Positions 1 through 64,000 of a stretch of 64,000 nucleotides of DNA are shown piece after piece. Within the stretch, counting starts at the first letter, position 1. Every line of letters starts with the position of its first letter. The notes under the pieces are model-generated. The model saw nothing but the letters and a program-made list of their open reading frames with translations, was not told where the DNA came from and searched no databases. The position numbers and the translations under genes are program-made. The stretch comes from Pomacea canaliculata (Eukaryota > Mollusca > Gastropoda > Architaenioglossa > Ampullariidae), in assembly GCF_003073045.1 (NCBI RefSeq), contig NC_037594.1:31298737-31362736 (forward strand), written 5' to 3'.

Positions 1-1815
1 GAGACAGCGCCATTTTGTTTATAACGTCTGACTCCGAGTGGAGGCATCAATGGTGTTTTGTTTGTTTGATTGTTTTCTTATTGGTTATGATATTGTGCGT
101 GTGTCTGTGTGTGTGAAATTGAGAGTAGTATCCGATTAGTCATCGGTGAAATCAGTGTTGTGCCAGCCTCTAAACTTTATTTTTCTTATGTTTGATCATC
201 GGCCAAGAAAAATAACTTTCAAGAATGTGTTTCAAATCACAGATCTTAGATAGTAGATAGGACTGGTGAATATATGTTTACTTAGAAATTATTTTAAACA
301 TTTGTTGTGTATTTTTATTGATTAAATTTAGTTACTATTAATAAATGTATACAGGCCTGAAAAAACTGTGACAACAGGTTGTAGAGAACTTCTATCGTTT
401 CCGAAAATACTTGATTGAGAGAGAAACACATTAATACATGCAACATGAGATATCAGGTTAATAAAAGTAGTGACCATTAGTCTGTTAGTAAACAACGCCC
501 AGTGAACACACTAACAGTCACAATGAATGACAACAAATGTAATTTTATCCCACGGTTAAAATAAATAAATATGGTGAAGGCTGTTAACTGCTCTTTTTGA
601 TTTGTCATTTCTTGTGGAGAACTAGAGAGTGAAATAGTCACGTGTTGTAGCAGACTAGCATTTATTGCAGATAATTACAGACTTCCCATCCTCTCTGAGC
701 ATAGACAGCTTGTTAGGAAACTGTTCATTGTGCTTCAGTGTTGTTAGAACATGTAATGTACGTGAATTGTTGTAAAATGAAACTCTTGTACTCATTGAAG
801 TAGATACAAATGCTTTAAGAGAGATAGCGTTCAATGTTAGAAAACTCAATTATTATCTAATTGCTATACAACCGTTAAAGGGGGAAGGGGGTATACTGCT
901 AAAAATATTCCTTTCTTTCTTTGTGAGAAAAAGTGTCTAGTCATTTGATAAATGAGTGTTTTTTAAGAGCTTTCAAGATATGTGGGGGATATGTAGTTAA
1001 CTCGCAAAGTTCTGACATAAAAATATTCAGAATTTGATCTGATAAAAGAATAAAATATATTGTTTGGATGCATCTTATAACGCACTCTAAACACTGTCAA
1101 AAGCAAAAAACAAAAACAAAAAAAAAAACTAAATATGTGGGAAGAGAGGAAACACATAGACACACATCGTCAGGCACACACTGTATGTAGCAGGACACAT
1201 GATTATATGGCAGTCGAGACACTCATCGAGATGCACTCTGACCTTGTCATCGAGAAACTAGGGGCATTGTCAGAGAACACACTCTTCACACTGTGAGAAA
1301 GTTGGCACGTGACTAAATACGTGGACTGTGACATTTGCAATAACCTCGACTACAGCCTCCATCACACCAACAATAAACTTGAAGCTGATTTCACAGCAAA
1401 AAACTCGCCCAAGATGCATCCTGCTAACTGTAGTCTCAATAATCTGAGCAAAGAATTTCCTGTTGAAGCTTTTAACTAAGCTGGATGTGATGCTTTGGCT
1501 CGGTGTAATCTCTGTGGGAAACATGGTTTGGTGGAAACAGGGAAGCTGATCACTGACAAATCGCAACCAGTTACAGAAAGTCCCACGTAATTGTCAAGAA
1601 GATGACATAGATAAGAAAAGAGGCGATTGTGGCTCTGACGAAATTATTTGTAATGATTACCATTAAACTCTACTTGCACAATAATTTCCTGCTACACTAA
1701 AATGCATCAGAAAGCATACAGCTCACAAAAAGTTAAGAGAGAGAGAGAGAGAGAATTAGAAAACTAACAGAAATAAACAAGCGTTGAAGAACTCCTTTGA
1801 GTTTCTTTTGAATTC
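1..1815. other. AT-rich non-coding stretch
   Basis: No convincing gene. The open frames here are short, on the minus strand, and resemble nothing I know. The only structure is a GA dinucleotide run at about 1736-1754 just before a LINE tail. No trace of another receptor exon (Cys-loop, TM1 or TM2 motifs) is visible, so the array seems to start with the gene at 2874, although it could continue beyond the left edge. Confidence 0.5.
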
Positions 1816-2205
1816 GATTATTGTGCAGCTAAACAATGGAACTCTCTTCCTTTCCATACCCGCCATCTACCCACTATTGAATCCCTTACACCTGCACTGA
1901 AAACACACCTTCCTTCAACATGTCTCCTAACAACCTTTCCCATAATGCTCGTCCTTTGTCACACCCTTCCTTTCGCAATGTCATGTTACTCTCAGCTCTT
2001 GTTCTTGTTATTTGGTTTCTCTTTGTCTTTTCTGTATTTGATTTTATTATTCGTTTAGTACGGTTGTTTATTCTTTTATAGTTCATATGTTGTTTGTTTT
2101 CCTGCCCTCGTATTCTGTCCATGTTTCCCTCATGTTCTGAAGCGCTAAGAGCATTCCCCTTAACAGTGTGAGTATGAGCTTTACAAATTTTTGTTATTTC
2201 ATTTT
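1816..2205 (+). mobile_element. LINE 3' end remnant (CR1/L2/Jockey-like RT C-terminus plus tail)
   Basis: From about 1822 a plus-strand frame reads like the extreme C-terminus of many CR1/L2/Jockey-type reverse transcriptases: WNSLPFHTRHLPTIES, then LTPALKTHL (1837-1911). This matches the family pattern W-N-x-L-P ... R ... S-F-K-x-x-L-K-T-x-L. About 230 bp downstream comes a motif like agcgctaagagcat and then gagctttacaaat (2140-2190). This resembles the 3' tails of such elements, where agcgcttagagcat and gcgctatacaaat pairs are common. No catalytic RT domain remains upstream, so it is a 5'-truncated relic. The clade is uncertain. Confidence 0.5.
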
Positions 2206-2873
2206 TTGACAAATTGTGAAAGGGATTTTCTTTTTGCAAACCCATTGCAAGACATGGGTAATGAAACAACTCGAACCCGAATCAAACAGTCACTTCTGCT
2301 TCACTGTCAAGGAAGCCTTGTAAGATCAACATTTGGTGTTAGACACTCAGTGTTTCAGTGTCGTGTAGAGTGAAGTCGTTAAAGTCGTGAAACCGTTAGT
2401 CAGTCCCGTTTGCCGCAAGATGCGGCCATTTTGGCTGCTTGTAAGAGGTTCACCTGAATACGGCGTCTACAGGAAGAGCCGGAATACTCCATGGAAATTC
2501 ACTAAATCAACTACGAGTAAGTTAAGCGCAAATCACATTTCAGTTTCTAGTGCAGTCTATAGTGCATTATTGTCTCACTCAGTTTATTTATGTTTGGTAT
2601 TGCATCAAGCCCTTTTTTGGAGTAGTATAGATCTTACAGCCTACTAGGGGAAAACACATCTCTGCCTAATATACAGATGACTAAGTTTCGTTTACTGATT
2701 ACACCCATCAGTGTATGGACTTTGATAGTAGTATAAAAGTTGTAGAAAAAGGATCTTCGAGGTTCTGTACAGTCAGACAGCATTCTAAAACATTAGGAGC
2801 TTTGACTGAAAGTACACCTGCATGCTGATTAGTGCAAATGAAGAGGAAACAATTTACTTTATACTAAAGAATC
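2206..2873. other. 5' flank of receptor gene 1
   Basis: This stretch between the LINE tail and the start codon at 2874 should hold the promoter and 5' UTR of gene 1. Two short plus-strand open frames (2191-2373 and 2387-2647) have no recognisable similarity. I see no convincing TATA box and cannot place the transcription start. Confidence 0.35.
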
Positions 2874-4792
2874 ATGCAAGCGTTGGTCTTTATTGTCGTT
2901 AGCTTGTGTGGCTTTCACATCTCGGATGGCCAGAGCGCCGAGGATGTCCAGCTAATCCACAAGATGCTGGACAACAACACCATCAGTCCCTACGTTCGGC
3001 CACAAAAGAATGTTTCAAGACCCACGGCTCTTAACATCTCATTCCACTTGGTCGCCATCGTCGACTTTAACGCCGCCTCCCACAGACTGACCAGCAGCGC
3101 CCTGCTGACTGTCGCCTGGCAGGACGACTACCTCACCTGGGAGCCCGCTGCTTACGGCGGCATCACACGCATCTTGCCGGATCCCACTCAGCTGTGGCGG
3201 CCTCGGCTGACAATTCGAAATACGTTGACGGACATGAAGGTCCTTGACCACAGCTACATGGTGGCCAGGTACGATGGGATGATGAAGTGGTTACCCATCG
3301 AAACGTTTGAAACGTTTTGTCACGTGGACGTGACTTACTTCCCCTTTGAACTCCAGAAATGCAGGTGGGAGATGTTCCTTTGGGCAGAGGATGAGAGTGT
3401 TGATCTCAATCCTGTCCAATCAGGAGTCGTTTTGGACTCTTACGTGGGTGATGGAGAGTGGAAGGTGACGTCCACTGCGGTCAGGAGGGTGACCTCTCAC
3501 CTCGATGACGCCCCCTTCTCTGTTCTTGTTTACGAGGTCACACTCCGAAGACGACCGGCACTCGTGGTGATGACGATCGTGTTGCCACTCTTCATTTTGG
3601 CTGGCTTGAATGTTTTTGTCTTTATAATTCCTCATGAGTCAGGTAAGCTTCAATGTTGATAAATGCTGAAATTGTTCTGTATTTTGTGCAATTTTCTTGA
3701 TTTTTCGTTTGCATCCCTGACATAAAGTGAAAGAAAACGTAAACTTCAAACCATAAATGTGAGTTCTTCATATTTTTAGCTAATAGACATTTCGTCTTAC
3801 ACAATACATATATAATTATATATATATATCATGTAAAGATATGTCATTGAAATGATAAGTGACTGGGTTTTAACGTGTTTTTCTTATTTAGACATGTACA
3901 AATAGACAAACCATATAGAACAATTAATGATAGTGATTTATAAAAACACTTTTCCAAAACAATTTTCGCAGAGTGCTTCATAAGTAAAACAAATTATGAA
4001 CAGACCAGTCCCTCCCACCTGTCCCCCTCCTACAAAAAAACAAAACAAACAAAACAAAACAAAACAAAATACCCATGCACACATGTACTCATACAACAGA
4101 TGCACCCATGAATATAGACACAAGCTACTCATGTATACGGTCTGGACCTAGCAGGGTGAAGTCATTGAATTTGAAAAACAAACTTAAATCATCTAGAGAT
4201 GGTTTCTTTATGAGTGAGCGAACATTAGCTAACTGTTTAAGTGGCAGTGATATACAAATGTGAGATCAGCTAATGCAATATTGTAAAAAAATTAGAAATA
4301 ATTAAAAGGTAAAGGCTTATCAGGCAATTGTGAATAACAGTGATACATCTTGTGACAGGAGCCCGGCTGTCGTTCGCCACGACTAGTTTGCTGTCGTATG
4401 GAATCTTCCTGGCCTCCGTCGTGAATTTGCTGCCAGGGTCAGTGAAGACCCTGTCCATCCTCGTCATCGGCATGAGTGTTTTTCTCATCCTGTCCGCCAT
4501 CTACTCCCTTATCAGCGTCGTCTTCATGCGGCTCTGTTGTCGCGAGGATGCTCGGCGGGTACAGGAGAAACTTCAGGCCGTCACCCGACGGTTGGAGCGT
4601 CTGGTCCATGTGACAGTCTCTGACCTCACAGCTACTCAGAAACCTCAGCCAGGCCAGGCCCGGACAGGGACTGATGACAGGATGACATGGAAACGAGCTG
4701 TGCGCTCTCTAGATGCGCTCTTATTCATTTTCTTCTTTGTATTAGTCTTATCGTCCATCGCCATTTTGTGGACTTTAGTCGTCATTCACTGA
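2874..4792 (+). CDS. nAChR-like Cys-loop channel subunit, gene 1 (subfamily A), intact, GAR pore motif
   Basis: Two exons, 2874-3642 and 4359-4792, with a GT-AG phase-1 intron of 716 bp (donor gtaagc, acceptor gtgacag), encode 400 residues. Residues 1-20 are a signal peptide ending DGQ before SAEDV. The extracellular domain has a Cys-loop C149-C163 with 13 residues between, loop D W82 and loop B W170. TM1 is about 228-252, TM2 258-280, TM3 288-312, then a short cytoplasmic loop of about 55 residues, the amphipathic helix MTWKRAVRSLDALLF and TM4 379-399. The domain order and WRP motif place it in the nicotinic receptor family, so a plasma-membrane ion-channel subunit is expected. Loop A has Arg115 where ACh-binding subunits have Tyr, and loop C lacks the vicinal cysteines, so a classical alpha subunit is unlikely. 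The inner pore mouth reads GAR instead of the cationic GEK/GER. The ATG at 2874 gives a good signal peptide. The ligand is unknown. Confidence 0.9.
4033..4070. repeat. (AAAAC)n simple repeat in gene 1 intron
   Basis: Short A-rich pentamer-like repeat (aaaac/aaac units) inside the single intron of gene 1. It has no evident role and is about 290 bp from the acceptor. Confidence 0.8.
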
Positions 4793-4797
4793 ATAAC

Positions 4798-4823
4798 GAT
4801 GATGGATGATGGATGATGGATGA

Positions 4824-4874
<51 letters not shown>
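4798..4874. repeat. (GAT)n / (GGATGAT)n microsatellite
   Basis: Trinucleotide GAT repeat with interspersed GGAT units beginning just after the gene 1 stop codon (TGA 4790-4792), so it probably lies in the 3' UTR. The poly-Asp open frame over it is an artefact of the repeat. Confidence 0.9.
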
Positions 4875-5107
4875 CCCTTTCTAGAAAGTTAGTACATGTT
4901 ATTTTTGTTTCTCCTTCACTTCTTTTCATCCTTCACTCACACACATTTAACTCACTATTTATTTATCTATGTATGTTGTCACTCAAATTTTGTAATCGAT
5001 TTTTTTTTAACCCACATCCCATCGTCCTACAGTTCTGAAGATTCAACAGTTACTCACTTCCAGTAACATGGAACATCAAATCATTTTCAGCAGTTTACAA
5101 TTAGTAT

Positions 5108-5113
5108 AATAAA
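5108..5113 (+). promoter_or_regulatory. candidate poly(A) signal of gene 1
   Basis: AATAAA about 315 bp after the gene 1 stop codon. A second AATAAA at 5220-5225 precedes a genomic A-run, so the true 3' end cannot be decided from sequence alone. Confidence 0.35.
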
Positions 5114-5142
5114 TTTTTCAATTTTATTTTAAGAACTTTTAG

Positions 5143-5268
5143 TCTTAACTAGGGGAGATAGATAACTGCTGGGAAAACTATTAAACTGTAAATTATCTCC
5201 CCTAATTCGGCACCTAATGGAATAAAGTCACAAAGTAAAGCAAAAAAAAAAAAAAAAAAAAAAAAAAG
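5143..5268 (+). repeat. retroposed-looking 3' end: inverted repeat, AATAAA and a 27-A tract
   Basis: An imperfect inverted repeat (aggggagata at about 5151-5160 and tatctcccct near 5195-5205) is followed by AATAAA and, some 16 bases later, an uninterrupted run of 27 A at 5242-5268. A poly(A) signal followed at mRNA-like spacing by an encoded A-tract is what the 3' end of a retroposed transcript leaves behind. I found no clear target-site duplication, so a plain A-microsatellite downstream of the gene 1 poly(A) site is the alternative. Confidence 0.4.
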
Positions 5269-5845
5269 CTGTAATAAAATTCAAACACGCAATATTCCTT
5301 GCCTGAAATGATTGGATTAAAAGATACCCGAAACAAAAATCCCGATACAACAAATACCTAACCCTTTAGAGACATAAAATAACTCTAGCATGCAGTGTTT
5401 ACTGTTAAATTCCGCGCGTCTCACAGTCCACAGCTCAGAAAATACACGGGCACCAAAGTCTCTCAAAATGTTTGTGCCTTTCTCGTGATGTTTGCTGTCG
5501 TGTGCTGATTCTGTCGGACACAGAAAACAGACGAAGACACTGATTGCTAGGGTTGACCCCACGCACTGACCCCGTCATGTATAAATAGAATGCAGCGCGT
5601 GTCAGACACCCGGATGCTAAAGTCGCAACCGTCACTTTGTGACGACACTCTCACTCTAACTCTAACTCACTAAAATGAGATATTAAAACATTTCCTTCTA
5701 CATGAGAAGACAGATGGTGAAACCGCAACGCCAAGAGAAAGAAGAAGCAAAAGCTTCAGGAGGAACATCGTCGGAGACTGAAGGCGAGAAGGGTTTACGA
5801 TTATAAGAGCGCTGTGTTGAAAAGACTAAAAACTTTAAAATAAAA
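5269..5845. other. non-coding stretch between A-tract and LINE relic
   Basis: Two overlapping minus-strand open frames (5317-5562, 5435-5635) have no recognisable similarity and no splice context. Nothing else stands out. Confidence 0.4.
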
Positions 5846-6310
5846 TTAGTAAAATAAATTTTTCAAATACTTGTATTTCAATATTTTAAAGTGTGTTTTT
5901 TTCAAACAATGTTTACTTACATATCTTCTGCTGTGGACTAACATTTCTGTGACCTTTCGAGAGAAGAAGCGAACAATAAGTGTCTGTAGTTTAGGCCCAG
6001 TTTCACCTTTATTACTCCTACTCATTTTTTTTATAAACCTAGTCTGTAAACCCTTAAATATCTTCAGACTGATCTGGTCAAGCTCAAGTTTAACATTAAG
6101 GATTTTTAGGACATTTGTTTGGCACGTGTCCTGGGTTTCTCTGTCAGTCTCAGGCAACCTCAAAGATCCTCAAGCTATTTCCCTGAAATATTGGTCGAGA
6201 TCGTTACATCGGTTCTGAGTTCTTCTCGCTTGTATCTTAGTTTCCTCGACAACAGGCCTCAGCTCTTGCTTGAAGCCTTTCTAGAGGAATTTTCCAGAGC
6301 CTCCATTGTC
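5846..6310 (-). mobile_element. non-LTR retrotransposon ORF1-like remnant
   Basis: Read on the minus strand, about 6300 to 5846, the translation resembles the coiled-coil and RRM portion of L1/CR1-type ORF1 proteins. A glutamine/arginine-rich helical stretch (ARRTQNRCNDLDQ) is followed by LRLPETDRET, NVLKILNVKLELDQIS, KGETGPKLQTLIVRFFSRK and VHSRRYVSK. Family counterparts are the N-x-L-R-(I/F)-x-G-(I/V)-P-E, V-x-x-(I/L)-L-x-x-(K/L)-L and P-R-x-(I/V)-(I/V)-V-(R/K)-F motifs. Stop codons interrupt the N-terminal part and no endonuclease or RT follows, so this is a dead 5' fragment. Clade assignment is open. Confidence 0.5.
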
Positions 6311-7146
6311 TCCGTCTTTTTCACACGTGAGACATTGAATGTCTTCCTCTCGCCATTTTCACTCATTGCACTCAGCATCTTTCACAGACGCCATTATTAC
6401 GGAGACAGGAAAGATCTCCCGAATTTTAAAATTAATTAATTAATTATTTGCACATATAAATTTACTGCTTATTAATATTGATATAGAGTTCTCTTTCTCT
6501 AGGGGATCATTTTGTAGTGTTTGGTAAACAATGTTTTTGAAGTCTAAACATGAAAAACTCGTCTGGCAACAAGCATCCTGTCAAGGTGAAAAATAAGCAT
6601 ATTGTCCAGCACCTTCTTCTTACTCATGGCTTACATTCTCGCCGATTTCACTAACAAACATTTCTATCAAGGGTTTGAACACTCCACTACCCACAGATCA
6701 CAAGTGCCAATGTTTCCGGGATTCGTTCAAATGAGGTCACAATGTTATTTCGGAGGAAGGAGAGATGAAAAAAAAAAAAACGATGAATATGGTTCCTATG
6801 CTTATAAATGTGTACAATAAACTCACTATTACTCTGTACTCAATAACTTCCCGCAATAATACAATAAATTAGATCTCACTTCACAATGGCAGAATGGAAA
6901 AGGAAGTGTCCAAAACACACCAAGGATCGAAACTGAGATAAATGTGTGATTGTTTAACAATACTATACACTTACAAGTCGACTTTGTTAAAAGTTTCAGT
7001 GTTTAATAGTTCAGATCGCCGTAAGCAAAGTTTATACTCAAGATCATTTGACTACAGGCCTGAGGAGAAAAAAAGCTTTCTAGGAATTGAAGTGGGAATG
7101 AGGTGGATACCGACTGCAAATATTTTACTTAGTTTTACATAGAACT
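6311..7146. other. 5' flank of receptor gene 2
   Basis: Intergenic DNA presumably carrying the promoter of gene 2. Open frames at 6602-6820 and 6942-7142 show no similarity I recognise. The second runs up to the gene 2 start but is in no relation to it. No clear TATA box. Confidence 0.35.
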
Positions 7147-8655
7147 ATGCAGGCATTGGTTCTGATAGTCCTTAGTTGTCTGGATTTCTGTATCGGGTAG
7201 CCAGAGCGCCGAGGATGTGTCGAGAATCCACGCGGAGCTGGAGAACAGCATCATCAGTCCATATATTCGTCCTGCGAAGAATTTTTCAAGACCCTTAATC
7301 GTTAACATCTCATTCCACTTGGTCGCCATCGTGGACTTTAACGCAGCCTCCCACAGACTGACCAGCAGCGCCCTGCTGACTGTCACGTGGCAGGACGACT
7401 ACCTCACCTGGGAGCCCGCTGCTTACGGCGGCATCACACGCATCTTGCCGGATCCCACTAAGCTGTGGCGGCCGCGGCTGACCATTCGGAATACGTTGAC
7501 GGACATGAAAGTCATCGGCCAGAACTACATGGTTGCCAGGCATGATGGGACGGTGAAGTGGTTTCCCGCGGAAATGTTTGAAACGTTTTGTCATGGCGAC
7601 GTGAAGTACTTTCCCTATGACCATCATACCTGCGACTTGCAGATGTTCATCTGGGCGGAGGGCGAGGGTCCCATCGAACTTCAACCGGTCAAATCAGAGA
7701 TCGATTTTGATTCCTATGTCGGTAATGGAGAATGGAAAGTGTCCTCCACTGCGGTCAGGAGGGTGACCTATCACCTGCATGACGACCCCATTTCTGTTGT
7801 TGTTTACGAGGTCACACTCCGGAGACGACCGGCGCTGGTGGTGATGACGATCGTGTTGCCAGTCTTCATCTTGGCTGGCCTCAACATCTTTGTCTTTCTC
7901 ATTCCTTACGAATCAGGTACGTTCAAATGCTCAGAGTTGTTACTGAGTGCGGTGGTGTTTACCTCCATCGTCAGAATAGTTATCCCTGCTTATAGTGTGT
8001 ATCCTTATTTTAATATGAGAATATCCTTATCTTTATAATCTCACGCCGATTCAGCAGCTGTAACAAACAGAAACAGGGGAATGCAGTTGAAGGACAGTAT
8101 TACCGTTAATATTCGAACCCAAGACCACCAATCCTTAGTTTGGGGATGATGTTTACTTGTTCCTTAGTCAAAGTGAGGGTTCCAAAGTGTATTCTTATCT
8201 GCAGGAGAGCGGCTATCGTTCGCTGTCACAATTCTGTTGTCATACGGAGTCTTCATGGCCTCCGTGGTGAGTTTGCTGCCAGGGTCTGTGAAGACCATGT
8301 CCATCCTCATCATCGACATGGGAATTCTTCTCATCTGTCCGCCCTCTACGCCCTCATCAGCGCCTTCTTCATGCGACTCTTTGCTCGCGATGACAGTCGC
8401 CAGGTCCCCAAGACTCTCGAGACCCTGGCCAGGAGCCTGGAGCGTCTGCTGCGTCTGGAAACCCCGAACCCTAGAGAGGTCAGGGAGTCTCCATCATGTG
8501 AGATACAAACAACGATTCACGAGGTCGATAAGATGACATGGAAACGGTTTGTTCGTTCGCTGGATGTGTTCTTGTTCTTTTTCTTTTTTGTACTGGTTGT
8601 ACTGTCCGTTGTTGTTTTGTGGGCTGTCGTCCTCTTTCGTGAGAAGAAAGTTTAG
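7147..8655 (+). CDS. nAChR-like Cys-loop channel subunit, gene 2 (subfamily A), two frame breaks
   Basis: Closest paralogue of gene 1. Exon 1 is 7147-7916 and exon 2 is 8205-8655, with a 288-bp GT-AG phase-1 intron (donor gtacgt, acceptor tctgcag). The ATG at 7147 starts a signal peptide matching gene 1, but that frame meets TAG at 7198-7200. The mature protein resumes at QSAEDVSRIH (from 7202) in another frame, 2 bases short against gene 1. The rest of exon 1 is clean: Cys-loop CHGDVKYFPYDHHTC, loop B tryptophan (FIWAEG) and TM1. Exon 2 has GERLSF, TM2, then a missing base near 8334-8335 in TM3, where gene 1 has atcctgtcc. After it the frame gives the RDD loop, MTWKRFVRSLD and TM4 to TAG 8653-8655. 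It lacks the loop C Cys pair. It could be a pseudogene, or a functional gene with assembly indels. An acceptor-like tatcgggtag just before the mature N-terminus would also allow an upstream signal-peptide exon. Confidence 0.8.
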
Positions 8656-8696
8656 CCTCATGATCACTCTGGCATCACACCTTGTGTTTAACAGGG

Positions 8697-8702
8697 AATA
8701 AA
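8697..8702 (+). promoter_or_regulatory. candidate poly(A) signal of gene 2
   Basis: AATAAA 42 bases after the gene 2 stop codon, followed within 20-50 bases by a GT-rich stretch (gtgcgtgcatgcgcgcgcgtgtgg). This is the usual arrangement for cleavage and polyadenylation. Confidence 0.55.
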
Positions 8703-11700
8703 CGTATTCTCAGAGTGCGTGCATGCGCGCGCGTGTGGGGTTGAGAAAAACATTTCACAGCACTTCTGCAATGAAAGAGTTACATTTTATTGTTATGTAT
8801 GTGCCTCCCGTTATAACTAATACTGCTTGTCTTATACTATTCAAGTTTTTTTGTGAGCCAAAGAAAACTGTCAAAAATTTGTTCATTGAGTTTCATTAAC
8901 ATCTGAACATACATATTAACTCTCATATTTTAATAAGCGTATATACACTTGTACAACTTTGTGTATTCCCAGCATAAATGTCTAAACTCTCAGTTTTCAG
9001 TGGCTATGCCTTCAAAAACAAATCCTGCTACATCTTCTGTATTCGAATAACTTTCCAAGACACTTATATTACAACTTGCAGTCTAGTACATCTCTTCATT
9101 TAAATATTTCGTAACGATTAGTCTAAGATTAGACTTACCCTAGGGATTTCAGGAAATGATCTCTGTATACTTAATTAGAATATTTATTTCATGACTGTTT
9201 CATTGTAAAAATTTTATACTGCTACTTTATTGGCTACGTTCTTTTGTCTTTTTCATCCTTTTCATTCGCATATTTATTTTAAATAAACGGCTTCAATCAT
9301 GCACTCAAGTGCTGTGCCTTCTTGAGTGTCTGGTGTTAGTAGTAAATGGTATGGAAGGGTTTGAACGAAATTCGTGACAGTCAGATTGCATTTTCGAGTT
9401 GTTTTCTTGAATGTTCAGCTTTACTAAAAAAATAAATCAGATAATTAGAGGATAACCCTATCAATGTTTTAAGAAAATAGAGTTAAAGACAATGTAAACT
9501 TTTAATAGACCATGGATAACAGGTGGACCAGTGCTTAGCCTCTAGCGAAGTTCTTGGCTGGTAGTATTGGCTTAAATCATAAATGCGACTAAACCGGAAG
9601 CTTTGTGCTCACCAGCCTCGTTCTAGTAGTTAACTGAACAAAACTGTCTGCGAGCAGTCCATTAATACAAGTTCATGAATACAGGGAATCGGGAGTGAGT
9701 GGAAGCTGTAAGTTGTGTGAGCAAATCTCTCTCTCTCGTGCGCGCCCTCTTTAGGGTGGAAGGGTATAGGTCATGCCAATGCCAGTGATTGTCATATGTT
9801 GCAACTTCAATCTCGCTTCTGTAAGTTTTGCGGCTTCCAGTCTCCAGGATAGACGCTTGGCCTGCTTGCTGATATCCTAAAAGTCATCCAACTGGCCTGG
9901 TTCCTTCTCTTGAATATTATTAAATAACTGAGCTCCAAACAGTTATGAACATATAAGTACATGTACCAACATGAACTGTGTAGGAAAACAAATTCTGCTC
10001 AAGATCAGTATACTAAAAGTTCTATAGTATACTTGACCCGGACATAATCTACCTTAGTGCAGTCTGACCAGGTGAGCTCAAAACTGTGGCTGTTGCCCCG
10101 GTCACTTTGGTGAAAAGTGTAGATTCATCCCGGGTCCGAAATTCACGGTCGAGAATTAGTTTCCCTGACATGAAACCTTCCTGAACTCCTTCCGCATTCA
10201 GGAAAATACTAGTTTACTATGTCCTTTGCCGTCTGTGAGGTCATGTAACGGGGCCCGCGAGCCAACATCCACGTGCGGCTGTAGTGTTGTTACAAGTAAT
10301 ACTTCAGGAAGATATACTATTGTCAGTCCACATTTAAAAGCTTCATTTGTGGCGGACAAGGAAAGGGAGAGAGTCCCACTGTTTTGTCAAAAATAACTAC
10401 AACTCCTGTGACCATATGTTTGTTCTGATGACACGAGTACATAGGAGACGATCGTGCGACGAAGAGCGTAGGTGTCTGGTTGGGACACAAAGAAGAGTTC
10501 AGAGAAATAGTCAGGGCAGGAGTCTTCAAAGAAATTAAAACACAGGACAGACAGTTTGTACTGGACACGAGGGCAGATGGGTAGTCAGTGCAGAAAACAA
10601 AGAGTTTAATTTTTCATCCCAACACTCTGACTCTTGGACAAAAGGTGTTTGATGAAAATCTGCTTGTCCCATCTCTCATCCTATTTGTAACCACGAAAAC
10701 AACTTGCTGGACTCAGAAAAACATCCTTCTGAGTCTACAAAGCCATTGGACACAGAGAGAGCACCAAATGAGTTGTAATTCAGGTTCCAATTGATCCCCG
10801 AGTTGATGTGAGGTTTTGTGTACACACTTTACACAGTCCATTCGGAAATAGCTGTCTTCCACTTTCTAATCAACATAAGTTAATGAATGTTTTCAGAATT
10901 GTTGCCATTGGGAGCATCCATTTTTTAAGTAGAAAGAGAATGTCCTGATTGCTTTATTCATACAGTTTTTTTTAAGCGAAAATAGAAATAAAACTCAAAC
11001 GATGGTCAAAAACCAAAAATGTTACAGTTGTGACCCTCTAATACTGGACCAAAAAATGTTTTGGAAGCTTATACCATGAGTATGATGAACACCTAGCGGC
11101 TTATGGTGAACTTAACCCGTAGCATCTGTAAACTTACAAACATGTAGAGTATTATAAATTGACTTTTAATTAATTTCTGAGCCCAGATGAAGTTCGCAAC
11201 TTTTCGGACACTTATAAATTAAACGAAATATACATGGATTTAAGAAAAATATCAGTCAAGTCTTCGATTACATAAATATTCTCGTCCTAGAGCATGGTAA
11301 GAAGGTGTCCGACAAGACAACTCATTCCAAGAGAGTAGATTGCTTAAGAGTTCATAACATAGATGATCAACCAACAGAACTCGAGGTCTGGAACACGAGA
11401 CCAGTTTAAAAACCAATCACAAGGCCTTGTGGTGCCAGACCCTAATCAGCGCAACAATCGATCTGCGAAAACATTTAGAGAAGCTGTTACCGGTCCTGAC
11501 ATCCGCCAGTCGCGTGTGTGCCGGCAGGTGGGTGCACCTTGGTGAAGAGCAGGACATCCAAATGAGTTTCGTGTTTTCCTGCCATAAAATACATTTTGAC
11601 ACTAAGATAATGAATTGATAACCAAACTATAGGTTAAAATATTGTGTTCACAATAGGAAACCGACTACTGTTGTCTAAAATATCTGTCACACTTTCAATG

Positions 11701-11805
11701 TTCAGGAAAGCCGTCGTAAAGGAATTGTCATACACTGAGTGTGATTTTATCACCTGTGATTGACAGTTAAACAGCTTTTAGGAAACCAGGAGCAATGAAT
11801 TCTTG
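8703..11805. other. 3.1 kb intergenic stretch between genes 2 and 3
   Basis: No gene or recognisable repeat found. The open frames (for example 10347-10538, 10588-10794, 11363-11545) are short and unrelated to known families. The last few hundred bases before 11806 should contain the gene 3 promoter, but no clear core element stands out. Confidence 0.45.
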
Positions 11806-13529
11806 ATGCTAGGAAGCTTAACGATGTTGCTGGTTGAAGCAGTTTTCTCACAAAGCGCTGAAGATGTAGCTCGGGTCCACTCAGACCTGCTCACCAACCA
11901 GTTCCCCAAAGTTCGTCCCGAGAAGGACTTGTCCCAGGTGACAGTCGTCAACGTGTCGTTTCACCTGATCTCAGTGAACGATCTGGACTCACCTTCGCAA
12001 AAACTGTCAACCAACGGGTGGATCAAAGCTTCGTGGAGAAAACATGTACCTGGAGTGGGACCCCGCAAACTACAGCGGAGTGGGGCGAATATTCCCTGAC
12101 ACCGACAAGGTGTGGCTGCCTCGTCTGACTGTCCTCAACAGCCTTAATGAGTTGAAGCCTGTCGGGACAAGCTACAGCTTCATTATAGTCACATCCAACG
12201 GACTAACTACATGGTACCCTGCGGAAGTATTTGAAACCTTCTGTGAAATAAATGTAAAATATTTTCCATTTGATATCCAAACGTGCTTCTTCACCTTCTT
12301 CAACTGGGGAGAAGACATCACCGAGGTGGACTTTCAGGTGACAGAGAACTCCGTCAATCTGACCACTTACCATGACAACGGTGAATGGGAGCTGCTCAGC
12401 ACGGGGGTATACAGACAGACACACACTTTCGACGACAAGTTGTACCCGTTAATTGTCGTGGAGATGACTTTGAAACGTCGACCCATTATTTTGATAATGA
12501 CCGTTATCTTCCCCATCTCAGTTCTTTCCTTCCTCAACGTTTTCGTCTTTTTGATACCGTTGGAATCAGGTAATGTTTTTCTATTTTACTATCACTTGGT
12601 ATATTAGCGCTGCAAGAATGTTTGTCTTACAGTACTTACCGTGTTCAAAACCATATTTTCGTCTTTTTTTCTAAACAGAAGCCTATCACAGAAGTACAAT
12701 TAATTATTGTCGCCATGTTTATGAAATGATAACAACTGTGCACACAACACACCGACTGACACACCCAAACACACATACGAATTGAGAAAAAAATCCACAC
12801 ACACACACGCGTGCTCATGGATAGTGGATAAACCCTTTTCTGATATTACAGTGCTTGCTTTTTTTTCTAACACTTTCACAATCTTTGCCATTTTGGTAAA
12901 TTTGTAAAGAATTCCAATTAATCAGGTAAGTTTGAAAAATATGCCATTGATTAACCTGCTGTAAGTCAGTGCTATGCCATGTTTTACAGGAGAGCGTCTG
13001 TCATTCTCTATGAGCGCCTTCCTGTCCTACGCCATCTTTTTTGACTTCATCCTTGGCTCTCTGCCTTCTTCCGGTGACGAGGTCTCCCTGTCTTTGATCA
13101 TCATTTCCGCTCAGCTTTTTCTGTCTTCGGTGTACGTGCTCGTCGGCATCCTGACCTCGGCCCTGGTTCACCGGGATGATGCCACTAAGCCCTGTGCCCG
13201 CCATCACGAAGACTGTGGTCATGTGGCTGGAGGTCCTTCTGTGTCTGAAGCCGACTTCTCGACGGTTTGCGGTCCTCGGGAAGAGGAATGTCGTCGGCGT
13301 GTCTGAGATATCCCAAGTTCACGGGTCAAAGGTAGCCAAAGATTCCATTCCTCGCACGGTGTACGGAGGGCAAGATAACCGTGTTGGGGAGGCGCCGACA
13401 GTTATCTCCCAGGAAAGTATGACGTGGCTTAGAGTGTGTCAGGCTGTGGACCGTCTTTGTTTTGCTTTCTTCTTCACCGGGTTGTGTGCAATGTATACTG
13501 GGTTTTTGTTTATCATGAAAGTTACATGA
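11806..13529 (+). CDS. nAChR-like Cys-loop channel subunit, gene 3 (subfamily B), two frame breaks
   Basis: Exon 1 is 11806-12569 and exon 2 is 12990-13529, with a 420-bp GT-AG phase-1 intron. I chose the ATG at 11806 because it yields MLGSLTMLLVEAVFSQ before SAEDV. The ATG matching gene 4's start lies further upstream but is out of frame here. One extra base near 12039-12046 (tcgtggagaaaacatg against gene 4 tcgtggaaaaatacg) shifts the frame after the loop D region. The second frame carries WDPANYSGV, the Cys-loop CEINVKYFPFDIQTC, loop B tryptophan (FNWGED) and TM1. In exon 2, GERLSF opens TM2. An extra C in the run at 13190-13192 (aagccctg) breaks the cytoplasmic loop, after which KTVVMWLEVLLCLKP, an amphipathic helix (MTWLRVCQAVDRLCF) and TM4 follow. 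Loop C cysteines are absent. The gene is well preserved apart from the two indels. Confidence 0.8.
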
Positions 13530-13673
13530 TTAAATCTGAAGTTAAATAGTTGCTTCCCTTGAGTGGAAATTAATACATTTTAGTGAACATTACTTCTTGC
13601 TGAAACGATATTGTAATTTGCATGCAGATGCGTTAGCTGATTGTACACAACCTACAAAATGTTTAGGGCTCGA

Positions 13674-13679
13674 AATAAA
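13674..13679 (+). promoter_or_regulatory. candidate poly(A) signal of gene 3
   Basis: AATAAA about 145 bases downstream of the gene 3 stop codon, the first such hexamer after the gene. Confidence 0.45.
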
Positions 13680-14027
13680 CAGAAATAACTGCAACAGGGG
13701 TGATTTTATTTGTTTTAAAATATTACATTTCATTACTTGATGTTACAATTTCAGAAGAAGTAACTTCTAATCTGTTTACATGTCTACTTTGGTTTCATAG
13801 AAATGCTGATTTTCTTAATCAAAATGCTGATTTTTTTCGGGTTTTATTTACTTTAATTTTGCTTTATTTTACACTCTGTTTAAACATGTCCAAGTAAAAT
13901 TTTTGTTTCGGTGAATAAGATGTTAAGCAAATTTTGTCTTCTATCCAGAGTGTTTACACAAAATAACATGATCTCTGTACTCTCCCTTAACTCACTTTCT
14001 CTGTAGTTTACACCATACAGTTTGTGT
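13680..14027. other. AT-rich 3' flank of gene 3
   Basis: Low-complexity AT-rich DNA with one short open frame (13700-13897) that looks spurious. Nothing else seen. Confidence 0.4.
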
Positions 14028-14165
14028 TAAGTTTTCTGTAAACAATCTATTAGGGAACAAATATCATGCCAGTCCACTATTGACTACAAACATGCGAATG
14101 GACGTGTGGGTCACTGTTCTATGGCAACGACAGTCACAGTCTGCAATGGTAAACTCGTTGTCGGT
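14028..14165 (+). repeat. duplicated intergenic block, copy 1
   Basis: Aligns with 15587-15730. Shared strings include ctgtaaacaatct, aatggacgtgtgggtc and cacagtctgc in the same order and spacing. This is non-coding sequence duplicated about 1.55 kb apart upstream of gene 4, presumably a by-product of the array's unequal exchanges or an unrecognised repeat family. Confidence 0.6.
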
Positions 14166-15586
14166 GTCTGGAAATATTAATCACAGTTTTATTGAATAAT
14201 TCATTTCTTATACTTCACAAAGCAGTAAAGAAAAACAGTTATAGTTTACAATGTAGCAACTCTTAATGGACAAAAGTATAGAAATGACAATCACAGTTTA
14301 CGATGTAACAAATAATAATTGTGGACAATAACAACATTTTAACCCCGTTGTTTCTGCCAAAGAGAGAAATATAAACTTGCAATTCTTCTTCTAATTTCGT
14401 CTCCAAGAGGAGTGCTAGAAAAATCAGTATCAATATTTTGAAACGATTAAACACTTAGAAAGTGTATGGTTACAAAGTGTTAAATGCTTTGCTTTAAATG
14501 ATAAAATGTGTCCAACGTATCCCAAACAAAAGACCTGTCCTGATGATCGCCATTTTGCGGATAACAGTAAAGGGTGACACTCTCTTTAAATATGAAGCTG
14601 TACATTCTTTGCTTCGGTTATTAAATCGCTAAATCAATCTTTGCTTGTTGTTTATCTGTAGTTTACATTATACAGTCTTTGTTCGTGTGGATATGGCAGA
14701 TGAAGAATACTAGAACTCTACAGTTCCAGGAGAATTGAGAAATCCGAATTTACTAAGTAGGCGTTTACTGATATTCTGGGTGATTACAAGTCTGTCTGAA
14801 ACTAGTGAGTCTGTCATGTGATCATACCTATGCTCCAACAAGCAGGAGCAAAATATATTAATGTGCATATTCCTAGGCATGCTATTATGTAATAACTGAT
14901 GTGCACAATAATTAATGAAGCAAAGTTAAATAATGTTAATAAAGAGCTCTGTCATATAATGCAGCTCATTGGGAAATGTTCTGTCAATAACGAATTCACT
15001 GTTTACAGAATAAGTTTTGGTATTTTATTGGCCATTCAGTTATTGGTTTCCTAGTGATTCTTATCACGAATGGAAGCTAAGACAAAGAAAACTATCACAA
15101 CCAGCATCTCTGGCGGAGGTAAATCAATTCCTAAAATGAAAACTGATCCCATTCCCTCTTGTTTACCGTTGGGTACAAAATTGAATCGGCATGTAGTGTT
15201 AACATCTCTTACACAGGAACAATAAGCCTGGTTTGAATAATAAAGAAGAACGATAACTCACTTTGTATCGCCAAGCAATATTGTAGGCTCCATGTACTTT
15301 ACTAATGGGATGATACACAGCACTCAGACGGCGCCAACACTTTCACTTTTACTTTATGTGTAACGGTCTTGATGTAAGCTCTGTGTGTAATAATGTTGGT
15401 GTGTTTTCTGTTGTTTTTCTAGGAAGGATATTTTAACAGCTTCGCATACCAACACGGTCACTGTAATTATATAAACAAACTCTCAGAAAGTTCCAGAAGA
15501 GGTTCTTTTCTCTTTCACAAAATATTGCATCAGCAGCAAACGACCCTGAATGCAGTTCATGAGACAAATCATTGCCGAGGTTTGGT
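14166..15586. other. intergenic stretch upstream of gene 4
   Basis: No gene seen. The part at about 15355-15500 resembles 18540-18720 downstream of gene 4 (shared gtgtgtaataatgtt-like and cactgtaattat-like strings followed by agttcagaag-like sequence). This suggests gene 4 sits inside a duplicated interval. Confidence 0.4.
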
Positions 15587-15730
15587 AAGTTCTTCTGTAA
15601 ACAATCTGTTATCGAACAACTCTGCTGCCGTTCTGTTCGTGATTCCAAACGACAAACCCGCTAATGGACGTGTGGGTCCTGCTCCATGTCAACCACAGTC
15701 TGCCATTCTAAAACCTTTGTTGTTGTAGAT
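15587..15730 (+). repeat. duplicated intergenic block, copy 2
   Basis: Partner of 14028-14165, with small indels between the copies. The open frame 15525-15728 lies over it but shares no reading frame with copy 1, so the block is taken as non-coding. Confidence 0.6.
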
Positions 15731-16276
15731 GTCCGAGACGAGTGCTAAGCAAAGATTTGGGAAGTTGTTAAACAAGAGAAACCATTGTAAAGATTAGATC
15801 ATGGATATTGAGAAAGTGTTAAAGTTCATTCCTTACATGACAGTACGTGTCTTGCAAAAGGTACCCGCAACACGAGACCTGTTCAGTTAATTCCGAAGCA
15901 ATTTTAGGATGACATTAAAAGTTGACCAATCGTCATTAAAAAATCGATTCTCGTCAACTCCAAAAGCTGCTGGCGGCTTGGTGATGCCATCAAAAGGGTT
16001 GCGCATGCGCGTGCAGGCAGGTGAATGTACTTGTGACATGTCCGGTACAGGGCAAGTAGGTGAGCTTGTATTTCGATAATTTGCTATCGTTAGTAGGATA
16101 AGGTTGTTTGAATAAGATAACTGAAATACAAGTCTAAAAAATTGCATATTTTTTATCCCATAATGCCAAGAAAGACATTTAATTAAAAGTCACAAAGCTT
16201 TTGTAAGAAAAAATATCATCGAGTTTTATTTCATTGGCCGTTAGAGATAATTGCAGCTCCTACAAAGACAGGATTC
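15731..16276. other. 5' flank of gene 4 with an NRF1-like palindrome
   Basis: Contains TGCGCATGCGC at 16000-16010, a perfect match to the NRF1 palindrome known from animal promoters, 267 bases upstream of the gene 4 start codon. No TATA box is evident. Regulatory use is an inference. Confidence 0.4.
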
Positions 16277-17830
16277 ATGGATACCGTGCATCTAGCAAGT
16301 CTGACAATGTTGCTGGTGAAAGCAGTTTTCTCCCAAAGTGCTGAAGATGTAGCTCGGGTCCACTCAGACCTGCTCACCAACCAGTTCCCTAAAGTTCGTC
16401 CCGAGAAGGACTTGTCCCAGGTGACAGTCGTCAACATGTCGTTTCACCTGATCTCAGTGAACGGTCTGGACACAGCTTCGCAAAAACTGTCAACCAACGG
16501 GTGGATCAAAGTGTCGTGGAAAAATACGTACCTGGAGTGGGACCCCGCAAACTACAGTGGAGTTTGGCGAATATTCCCAGAACCAGACAAGGTGTGGCTG
16601 CCTCGTCTGACTGTCATCAACAGCCTCAATGAGTTGAAGCCCATCGGGACAAGCTACAGCTTCATCATGGTCACATCTGATGGAATAACTTCATGGTACC
16701 CTGCAGAAGTATTTGAAACCTTCTGTGCAATTAATGTTAAACAATTTCCGTTTGATTTTCAAACGTGTAATTTCGCTATTTTCAACTGGGGAGAAAGCAA
16801 AATAGAGGTGGATCTTCAGGTGACTAATGATTCCGTGGATCTGAGCACTTACTTCAACAATAGTCAATGGGAGATGACGAACACGCGGGTCTTCAAAGAA
16901 TTCATGAAGGTGGACGGCGAATCGCATCCGGTAGTTACCGTGGAGATCACATTGAAGCGTCTGAATGTTCTGTTGGTCCTCACCGCTGTCCTGCCCATCG
17001 ATGTGCTTTCATTGATCAATGTCTTCGTCTTCCTCATTCCTCCTCAGTCAGGTACGTAGCTTCTGACTCCTGCTTCAAATTAAATTTGATATTGCAAAAG
17101 CAGTTCAGGATTTTGTCAAAATGTTTTCAGCTGGAAAAATACTTACTGCTAAGTTTGTTCTAAAGAGTACTCTTATGTCTAAGGTGAGTCCATCACATCT
17201 TTGCTGTACAGAAATAATTTTGTAACATGTGAAAATAAAAGAATACCTGTAGTAGCTTGTTTTTAACTATGAGAAAAACTATTCTGAACAAGAATGATAT
17301 GTTTTACAGAAGAGCGTCTGTCGTTTTCCATGAGCGCCTTTCTCTCCTATGGAGTGTTCTTCAGCTTCCTGCTCGACTCCTTGCCTTCTTCCGGAGGAGA
17401 AGTTCCCCTGGCTTTGCTCCTAACTACCGTGCTGCTCTTTCTTTCTGCTGCCTGCATCCTTCTGTGCATCTTGACCTCGATCCTCGTTCACCGTGATGAT
17501 GTCACTCGTCCTGTTCCTGTCTTCACCAAGAATGTGGTCCTGTGGCTGGAGGTTGTCCTCCTCATGAAGAGGAAACCTTCGCGACTTCAACATGTCAACA
17601 AGATAAATGTCGTCGGCGTCGCTGTGGAAGAAGTCACTGAAGATTCCATTTCCCAAGCGGTGTATGCAAGAGAAGATAACCATGCTCGGCAGGAGCCGGT
17701 ACTTCCGGTGACCTCCCAGCAGAGCGTCACGTGGCTTAGAGTATGTCTCGCTCTGGACCGTCTGTTCTTCACGACCTTCTTTGCCGTACTGATAGTCATG
17801 AATGGTGTTTTCTTTTTCATAACTATTTAG
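16277..17830 (+). CDS. nAChR-like Cys-loop channel subunit, gene 4 (subfamily B), intact, EER pore motif
   Basis: Two exons, 16277-17051 and 17310-17830, with a 258-bp GT-AG phase-1 intron (donor gtacgt, acceptor ttttacag), encode 431 residues without interruption. The signal peptide is 1-20, cut before SAEDV. The extracellular domain has loop D W81, loop A I114 in place of the ACh-contacting Tyr, a C150-C164 Cys-loop and loop B W171, but no vicinal cysteines in loop C. TM1 is about 230-255. The codon split by the intron joins as GAA, so the inner pore mouth reads EER: Glu at -2' as well as -1'. Position 20' is Asp, so three acidic ring positions predict cation permeability. The cytoplasmic loop is about 100 residues, followed by MTWLRVCLALDRLFF (here VTWLRV) and TM4. 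With gene 1 it is the best candidate for a working channel subunit in the array. Confidence 0.92.
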
Positions 17831-18539
17831 AAAGCCATGTTATGGGGATGGTCGAATATTTCTCTTTCTCTGCCACAAGACTTGATTAAATTTTTATCGT
17901 TTGTGTGCAATTATTTTATTTTATTTTTTTCCAGTCTAGAAATGTTGGTTTTAAGGATACTCATTGTACCCGGATGTGATGTTTTACTTGTTTATTTTAG
18001 TCTCTTTCTTTTCACAACTTATCGTCAGTACAGGTGATGTGCAGGTCTCCGTGATAATGTCGATGCACACCTTTATGAAAAGTGACAAAAAGCAGGTATA
18101 TACCCAAACAGTCATTGATAACTGGTGAGCTGTACTCAGCTGCGACCATTGCTAACACCATCCCCTAAAACAGATTAAGTGCCAGTAACATGACATAAGG
18201 TAAGTGGTACATCATATCAAGACACAAAATCACACAATCGAAAATTTCAATTTAATTTTGCAGCACCTGTTCATCCCATGCTCATACAACTGACAGTTCA
18301 CCTGTGGTTGATGAGGTGGAAGACAGAAAATAACGATTTCGTGCCTGTTACCTGTGCACACACCACACTAGTGTTTGCCTTAACTCCTAAATGCAAATTC
18401 TGTGGCTAGTCCATGTCTGTGTGAACACAGTGCTAAAAGCTTTTCTCACAATTTGCTGTAACAAGGTTGATTGGCTTTGTGTGTGTAATGATCTCAACAT
18501 AAACCTTTCTACAACAACCTTTATGTTTTTCTTGTATGT
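17831..18539. other. 3' flank of gene 4
   Basis: Presumed 3' UTR and intergenic DNA. ATTAAA at 17885-17890 is a possible poly(A) signal. No gene or repeat recognised. Confidence 0.4.
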
Positions 18540-18720
18540 AATATTTTGATGTACACTTTGTGTAGTAATGCATAGGCTAATTGTCTGTGTAATAATGTTT
18601 GGCTATGCTCCTCTGTGTGGTTGTTGTTTACGGACAGATAATCTAATAGTCTCGTGTACCTGTCATTGTAATTATGTTAACATGCCTTCACAAAGTTCAG
18701 AAGCTTGCTCTTTGACCTCC
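18540..18720 (+). repeat. intergenic block similar to 15355-15500
   Basis: Similar in order to the stretch upstream of gene 4, including the gtgtaataatgttt, tgtcattgtaattatgt and aaagttcagaag strings. The similarity was found by eye and is imperfect. It supports duplication of a unit including flanking DNA. Confidence 0.4.
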
Positions 18721-20388
18721 TCAAACTACAACACAGAGCATTGGCATCAAATTAACCAAGTACAGGCCGAGATGTAAATTCTTATGCAAGCAACCTATTC
18801 CACAAAAAATATATAAAGATATAGTGTTATCAACGGACATTACAACGATTGCGACCTACAATGGCGGTCGACAGACAACACAAGCATACACAATCCTGTA
18901 ACATAAACATGCCCTCAATTCATTACAGAACGTTTACCACATACGAAGGAATACTAAAATTTGAAAATTGTTTTGAAATGAATAAACACGACAGTAGCTG
19001 CCTACAGTGCAATACATCAGTTGTTGAAGTAGACATCGTCTGTAGCTGCGGTCGCCACCAGCACCAGCACCACCAGCGCCAGGTGGATGATGTCAGAATC
19101 AAAGCAAGCAATGCAACCAGGCACATACAAATTATCTTTCTCTTTGTAAAAAAGTGTGAGACTAAAGAATCTATTCAAAGACAACAGCGCCCCTATGCTC
19201 GATTCCTGTGATTTTGAAACAAATATCAACAAAGAGAGAGAGGACACTTCCGTAGGGTAAAGATTGTGGGAACGAAAGATGAAAGAACAAGTGATGAGAC
19301 TGATAGAGCCAAGTGAGAATGACAGATATGACAATGAAAGACCTGGGTTTCCTCAGGAGGTAGAGGCGTTGTTTCCAAAGGATTTATGGTCAGAATCCAC
19401 AGAGAACTGTAACAGAAAATGTAAAACTCAGTTACGTAGTTCGGCACCGTAATGGAGGGGGAGTCCACAGGTCCGTCTGCACCGGGAGTCTTGTTAACAT
19501 TTAATCACATGATCTGATGTGTGACAGATGACTGGACAGTCAGCAATCTTGCTCAGGGACAACAGACTGCTTTGTGCGATAACATTGAGAAAAGTCATGC
19601 TTCTCAAAGCTGGTGTCAAAAGCATGTTGCGAAGATGACGATCAACATCCACCAGCCAGTTATTTCATTAACACCAACAGCCAAGACAAAGCACTTCGCC
19701 ATTAGAATCATTTGTACTCAACAGACAGAAGGACACAGGCACCTGTGTGACCAGCTCACCATCCACCCGTGACAGGAACTGCGACAAGCGAATGAGAGGA
19801 CGGTCCAGTTGTCCTCTAAGAACTTTGCCTCTGTTCCCAGCAAAACAGTCCCCTGGGGTCAACCAGAAATTAAATGTTTACGTTTTGCTCCAGTGTGTAC
19901 TTCTCCAGGTGTAATGGATCTCAACAAACAGGGTGGATGCGAGCAGTGCACTTAGTACTTTGAAGTTTGATCCACGTAGCAATCGGGTAAATTGTTGCAC
20001 AGGTATTTCCACACGCACACACGGGCACACGACACATGGACACACGGACACACACCCATGCACGTACCGATGTCTTACGACAGAACACCCGGCCTTGCAC
20101 ACATGCCACACGCAGAGAATAAACTTTGTACCCGGTACTATTAGAAGCCCTTGTCACTGTTATTCTCTCTATTGGTCGTCAGCTTGCTTGACCAGAGATC
20201 GTTGGTCAACATGAAGATTGCTTGGATGAAGCGACTGACTAAGCTCACCAGAGAGGTTTCCATATAATGTTCTGGTGCAATCTGATCCATTGTTGAAACC
20301 TCGGACAAACTGATTCCGTGCTTCGCTCATGTGACAGAAAATACTATGTCGCAAACCTGGGGCGGGGTCCGTTGATTTGGTAGGTGGT
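18721..20388. other. intergenic stretch between genes 4 and 5 (left part)
   Basis: The largest gap in the array begins here. A 120-codon plus-strand frame (18849-19211) contains a few Cys and His residues but no recognisable domain. Other frames are shorter. CA-rich simple sequence lies at about 20010-20070. Nothing I would call a gene. Confidence 0.4.
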
Positions 20389-20713
20389 ACGATATCTGAC
20401 GAGCGGCCCGGTGGCGCAACGGTTAGCGCTGTTAGCGCCTGTCACCAATACAGTGAAGGTTGGCTGCCCTGAGTTCAATTCTCGTCTCGGGCACGCTGTT
20501 CTTTCTCTGCACGTGGCATCTGTTTACAGGGCTGGCTGCTCTCCGCCAAGGACGGTCCCAAGCCCGGCTGAAAAAGGAGGAGGATTGGGCGTGGGGCCAG
20601 CACCCCCACCTCGTAAAAACAAATCCTTGCTACAAAAACATCGACAACAGTAAACTGTTGTCGATGGCAAAAAAAAATAAAAAAAAAACAAAAAAAAAAA
20701 AACGATATCTGAC
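20389..20713 (+). mobile_element. tRNA-derived SINE with 12-bp target-site duplications and poly(A) tail
   Basis: The element body is 20401-20701. The head resembles a tRNA gene, with a box A-like ggtggcgcaacggttagcgc near 20409-20428 and a box B-like gagttcaattctc near 20470-20482. These are the RNA polymerase III promoter elements. The body is about 170 bp and ends in an A-rich tail (about 20668-20701). The 12-base string acgatatctgac occurs immediately before (20389-20400) and immediately after (20702-20713), a perfect target-site duplication left by LINE-assisted retroposition. Perfect flanks and tail imply a fairly recent insertion. The overlapping open frames are spurious. It is not autonomous. 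Confidence 0.88.
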
Positions 20714-21498
20714 ACTCGGTTGGTACCTATATTGCGGCAGGTTCTAGCTAGAAGCTCCTCGTTGTACACAACCCACACAGGCATGTTCACGCAAGAGGTT
20801 CCATTATTAAGTATTGGTGTAAAAGATAAGAATAATCTTTGAGATACGATATTTTTCACTTCCACGTGTCTGGGTTTACCTGCACTGGCAAAGACCTCCA
20901 AACCATGGGTAAAATGCCTCAACCAATCACTGGCCAAAGATGGAAATGGAGAAATTTGATTTTCAGTCAGACATGCATCTTGAGACATCAACATCTGTGG
21001 TGGCTCATTAGTCAAGAAACGTTTCACAAGACAGGCGCTGTGGAAGGAACTTAATGAAAATACTCATCTCGGCGGATAGATATTAGTTTCCCTTCAAGTG
21101 TTCGCTTTAATGGACATTAATGGGTTCCACACAGATCGGTAAAAAAAGACAAAACCTTTGTGTCCTCTATCAGCGGCCACCAGGCGATTGTTATGATTGT
21201 TATCAGATGAAGCAAACCGTTAATGAAAGATCTGGGGAACCACTGGCACCACACGCCACGCGGTGTGTCACCCGATCGTACCTGAGCAGGTGAAGGCGGA
21301 AATGAGTAATTCACCGAAACTAGAGCATACTTTGTAAATATTCATTGAACCCAACACTGTAGTGGTTCCATGTATTAGCTGCAAATAAAATAAACGTGTT
21401 TGCTTCTTCTGGTCCGAGAGTGGACGAGCTATTGATTGCATGCGTGCGCCACTCCTTCCTTTGCTCGTCTGACGCAGGTCTGCCACCCGAGACACGAC
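20714..21498. other. intergenic stretch, no gene seen
   Basis: A minus-strand frame of 167 codons (20524-21027) runs across the SINE and its A-tail and is not credible. No other structure recognised. Confidence 0.4.
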
Positions 21499-21620
21499 AC
21501 CCGTTAGCTTGTAGGACCGGGAGGGTACCCGCTAGCTTGTAGGATAGGGAGGGGCACCCATTAGCTTGTAGGACAGAGAGGGGTACCCGTTACTTTGTAG
21601 GACAGGGAGGGTACCCATTA
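21499..21620. repeat. 28-29 bp minisatellite, about four copies
   Basis: Tandem units of the form acccgttagcttgtaggac followed by agggagggt, four copies plus a partial, with point differences between units. Starts: 21499, 21527, about 21556 and about 21585. Non-coding. Confidence 0.85.
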
Positions 21621-23266
21621 GTACCCATTTCTTCACAGGTGGCGCAAGCAGGGTGTGCCTAAACAAAAGCTCTCGGGCAAAGGTCTCGAACATTTGCAGG
21701 AGAGAATAGTCTTCTGGGATAAATATCCTTGTTCCACAGACCCCCGGAAAATGAAATTCCAGACAAAAGGTTTAACAAAATAATGGTGGGAGGCGCTTTA
21801 CCCTGGGGACTAGTGCAATAGTTTCTGGAAATTACAAACACTTTTGGGTTTGTGACAGCCCTCTCCCCTGTCCCCCCAGCATCTGTTCAGTACAAATTAT
21901 TGCCTGTCATTGAATGTCAAGGTGATGCAAGGAGAGGGATGGACTCTAGAACTTTCACGGACTTCAAGGACAAAAGAGCGAGGAGATTGGAGCTCTACTT
22001 TTTGTAGTTCTGCCTTGTAATACGCTCATAGCCTTATAAATGTATCATACAAACACGTGAAGTATTGTTATTATTGTTATACAAATGTTGTCACAAACCT
22101 GTTTTACTTTTTAGCCGGGAAAGGGAGAGGAAATGGAGAGTAGATGGAGGAGGATGTGGGAAGGCGCAGAAGGCGAGAGATCGACGTGTGTCTGTGTGCT
22201 GAGTCATCAGATGGCCGAGGTTTTAATTAACTACCATTGAAGGGACGAAATGGGAAGGGTGGGAAGAATGATAAAGACTGTTTTGCTGGGGAATAATTTT
22301 ATTCGTGTGCTGGTCTCTTCCTTGACTGGATCGAGAAACGTGATAGTCTCCTCGGTGTGTAAAAGTCCTGACCATACTTTGAGGAATTTTTTTTAATTCA
22401 AACCTGTTGAGGTAAGTCTGTGTCTGTCAGCTTTTGTTTTAAACTGTGGTTGATGTCGTTGGGATGTTGTAAATTAATGGTGGAATTTTTATCTTAAGAT
22501 TAATGTTTTTTTCTGTATGAATAAATAATTGAAAGTATTATATTGGTCGTAGTAAATGCTTTAGTAAGTGATATCTCGTATTTTAGAGACTGCTAATTTT
22601 GTTCCCAGGTTTTATTTTCATTTATTTGTCTTGTTATCTGATTTGTGTTTGTTGGCTGTCTTCACAGTCCCAGCAATAGTGTTATGTCAACACGGTCCAG
22701 TCTGCGAGGTCCTCATAACAAGATTAAAAATATTCTCTCCTCTCAGCGCTCTCCACTAACAACAAACATACACCACAGTTAATTAAGTGAATCAACGACA
22801 GATTCGTCAACATTGTTATTACAGTCATATGACTCAGCATTACTGTGTTCGTGAAGAGTGTATTGCAATAACCAAATATATGAGACCTCGAAAGACTGGT
22901 ATCCAAACGTTTTATTTTGTTTTTCAGTTATATTAATTGAGCGCTGAGGATCTTCAGTAGACCGATCAATTAATGTCACACTGATCATGTCTGAAAGGTA
23001 GAAGAATCGATCCGCTACGGACAAGCTCCAGCGACCATTCAGATCACTCGACCTCCTTTGGCGCCGGCGCTGAATGGTGGGCTCGCCAGCAAGATAAAAA
23101 GTCCCACTCACCTGTCCTGCTCGCACACGTGCCAGGTAGATGAACTAAGTGGTTATTGAGTGCTGTCTGGTGAACACAACAACAAGTAGCGACTCCAACA
23201 TCTAAAAATAATTGATTCGTAATATTGTGACCAGTAACGGTGAGTAAACAACAAGGATATAACTTC
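21621..23266. other. intergenic stretch and 5' flank of gene 5
   Basis: No gene recognised. A TATA-like gataaaaag lies near 23091-23099, about 175 bases before the gene 5 start codon, and could set the transcription start. The short frames here, including 22568-22759, have no similarity I can name. Confidence 0.35.
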
Positions 23267-23274
23267 TGACGTCA
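23267..23274 (+). promoter_or_regulatory. CRE palindrome overlapping gene 5 start codon
   Basis: Perfect TGACGTCA whose last base is the A of the gene 5 ATG. A second perfect copy lies at 23320-23327 inside the signal-peptide codons, preceded by CACG to form CACGTGACGTCA. Both are conserved in gene 6. These match the CREB/ATF site, but use as a regulatory element is inferred. Confidence 0.4.
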
Positions 23275-24193
23275 TGAGAGTACTGATATTCACTGCCGCT
23301 GTCTTCGCTCAGCTCCACGTGACGTCATGTCAAAGTGCAGTCAACGTCACGAGGGTCCACGAGCACGTGTACAACGTCATCACCCCGTACACAAGACCCG
23401 TCAAAAATTACTCCACCATCACGAACGTTCGGGTGCTTTTCCACCTGATGGCCATCAACGACTTCGACACGGCCTCGCAGAAGCTGACTAGCACCGGGTG
23501 GATGCAGGTGCAGTGGCAGAACGAGTACCTGGCGTGGGACCCGGCAGCCTTTGGCGGAGTCATTAACATCTTCCCTGATCCTACTCAGGTGTGGCGGCCT
23601 CGTCTGACTCTACGGAACACCATGAAGGACCTGAAGGCCATCGGCGAGGAGTACATCGTCATCATGGCGAGGTACGATGGGTTCATGGAATGGTACCCGG
23701 CGGAGCAGTTCGAAACCTTCTGTTACGTGGACGTCACGTACTTTCCTTTTGACATACAAACGTGCACCTGGCAGTTGTTCATCTGGGCAGAAGACATGGG
23801 TCAATTGACCTCCTGCAGCTGTGGCCTACCATTGACCTCAGCTTCTACTCTGGAAATGGTGAGTGGGAGATGATCTCAACTCAAGCGACAAAGAGGAACT
23901 GGACCCTCGACGGCGCCCTCTACCCTGAGCTCGTGTACAAGATGACACTGAAGAGGCGACCGTCACTTCTGGTGCTGACTGTCCTCATGCCAGTCCTGCT
24001 TCTGGCTTTCATCAATGTCTTCGTCTTCAGTATTCCTTCTGAGTCAGGTAACCATAGCAACCAAGTTTGGTGTGAATATGTCTGTATGCAGTGATTGCAG
24101 AGACAGAGCGTGTGTGTGTGTGTGTGTATTAGAGGAAGATAAATAAAAGCGATATTAAATAGCATATTAAATAAAACCTTTAATCAAACGATT

Positions 24194-24249
<56 letters not shown>

Positions 24250-25383
24250 ATCTGCAATTTGAGGTATGTGAGTTAGGATGAAAAACTATGCTTATAATGG
24301 ATCAGGTATATTATACCTTATTGAGCGGTAATTAATACACAAGCTGAGAGCTTCCAGCAAGCTTACATCTACAAAAATAGGAATTATAAAACCTTTTCCA
24401 AGAGGTAATTAATGTACATTTCAAACTGGATCGTGTCTAGTAGCGGTTTTTTTTTAGCCATTGTTTACAACGAATACGATCCGCTCGCTATATGAAAAAG
24501 TTTGAATAAGTCTGCACAGAGGAAAGGAAGCAGTGGAAGTTCTTAAGTTTGCTCCCCTTGTCTGTTGTCAGTCTATTCCTTTTTACAAATGTTTTAAGGA
24601 CAGGCTGTTGTTCTATATTAAAAAAATGAATTAGTTTATTGACCTTGACATAACTGACAAAGAGCCGTTATTTCACCACACACACACACTTTATGACACT
24701 TTCCAAACTCTTTTTCTCAACTTTTGCCTTTTCCTTCACGAACAACACAGGAAGCGATCATTGTCAATCTCAGCTCCATGTGGACGTGTTCATTTAGTAT
24801 TGTAGGAATTATGTCTGCGCTCAGTACAGGATCCAAAGTGTCTTCATGTGATTAATAAGCTGTGTCTGTGTTGACAGGAGAGCGGCTGTCGTACGCCATC
24901 ACAACGCTGCTGTCCTTCGGGGTCTTCATGAGCTTCATCCTGTCGTCGATGCCATCGTCAGCGGAGACCGTCTCAATCATGGTCATCGACATGAGCGCCC
25001 TGCTCATCCTCTCTGCCGTCTACGTCCTCCTCTGCATCTTCACCCTCCGCCTGTTCCACCGCGACGACGACAAGCACCCGGTGCCCAAGGCGGTGCAGAC
25101 CTTCATCGTGTCGCTGGAGGTCCTCCTGTGCCTGGAGCCGCCCAACACCAAAGTCGATCCTGTCATCCAGGTGATGCCCGTGTCCGACCAGGACCACCAG
25201 AGGCCACGAATCTGTGACACCATCAAGAAGAAGCAGTTGTCCCGGAAGCTGGCCATCACCAACCCCAACGAGATGACGTGGCGCCGGGTGAGCCGGACAC
25301 TGGACAAGTTCTTCTTCCGTCTTTCCTTACTGATCGTCCTCGGGTCCACCTTCGTTGTGTTCGTCTTGATCAGCAAGAGCTAG
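23274..25383 (+). CDS. nAChR-like Cys-loop channel subunit, gene 5 (subfamily C), one frame break
   Basis: Exon 1 is 23274-24047 and exon 2 is 24878-25383, with an 830-bp GT-AG phase-1 intron. The signal peptide MRVLIFTAAVFAQLHVTSC leads into QSAVNVTRVHEH. The extracellular domain has both WxxxxxW tryptophans of the loop D region, WRPRL with Arg in place of the loop A Tyr, the Cys-loop CYVDVTYFPFDIQTC and loop B tryptophan (FIWAED). Around 23800-23804 one base appears missing, and the frame changes inside loop F just after EDMG. It then continues as IDLSFYSGNGEW, loop C without a Cys pair, and TM1. Exon 2 is clean: GERLSY at the pore entrance, Leu at 9', Ser at 20', TM3, a cytoplasmic loop starting RLFHRDDDKHPVP, MTWRRVSRTLDKFFF and TM4. 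A single indel in otherwise strong sequence makes an assembly error or polymorphism as likely as a pseudogene. Confidence 0.85.
24109..24247. repeat. (GT)n microsatellites in gene 5 intron
   Basis: Two GT runs, about 24109-24127 and 24197-24247, separated by AT-rich sequence, early in the intron. The longer run of about 50 bases is likely length-polymorphic. Confidence 0.9.
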
Positions 25384-26320
25384 GCACCGGATGTTCACCT
25401 TGTCAAATCCTTGCCTGACTGATCAAAGCACGTGTAGCATGAAGCTTGAAAAATAACTTTCTTGGACCTGCAAGGTTTAGTGTCTAGTACAGTCATAGCT
25501 TATAGTCTTATTATCTTTACATACATCGATTGGACCTTTTTGCGAACATGACTATTTGGTGTTAGTCATGTTGTCTATACCAGTAGACTATATATTAGCT
25601 ATTTACAGTTCATGTGTGTTCTCCTCATCAGTTAGTAGAATACTTTTTCCTGAATCATAAACACTTGCACAGGAAGGTACAAAAATCAAGAAATGGAAAA
25701 ACGTTTTAAATGCAGTGAATATATGTGACAATGTTTGCTTTTGATGATTATTGTTGTTGTTGTTGTTATTATTATTAGTATTAGTAGTAGTATCATCATT
25801 ATTGTTGTTGATAATGTTATTATTGTGTCAGTAAATTAAGTTTCGTACATTTCGTGAGTTTTTACGAAGAATCGCTGTTCAATAATTGTGATCACGGGTC
25901 ATCCTTACGATGTGCAATAATAGACAAAAGATATTCACTCTTCACACTAGTTTGATGGTGGTACTGAGCTGTAGTGACTGCAACTATGCTGATGGCATTC
26001 ATCTTCTCACAATAATAACACAACTCTTTCTTTTGAGATGATGATGATTATTTTCTGCGTTTTTATATTTTTGTCAACATATTTTAGCTAAGCTTTGTTG
26101 GTGGGGTAAAGTACTATATAAGTTAACTTTATTATTATTTATTATTATTAGGTTTTCTTGACTAGATATTTCTGATGCTGGCAATAAAAAATAAAAACAA
26201 ATTGCAGACTGTGTCACAGTTTCACGTGTACTCACTGTATGTACATTCACTCATTTCATCCTGTAGCTGGTGCGGGAGGTACACGTCGTAGGGGGTACAT
26301 GATGATGATGGTGATGATGA
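25384..26320. other. 3' flank of gene 5
   Basis: Non-coding. Short ATT/GTT trinucleotide runs near 25745-25830 and 26140. No poly(A) hexamer close to the stop codon. A GATGATG run leads into the minisatellite. Confidence 0.45.
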
Positions 26321-26821
26321 TGAGCCTCACTATGACACAGCTGACATGTGTGAGCCTCAATATGACAGCTGACATGTGTGAGCCTCACTATGGCACAGCT
26401 GACATGTGTGAGCCTCACTATGGCACAGCTGACATGTGTGAGCCTCAATATGACACAGCTGACATGTGTGAGCCTCACTATGGCACAGCTGACATGTGTG
26501 AGCCTCACTATGGCACAGCTGACATGTGTGAGCCTCAATATGACAGCTGACATGTGTGAGCCTCACTATGGCACAGCTGACATGTGTGAGCCTCACTATG
26601 GCACAGCTGACATGTGTGAGCCTCACTATGACACAGCTGACATGTGTGAGCATCACTATGACACAGCTGACATGTGTGAGCCTCACTATGACACAGCTGA
26701 CATGTGTGAGCATCACTATGACACAGTTGACATGTGTGAGCCTCAATATGACAGCTGACATGTGTGAGCATCAATATGACACAGCTGACATGTGTGAGCC
26801 TCACTATGACACAGCTGACAC
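26321..26821. repeat. 30-bp minisatellite, 16 copies, two E-boxes per unit
   Basis: Sixteen tandem units centred on cagctgacatgtgtgagcc plus tcactatgacac-type spacers. Most units are 30 bp with occasional 28-bp variants. Each unit carries CAGCTG and CATGTG, both E-box (CANNTG) sequences, so about 32 such sites lie within 500 bp. Unit-length variants of 28 bp break every reading frame, so the long open frames on both strands are repeat artefacts and not genes. It lies between genes 5 and 6. Spacerless identical-unit structure excludes a CRISPR. Confidence 0.95.
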
Positions 26822-27928
26822 AAGCAGTCAGCACAGCAAATATCATCTGACACGTGTATCACAAGGCAAGAATCGGGCGCTGACTGCATTTAATGGAGGA
26901 AACTGCGTTCCATCATCTGCAGAAACCTTTAATATGTTTAATTACTTCTTTATTTCTGTAGTATGACAAATGTCGGCCGACCTTTCCTTTGTTCTCGCAG
27001 GCAAAGAGTAGTGGAATGCACTATGTTGCTCACATGAGTGTTCACAGTTGAGGTCAGAAGGTCGTTACTCACTTGTCTGTCTCTGTCCACTCGGAGGGTG
27101 GGATCTAGTTCCTACCCCTCGGCTGCCTATCCTCCATAACGTTTTTTGGGGGTTAATTATCCAATGAACAGCTAGGTCAGGGAGGGAAAGTATCATGTTT
27201 CACACGACTGTCAAACCATCTTCTACGAATTTGAAAGACGTGGCTTCGTACACAAGCACATGACCACTGCAACTATATCCCCAACACAAAGTCATTGTAA
27301 GTTAATTAATTTCAAGCACACCTTAGATAAAAAAAAGATCTCTAGCAGACGACATTCTTTCAGCAACATTCATTCACATTCTTAATAAAAAAAAATTACG
27401 GTCTATATATTTTTTCTGCTTTGTTTATATTTTTATATATTTTTTTATTTATGTTTATTTTCATTTTTCAAAGCTAAATTAAAGTGTTTGTTTAGGTTTC
27501 CGGAATACAGACAGTTCTAGTAGAGTGCTCATGCTTTAATGATAATTAATTAATTACAATAATTATCCACTTCGTGAATTAAAAAGATCGTTAGCCTGAT
27601 CAATGGGCTGACAGTGGACGTGATTGCAGGCTACAAGAAATTGATTGGCGCGAGCGACCATTAGAAACGCGCGGTCCACCCTGATGCTATGATTAAACCT
27701 CGTACTGCCACCCGCAGACCTCGGCTCAGTGCGACAACTGGTCCTCCTCTGGGTACATCGTTTGTCAGCTACTCAACGAAGACGGGTACCATGTTGAGGT
27801 CATTCCAAACAGGAATGTAAATACTCTGTGACACGTGGTGTAAGAGCATCGTTCTTTGAGAAAATTTAGAGATTAATTATCCATCAGTTTAAATCGCTAG
27901 ACTGTGAAAGCAAGAAGGATCCAGCTTC
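26822..27928. other. 5' flank of gene 6
   Basis: Intergenic, strongly AT-rich at 27340-27600. Homology with the gene 5 upstream region is visible only in the last 20-25 bases before the start codon. No gene seen. Confidence 0.4.
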
Positions 27929-27936
27929 TGACGTCA
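27929..27936 (+). promoter_or_regulatory. CRE palindrome overlapping gene 6 start codon
   Basis: Perfect TGACGTCA ending on the A of the ATG, exactly as in gene 5, with a second copy at 27982-27989. Conservation may simply reflect the recent duplication and the amino acids encoded. Confidence 0.35.
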
Positions 27937-30167
27937 TGAGAGTACTGATATTCACTGCCGCTCTCCTCGCTCAGCTCCACGTGACGTCATGTCAAAGTGC
28001 GGTCAACGTCACGAGGGTCCACGAGCACGTGTACAACGTCATCACCCCGTACACAAGACCCGTCAAAAATTTCTCCACGACCACGAACGTCCAGGTGCTC
28101 TTCTACCTGATGGCCATCAACGACTTCGACACGGCCTCGCAGAAGCTGACCAGCACCGGGTGGATGCTGGTGCAGTGGCAGAACGAGTACCTGACGTGGG
28201 ACCCCGCAGCCTTTGGCGGCGTCCAAACCATCTTCCCTGATCCTACTCAGGTGTGGCGGCCTCGCCTGGCCATACAGAACACCATGAAGGACCTGAAGGC
28301 CATCGGGGAGGACTACGTCGTCATCATGGCCGTCTACAACGGGATAATGCAGTGGTTCCCGGCGGAGCAGTTCGAAACCTTCTGCTACGTGGACGTCACG
28401 TACTTTCCTTTTCGACACACAAACGTGCACCTGGAAGTTGTTCATCTGGGCAGAAGACATTAGTGAAATCAACCTCAGCAATGGCATCAGAAATCGACCT
28501 CAGCTTCTACTCTGGAAATGGCGCGTGGAAGATGCTCTCTACCCGAGCCTTCAGGACAAACTTGATTCTCAACGGTGCAAACTTTCCTATTCTTGTCTAT
28601 GAGGTGACACTGAAGAGGCGACCATCACTTCTGGTTTTGACTGTCCTCATGCCAGTCCTGCTTCTGGCTTTCATCAATGTCTTCGTCTTCAGTATTCCTT
28701 CTGAGTCAGGTAACCATAGGAACCAGTAGGGTGAAAGTCTGTGTTCAGTGCGATGTCAGAGTGATAACGTGTGTCGTCCACGAGATAGAGTGCGAAAGTG
28801 CAATAGAGAAAGAGAGACAGAAGCAATAAATATGTTTGTGTAAAACAAACATTTTATAAAAACGTTGACATAATTGTGTAGTATGTCAGTAAATACACTT
28901 TCTGGAACTGGATGTCCATTTTGTTTCTAGTATAAGATCCACGATATTCTGAGCTAAGAACCGGTGAATTAAAAATCGCCTTCCGAGCTTTTAGAAAGTT
29001 CGACTTCAAGTGAACATGTTTGCATCTAGTTAATGTAAAAATTATTTTTTCATTAGGAATAATTGAAGTGTTTTCAAACTTTATGATTTTTGCAAACTGC
29101 GTCCTCCCTGCAAATTGTATAAAACTTGTAACAATTTGCTTGATACGCATGATGGCTTTGTGGACACAGACTGTGTTCGTCGTTTACCACAAGCTATAGT
29201 TTTCTGTACAAAGGTTGTACTGCCTGGGTATTCTTACCACTTTTGTATATCGAAGCTTTATGTAGATTTGAAGTTTGCTGTCCTTATCTGTAAGCAGCCG
29301 ATTAATGTTTTCCGAATCGCTGTTTGTCATTGTAATGATTCCTAAAAATTATTTCCATTAATTATAGTGTTGGAAATTATTACCATTTTAACAAAATGAT
29401 TAGAATTTCGGAACATACACCAATGCGTATTAATTGTAACCTGTTTCTTCTTTTTTCTGTCAGACTCGCCCCTGCACATACATCATACAAAGATAGAGAA
29501 AGAGATATATGCGCACACCCGAACACTCTTAAGTATTTTAGTACAAAAAGCAACTCACTTGCCTTCAACAAATTGAAAGCTTTAAAGGGTTTTACTTGTC
29601 ACCTTTAAGTCATAGAAATTCGTTTCTTGCCCAGTCTGTAGTAAGTGTCTTTGTTGACAGGAGAGCGGCTGTCGTACGCCATCACAACGCTGCTGTCCGT
29701 TCGGGGTCTTCATGAGCTTCATCCTGTCGTCGATGCCTTCGTCAACTGAGACTGTCTCCATCATGGTCATCGACATGAGCGTCCTGCTCATCCTGTCTGC
29801 CTTCTACGTCCTCCTCTGCATCTTCACCCTCCGCCTGTTCCACCGCGACGACGACAAGCACCCGGTGCCCAAGGCGGTCCAGACCTTCATTGTGTCGCTG
29901 GAGGTCCTCCTGTGTCTGGAGCCGCCCAGCACCAAAGTCGATCCTGTCATCCAGGTGATGCCCGTGTCCGACCAGGACCACCAGCAGCCACGAATCTTTG
30001 ACACCATCAAGAAGAAGCAGCTGTCCCGGAAGCTGGCCATCACCAACCCCAACGAGATGACGTGGCGCCGAGTGAGCCGGACACTGGACAAGTTCTTCTT
30101 CCGTCTGTCCTTACTGATCGTCCTCGGGTCCACCTTCGTTGTGTTCGCCTTGATCAGCAGAAGCTAA
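27936..30167 (+). CDS. nAChR-like Cys-loop channel subunit, gene 6 (subfamily C), three frame breaks
   Basis: Near-twin of gene 5. Exon 1 is 27936-28709 and exon 2 is 29661-30167, with a 951-bp GT-AG phase-1 intron whose first bases (gtaaccata) match gene 5. The signal peptide and N-terminal half are almost identical to gene 5. An extra C at about 28413 breaks the Cys-loop codons (tttccttttCgac). A second shift lies at about 28480-28492 in loop F, after which EIDLSFYSGNGAW, loop C (no Cys pair) and TM1 are in frame. In exon 2 an extra G near 29699 (tccgttcgg against tccttcgg) disrupts TM2 after GERLSYAITTLLS. Downstream TM3, the HRDDDKHPVP loop, MTWRRVSRTLDKFFF and TM4 are almost identical to gene 5. 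The stop codon is TAA. Three breaks make this the strongest pseudogene candidate of the array, yet no substitution stops are present. Confidence 0.8.
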
Positions 30168-31821
30168 GGTCCACTTCGTTGAGTCAAGTCTACCTGTCGA
30201 TGATCAACTCATTAGTTCATCATGCTTGAATTAAACAGTCTGTTACAGTCTGATCTTGTAATATTTCTAGATTTTCATAGACATCAACTACAACCGCCTT
30301 TTAATGTATATTAAAATCTAGTTTAGAAAGCATAATTAGTTCCGGTAGCATGCGCTCTCCCATTAATCATCTGTCGAGAGTGTGAATCCAATTCTCATCT
30401 CCAAATTTTGCATGTGAATGCTAAAAACTCACACGAATGAAAAAAAAAAGTTTTGTAAAGGTGTATATATTGTGTATTTTATTATTTCCATTATTTTCAT
30501 GTTGTGATTTTTTACGCTACATAGTTCAACACCTCGTTAGTTAGTTAGTGTTGTTGTTGTTGTTGTTGTTGATTTTAAAAGGTAAAGTGCTTCAACCCTC
30601 GTAGATGGGGGTCTTGGGGAGACGAGGAGAGGGAGGGGTTAAGGAGGTGTGGGAGGAGCTAGGGTCACTGCTCTGACCCCGTAGATGTTTACTGCTATTG
30701 GTCTCCTCTTCCTGCTGTTGTCACTTGTTTTTGGTGTCTAGGAGGTCTGTCAAGTCCGTAGTGGTAGTGTTCTGTGCTGGTTGCCAGATCCCCCATGTTG
30801 CTCTATTCTACACTTCTATTAATTTATAGGTACTATACTAGGTGATACTTTTATACTGTTTTGTTCTTCATAAACCTGTTTTTGCTATGGTTTGTTACCT
30901 TCTTTCCCTTTTTTGTCTATATTTTTTAAAATTTAATGGTTAAGAGTTTTTGAAATGATTGTTACCTTATTTTGGTTATAGTTCTGGCGCTCGATGAGTG
31001 CAGGACCCCATATTTCCTATGGTTTAAATTTACTGTGTGTTTATTGTAGGTTAGCAGTATCATTCACATATTTACCAGCCGCTATCATCAGCCAAAGCTT
31101 ACAAACAAGTGTCCCTGTAATTTGTGGCACAACCCACATCATTATCCACAATCATCCAACATTTACATGCCCATAAGGCCGTCTCGCGAGGCACTTCACC
31201 ATCGTTGACCAAATTGACATTAGGGAAACAATGTCAACATGTTGCAGGTGAATACTGAAAACACAGAGTTGTCTGACAACAGCTGCTATATAAGGCTACA
31301 ACTGTGTACAGACTGCTGTTCTCAGCTTACTTTCACATTTCAGCAGTAATGATATTTTTACATTTCATTAATGACCAAAGTTTTATAGGAATTTGTAATT
31401 ATCATCTTCTTTATAATCAGTCGACTCCGAGAGGTGAGTGTTCATACCAACCAGCACATGTGAATCATACAGCTGTACAGGAGTCCTGACATACATGTAA
31501 CTTGTTATTTTGTGATTAAATATTTTATGTAAGAATTGTTTACAGATCACTCTCTAGCCTTACTGATCACGTGACATAAGGTCAACTCACAGACTTCGGA
31601 TGGTTTTACCCCTTTCTTGCACTGGATACTCTGTAGTAAGTAATAAAGACATGACCACAGTATACTTGTTTTTATTTTCACACGTGCTTATATTTTTATT
31701 TAAAACTCATTTTAATGCAAAGAAAAGTCTGGAGGAGTGAACACACACTGAAAACATATCGTGCTAATCCACTCTTCTCAGCTTATGTTCTGGCTACTGC
31801 ACTGATCAACTCTGGGTCTTG

Positions 31822-31822
<1 letters not shown>
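30168..31822. other. intergenic stretch after gene 6
   Basis: ATTAAA at 30230-30235 is a possible poly(A) signal of gene 6. A weak tRNA-like piece (box A-like gcatgcgctctcc, box B-like gtgaatccaattctc) lies near 30349-30400 and may be an old SINE head. A (GTT)n run is at 30550-30571. The rest shows nothing recognisable. Confidence 0.4.
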
Positions 31823-31891
<69 letters not shown>

Positions 31892-31921
31892 GGACAGACA
31901 GACAGACAGACAGACAGACAG
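31823..31921. repeat. (AGAC)n microsatellite
   Basis: About 24 tandem agac units with one interruption (aggacag near 31891). The open frames on both strands over it are artefacts. Confidence 0.97.
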
Positions 31922-33953
31922 TGATAAAGTGGAAAGAGAGTGGGGAGAAACAAAATGCATGTACTTCTGCGTTCCTATGGTTTATGTTTAAGGGAGCGTG
32001 AGAACCTAATACCTAAATAGTAATTAGGTTATCACACTTACAGTTATCCCATAATGCACCAGAAAATTCCATTGGTGCCAACTGACTGGCGACCCACGCA
32101 CAGGTACTCTCACACAGAGCAGAGCATGGAGCGAGGCTGCGGACCACAGTTCAAACAAGACAACATCGCTGTTGATGACTTGCAGTTCAATTAGTTTTCG
32201 TGGAGTAGTTAGAACACGATTACTACATTTTGCTGTGTCAATAGTCACCAGGCACCAACCTCATTCCATGGCCGGACATGACAGAGCTGTTTTCACTGCC
32301 TCTTGCGAAATGCAATGACTGAGCGCTTCCATTGTGGCTGGAACTACCTTTGTTAGGTACCCACAACAATTATTCACAGTAATTATTCAGTTATTACTGA
32401 CAGTAATCATTCAAAATAATTATTAATTTATTATTTACAGTATTGATTGACACGAACGTTTACATAGTACCGTCTGAGGTAGTTATTATCGTAATTCATT
32501 TCTCTCGGTCGGAACTGTGATAATCTGACGTTTGTCGAGAAACATTGTAGTGGGACACCACATCGTGTAAATGGGAACAGTGGCAACTATTGATGCTAAT
32601 CTCAGTGTTTCACGGGGAAACATTAGGTGAGAGACAGGTGTTTGTTGTCTCTGTTCACTCTAACAATTGTCTTCCTGCCAATAGTGTGACCTGATTATAA
32701 GCAAGGCTCCTATACTACTGAATGGTAGTCATGGTTACAGATGACAATGTTGTGTACATCACCGGTATCTTTCTAATACTGTCAATAACACAGAAAGAAG
32801 AAACGACGATTTTTCCACCAAATTTCGCAAAACATCGCTGCTTATTTCATTTTGTGATTATTCCAGCCTCACCTCAAACTGCTCAAGGTGTTACACACAC
32901 ACAGGAAAGAGAGCTACAAAAATATATCTTTGAAAAAACATTACTTTGATGAAAGTTGATTCCATTATTTTATTATAAAAATTATAAAACTGTACATAAA
33001 AATAGGCGGGGGTAGCCTTAGGGATGTGCAAACTATTCACCTGCACAAGGCCGCCAAATCCCAGGGGCCGCCACGCCATTATATATATATACATCAAATA
33101 TAAAACAAAAAAAGAAAATAACGACACGGGACGGGAATGTGGTCAAAACATTGTGTTTCTTGTTAATTAGTTCGCTGTACTTACTGATGTTGCTGGAGTC
33201 GGAGCAGTAAGATGTGTGTAATATTATAATATCTGCATAATGAGAACATCGCGGGCCGCCACTGGTTTAATTAACATTGGCGAGTGAACGGCCCCCAATT
33301 CGTTCTCTGCCCAGGGGTAATAAAGAAACGACAGACTTTTCAAACTGTAATAATGTAAAATACCCAACTTATTGTGTCAAGCATGTTCGGATATCGCATC
33401 TATTCATATATTTATATTCGTTTATCTCATCATCATATGAGAGTACATGGCGGACTGACCCACATGCTGTGAACATTCAGTCGTCGTCAAAACAAACCGA
33501 TGGCCAGCGGTATCAGCTCTGTTTGCTGGAAGCTTCGATCGACGGGTACCCGTGTGTACCCCGCACATGAACAATAAGCAAGCAACTCTTGGCAACAATG
33601 CATCAGCTCGCGCGGTCAGCGGAAGCCATAGCAACTGCTGACTGCGCATGCGTCCGGTTCTTCACCCCATCCCTGCCAATCCCAGTACATTATTTTTTAC
33701 ACACCCTTTCATCAATTAAAGAGGAGCAGAGGGCTTAGCAACAACATTCGGTTGCACTCGTCTAAGCGTTTGGTGATTGCGTTCTCGTGTACATGACGGA
33801 TGGCAGCTTGGTACGCTGCTTGTCACGTGCAGCAACAAATAACAGTTCAAAGGAAAACTAGCTACTTAAGAAAAACAAGAAAAGAAAAGTGACTTCATTG
33901 TTGAATCATCAGTGATTTTTCTCAATAGCCCTTTTTACTTCTTGCTTCATAAT
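31922..33953. other. intergenic stretch and 5' flank of gene 7
   Basis: No gene recognised. An NRF1-like TGCGCATGCG lies at 33643-33652, about 300 bases upstream of the gene 7 ATG, a position comparable with the one before gene 4. GC-rich patches with ggccgcc strings at 33045-33075 and 33252-33262 could belong to an unidentified repeat. Confidence 0.35.
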
Positions 33954-36094
33954 ATGTGGAAATTGCTGTTTTTTCTGATAAGCGCGGCCTCTGTCAAGAT
34001 GGCGTCAGGTCAAAGTGCCATCGACGTCACGCAAGTCCACAATCACATCTACAACGTCATCAGTCCCTATGCGCGGCCCTCGACAAACCTTCCCTACCAA
34101 CGACGGTCTACGTGTCCTTCTACCTCATGTCCATCAACGAGTTCAACACGCAGCACAGAAGCTGACCAGCACCGCCTGGCTGATGGTCACGTGGCATGAC
34201 GACTACCTCACCTGGGACCCCAAGTCCTTTGGTGGCGTTGAAAGGATCTTTGCGGATCCAGCTCAGGTGTGGCGGCCTCGACTGGCCATTCGAAACACGA
34301 TGATGGACATACGGCAGCTCGGCAATGACTACGTGGTCTTGCAGGTGGATCATCACGGGAGGGTGACGTGGTACCCGGCCGAACGTTTCGAGACTTACTG
34401 CCAGGTCATCGTGACCTACTTTCCACTAGACGTACAGACGTGCACGTGGGATATCGACAGCTGGGACGCAGACGGCGTTGACCTGCAGGCAATAAAACTT
34501 GACATTGACCACAGTTTCTATGGAAACAACGGTGCGTGGGAGCTGGTGTCTTCAAACGTGAGTAAGGGCAACAACAAACTCGTCTTCCAGGTCACCCTCA
34601 AGCGGCGGCCGGGTCTCTTGATCCTGAACCTCATTCTTCCCGTCATGCTGCTGGGTGTTGTCAACATCTTCGTCTTTACCGTGCCGCCAGAGTCAGGTTT
34701 GTTTGTTTACATTAATAAGTACCTACAAGGACTTACATCACCTGAACAGCCGGCGACCTCCCGAGACCAATTCTTAGCCTCCTGCAAAGTTGTAGGATGT
34801 CAGGTCCCGACGAGTGTTGTAACAATATGACGAGAATAGACCGATCTTAAATTCGTAATTTCAGCAAAATAGTTGACATACTATATGCGTAGTTCCTATT
34901 TTACTTCTCATTTTTAAGCAAAAGTCGTTTACCTCCAGTCTCATTTCCTTAAAGCCAATAAACCGAAAACAAAACAAACCATAAACTTGAAATTTTACCT
35001 CCGTCAACTCGAGCGCTTTTATCGTCTTCTTTCATCTTTCTGCTTATAATAAAACTAGAAACCCATTCACTATGAGTTCATTCCAGAAATTAAATGTAAT
35101 TTTTTCCCGAGGAGTGTGCTTTCTTCAGCATAAATTGATCTATGCATCAATTTTATATGATAAGTTCTTAAATCTCCACAAGCAGGTAGACATCACTTTA
35201 ATTGATGTCGTGTGTTTAGAAGACTTTGATTACTGATATGCAAGTTTAAGTAAATCAATTATCAATCATCAAGCTACAAACTCGGTAAAATACTTGAAAC
35301 AATTTTTTTTTCAAGTATCTCACTGGCACGACCTAGTCATTTTATTCTCGCATAGAAACACGGATATTTTATTGCTGTATGTGTAACAGTATTTATGTAT
35401 TAATATTATATTCATATGTATTTACCTTAGATGTATTTATCAGCATATATTTTTGTATCTGATAAGTGCAAGTAGACACTAACCGGGGATTGATGAGAGT
35501 TTTCAGTAATACACTCACATACCTCACTCTGTGTCAATATCGACAATTGCACAATGAAAATTGTAACTCATACTTCTGTTGGCAGAGGAAAAGTTATCAT
35601 TTGCTATCACGACACTGCTGTCGTTCGGGGTGTTCTTAAGCTACATCCTGGATTTGCTGCCGTCGTCAGCGGAGACCATGTCCACCATGACCATCGCCAT
35701 GAACGGCCAGTTCATTCTATCCTCCCTCTTTGTCCTTCTCACCATCCTGGTCCTCCGCTTGCACCTCCGCGACGACAACAAGCACCCGGTGCCCAAGTCT
35801 CTTCAGTCCATCATCGTCAAATTGGAGTTCATTTTTCGTCTGGGGCCTCCTTCTACCAAAGTAGTGCCTGTGGTGGAGGTGTCGACCCTTCCTGGCCAGG
35901 AGGACGAGCAGACGACAACCAAGGAAGTAGAAAGGTTCATGAAGAAGGCGGCTCGCAAAATGGTCTTCGACAACCACGAGCTCATGACATGGAAACGGGT
36001 GAGCTGCTCCCTGGACAAAATCCTCTTCAGGTTTTTCCTCTTAGCCGTTGCGATTTCCTCCACCGCGGCGTGGATCTACGTCTACCTCGGGTGA
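33954..36094 (+). CDS. nAChR-like Cys-loop channel subunit, gene 7 (subfamily C), two frame breaks, EEK pore motif
   Basis: Exon 1 is 33954-34696 and exon 2 is 35586-36094, with an 889-bp GT-AG phase-1 intron (donor gtttgt, weaker than in the paralogues). The ATG at 33954 gives a signal peptide MWKLLFFLISAASVKMASG before QSAIDVTQVHNH. Two single-base deletions relative to genes 5 and 6 disturb the frame, at about 34090-34097 (after STNL) and 34148-34152 (acgcagcacag against acggcctcgcag). Between and after them the protein is well kept: VYVSFYLMSINEFNT, the loop D tryptophans, WRPRLAIRN, Cys-loop CQVIVTYFPLDVQTC, loop B tryptophan (DSWDAD) and TM1. Exon 2 is clean. The split codon reads GAG, so the pore entrance is EEK, with Asp at 20'. 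TM3, the RDDNKHPVP loop, MTWKRVSCSLDKILF and TM4 follow to TGA. It lacks loop C cysteines. It is the most diverged member of subfamily C. Confidence 0.83.
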
Positions 36095-36404
36095 TGGGCA
36101 GAATTTCTTGTAAGAAACACATCACTTGAACTGTAGAACTCATGAAAATATATGTACTTAGCTTAGCTGCATTCATGTGAGCACTGAAACTGTACTTCAC
36201 TAAAGCTATACTTTAGACGAGTCGCATTTGAGTTTTACTTCTATCATGTGTGTGTGTGTGTGGGCGCTCTAGTCTTTTTACGGGTGAGCTTAGTCCAGGC
36301 TGTGGACAATTGCTTGAAGAGCTGAAATTCAGTCCAGATTTTTCACTGCCTTCGACAAATTTCAAATGTGAAGTCATGATGGACGTAATACAAAATGGCA
36401 TCAG
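36095..36404. other. 3' flank of gene 7
   Basis: Presumed 3' UTR and spacer before the LINE relic. A GT run lies at about 36245-36262. No clear poly(A) hexamer. Confidence 0.4.
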
Positions 36405-37010
36405 CACCTCCAGTGAGATACTGCCAACAGAAGAGCAGGCTTGGAGCACAGTTGAAACAGATCTTTGGCTGTCAAATCTTCAACATCAATGAGACATGTA
36501 TCACAACTTCATGGAAAAGCTTTGACAAAGTCTGGAACAAGGAGAACATGTGAAGTGAAAATTCAACATTGAAGAGAGTCTCGTTCCAGTTCATCAATGC
36601 CCTGTATAATATCTAGAGGGGCACAGTTCTGCTGAATACCTCTCTTTCACACGGCAGTAGTCGTCTGTCAAGTATGCCCCCTGTCACCTGTGCTGTTCAA
36701 CATTTTTCTGCAGAACATTGTGCGTTAAACCCTTCATCATGCTTTCACTTTCATCGGTGGAATGCCGATTTGCTAGCCTATGCTTTGCAGGCGACATCAG
36801 TAGACATGTACTAGACCTAAATACAGACTGACAGAGAGTTCAAACCCACGGAATGGAGACCATGACTGACAAGAGAAAACTGATGGACACAGAAAAACAA
36901 AGCCCTATCTATATCAACAGAAGTGGTAAGTACCCGGTATCCACCCTCTGACAGATACCCTCATGAAGATTGCAACAGCAACAGCGGAAATGGCTAGAGT
37001 AGACAGGATG
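36405..37010 (+). mobile_element. LINE reverse-transcriptase remnant (RTE/Jockey-like)
   Basis: Pieces of a non-LTR reverse transcriptase lie in the right order but in changing frames. TEEQAW then STVETDLWLSNLQHQ (36430-36490) matches the family's EEQAGFRxGRSTxEQIF region. FDKVWN (36520) matches AFDRVW. CPLSPVLFNIFLQNIV (36674-36722) is the RT motif with the G-x-P-L-S-P core. LCFAGDIS (about 36779-36800) stands where FADD is expected. PIYINRSGK (36904) and IATATAEMARVDRM (about 36966-37010) match the post-catalytic segment. Many stops and shifts and a changed catalytic motif show it is long dead. The clade is inferred only from these motifs. Confidence 0.75.
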
Positions 37011-40000
37011 TAAACAAACACACAGCTATAACTTCTGTGATTTGTAGGAACTGTTCACTGTCAACCCAGAGAGGTGGGTTTCGTCCCTGTCTATCCATGT
37101 TCTCACCACCGTTACTAGTCAAGGACGAATGAATGAATTCCCAAGCTATACAATGTAGAAAGAGTTTAGACAAGCATCGCTAAGGATGCCACAAACAAAT
37201 TTAGAAACAAAGGTTTGGTTGGCGCACGGCTGGAAGGTAAACAAGCCAAGAGTAGAAATGTTTACGTATAAATGAAAACACCAGTGACTTACAGATGAAA
37301 ACAAATGTCGGCCAGTTTGCAGCACAATAAAACACGACTTGGCAGATTTTCTGTTTTAAACATAAATGTGAGAATCCTTCACTCTAATCACGTGCCGTGA
37401 TTCTTTTTTACATTTGCAATAAATCATATTCGATATCTTTCAGATGACTTTTTTTTCTTTTTGCAAGTACGCAAGCTTCGCATGACTGTACCCGACTAAG
37501 GCCCTTTCTTCGAACTTTTGACCAAGTTCAGCGAAAATTTTTATATAACAGCCTCGTGCAAAAATTTTTTAATGAATCCTCGTTAAGCGTTTATTTATCC
37601 AGTTAAAAAGGAAGTTAATGAAGTGCACCTTCGAGATACTTTCGTGGGCAGCTGACTAGAAGCCGATATCGAACAGGCTCACCTCTGTGTCATAGAAAAT
37701 GTCATAAATTATTTGTAATAATAAAACAACCCAACATAACAAAACTTCCCACCAATCAAAAAATCCGCAAACAACTTGGATTCGTGAGCTTCTCGCACAG
37801 CAGGGTAACACACCATTCCATCGTGAGAAAGTAATGTAATGTCAGCAATGTAACAGGTTGTATATCAGATGAAACACAGTAAGTTGATAAAGGGAAAATG
37901 TACTTTTGAACGCACATACACAGTTATGTTACATAAACTCTTACACGCACATACATAATTATATCGACTCATAGATGTACATTTGTATTAAATCAATATG
38001 CTTACACACAAGCATACAAATACAAGAACCACCACACACAAACATAAGCCTGCTTGCATGAACACATTCTTATACGTCTGATCTCAAACAGTTGGGGAAG
38101 AAATCCAGTGTTGTGTTTACAAACATCCGTCTACTAGTGAAAGCGTGTTTAACAATTTTTTTTAACTTATTTTATTGAATTTTGTTATCGATTTTGTCGT
38201 TTTACTTTGTGCCGTTCTTCCAACCTTCAATGCTAAAGGGAAGTAACTATAGTTTACTTTTTCCTAGGGCAGCACTTACCTATCTCCCCTGATTCACGCT
38301 CTGCTTGCGGTCTACTGGAAGTCGTCTGTATCCGCTAGCTAACCTAACAAAGGAATTGCAGGCACCAAAGTCGCAGTGTAAAGCTCGAAGCTGTTGTTGG
38401 TCTCTTTATGCAGACTAGGGCTAGACTGTTTCAAGCAGAGAAATGGCTGACCTGTTTCCATGGTACTTAGCATCTCGTTTTATCAGTCTATGTTCTGTCT
38501 GAGTAACTTAAAAAGAGTTAATTTTTGTAGTACCGACAAAACCCGTGACTTATTTCATAGTTAGAATAATTTATCTTTGGAAAAGAGACGAGAGATAGAA
38601 GAAATGAACGAACAAATTTTATTGATTATGCCCAAGAAGTAAGTGATTTTACAGGTAAATAAGCAAATGAGTTTCTTAAGTCATGAATAGCATAGAATCA
38701 TAAATAAATACATACACAATCTGACAACAATTACGTGAACGCACTATCTTCCAAACCTGCACACAATACTTTTATTGAAGAACCATTCGTATGATTTATA
38801 AAAAGAAACAAATGGCGAGGAGAGAGGAAGAAAGAGAGAGAATAAGAAAGAGAGAGAATAATGGTGAGAACTGAGACACAGACATGAGGTGCTTAGTGTG
38901 ATGGAGGCAAGGAGAGTCAGTTACACACAAAAAGACATTCAGATATACTTGCAGATGTCTAGATCGTAGGCAAGCACATACACACAGAAAGAGAGAGAGA
39001 AAGGAGTAATGAGGCTGAGAGACTGACAGTAACAGCTCGCTATCCTGTCAACGCCTCAGAGATAAGCACACCAAGAGCAGAGCTACACAATGAAAGTAAC
39101 TGAGACAAAGGGAGACAACCAGTCTTCTCCTAGCATTGCGCTTCAGGCAGAGTTGCTTCTCTTCCACATCCCACTCGCATTTACGAACGAGCGAAACTGG
39201 TTCTAATTTTTTTTATTTCTGTTTAATTTTAACTCTCAAAATGTACTTTTAGAAAGAGCGAGAGAAAAAAATAATGAGTCAGAATCTGTTCAAGCAAAGT
39301 AGGTACATATTATTGACTCCGACCTTTGTTCGAGGCTTAAACAATGACATTTTATCATCGACTGAAAAACTTCTGCTAAGCAGCTTATAAACTTAACGAC
39401 GGAGGTGGATCTCATATTTCTCGACATTGTGGCTCCACTAGTTGAGTGCTACTTGTGCCTGACTGGAAATTTCCATTAACCACCCAGCAGCAATAGTAAT
39501 CAGAGAAACACCAACCCGGAGATATGCTTGCTTCTGCCTTCCAGGGTTGTGACCCAGACAACTGTAATGCACAGCACCTAAGCCTTTTCAGTTCAGTATT
39601 ATGGCCTCTTAAAGTAATAGAAAATTCTCTTACGCAAGCTCATGGAGTGCCGAATAAAAAATTAGAAATAAAGCAAACTTGAAGTGGTCACGTGACTCTA
39701 TTCGGTTGATAAACCTCCTTTACATACCTTCCCTAACTTTCACCTTTCGCTCCTTCTTTACAATTCAGTCTTTCAGAAACCCCCAGTCAGGAAATAGTGC
39801 CTCACCTGCTCAACCACTGCTCTTCAGAATTTATGTAAATTTGTACACAAGACTGGATATCTAAGCATTTTACTTTCGTTAAACCTACTCAAGTAGCGTT
39901 GATAAACGATAACCCATTGAGGAAAAAAACCTTAAAACAGCTATCAATACAGATCGTGCTACATGTCATGCTCCAATACCACGAATAGCAGCGATGATCT

Positions 40001-42680
40001 CTGGATATTTTTTTGTTCTTTAGAAGACCTGCATTTTTTACATGGACCGTAGGAAGAGTCGTTTAACAAATCCGAAGCATGGTCACAACAGACAAAGAAG
40101 AAGATCAAAAAGGATTCCATCTGAGTATTCTCTGATTGTGTAGCCCCATAAAGAAAAAAAAAAGCCTCATTCAAGCCAGGCAAACATGTCGCTCGCCACT
40201 TAATGGCCCATAAGTACAGTAGCCCTCGCTTGGTTGCATTCAGTGGTTGCAGTGTCAGGCCGATGAAAGATCCTCGCCGCGGTCCCTGCTCACCAATGGC
40301 TCCATTGTGCGCCTTTCACAACCACCCTCGCCCACTTATTTTTTCATTGCCTGGCTGCCAGTATAATTCGAGAGCTGGAAAGGCACCTGCCCTTGGAAAC
40401 CGCGGTGAGCACAAAAGAAGAGCCATTAGTGGTAAGTCTAACCGCGAGCGGTTCGTAGATCGGCTACGAACACGAAATGGTAATTATTTGGCAGTAATTT
40501 CTGCAGGCGTCACCTGGGTGCCTTTCCACCCGAACTCACTTTTGTAGTCGAGTCGGCAAGCTGAGGCGTGGCTCTTAGTGGTTGGAAGCTTAACTACCAG
40601 CATCAGTGTATCCACCCATTCGGAGAGCAGGTCTGGGGGCCGTTGTCTTGTTATCCGAAAATCTGAAATATTAGTAAGCAATTGGTGCTTATTAGGTCTT
40701 TGTCAGTTTGGCTTTGAAAAACATCAAAGGTCTCCACTTTCAAAGTAGTTAGCAGGTCCCTAATTTAAACATCAACTGTAGGTTTGGGTACTGGAGCAAT
40801 GAAGTATTTGTCTGAGGAGGTTTTTGGAAGAGAAAAAAGCTACCTACCATGTCTATCAAGAGTGTGGTGCCCAGCCTGTTGGGATTTAGAGAAACCACGG
40901 GGCATAAATAAAGCAGACTTTGTGGAGCCTGCGATTATCCACATCCTCAAAATAAAAATGTTCTGCTGAGACAAAAACATGTTTTTTATCCTTTAGAAGG
41001 AAGAAAAGCAGGAAACAGCTTTTAAATTCTTGTTTACGGCCTGTGACAAACAAAAACAGGCTTAAGCTTAGACAGGGATTGGAGAAAATGGTGAGGGATA
41101 TGGGTGGTGCACGAAGACAAGAATCCATATATCTCTCTAAGCTGCCATTGCGATTTAAGGTAATGAAGAGATACAGCCTTTGTACTGTCTCCATCAGATT
41201 CTACTTGAATATCAGATTGTTTTAACTTTCTAATGACAGTGTGTGCACGACATCGTAATAAAAATGTGATAAAGACAAACACGACGATGATGAAGATGAT
41301 GAGGAGGGTGGTGCAGTTGTATTTTTTGCATGACAGTGAGCTCAGCGCACTTGATTACTTCGCTCAAATGAAATTTGGCACAAAAAAAAAATAGCCTTGT
41401 GGTTGTTTTTTTTTTCATCACAACCTGGTGTAAATATTCTGTTAACTTCCAGATGTCCGCGCATAGTCAACCATGTTTGATCTTTTTAAGACTTTCCCAA
41501 GTGAAAACTCGGCTTCAAGTTGAGGATGTGGCGACGATCTGTTGCTCCGCCTTGTTTCCACGTGACTTTAGGAACGCCGCGAGCTCGTGCCTGTCTTTAT
41601 TCCGAACAGTCTCCATCTCCCACCATCCCCCCCCACCGTCACCATCCCCTATCCCTTGCCTCCCCGACACAAAGAGCCTGTAACCGGCTTGATGGCAGTA
41701 TTAAGAGGGGGAGCAGAAGGACTCCTCGTGTTGTTGTGAGTGTGATCACATGACCCTGCAGCTACACCACATAAGATGCTGATGAGAGTGGAGCGAGGCT
41801 AGACTCGTGGCATCACCTTGAAGATACCCTGAACAGGGACTTGAGGGGAGGTGGGGTACGATGTTATCATATCATCATGTGGAAAGTTTTCAGTTAAGTT
41901 ACAAGTGTCTGCGTGTCAGGAGCAAGTGCTTGCACAGACAGAGTGCACACCTCGGCATTTGAAGGAGGAGAATTGAGAACATCTGCACCACTCCATTCAC
42001 ACATGCACTTCACAGCTACCATAGCAATAGTTCCAAATTGTATCATTTTACACTGGTCCAACTTTACTTTAAAAACACTCAATTGAAAAAATATAAAAGA
42101 AAAAAAGGAGAAAACAAATTGGTTCCTGACTGAAAATGAAGTACCCGTCTTTGGCTGTGGAGGGGCAGACACTAAATATGATTTACATTCTGTACACTAT
42201 TCACGACATCGACCAGGACGTCTGAGACTCTTCTGGCAACGAATTGCAGGATTTCCAACTGTAACTTTGGCACGAGGCGACCATGATGAGACGATCGACT
42301 CGTCTGGTGTCGCGACTGTTGCTATTGTCGTTGCTGGTGTTAGAGAATGGTATATGATTCATTTTTGCATGCCGTCCATAGAATATTCTCTCCGAACGGC
42401 TGAGTATTGTTTGCTAACAGTCCATGTGTTGCTGAATCCAATTTATTTGAGACAATTTTTTTTCTTTCAGATACTTAGATTGATTTCCCTTCTGCACTGA
42501 GAAATTAGATGACCATAGATAAAGTGATTTTGTCAAGACGAAAGCGAAAATAAACTAATGCGGAAAAATATGTTTATATGATATATTGACTCAAATCAGT
42601 GCTTGGGCAGAACACCCATTATGTAACATCTATTTGAAATTATTTTTTCCCAAATAGAGATAATGAGGAGCCGGAGGGAG
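37011..42680. other. gene-poor stretch, 37.0-42.7 kb
   Basis: No convincing gene. The longest frame (40203-40547, 114 codons, plus) has no recognisable domain, low-complexity features or splice partners. A purine-rich simple stretch lies at about 38815-38870, a GAT-like run at 41281-41310, and a short inverted agggaagtaact / acctatctcccct arrangement at 38237-38290 of the kind seen in small palindromic repeats. The LINE relic may extend faintly to about 37250 (LVGARLEGKQAK-like). Confidence 0.4.
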
Positions 42681-45600
42681 GAGTAAAATTTAATGCTTAA
42701 TTATAATATTTCTTGTATCGTAATATCTTATATCTTAATATCTCTAATATCTGAATATCTTTAATAAGATAAGTGGCTCAATGGAGCTTATTTTACAGAG
42801 GCAGCAAAAAGGAAAACTGTTAATACCATGATAATAAACCAATCCTGACAAAGGACATCGCGAAGAATTTCTACTACTGTCTTGATGACTTGTCAGAAGT
42901 GTTCGTGAGTGAGCTCAAACACTTGAAACACAGTTGTAAGCGGTGTTTATCTTCGTTTATCTGATGATTAACACCCCTGTGCCTCTGTCCGCCTGTCGAC
43001 TGGTCATCGAAGACGCTGCTGATGAATACGGCGATGAAAACTGCAAGATCAGACAGTGCCTGTAGTGCAAGGCCTCGTTAATCCAAGAAAAGTGTGGATG
43101 AGATTTACAGTCTCACGGCCTTGGGGATCGCACATCTCGGGAGAAGGAAGATTAACGACTTTAAGAGCAGAGAGAGAAAGTTTCAATGGAGAAGTGATTA
43201 CAAAAGTGGGTAAACAAGGACAAGCAAAAGAAGAAGATATAGAGAAACAGAAAAACAAAAACATTAAGAAGAGATGAAGAGCAACAACAAAGATATCGTC
43301 TCTTATGAAACACCTTTAACATTTGCACTTGAAGAGGACTTGTTGTCCGTGATGCGCGCTGTAAACACAAAAATCCTGGATGCCAAAGCCCACAGGCGGG
43401 AGTTAATTCTGGTGAAAGATCAAAATCTTTGTTGTTTTTCTTGACACTTTGAACAGAGCAAGGTTTCCATAACTTAGACATTTTCTACAGGAGTTGCATC
43501 CGTTGTCTGGCACTGACTCGAGAGAAATGCGACTGCGTGATGGAGCGAAAATTCTTTCTCGAGATTAAAAACATTTCAGCATACTTTTGTTGAAACATAA
43601 GCCAAACATTTTTAATATTTAAATGGGATTTTTTTTTCTCTTTGTGTTTCCTTTCAGTAAACTCAGTTAAACAGTTTATACACTGTACCGAGGCGCTTGA
43701 TGGGTTGGGGCATAAAATACAAAGTATGTTTTATGAGGTTCACGGGTAAAATTATGAATACAATTGGTATGGATGTTAGCGAGGCTAGAAAAAGGTATAC
43801 AGCAGATATTTTTATAGAGAATTTTATGTTGAAACAGTGTTAGTCAATCAGAAGAACATATGAGAACTTACAAAAAATTTGGAGACATTTAAACCTTCGC
43901 GCACTTCACGAACCGTGAACCTGTTGACACTCGAATAAAAGCTGTTTCTTCAGTAGATGGCAGCCTTGCGAGGGTCTGGTGCCGACTCCATGCCTCATAA
44001 AACAGCTGCCGACACGAGCACGTGGATCATAGGGCTATGGAGGCTCATCATCAGAGGCTACAGAACTACCCAGTCATCCATCTCTGTTCCGCTTCTTTGA
44101 TATCAGAGCCACCCCCGAGTCAGTCGTAGGGCGGGCGCTCCCTTTGATGCCCTCACCTGCCGATCGATTCACTTAAATACACCAGGAACACGGCGAAGAC
44201 TTTCTCGGTGCAAAAGGAAGGATGGCGAAAAAAAAAACTACTTCGCTTTCTAGAAAAAAAAACAAACATGTCGAACAACTCTGTAGCCAGCTTCTTCAGT
44301 ACCTGCTACAGGTAAACATTGTATCCTGCACGACATTGTATGAGTCAGATCGGTAAACAAGAGTCGAATAAAACGGCTTTTGTATTTCTTAATAAACTTA
44401 ATTTTATTCTTTCCGTCGGTAGTTTGTTTCTGATGTTCTATTTCCATCTTTCTCTCTCTCTCACACGCACAGGCTGAGACCGGTGTGACGCCCACAAAGG
44501 TGCGCGTGCTGCCAGGTGTTTGCATCTGTTCTCTGACGTGCATACCTGGCATTGATATTGTTTGTTACACCACGAAACTAGTTCTTGTCCAAGCATGTTG
44601 TATGAACTTGAACATTTTCTTGTGTAAGACATTGTTCTCTTCTCGACAACATCAACAATCCAAGGACCAAGTAAGAATCATAGTGAGAACCACCCAACAT
44701 GGCGTCCTCAAGATGCTTGGTTTGCAGATCATCATCTAGTGGCCACCAGAGCGAAATGAAAGCTTGTGCTACTCCAGCATTCTCTCTTCTTCTCTGTCTA
44801 TTTTCAGATCCATCATTAAATATTATTTACGCTCGTCAACTTCAGCCTCTTCACTTCTAGACCGCCTTTCCTTCGCGCCTTAAATTTAAGATAAAAATGT
44901 ATCAATAAATGGAAATAATATACACACGCAATCTCTCTCTCTCTGCAGTATATGTTAATGTTATTACCTCAAGCTTCAAGGTGAGGTCAGTTGATTTCCC
45001 ACCCAGTCTCTTTGATACAAAAAGAGCTTTTCATCTCCCTCGTTATCAGTCACGCGCTCAGTTACAGACATTTTGTTTTGCACAGACTTGTGGGTTCAAA
45101 GCCAACTGAATAAAGATGTATTGAGGTTGGATCAGAGCTGTATAGAAACGTTTTATACATCAGGAATATAGAACCAGACATCACAGAAACTGTATTTGTC
45201 AGTGCACTGGAGTGTATATTTTCGCTACTTCTCTTTCAGGTAAAAAACCTTGTTGGCTCCGAACCTCTCGTCCAGAGTTACTTATGTCAGAATGCCTCTC
45301 AGTTTCAAAAGCATCAAACGTTGAACGCTTTTCAGCTCTCGAAAAGATGTGTGGATTCTGCTGTAGATGACTGATGTAACCGACGCAAGCGCTCATCAAC
45401 ACAGACGAGTTATCTCCCCCAGTTTTTACCTCCCTTGAGTGATCGGTATCGAGGGAACCGCTGCATGTCTGACTCGCCGTGCGTTTTCGTTAGAACATCA
45501 TCAGCGACTGCGAGATGATGTAAACTGACCTCGGCAGTCTGTGGCAAGACTGGGGGCCTGCTGATGGGGCCTGAATATCTACTCAGCTAAGAAAATGTGT

Positions 45601-47470
45601 CTAGCGACTTCACCTGACTGTCAGGCTAACGGGATAAATGGATGAATAAGCGGATGGAGAGGGATGGCTAGACACAGCCAGACAGCCATTCCCCAAATTG
45701 GAAGAAAGTAGAATAAGGTCCAGCAAAAGATAAGTGGAATTATCAGTCGACACGCACACAAACTCGCAGACAGTCGTAATCATATCTCCTGCAAACACGC
45801 ATGTTATGTAGCGTTACTAAAAATAAATAAATTTTTATTAATAATGCACGCACGTACCAACCCTGTACACACACACACAAACGCACAGAGTAACGACTAG
45901 AGATATATTTTGCTTTAAATTATTAGCCGTGATATATGTACATTTTGGTTGGTAGCAAAATATCCACGAAAAGAGACTGTGGGATGGAATAATAAACAGG
46001 TTTACACTTGATAAACGTGTTTCTTCGTTGCGCATGCTCATAGGTGTTTGGATGGGCGCCTTCTGGTCGCCGACTACAATGAAAACGCATCTTCGTCAGA
46101 AAGAGGATCTGGTCGCTTGTTGGCAGGGGCAACAAAAAGCAGTGGAAAGGGAGCGAATTCTCCGTTCTGTTTGGATGGCTGGGAAAATGGCGGCGCTGAT
46201 TGCTGCAGCAGACTTCGTCTGGCCAGCGCTGCGAGCGATGTGTATCTTCTGTTCAATTTGAAGGAAGGCGGTAAAAAATTGTGAACTCCGCGACATAAGA
46301 TCCCGCGGAAGAAGAAAAAAGAAATCTCACCTTATCTTGACGACTTTGAGAAAGTGCCAGCAGGAAGCTCAAATCCTCAGCAGTCTTACAAAAACATTGG
46401 GAAAGTCACTGTCTTTAAATATTGAATGCCTTGCGGAAAGCACCTGTCTGAAGATGTCCAGTCAAGCGCACCTGTACACGCTAGAGTTGGGCTCTCAAAA
46501 CATCAGTTTTAATTCTTTTGTATCTGCGGCTATCATTCATTCCTGCACATTCCACCCACAATGTCATCCTTGTGTCACACAATGTCATCTTTGTACAACA
46601 CACTGTCATTCTCCACACGATGTCCTCTTGCCCTAAACACAACTCCTTACACCCAACATCATTTGACTGCAAGAAAGATAAAAAAATTCACTAAGTTGTT
46701 TTTAAAAATCAACATCCTCTGTGTGATAACTTTCAATGAAATATCTCATGTCATTGCAATTAAATAATGTAGATGGAGTAGAATGCGCAGTAGTGTTTTC
46801 TTCTTTCCATCCTACTTTTCGGAGCATTTCATCTGAATTTTCTGCGTATTTTGACCTGAATATTCTGTTGTTTTATCCGTATTCTGCGAATTTCACAATG
46901 TTGTATAGTTTTATCTACCTGCGATTTACCTTGTTTACCTGCGTGTTCCAGTTGGAGGGCTTAACATCATTTGCCTCATTTCCTCCCATCCGTCTTCTCC
47001 ACAAGGTTGAGACTCCGTACATTTTCTGATTATAAGCTAAATGTGTCCAAATTTGATAAATGTCTCTCTTCCGTCCTCAATGTACACGCCTAGAAACATC
47101 CAACATACACAGAAAGACTAAAATCACATCTGAATGTGCCTAATTAATATATATCTCTACTTCTACCACTTGGTGAGCACCTGTTGGCTGTGTTGTCAAC
47201 TTATTTCTGTCAATGCTAGTGTGTGTAATACTTTATAACCAGACGGCATGGAGGTGCTCACTCATATTTGGGAAATATGAGAAAAAAGCTGTCAAGTCGT
47301 CTGTAAAGGCCAAGAAACCAGCGTATTGACAACAGCAAATGTTTTGTGTTATGGTTAGGTTTCTCTAAATTTTATTTTGTCAACAAAAGTGCAAAATTTG
47401 CTTGCTTTGTTGTTGTTTCTTTTAGATATATCTCGTGATTAAAAAAAAAAAATCCTTGTAGACGAAAAGA
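42681..47470. other. gene-poor stretch, 42.7-47.5 kb
   Basis: An AT-rich block with repeated aatatctt strings lies at 42700-42775. CT-rich simple sequence is at 44450-44462 and 44932-44945. Overlapping frames around 46028-46296 on both strands are GC-richer and include a YY1-like aaaatggcggc at 46184-46194 and a gcgcatgc near 46030, which hint at a promoter-like patch without a supported gene. A short three-unit tandem repeat of cacaatgtcat-type strings is at 46556-46622. Confidence 0.35.
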
Positions 47471-47476
47471 CGGCAC

Positions 47477-47782
47477 GCGCATGCGTCTTCAGACACGATG
47501 GGGGCAGTGAAGTCACTTCCGGTCCCGCTCTCTGACCGCCTCCGCGCCATCTGGGGGAGCGAAGACCCTGAGTCTGATTCTGAAGTCTCTCAGACACCAT
47601 CGTCACGTGACCGGCAGTACGCCTACAAAACGACTTACATCAGCACGATGGATAGAGCGAATGATAACAAGGCTGAGCATTTGGCAACGACTGAGCTCTT
47701 GGGAGAATCTTGGGTGGGGAGGGAGTTAGTGGATGTAAAGGTGTATGTGAAGCAAAAACTGGATAAAGCTCGTTTTTGTTGA
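47477..47782 (+). other. weak candidate first coding exon with N-myristoylation-type start
   Basis: A 94-codon frame starts at ATG 47498, beginning MGAVKSLPVPL. Gly2 with Ser6 fits the N-myristoylation consensus. An NRF1-like gcgcatgcg (47477-47485) lies 13 bases upstream of the ATG, as in short-UTR animal promoters. The frame ends at a TGA without a known domain. I recognise no family and see no downstream exon, so this may be chance. Recorded only because start context, motif and promoter-like site coincide. Confidence 0.2.
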
Positions 47783-47785
47783 GTA

Positions 47786-48070
47786 AAGGTCGATAAATGC
47801 TTTTCCTTTTTTTGTCCTTCTCTCTCTCTCCCTGGCCTCATGTTAGACAACTTATTTTGTTCAATTGACATTTCTCGTGGATAAACAAACACCTGCTTTT
47901 GTCACAGAGCAAATGGAACCCAAGACCCTTCATTTTTGTTTTATTGGTGACAAGAGATATAACTCTGTGCTACACAAGCTTAAAAACTGAATAATAATAA
48001 CAACAATAATAAGTAGTGAAAGTTTATAGCGCACTCTATTGAGAACATAATAGTAATGATTTAAGCACTA
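47786..48070. other. non-coding spacer
   Basis: No gene. ataataataacaacaataataag simple sequence and a tttatagcgcactc string near 47985-48045 probably belong to the adjacent SINE-like element. Confidence 0.35.
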
Positions 48071-48160
48071 AAAAAAAAAAGGTTGGACTGAGAATCGAAT
48101 CCATGACTTTTAGGTTGCTCCATACAAGTAATGATGAGTCGGAGGCGCTACCTCCTCAGC
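48071..48160 (-). mobile_element. tRNA-related SINE head, minus strand (degenerate)
   Basis: On the minus strand a box A-like gtagcgcctccgactc (48150-48135) and a box B-like ggattcgattctc (about 48104-48092) stand about 45 bases apart, followed by a run of ten T. This is the layout of an RNA polymerase III promoter and terminator as in tRNA-derived SINEs. It does not match the SINE at 20401 beyond the tRNA-like core. The body may extend left to about 47986. No target-site duplication identified. Confidence 0.45.
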
Positions 48161-51100
48161 GAACAGGTGAAGGGAGTAACTGTTGGAAGACGACGGGGAA
48201 GGAACCTGAGAAATTCCTCTCAGCGGGACCACACACTCCTTCCATCACAGCCTCGTTTGCACAACTTAATTGAGGAGGATAATGGCAATTATACATCCCT
48301 CTGAATGTCACTGCACCCATCAACTGATTTAACTGTCAGGGCAAAAGGACAGCAACATTTCTCGCCTGCCTTTTAAAGAGCAAAGAAAGGTTAAACAAGC
48401 ATTCCCTCCCCCTTCACTGTGTTTCTGTACTCTCCATTGGTCAGTCACTTGTTGCTTCCCAAATTCGGCGCTCACGTCATCCTGGACACCAAATATCAAT
48501 ATAAACAAGTGTAAATATCAACAAGTATAATATAAAGCAATAAATACAAATATCACTAAATTTTTCGCAACTGATTGATGTGTTGTTTACTTCTGTAACA
48601 GCTGTTCTACCGTCTAAAACATTTTAATGTTTATTGTTTATGCAGAATGTTTTAACAAAGCTGACATCTTTCGGTTTCTCTTCTTGTGCTCTGACATCCT
48701 TGACTTAGAATATACTTACCTCTAGCAATGGGCAAATCCCATCACAAATGACAGCTGGTACCCACAAACATAGATTACTAGCCTGAATATTTCTGTGACC
48801 TCTTGTATTGCTTTAGTACTGAGAGAAATCCGCACAAAGCAAATATATCTCCCGAGGAGGCAGCAGCGGATGGAACTCAGTTGATGTCTATGATGTGTCT
48901 CGCCAGCAAGAAGGTCTGAGATTCTTCACAAACTCAGGGAGGGCAATGCGTGAGTCACTGAGGCTGAGATAGCAGATCTCGCCCATACAAATGTGTTTTT
49001 GTCCGCAGAGAAACGAGGCTGCAACGAGCCCAAGATAAAGGCCAAGGGAGATAAAAAGCGTCCACATGATTTCCAATGGCCGCGTCGCTGCCTTCTCCGC
49101 GGGATTTTTCATCAGGTGTCTGGTCTTTGATCTTTAGTTTTATGCCAGAACAAAACTGCACAGTTAATCTTGCACTTTTTGTATGGTGGACACTATTATT
49201 CTACAAAATGTATTCATTTGAGAAGCCGTTTGTAGTCGCTGTCCGTGTGTGTGTGTGCGCGCGCGCTTGTTTGTGTGTTATTCGTGCGATGCGCACTCAC
49301 TGTACATGATTTTGAGGTAAAGGAAGAGAACAACCGCCCATCTGACCTGCCGATCATTCAAATGACATTCGTAGTAACATTATAGTTCATCTGCAACCCA
49401 AACCTTCAGTCCAGTGCGCCAAACAGACACAGACAAAGAACGGTAACCCAAAGGGCAAACCTTTCAACACAGAAATACGAATACTCACTTGGATACATAA
49501 ATGGAGTTCGTCATCTTATGAACTCTAACCCAACCTCCTGTTGGCTATTTGCCCCAGATCGATGGTTGTTTTTTTCTAGACAGTTCTTTGCTTAACAACA
49601 AACCTCTTTCTCATGTCCTTCAGAGCAAGATGACAATGACTGCTAAAAAAAGGAACCATTGAACTTATAACAAGGACCTTGCAACCAATCCTCCATAAAT
49701 AAGTGAAGAAAGACAGATAATTGTTTTAAAGCCTGAATTTCTCAATAGTAATATTTCCTGAAATATTTCTTTTACATCGAGAAATGATGACACGCGGAGC
49801 TTCGCGGAGCATAAACAAGCGAGAAGCAGAAGGTCAGAGGGTCCACATAAAGAATACTCGTGTTGTCATCTGAAATAAATCTGCCAGCCATTCGATTTTT
49901 TTTTACCGTCGACGTGTGTATCACATTGTTTTTCTCCCTCCCAGCGTTCTTTGAGCCTTGTGGTGTACTTCCCTGGAGAAAATTCGCCCGTACTATGGCG
50001 ATGTTGAGCTGGTCATTCAGTCCAAGACCTTCTGACTAAGCCACAACTAACACACGCACATTCAAGTGTCAGCAGCCTCTTATTGTCTTCTAGAGAGACA
50101 ACTGTGATCTACTTCCAGAACAAACTGTACTGGCCAGTAGACTGAAGCATCGCTAGAAGCCGACCCCAGGAAAGAGCAGATAAACACACATGAAGACAAG
50201 CGCCGGTGTATTCTGGGAACGCCGCCTGGAGTTATCGCTGCGCCTTCTATTTCGTCTGTTTGTTTTCGGCTTTGATTTTGTGTTCAGTGGCTCATTTTGC
50301 TGAGAGTTAAAACCATCTTAGCAGCAAGTACATGGGGAAACTCCCATTCTCTTTGTTCACTTTGTTGGCTTGCTCTTTAATCAAGGAGCGGATCAGAGAC
50401 GAGACCTTCTGTTCCACACACTGAGCTCAGTCTCATTATGTCAACAGGTCAGTAAGTATGGGAGGATATTTACGGATAAGGACTTGTTTGTGTAATTACA
50501 GTAGCAACCAAGTACTTCTCTCTCTGTCTCCGTTATTTCTTTCAGGATGTAATGCCTGTTACAGAGCTGGACTAAGTCTTGAAATGGTTTAGTTGCTGAC
50601 TAGCTAAAACACAAGCAGAAAACCAAACCTGACCTCATTCATCTCTCCTTCACCCCAGCTTTCCCTCTTTCTTTCATTTTGTATGTCTGTGTGTTCGCCA
50701 TCTATCAATTAATTCAGCCTAGTTTAATAATAGTAAAGCGCATTTTTCCATTTGGAGTCGAGCTGTCGTGAGCAGGAAAGCCTGCAAACGGAACGACAAG
50801 ACCAGCAGCAAAGACGGTTGACAAAGAAAACCTAAAGAGTGAGCAAAACATCAAAAGTTGAACAGTTGATCAACTGACAAACTTTGTGAAGCAAGACAAT
50901 ATTCCTCCCATCCTTCAACTCGCTCGGCAAGAAAACACTAACAGGACATTTTCACTGAAGGAACATCTGTTGTTGAGGGAAGAGGCTGACTAGGGACAGG
51001 AATCGTTGTCCTCTGTACATTGAAAGTTGAGCGAGCAGGCGGCGAGTCACGTGACTTTGGCTCAGACTGAGATGCGCACCAGCTGCCCTCGCCATCCCAC

Positions 51101-52976
51101 CATGACTGATGACCTCTCACCCCTGCCGGCCATTTTCCTCCCTTTACCTGCCGCTCATCGGAACGGCCATGAGACAGTGACTGAGACCCTTGGTCAGGCG
51201 AGCTGACCCCAGTGACTCTCGACCTCTCCATTAAGAGATATCACGTGGTGCTTGCAGTCTCTTGAGTTTTCTTTGCTATTTTTCCTGTTAACAAAATTTT
51301 TAGAGAAGTAAGAAAATTTGCTTTTCAAATTTTTGTCTTTCTCGGAGATTTTTCTTCTATCATGCTCGTTATTCCTAATCACGATCAAAAAAATGAGTTT
51401 TGGCCGCATCTTCAAGTCGTAGTTTAAATAATCCATAAACTGTCTTAACTGCCCTAACAACGAGCTCCATGTTACATCAGTTTCGTTCTTACTCATAACT
51501 CATTTTTTCTTCTTCTGAAGGAGCAAGTGGAATAACTTTGCTCAAGCCTCCTCATAAGTCAGTCTAACGACTTTAGATGAATACATTATTTAAACCTCCC
51601 CCAGCAACATTTTGTGAAGCTGCTCTGAGACAACAGTCTTAAGAAACTTCAACATTATTCCAAAAGGTTTTTAAGTAATGTCTGTTATACTTTGTCTGTA
51701 CCTACACGTCTTACCCTGAAATAAATGAAACAGGAATGTGTTTAATCATAATTAGTTTTCAAAGAGTAGTTTATGATAAAGAAAAGCCATCCTGGTCACA
51801 GCTTTATGTTAGGAAAGGCAAAGACTTGCAGAGTTGGCGAGTCTATTGCAGATGCTGGTCTGGACATGATGAAGTGTTTTCTACCGCCGCCTGCAACAAC
51901 TCGTCCCTGGAGAGCTGACAAAAGGAAAGCATGCGACAGAGAGATAATTGTTTTTAGGAGCTGAAGCATTCATCATTGCCTACATGGACTGCAGGTCAGT
52001 AAATGTCTGCGCGCGTGTGTATGTGCGTGTGTGTATGTACGTGTGTGTGTGAAGAGGCTCACATGCTAGTGAGTCTGTCTGCGTGTACGCACAATAAGCA
52101 AACAGTTGTGTCTTTATTGTGTGTGATTAGCTCATTAATGTAATGGTCTTTCTGACTCCATGTCCCTTAACGACTCAATATTGTCCTCCTCTCGATGGCC
52201 TTCTCCGTCTCCCGTTTGTTGATGTCGGTCCGCACTCAGACCGCCTGCTACTCTACCCAGGCTTGTATCCGAGTCTCTGTTGCGAGGACTTTTATTCCCA
52301 ATTTTCCTTTTCAATATTTTCCATTACCCACTCGCATTCAGTCACACACATTCTCTCTCTGTCTTTGTTTGTCTTTCTGTTGCTTGATCTCTTCCTTTTT
52401 GATTGTCCTAAACAAAATTGCATTTCAAGAAGATATTAAAAGTTTTTGAATAGGAAAAAAAGCTAGTATTACAGCATTCCTGCGTTTTTCGCGATAATCA
52501 CGGATGGGAGATGATCTCTCCTCCTAAGTGCCTGCCCGTCTGTTGTCACTTTTCCACTCAGTCCGACAGCCACGTCACAGAGCGACGACTGCTCCTCACC
52601 CCTCAGCCCAACCCACACTGGCGACACGAATACCGAGTGTTGTCCCAGTCCAGGGATGGCAGCAGCTTCGACGACTTTCTCCTAGCCAATGAGTCCATTG
52701 TCCACCTCTCACAGGTCATCCAAGTTCTTCCACAAGACTGATTCTCTCATTGTGCCATTAAGGTAAATCTCACCGCTCAGGTGTGACAAACCTTTGTGTG
52801 TCTTCACTGGCTGGTGGCAGCGGCCACTGGTCTCTCTACATCTCTCTGGCTACTTAACACTGTCTGCCTGACACCTAGGTCTTCCCTAAAACCCTGTCGA
52901 CCAGACCCACAAGGTTTCTCTAGCTGTGGATGTGTCGACCTCTTTGTAGGACATGTTCATGTCCCCCGACTAAAGA
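48161..52976. other. gene-poor stretch, 48.2-53.0 kb
   Basis: No convincing gene. GT-rich simple sequence lies at 49243-49280 and 52009-52051. Overlapping short frames at 52143-52449 and 52511-52741 have no recognisable domain. Confidence 0.4.
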
Positions 52977-53120
52977 TGTCCGCTAGTGTCGTGGTTAAAA
53001 CCCTCGCTTATCACCACAACAGTAAAAGACCATGGATTCCGATCTCGTCTCCAGACCATTTCTGTATGTGACAGAACCTGGCCACTTCCAGACACATTCT
53101 CTGTGAAACAGTGACAGTGA
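52977..53120 (+). mobile_element. tRNA-derived SINE-like element
   Basis: Box A-like gctagtgtcgtggttaaaac (52982-53001) and box B-like ggattccgatctc (53034-53046) at tRNA-like spacing indicate a SINE head. The 3' limit is uncertain, since no A-tail or target-site duplication was found. It differs from the elements at 20401 and 48071, implying at least two SINE families. Confidence 0.45.
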
Positions 53121-56100
53121 CCCTTCATAGTGCGAGATCACCACTAGGTGGAAGCACTTTCTTGCCAAAGAAACCCAACCAGTCAACTGGACCCAGGTAC
53201 AAATGGCACATGACAGCAGCTGTGTACTGAGAACTTGTGTCTGACCATGTGCTGTCAACATATCAGCTGAATAATGTCACGTGGCCTCAAGTGTCAACCA
53301 ACGTTTATGTCCTTCATATTTACTGCTCGTTTCCATGCCAGCTGATGGCGCTGTGGGCAAAGCCCACTAACATATTCCCTGCAAAGAAACACCAATATCA
53401 ATAAATCTCGCGAGACCAGCTGACAGATCCTCACTTTGCAATGGTAATACGGACGTTGAGCGGAAGTCGGGCGATGCTGGGATTTCGGTCAAAAAAGTCT
53501 TTTTTCTCCCTTATACAACTTGGAGGGTTTCCACTGAAGTAGAGAACGAATAACAGTAAGTTTGTGTTGAGAACCACCATAACCTGACCGACATTTTCCA
53601 GTAATTTGCCGTTGTATTTCCTTTCACTTGTGATGACGCCATCCTTTGTTTCTAATTTGAATTTTATTTCGATTGTTTTATGCCACAGACATCCACATTT
53701 GTCATTGTTCATTACCACAATCAACAATATAAATAATAGTAAGAATCATATAAATAACTCACTTGTTTACGCCAGTTTTCAGGACTTTTAGACGTGTCCT
53801 AAACTCAGAGAATGTCTTTTTATATTTATAGTTCATCCCTGGCAGCGTTACATCACTTGTATTCTTTTCACTATTTGAACTGACATAACTATGCTTGGAT
53901 TAAGATTTTTCCTAGGCTCATATAAAGACTGGCAACTAAGACTTCCTTCACACAAACAGCATTTTGGAGTGGTTCTTTACAGCTGAGGAATTGTCACTGT
54001 TATTTTCTTCGCATGAATGGTGACACTGGTGGCGCTGTACTGCATTTTATTTTGGCAAGGAAGAAACTGCCGGCGAAACTATTAAAGTCTGAGAGAAAGG
54101 AAGCCTGTGTTCCTGTCATGGCGGCATTCCTCACAACTGAGAATCACCAGGAGGTTTGGACTTACAGCATCCAACTGTCCTGTTGATTCGTTATTGTCCA
54201 GGGTGTCACACGTTCTCACACCGGCTAGAGTCACGTGACAGTCAGCACAACTTACAGCGTTAACTCGCTTCTCAACTTCCCGATATAAACGCTGGTGCAT
54301 TCTGGGAAAATCAAAGTCTTGACACATAATCATCAATCAGAATGCAATTTCGTGCGGTCTGATGAGAAATGGGGAGCAATGAGTCCTCAACGCCCTGCTC
54401 ATCCACAGCGACGCCTGGCGGTAGTGACGTCAGCATGGCGTGCAACGTGTGGACGGACAATCAGCAAAAACTAACGGTTATAAAGTGATAGCTAGTTGAA
54501 AAAATAGGGTTTTTTCTTTTCATTTTACTTGTTCTTTGACAACGTTTGTTGCACGTATGATTTTTTCAAAAAAAAGCCTCTCCTCTTTCTCGCTCTCGCT
54601 CTGGGCACTGTGTGTGAGGTGGGAGGAAGATTGAGAGCCAAAGAGAGAGAGAAGGGGAAAGAGAGAGGGAAAGAAGAAGACGGGACACACATTCTTTGAT
54701 GTGTGAGGAAAGTGGGGTACGAGCACATTTGGAAGCATGGCAGAAAAATAGAGATAGTAAATTACGTTTTTCTTCCCTCTCTGAGCCTCCTTTCCTGAAC
54801 TGACATCCTTTATTTATAAAGGTTCACATCCCAGATAGTGCTCTCCTTTTTTTTTTTTGCTTGATATCTTCAAATTATTATTAAAACTTACTCCTCATCT
54901 TACGTGCATGTCCGATCTTGTTTTTCGTAGATAATTCTTGATAAGTTTCGTGAAATTGCTTCAAATATCAAGTTATTAAAGTTGTGGCCACCAACCTGAC
55001 ATGACTGCTTACAACTGTCAAGATTTGTTTTATTTGACTGAGCCTACAATTCACGAAATAAAGTGAAGAAAAGTATGGTTTAGCCTCCAGTTTAAGCAAA
55101 CCATATCTTTTGATTGATAATTTATTGATTATCTTATTAGACTATTAATTGTTTATGATGTTGTTTCCCCCATTGAGGTTACCATGACTCCCAAGATGTA
55201 AAGAGATGAGAAACTTTGACAGTCGCAACAGTTCACTAGACAAAAAACAAACAAACAAAAAACAGATGAAACTTTGAAGCAAATATTAAATCAGACTGAT
55301 TGTATGAGAAAGAAAGAAAGAAAAAACAATACAAGAACATCTAGCAGACTGCAGCGGTCTTGCCATCCCTGGAGGAAACAGGTGACCTCACTAAAAGTCA
55401 ACTGGCAGGAGGCATAAAATAAGCTTGACATGATCTACCCAGCACACCTACCCGCCATCTTCGTGCCTCGCATCTGTCCGTATTTCTCCATCAGAAGAAG
55501 TTCGCACCAAGTAATTGCTGGTCGGAAAAAGAAAGAAAAGAGAAAGCCAGTCGCAGCGAGCGGTCTGACAGCGCTCAGTGCCGGCTTTTCTTGCGAAAAT
55601 TATTCTCTGGGTTCAACTTGCAGAAGGCCTTTGGTGTCTGCGATCTCTGACAGAAAACCTTGATGAGGAAAGCAGCTGAAATGACGAAAGCTTAGAGCTG
55701 CAGCAATCAATTAGTCTGAGACCAGATGACTTGCTTGTGATGTAGACAGCGGGAGAGAAATGTGGACGAGGGCCTGGACAGTGCACGCCAATCACCGGGT
55801 CATTACATCCTGTAGTCAACGAACCTCTCACATACAAACTCTCACAGAGATGATGGTGTTCTCTGTCACAGCTTGTGTCCAGACATCGTTGTCCATTAAT
55901 GTCTCTTTGTGTTTGAGGAGATATACTGCTGTCCTCTTTCTTGCTGTCTTTGACTTTGTTGTCGTTGTCATTGCTTCTCTTTTCTAGTTATTTTATTGCT
56001 TATGTGTTTATTAGACACGAAGGGACATAAAAAAGTTACAGAAGAAACTTTTTTAATAGGTAATGTTTGTTGTTGTTGATGGGTTAAAGGAAACGAGGTA

Positions 56101-58440
56101 AATTGGAGGTATTGGAGAGGCAGACAAACAAAGGGACGGACGGACAGATAAACAAGAACGGAGAGGAAAAACAGAAGAGAGATAAAGGATGAGGTAGCAA
56201 GAAACTTCTGAAATATGTGTCAGCGAATCTGTCATTTTGGTTCATTTTGACAACTTACTTCCCCACCGCCGTTTGCAGTAGTGTAAAAGTGTTTTCCTGT
56301 CTCATGTTCCTCTTCCGAAAATTCTTAAAATATTTAGCGATCTTCCTTTTTTATGTCTCCGTCATTCCGTCAACGTGAACCCCGGTCTGGCATCGTACAG
56401 ATGTTTTTAAATTGTTCATGTGCATTAAAACAGCTTTTTCTAGAATACTTCTTTTAAGTCCTGGGATATTCTTTCCCTCGCTTTAGCTCTTGGTCACGTG
56501 TTTTCCCTACGTTATAGTTACGTCATTTTACGTCATAGGTTTTTCTACTTCTACCGTCGTTCCTTTCCCCGGTAACTTCTTTTGTACTCACTGCTACGGT
56601 CTTTCTTGTCCTCCCCTCGTAACCTTTTCCCTACTGCCAGAGTGGTCTTGGTAACCCACCCGGAGTCTAATAACAGTTTGTTTTGCTGAATTATTGGAGC
56701 GACGGGCGTTATCTGCCCCTGCGACCGTCGCAGCTCTTGTTCGTTGCCTCGTGTCTCCTTGAATATTAGGTTCTGTTGTGGCAAACCTCCATCTAATGTT
56801 GGTCTGTCCATTATCTCGTGTCCTACATCCCCGGCCCCTGGGAGGTACTTGACCTGCGCACAATGCAGGTCACCGTCACGCGATGAGTTGATCCTTCACG
56901 GATCCACAACCATATCTGTATAAAGGTTGAAGACCACAACTTTATCCCTTAGGTCCCTTTAAGAATTTTTTTGTTCAGTTAATTAACTAAGGGGCTTAAC
57001 TATCTTCATAAATAAATTCAACTTTTTTTATGAGCAGCTGTTATTTTCATTCGAGTGTTTCATGATGTATTAAGATGTTCATTTATGTGATAGATATTTA
57101 TTTGATGTTCATTTATGTGCCAACACATTTAACAAGTCTCGCATGGGAACCATCTTGCCTCCAACTTCATTCTGTTTATTTGGCTTCTGTTACCATAGAA
57201 ACTGCTTTTTTTCGGTACAGAATCCAAACAGGCACTTGTATGGCAGGCCACCCAGACTGCGAGAAAATTTGAGATTAGCGCCTGGCATTTGAGTTTGAAT
57301 TGAAGAATTACCTGACTGATAGGCCAGCCGTTAACGTCAGCACCTACCTGAGTAACCCTCCCGTCCTCCTGCACCTGTGGCATGCCAACACACAAAGCAA
57401 CTTTATAGCCTTACAAGCAGACAGGCTGACAGGCAGACATGAAGATAGCAAGATAGTCATGTGAAGAAGAAGAAGAAGAAGAGGAGGAGGAGGAGGAGGA
57501 TGCTGGTCTTTTGTTACTAATGTGATGATGATAGCCAGGTTTCATAAATCAACGTCACTATTAACCAAAAAGACAGAAAGGTTTAGATGTTATTCCAACG
57601 AATCAAGCACACAACATAACTCTTAAAACAGCAACAACACAAACAACAAGTTCAGTCCTAGCAATGAACAACAAAACATGTTTACTGACTTGACATGTTA
57701 GTCTTAATTGGTTCTGCAATACACAACAGAGCGCATTCGGATTTACTATTTCCGCAACTTCATTCTCTTCTCCTCCTTCTCTCTCTCTGTTTGTGTGTCT
57801 GCGCGCGGGATTGTGAATGGAGGATGTATTGCAAAGCACAGGTATACCTGTCTATAGCTAGAGTTACACTGCAGGGTTAGAATATGTTTGTCTGTTGCTA
57901 GAGCTACACCCCTCGCTAAACAAATAAAATTTTCTGTCTTCTCCGCTGGCACGTGTCTGCTGACCTCACCTTGTGACTGCAGAATACATCTGACATTGTT
58001 TGTCCACTTCACTCCATGACCCCACTTCTGAAACTTTGTCCACTTCACCCGATGACCCCACTCATGAAACCATTCCCCTTGTCCTCTGTGTCTGGCAGGG
58101 CACGAGGAGGTGTGTATAGTTCTCACAGATAGTTACAATGGTCGGACCATCGTAATCGGAGATTAGTACATCGGTCATGTGACAGACGAACAAAAGGTTA
58201 CATCGGGTCGGGGTTAAGAGGTTAAAGTCGTGAGCTTTGTTTGCTTCCATTATATTTGCTTCGCCAGTTATGCTTCAAACGCGTGAAAAAAATAGTTTTT
58301 AAAGCCACGTATGTCTGGGTCTTGCTTGTAAACAAAGGCAATAAACAAGCAGGTGCTGCTGACACCTGGAGGCAAGGAAGGGAGGAGATATGCTGGAGGA
58401 GGCTGCGCTTCTTCTGCGCACTGACAACAGTCAGCAGACT
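53121..58440. other. gene-poor stretch, 53.1-58.4 kb
   Basis: No gene supported. GA/CT-rich simple sequence lies at 54588-54680, a (GAA)n/(GGA)n microsatellite at 57463-57501, and two copies of a 34-bp tandem unit (tttgtccacttcac...gaccccact) at about 57998-58070. Overlapping minus-strand frames at 56551-56863 show no domain I can name. Confidence 0.4.
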
Positions 58441-61157
58441 TTAAGGCCAGACACCGGTCGAAAAATTGTCAAAAATTTTACATTTTGGCCATTTTCAGAT
58501 TACTTCATACTGTCAAAGTTCATATTTTGTTTCTATTCACTCGCCAAGTGGTTTTTCATAGAATAATCTAGAAATATGTCTATTTTGTCAATGAAAACAT
58601 CTACTTCTATCCTATTTACTTTTCCCGAGCGCAGAATTAGCGAGAATAGAGAATGTTTGAGACATAGCAACACACCTCGCCACGTGGCAACTGTGTCACA
58701 TCGTATATCGGTCGAAAGGTCATGACATGAATTTTCAAACAAAGGCTGAGTCAAAACCCTTAGAAGGCCCCAAGCTATGATACAAGCTCTTTTCTAGACG
58801 ACACAAAGGTCGGAAACTTCCTTATATGGACGCATGCGTAACATACTTTGCATATAGCCAATCAGAATTCACTAATGCCGACCTAGACGGGGTCATAGGG
58901 CACACGAACACGCTTCGGCTGTGCTCGGGTATCCCACAAGGCAACTGTCATGGCCTCCGGATGTATAAACAATGGCGACGCAATTCAAAGCTTGTTCTGG
59001 ATATTTTCTTTTCTAAGACATTAACGTTAATATTACATGTTCATTGTGCCTGTCAGACGCTCATTTCTTCTCACAATACCACGTGCAAAAAAATAAAAAC
59101 CACGTGGACATTCTTAGACCGTCGTAGCAGCTAAAAAAAGTAACTTAGTGAACCGAATTCGGCTGTCGAAATCAGCGTCAGTCATGTGGTAAGCGAGCTG
59201 AAAATAAAGCGAAGTTTTCATTTCTGCTGCAAACCTCGGTAGTAATCAGGACTAGATGCGAACATTTACACATTTGAGTCAACTTGCAATGCTAGTTATT
59301 TATGTACTTTGTCAGGAATGTAGGGAAACAGAGCTTACATCATTTGCACAGAAAACAAAGGTTGGTTGGGGGTTGGATGGTCTTACTCCAACCAAATGTA
59401 ACAAACAGAATGTGAAGACAATTATGTATAGCATTCCTAACAAACAATGAAAACTGCTATCTAGTCAAGCTTGAAGCCATTCAGTGTCTAGAGAACACAT
59501 CATTGTCAGCCCCCTAAAAGGCCATGCAGACAGCTGGTGCTTTTCCCAGAAATCTTTGACAGAAAATAAGATACCCCCTAGCCACAAAAATCAACCATCT
59601 TTAATCCATGTGACTACAGAGGTAATTCATAAAATAATCCTAGCATACAGAGGAACAGAACATGAGCAGCTGCTTAAATTCTGGTGCAGTCAGTGATGTA
59701 TCTCTAGATTTCATGAATAGATTATTCTTATTCCTATTTGCCCCCAGTGGAGCATAGGGCTGCAAGAATTGGTTATACTCCCCTATAAGCTTTTGAAATA
59801 ATTTCTTTAATTGATGTTCATCCCATCACCCTGCAACTGAAGGCTAAGAAAGATGAGAGTGTTTCCTACTAATGCTGCTACTTCAGTAGATGCTCGCAAA
59901 AATTGGAAGCAATATGCGACATCATCACTAAATGTTAGAGAGCAAAAGACCAAAGATGGCAAAAACCATGAAGCTAGTGGACACTGAACTTTTATATAAC
60001 TAACTAAACCTATAACTGTGTTGATCAATGTTTGCAAACACCATTGTTTTTATTACTGTGTACTTCTCTGAAGCCTGGTCAGCAGTTGGTGCACAACACA
60101 ACCATGTTGACTTTTCTAAAAGTGAATAAAATAATTAATTTTATTAGTAATGTTAAAGTTATATGTAGTAACACATTGAAAGATGGTTATATTTTTCATT
60201 CAGCAGGTAAATTACATGAAAGGCTTAGAGAAAACAAAGTTACTAAGCTTGATATTTCTGCTCGCGCTTTTTCCATTCATTGTTTTTGTTACAGTTAGTT
60301 TACTTATAAACCCTATAACTTTATATTGACATGTGATACAGGCCTAAAATTTGAATGAAGTTTTCTACATACATATGTAAACATTTCAGTGAGAGCTTTT
60401 TAAAAAATATTTAGTGGTTTAGTAGTTACTAAGCTTTCACTTTGTTTTCCTTCGCCTTTTCAGTTTCTTGTTTTAGTAAGCTTGTTTAGTTCAAAAGCTT
60501 ATAACTTTATATTGGCATGTGATACAGGCCTAAAATTAGGTTGAAGTTTTCTTTATTCATATTTAAACAATTCTATGAGAGCTTTTAAAAAAAATATTGA
60601 GTAGTTTTAGAAGTTACTAAGCTTTCAGTTTTTCTTTCCTCGTTTTCTCAGCTTCTTGTTTGGTTAGAGACTGTTTACTTCAAAAGCTTACTCCTTCTTT
60701 TGACAAGAGATATAGATCTGCAATTTGGTTGAGCTTTTCTTCATACAAATTTAAACATTTGTAGGAGAGCTTTTTTACAAAATATTTAGTATTTTGGTAG
60801 TTATACCGTTTTAAATCAAAATTTCTTAAAATTTAACACAGTGTTTTACAAAAAAATTCATAAAAAAAAACTAAGCCGATTTTGCAAAATCCCCCTCCTA
60901 CGTTTGTAGATTTTACTTTTAGGTAACTATTTCAAACAGAATTTTGAGTCTACTCACAAAATTGGCAAAGTTATAAGCTTTTTAAAATGTTTGTTTGGGC
61001 GCCATTTTGGATTGTTTCCATGGCAACCGATCGCGCGACGAGTGCAGTAAAACAATTTTTTTAAACTTCATTCAAAGGCTAAACAGCTGGTAAAAAAAAA
61101 ATCCGCGCTATCCCGTGAAACAAAAAACTTTTTTTTTCGACCGGTGTCTGGCCTTAA
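58441..61157 (+). mobile_element. Kolobok-like TTAA DNA transposon, decayed
   Basis: The element spans 58445-61153 between TTAA copies (58441-58444 and 61154-61157). Its ends are perfect inverted repeats of 21 bp: GGCCAGACACCGGTCG plus five A. TTAA target duplication with short inverted repeats fits Kolobok or piggyBac. Transposase fragments point to the Kolobok/Mutator-like-domain type. The frame at 59484-59696 contains ADSWCFSQKSLTENK, HKNQPSLIHVTTEVIHKI and HEQLLKFWCSQ, resembling the family's DSWCKYQ...HK.SLP..V.E.IKPI...LL..C segment. ARKNWKQYATSSLNVREQK and KDGKNHEASGH (about 59880-59985) resemble its C-terminus. Stops separate the parts, so it is non-functional. The 3' third holds three imperfect tandem copies of about 185 bp (60295-60840). 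Confidence 0.8.
60295..60840. repeat. three imperfect ~185-bp tandem repeats inside the transposon
   Basis: Copies begin near 60296, 60477 and 60669. Each has ataactttatattg or a variant, then gatacaggcctaaaatt, tttaaacattt, gagagcttttt and agttactaagctttc in the same order. The third copy is the most diverged. They lie between the transposase relic and the right inverted repeat. Confidence 0.75.
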
Positions 61158-61861
61158 TATCAGAACCTTCAGGCTTTCCTTCTGATCACAATTACTGTCG
61201 TAAACAATAAGACCTAGCTATTGAAAGTAAGAAAGAGAAAACCAAACAGACTTTTCTCATAGATGTGGAAGATAATTAACCAAGGAGGAAGGCAGGAAGA
61301 ACATTATAAGCAACATATGCAAAGACACAAAAACAAAACAAAAAAGTGTTTAATCTTCAAAGCAAAAACCTTTCTAGTTGTTAAAACCCTCCACCTCGCT
61401 TGAAATGTCTTTTATTCTCTCTTGCTCACCTTCTCTCTTTCTCGTATTTGAAAAGGAAATAAACACTTAAGGTAGGGAAGAAAGTAAGTGCAAGCAGATA
61501 AATGAAAGGAAACATCAATTAAAGATGACTCACGAACATTTGATGGCAGGTGAACGCGGGTGCTAATGAATAAAAAGCAAGAAGTTCTTAATTAAAAAAG
61601 CATAATAATCCCATTAGAAAAAAACCAAGAATCTGAAAAGAAAGATAGAAAAATTGCTGAAAGAGTAATTGTGAATAATTACCCCCCGTGTAAATATAAA
61701 GTAGTTTATTGTAGGACAGTCTTTCCAATAGACTGGCATCGCAAAGGTGTAAAAATATTGTTTACTTCCTCCACACACATAAACATCTGCACAAAGGTAA
61801 ACAAAAGATTAGTTTTTCAAATTTAATTTCTGTTTCCATTCACCTTTCTGCTGACGGCTCT
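61158..61861. other. AT-rich spacer
   Basis: No gene or repeat recognised. A-rich with short direct strings only. Confidence 0.45.
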
Positions 61862-61946
61862 GGGCGTCAGAGGGCGCTGCAGGACATGCACAGGGCGTCA
61901 GAGGGCGCTGCTGCAATGGTCTCGCGTTATCAGACTGCGCATGCGC
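61862..61946. promoter_or_regulatory. tandem CTCF-like motifs followed by an NRF1 palindrome
   Basis: An identical 19-mer gggcgtcagagggcgctgc occurs at 61862-61880 and 61893-61911, 31 bp apart. Its cagagggcgctgc core fits the CTCF recognition consensus. TGCGCATGCGC (61936-61946) matches the NRF1 palindrome. The surrounding 400 bp is GC-richer than the rest of the right half. A regulatory or boundary role is inferred from motif identity only. Confidence 0.35.
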
Positions 61947-63615
61947 TGTGGATGACATACCTGTGTGGGTAAGTCTACCCTGCACCAGGGTGCTGTAAGT
62001 TGCGATGAGCCAATCCCACGCCAGAACTAAGGCATTAATTCGCCATCCAGCACGTGACCTGACGATGCGCGCAGCAGCCGAGCATCCAGGGAGCATCCCG
62101 GGAAGGTGTAAACACGGGGCTGACTGCAATCGTGTCTGAGACAACAGGTCCTGGCTGCGATGTGCTTCTCGCATTTTGCACATGAAATTCGTCGGCGTGC
62201 ACAGTCCCCGAGACAAGAAGCAGACCCCCTATGACGTCAGCCAGAGCCTTGTCGAGCCCTGGTGGAGATAAGTAATATAAACCTCGCTAATTACCCGTCG
62301 CCCTCGTGTGCCGAGCGCAGTCATTCATTACAGGATGACGGACCTGGGAGGCGCTGGGAGGCTGGTGTGTGTGGTGGTGGGAGCTGAGTGAAGTCTTCAT
62401 CCGATGGAGAAAGTCTACGAGAAGCTTAGCAACAGATAAAACATCATAAACAATCCTGATCGTAGCTCCACTCCGACTGCTACACATGTTTTATTAATTA
62501 GCTGCAATCAATCAATAAGCTTTTCTGGGGACAAAATGAGGTTGTTGTTGTTATGGTGACACTTGGTGAAGCCAGTAAGATTACCAGACACAAATTTGAA
62601 ACCCAAGTCTTTAAAGAGAAATCACGATCTCTGATAATGAGTTAGTAAACAACAATACTGATCATTATAAACAAAACAAGTCTACACGACTAGGTTCGCA
62701 TCCTACGATAGTTGAGGAAGTTTTTGAGAACAAAAATTACTCGCTAACATAGTTTCTTCTATTGAACGACCATCCGATGAAGGATGATGTCCAGCCCATG
62801 ACGAAAGCAATGTGAAAGGTATACAGGATATGTATATATACAGTATATGTGTACACCCCAGTGCCAAGTGTTTCCGTTCAACCCGACAACGCGAGCTTTT
62901 ATCACAAAGCCACCCCTGTTTGTAAACACCCGTTATCACGATCTACCCGCACAGTCTCGCCTGTCTCTCACCCGTCTTGCTGTCTGCATGACACGCTGTC
63001 TTATTCTTCCATTCCTAACATCTGTGTGTATACGTGTGTGCGTGTGTATGTGTGTTTATTATTGTGGTGGGGGTAGTGATGGTGATTGTGGTGGTGGTGG
63101 TGGTGGTGGTGTTAGCTATTGCACAACAAACTGACTTTCGGTGTCATCAGCGTTGCGGACTAGATCAGCTGGATATTTTTTTATCGCATCTATAGGAAAC
63201 TTTACCGCAGGTAGTTCCATAGTATATTTTTACCTGAGCAGGTAAGCTGCAGCTCCCCCATCTCTCTGGCTACAGTTGTGCTCGCCCCTTGAGTTAAACT
63301 TTTCAGTCTTTAAATATTCAGAAAATAATATATTATATATTAAAAGCTAGAGGTCACCTCAGTCGTTGAATGACTACATCAGCAAACACTTTCGTGGTGT
63401 TGGATGTAAGACAAATATTAAGGTATACAAATGCGCGGACACACAAACACACATACAAAGTCATACATCAGGCACACTAGACAATGGATGGATACCTGTG
63501 TGGTGGACACAGTGATGTTACATTCATGACAATACTGTAACATCAACATTCACATCATCTGCGCTGTGGCCGAGAGCATCTGTTTACTAATGATTCCCTG
63601 TCCCTGTAATCCCTA
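61947..63615. other. GC-richer then mixed stretch, no supported gene
   Basis: A TATA-like taatataaac at about 62272-62281 is followed some 55 bp later by ATGACGGACCTGGGAGGC, which stays open for only 18 codons. A minus-strand 135-codon frame (61809-62216) crosses the motif cluster and has no known domain. A (GTG)n run lies at 63086-63111. No gene is claimed. Confidence 0.35.
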
Positions 63616-63935
63616 CAGAGCAGGACGAGCGTGAGAGAGCGAGCGAGGGAGAGAAAGAGAGAGCTGGGGCCCTGTGGTAACCGCCAACCGACCAACCGTC
63701 TGCGAACAACCGCCAAAGCGGCCAAGCGAGCGACAGAGAGAGAGAAGGGTGGGAGGGGAGGAGCGACAGAAAGAGAGAGAGGGGTGGGAGGGGGAGGAGA
63801 AAGAAAGAGAGAGAAGGACGGAAGGGGGAGGAGAGAGAGAAGGGGTGGGAGGGGAAGAGAGAGAGGGTTGGGAGGGGGAGGAGAGAGAGAGGGTTGGGAG
63901 AGAAAGAGAGAGAGAGCACGCGCTGCGGTTCTCGT
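63616..63935. repeat. polypurine (GA/GGGTGGGAGGGGG) tract
   Basis: The plus strand is almost wholly purine, with repeated blocks of gggtgggagggggaggag alternating with agagagaga runs. The tract is only briefly broken, at about 63667-63735. The Leu/Pro/Ser-rich minus-strand and Arg/Gly-rich plus-strand frames here are products of the repeat. Confidence 0.9.
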
Positions 63936-64000
63936 GCCGCGCTCACTCACTCCCTCCAAGCCTGGTGGCTGGCAGCTGTAGCACCTTCCTGCTCTCCTCC

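Follow-up and report, generated by a model that had tools for sequence, protein, structure and literature searches.

In molluscs, nAChR genes have expanded as tandem arrays of lineage-specific paralogues with 0-2 introns (PMC6896357). The chemotactile receptors (CRs) of cephalopods are an expanded family derived from nAChRs; a review describes them as not binding acetylcholine and as carrying positive selection at sites of the binding pocket (PMC11526382). Alpo4, an annelid nAChR-like receptor whose natural ligand is described as unknown, has no vicinal disulfide and keeps the loop-B Trp (PMC10338036). In the primate L/M opsins, studied in gibbon, tandem paralogues undergo conversion and selection acts against homogenisation of the specificity segment (PMC3213168).

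We analysed a stretch of 64,000 nt from Pomacea canaliculata (the window), which carries seven tandem two-exon nAChR-like genes (g1 to g7), all on the + strand. Like the mollusc nAChR genes, the cluster is tandem, intron-poor and has paralogues; positive selection, ligand-binding and Pomacea are not mentioned in the main text of that report, and the passages drawn on here are silent on gene conversion (PMC6896357). Likened by sequence features, the family shares with the CRs its nAChR derivation, its expansion, its lack of an acetylcholine signature and divergence in the binding pocket, but the window pairs lack a dN/dS difference, whereas positive selection at pocket sites is described for the CRs (PMC11526382). 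As with Alpo4, these are lophotrochozoan Cys-loop receptors without the loop-C CysCys and with the loop-B Trp; Alpo4 keeps aromatics in loops A, C and D, whereas the window genes have neither the loop-A Tyr nor a Tyr at 188 (PMC10338036). The L/M opsins offer a parallel for conversion between tandem paralogues, although in the window selection on a specificity segment is inferred, and the opsins have homogenised introns and exons kept apart, the opposite of the window genes (PMC3213168).

Receptor class, gene models and frame breaks

Two of the genes are intact: g1 (2874-4792; exon 1 2874-3642, exon 2 4359-4792; 400 aa), with its frame open across the exon junction, and g4 (16277-17830; exon 1 16277-17051, exon 2 17310-17830; 431 aa). 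The other five carry ten frame breaks between them. In g2 (7147-8655; exon 1 7147-7916, exon 2 8205-8655) one of two breaks is in the signal peptide and the other at 8333-8334, the mature part being in frame from 7202. Breaks fall at 12037-12046 and 13187-13190 in g3 (11806-13529; exon 1 11806-12569, exon 2 12990-13529), and a single one at 23802-23803, in loop F, in g5 (23274-25383; exon 1 23274-24047, exon 2 24878-25383). The three of g6 (27936-30167; exon 1 27936-28709, exon 2 29661-30167) are at 28410-28413, within 28465-28489 and at 29696-29699, and the two of g7 (33954-36094; exon 1 33954-34696, exon 2 35586-36094) at 34089-34090 and 34148-34149.

Pfam Neur_chan_LBD was above cut-off in 6/6 exon-1 pieces submitted (E 7.4e-32 for g1, 1.2e-35 for g2, 4.7e-28 for g3 on 12056-12568, 4.2e-39 for g4, 1.8e-29 for g5 and 2.6e-29 for g7 on 34150-34701), and a profile search of the genome matched the LBD of g6 to PF02931. 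The TM region (Neur_chan_memb) was above cut-off in the sole exon-2 piece submitted, that of g5 (E 9.2e-9). All seven aligned genes have the Cys-loop motif, two Cys 13 residues apart with FP(F/Y/L) between them, with one g6 motif residue masked at a frame break. By these domains and this motif, g1 to g7 classify as Cys-loop (pentameric ligand-gated) receptor subunits. Among the 60 listed of 275 matches and of 212 matches, no chain was named as a CR.

The aromatic box of acetylcholine-binding alpha subunits we take to be Tyr93, Trp149, Tyr188 and Tyr195 (alpha-7 numbering). In the alignment Trp149 (loop B) is present in 7/7 window genes and Tyr195 in g3 and g5 only; Tyr93 (loop A) and Tyr188 are each found in 0/7, g7 being gapped at the latter, and the vicinal CysCys at the loop-C tip is absent from all seven. 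Judged by these residues, the genes lack the acetylcholine signature and do not qualify as acetylcholine-binding nAChR alpha subunits. Their ligand would presumably be other than acetylcholine and perhaps chemosensory. Loops A-F were positioned by alignment to alpha-7. An AlphaFold model of the g4 LBD exon, made from an alignment with five further pieces of the window, had a mean pLDDT of 44.6 and was not used.

The frame breaks, unreported in the sequence-only reading, might suggest that g2, g3, g5, g6 and g7 are pseudogenes whose loops differ through loss of constraint. This is unlikely. All ten are compatible with net 1-nt shifts, the genes retain their splice sites and stop codons, no in-frame stop is left in the window genes after masking, and whole-gene dN/dS is 0.36-0.43 across the three pairs compared below. 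A similar signature is present in 3/6 intronless HSP70 genes examined, with eight breaks in all, seven 1-nt and one 2-nt, and zero in-frame stops after masking; at the amino-acid level the broken HSP70 genes are 94-99% identical to an intact copy. The published assembly combines PacBio data with short-read correction from a 1-2% heterozygous animal (PMC6129957). Assembly errors are most likely the source of the breaks in the window, and such errors could add false differences between paralogues. A comparison of loops from raw translations was dropped because the breaks alter the frame within loop F. Frame breaks in duplicated genes of this reference assembly call for caution before they are read as evidence of pseudogenes or of loop variation.

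Silent and amino-acid divergence along three paralogue pairs

Pair identities were counted with frame-break codons masked. For g3/g4, the sequence-only reading had estimated roughly 85-90% identity to the Cys-loop and about half beyond it, and the counts agree: 113/127 (89%) from the mature N-terminus, then 42/81 (52%) to TM1. The change is not confined to ligand loops, as had been supposed, for identity stays at 51-63% through TM1, TM2-3, the intracellular loop and TM4. Silent divergence makes the same step, with dS rising from 0.158 before to 0.880 past the Cys-loop (silent-site Fisher test, p = 3.4e-6) at a dN/dS of 0.32 and 0.38. The change-point lies at alignment codon 151 for silent change (permutation p = 0.003) and codon 155 for nonsilent change (p = 0.001). 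The homogenised N-terminal tract of g3 (11851-12247, + strand; g4 counterpart 16334-16729) has a dS of 0.16 to g4 and ends at the Cys-loop.

The near-identity claimed for g5/g6 likewise stands, at 112/130 (86%) before the Cys-loop, 28/28 in TM1 and 159/167 in exon 2, against 51/71 (72%) from Cys-loop to TM1; the exceptions lie around loops F and C and also E. dS rises from 0.182 before to 0.446 after the Cys-loop (Fisher p = 0.029). The loop-F contrast drawn between these genes does not hold as quoted. The DNA does differ (57% identity at 23813-23842), but the strings quoted were in different reading frames: SEINLSNGIR of g6 is out of frame with the downstream IDLSFY, and the contrast spans breaks in both genes.

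For g1/g2, identity falls from 104/129 (81%) between the N-terminus and the Cys-loop to 52/80 (65%) up to TM1, and dS rises from 0.242 to 0.545 (Fisher p = 0.023). These genes had been said to differ mainly in the Cys-loop and loop F, yet divergence in their loops does not exceed that of the remaining LBD (Fisher on nonsilent change, p = 0.89). Their loop C is undiverged (pS 0.18), and divergence peaks in the intracellular loop (14/51 identical). A homogenised core in g1 (3075-3200, + strand; g2 counterpart 7346-7471) has a silent p of 0.03 to g2 versus 0.39 elsewhere (change-point permutation p = 0.007), with 30-nt blocks 90-100% identical across 3052-3231. The general view that change is focused where ligands bind thus describes the surroundings of the g5/g6 loops, but not g1/g2, nor g3/g4, in which divergence runs past the loops.

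Heterogeneity along the gene exceeds chance in all three pairs, for silent and nonsilent change alike (change-point permutation p 0.001-0.007). Diversifying selection on the ligand-contact loops had been offered as one cause. Compared with the remaining LBD, loops A-F carry a higher density of nonsilent differences in g3/g4 (p = 8e-5) and g5/g6 (p = 2.6e-4), and circular-shift tests place nonsilent change on loops in both pairs (p 0.010-0.060; 0.029 and 0.010 for loops A-F). Within the diverged Cys-loop-TM1 block of g3/g4, loops F and C are richer in nonsilent change (p = 0.031), with dN/dS 0.67 versus 0.24; a pattern of the kind expected also occurs in another cluster of the genome, on C12. 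Against this, silent divergence climbs together with amino-acid divergence in every pair. The dN/dS of loops A-F is 0.32, 0.49 and 0.47 in g1/g2, g3/g4 and g5/g6, not different from the rest once scale is free (p 0.27, 0.44, 0.36), nor does N:S differ between loops and non-loops (Fisher p 0.42, 0.22, 0.16). In the g5/g6 block, loops F and C are again richer in nonsilent change (p = 0.047) at a dN/dS of 0.36 versus 0.38; in the homogenised part of this pair, loops again have the higher density of nonsilent change (p = 0.012), though N:S does not differ (p = 0.33).

Codon models draw the same picture. For Cys-loop-TM1 versus N-terminal LBD, p for a difference in scale with dN/dS free is 6.4e-6 in g3/g4, 0.026 in g1/g2 and 0.056 in g5/g6; for loops A-F versus the rest it is 0.063, 0.10 and 0.047, respectively. 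None of 10 contrasts (loops, F+C or Cys-loop-TM1 versus the rest) gave a dN/dS difference with scale free (p 0.25-0.79). For the loops A-F partition, a difference in scale is weakly preferred over one in dN/dS (lnL -1218.5 versus -1219.9 in g3/g4; -1084.9 versus -1086.4 in g5/g6). We consider it very unlikely that diversifying selection drove the loop changes of the window pairs. The opposite expectation, equal silent and nonsilent divergence without an excess in loops C and F, is matched in that both kinds rise together, but not in where nonsilent change falls, which in g3/g4 and g5/g6 is on loops. In none of the pairs do silent islands coincide with loops more than chance would predict (12 circular-shift tests, p 0.065-0.64).

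Probable gene conversion and the loop-C island

The introns of g5 (24048-24877, + strand) and g6 (28710-29660, + strand) cannot be aligned except for about 16 nt at each end, as judged by blastn, which gave no match, and by base-by-base comparison of the junctions. Introns plus 2 kb on each side gave no blastn match at E<=0.01 for g1/g2 or g5/g6, and for g3/g4 a single 43-nt downstream match. Around the g5/g6 exons, the adjacent 30-nt blocks are 60-80% identical at three edges and 43% identical beyond the stop; one block further out, where compared, identity is 20-37%. Base by base, similarity extends about 16 nt into the intron at either splice site and about 30 nt upstream of the ATG. Identical runs exceed permuted lengths in the three pairs (p 0.0005, 0.0005, 0.0015). 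Silent divergence is thus patchily low and old elsewhere, and identical runs are over-long, as conversion would leave them. The within-exon silent jumps (clearest p in g3/g4, given above), the unalignable introns and flanks and the long runs support the suggestion that conversion homogenised the other parts, and conversion appears to be the mechanism of the mosaic.

Other routes to such a mosaic were considered. Homogenisation through cDNA is less likely: g5/g6 similarity continues into the intron from either side and ends with the stop codon, and a DNA template fits better because similarity extends past the splice sites and above the ATG. A single crossover yielding a g3/g4 chimera is less likely, the 5' flank being unalignable too, and alleles misassembled in tandem are unlikely given unalignable introns and flanks.

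The sharpest feature is an island of 63 bp (21 codons) at loop C of g5 (23876-23938, + strand; g6 counterpart 28538-28600, + strand, 21 codons). Its silent p to g6 is 0.71 (0.714) versus 0.12 (0.124) across the remainder of the mature gene, the top silent divergence among 376 sliding 21-codon windows (change-point permutation p = 0.001). Because the bounds were taken from the scan itself, only the permutation p allows for the search; the likelihood test does not. The island's silent distance falls within the range from g5 to other paralogues (0.47-0.96), whereas the g5-g6 distance is 0.16 over the N-terminal LBD and 0.10 over exon 2. By these distances the island is as diverged as separate old paralogues and has homogenised sequence on both flanks. 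A loop-confined island occurs in g5/g6 only, loop C being undiverged in g1/g2 and g3/g4 being diverged everywhere past the Cys-loop.

An import of the segment into g5 or g6 by conversion from a third paralogue would also be expected to leave an island of high silent divergence, but is improbable. Its identity to other window genes is 35-60%, and a DNA search of the assembled genome found no near-identical copy of either island, each matching only itself, although this search also missed the 59%-identical partner, such that a distant donor would escape it.

We propose patchy, exon-confined gene conversion among old tandem paralogues as the best explanation, with the loop-C island likeliest kept by selection, and hold this account to be probable. 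The duplications would be old because introns and flanks no longer align. Conversion between neighbours would overwrite coding patches, and would act on exons since no other homology remains. In g3/g4 the patch would be the N-terminal half of exon 1; in g1/g2, a short core and, it appears, the stretch from loop C to TM1; in g5/g6, most of the gene bar the surroundings of the binding loops. Stretches that escaped conversion would retain old divergence, silent and amino-acid alike, and ligand-contact loops would look hypervariable because such stretches hold it. At g5/g6 loop C, the likeliest reason is that overwritten copies would be purged by selection, loop C setting ligand preference; a guard of this kind is plausible. 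The island could instead be a mechanical leftover of conversion, mismatch blocking strand exchange once loop C had diverged, with no need for selection on ligand binding. This is a serious possibility, though less likely than not. In its favour, the island is just 59% identical, unconverted segments differ among the three pairs and silent islands do not favour loops beyond chance; against it, it gives no account of divergence that starts in a contact loop amid homogenised flanks.

Contact loops in other clusters of the genome

Two look-alikes are told apart here, variable loops made by selection and loops spared while the rest is overwritten. One snail genome carries signs of both, in two nAChR-like gene clusters that lack the acetylcholine signature. 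Tentatively, and with more doubt than confidence, we suggest that apple snail families would have a common chassis refreshed by exon-confined conversion and a selection-guarded 63-bp loop C that keeps ancient divergence, the C12 cluster reaching the same end by point change in contact loops, and that they may be gastropod counterparts of the cephalopod CRs. Protection of loop C would predict that orthologous loops group by gene and other exon parts by species.

The comparison was extended to five tandem pairs from elsewhere in the genome, three from a trio at 11.9 Mb on C12, one on C13 and one at 22.5 Mb on C12. In the C12 22.5-Mb pair change is not in excess in loops (pN 0.03, against 0.07 outside them). 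In the C13 pair, for which these are raw values with no formal test, pN is 0.21 in loops and 0.16 outside and pS 0.27 and 0.38. In the C12 trio, loop dN/dS differs from the rest (p = 0.0045), with a loop omega of 1.86 with scale free that is not significantly different from 1. One trio pair, c12b/c12c, shows the pattern that had been expected in the window: amino-acid change is concentrated in the contact loops without a silent excess. Its N:S contrast for loops A-F (p = 0.001; 0.19 and 0.094 in the other two trio pairs) withstands correction for eight pairs, the five together with the three window pairs.

The gene cluster and its reading frames

The seven tandem nAChR-like genes (g1–g7, 2874–36094, + strand) of the window, which lie at C5:31298737–31362736 of the genome and each have two exons separated by one phase-1 intron in a common position, following TCA G; every intron starts with GT and ends with AG. 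Seven pieces were submitted to Pfam; six from exon 1 matched Neur_chan_LBD and one from exon 2 Neur_chan_memb. When the genome (24 contigs, 440,159,624 bases) was searched with the ligand-binding domain (LBD) of g5, window genes were matched at 50–100% identity, with a second g3 piece at 43%, and no long match beyond them exceeded 34%; all eight matches to g5 exon 2 fell within the same seven genes. The closest solved relatives by sequence, among the matches listed, are alpha-7 and other nAChR subunits. In an alignment to alpha-7, with alpha-7 residue numbers and loop limits, both Cys-loop cysteines and Trp149 are kept in all seven genes and Tyr195 in g3 and g5 only; the vicinal cysteines, Tyr93 and Tyr188 are found in none of the seven. 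Judged by sequence, g1–g7 are Cys-loop receptor subunits that would not pass for acetylcholine-binding alpha subunits. A 30-bp minisatellite between g5 and g6 (26275–26840) has several frames open on both strands and is probably non-coding. Between 36100 and 64000 no convincing gene was seen among the listed open frames of at least 120 aa.

The reading frame is intact only in g1 and g4. The other five genes carry ten breaks (two each in g2, g3 and g7, one in g5, three in g6), all consistent with net 1-nt shifts. With break codons masked (nine loop-F codons in g6, one to three at other breaks; g2 signal peptide excluded), no in-frame stop is present in any of the seven. The two loop-F strings that the sequence-only reading set side by side for g5 and g6 sit in different frames. 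As a control, six intronless HSP70 copies (L025–L029; C1:13.858–13.870 Mb, 14.727 Mb and 39.326–39.333 Mb) were examined. L025 and both L029 copies are intact; the other three are broken (L026, one 2-nt break; L027, one 1-nt; L028, six 1-nt) but, once masked, have no in-frame stop and 94–99% amino-acid identity to an intact copy. The HSP70 breaks suggest residual assembly indels in duplicated genes. Two more nAChR-like genes adjoining close tandem relatives are broken: one in L015 (2 nt) and gene 2 of L013 (L013:6647–8131), which has at least two 1-nt breaks in unmasked sequence and could be a pseudogene. Frame breaks are frequent among the few duplicated genes examined, and sequence error appears a better reading of the window-gene breaks than five pseudogenes. 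The published assembly is described as PacBio with Illumina correction by Pilon, from an animal with 1–2% heterozygosity (PMC6129957). The two intact HSP70 genes of L029 (C1:39326300–39333300) lie in opposite orientation and encode an identical protein; they may form a palindrome that is very young or has undergone conversion.

Divergence along the paralogue pairs

The sequence-only reading held that change within each pair is focused on the ligand-contact loops. With break codons masked, g5/g6 share 112/130 residues up to the Cys-loop, 51/71 from there to TM1, then 28/28 in TM1, 53/56 in TM2–3, 72/75 in the intracellular loop and 34/36 in TM4. The corresponding counts are 113/127, 42/81, 16/28, 36/57, 40/79 and 18/34 for g3/g4, and 104/129, 52/80, 24/28, 40/56, 14/51 and 22/36 for g1/g2. 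By these regional identities the loop focus is true of g5/g6 (loops E, F and C), appears in g3/g4 only within a larger divergent block, and is absent from g1/g2.

Silent sites decide between selection on the loops and gene conversion elsewhere. Between the segment up to the Cys-loop and that from the Cys-loop to TM1, dS for g3/g4 increases from 0.158 to 0.880 (Fisher p = 3.4e-6; dN/dS 0.32, 0.38), for g1/g2 from 0.242 to 0.545 (p = 0.023; 0.50, 0.36) and for g5/g6 from 0.182 to 0.446 (p = 0.029; 0.41, 0.39). dS climbs along with dN in all three pairs. Codon models need no difference in dN/dS between parts of the window genes once divergence scale is free (p 0.25–0.79, ten contrasts). With dN/dS free, scale differs between the Cys-loop–TM1 segment and the N-terminal LBD at p = 6.4e-6 (g3/g4), 0.026 (g1/g2) and 0.056 (g5/g6). 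For loops A–F against the rest the values are only 0.063, 0.10 and 0.047, and a dN/dS difference alone fits nearly as well as a scale difference, so that the loop partition alone does not settle the matter, as the segment and island contrasts do. Change-point scans of silent sites place a break at the Cys-loop in g3/g4 (p = 0.003). For g1/g2 they mark out a homogenised core (p = 0.007), and for g5/g6 an island at loop C (alignment codons 202–224; p = 0.001), where silent p is 0.714 compared with 0.124 elsewhere. Within this 63-bp island (g5 23876–23938, g6 28538–28600) the g5–g6 silent distance of 0.71 is as large as the distances from g5 to other paralogues (0.47–0.96), whereas it falls to 0.16 for the N-terminal LBD and 0.10 for exon 2.

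Probable gene conversion and the loop-C island

For g1/g2 and g5/g6, neither the introns nor the 2-kb upstream and downstream flanks could be aligned at E<=0.01; for g3/g4 there was a single 43-nt downstream match. In g5/g6, 30-nt exon blocks are mostly 83–100% identical outside loops E, F and C, where the lowest values fall (57–73%). The first block past each exon edge retains 80%, 63%, 60% and 43%, the next 20–37% where compared; base by base, likeness continues for about 16 nt inside either end of the intron and for about 30 nt upstream of the ATG. Near-identical exons beside unalignable introns and flanks are not what recent duplication would leave. We propose that conversion has acted between old duplicates and would be confined to the homology still left, the exons. 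Longest identical runs exceed permuted ones in the three pairs (p = 0.0005, 0.0005, 0.0015); the lowest p among 18 other gene pairs is 0.0495. Homogenisation of the other parts by conversion, one of the two processes first suggested, is supported by exon-limited likeness, mosaic silent divergence and long identical runs.

Why loop C escaped is a finer question. Selection against overwritten loops, towards which we lean, has roughly an even chance of being the cause. Speaking against this leaning, silent islands coincide with loops no more than chance allows (12 circular-shift tests, p 0.065–0.64), although nonsilent change does fall on loops in g3/g4 and g5/g6 (circular-shift p 0.010–0.060), if not in g1/g2 (p 0.41–0.44). 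The alternative, a barrier of accumulated mismatch, is somewhat less likely. Searched as DNA against the genome, each island matched itself alone and no near-identical donor was found, though the 59%-identical partner went undetected as well. In the diverged block of g3/g4, nonsilent change in loops F and C exceeds the rest (p = 0.031; dN/dS 0.67 versus 0.24), which leaves room for some loop-specific selection there.

The window genes resemble the tandem, intron-poor nAChR expansions known from molluscs (PMC6896357). Octopus chemotactile receptors are reported to show positive selection in the pocket (PMC11526382), and in the L/M opsins conversion is reported to be opposed by selection, with introns homogenised, whereas here it is exons (PMC3213168). 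Among the titles and abstract openings listed, in an incomplete coverage of the literature, searches on gene conversion in nAChR or Cys-loop receptors and on positive selection in mollusc receptors turned up nothing of this kind. We regard the window as one more instance of an established process.

A contrasting trio on C12

Loop-focused amino-acid change with no matching silent change, the pattern put forward by the sequence-only reading, is present in another cluster, in one pair of three near-identical nAChR-like genes (c12a, c12b and c12c; L030, L031 and L032; C12:11901880–11918132). Over the first exon, c12c shares 85% identity with c12a and 91% with c12b. Upstream DNA of the trio is about 70–72% identical and the intron side is alignable, in patches, for c12b/c12c only, so conversion may be at work here as well. 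Between c12b and c12c, 17/86 residues differ in loops and 3/131 elsewhere in the LBD. Loops have an Nd:Sd of 20:4, against 3:9 outside them (Fisher p = 0.001), and show no excess of silent change (p = 0.77). The other two pairs show the same trend, not significantly (12:3 versus 16:12, p = 0.19; 24:5 versus 20:12, p = 0.094). Taken over all three genes, loops give a dN/dS of 1.86 and the remaining LBD 0.39 (p = 0.0045 when scale is free; p = 0.0064 for loops against the rest of the exon); the loop value is not significantly different from 1 (p 0.61, 0.41). Trp149, Tyr93 and the CysCys of alpha-7 are replaced or missing in the trio alignment. Amino-acid change between c12b and c12c is concentrated in loops B, E, F and C, and the changed sites include alpha-7 positions 107, 109, 119 and 193.
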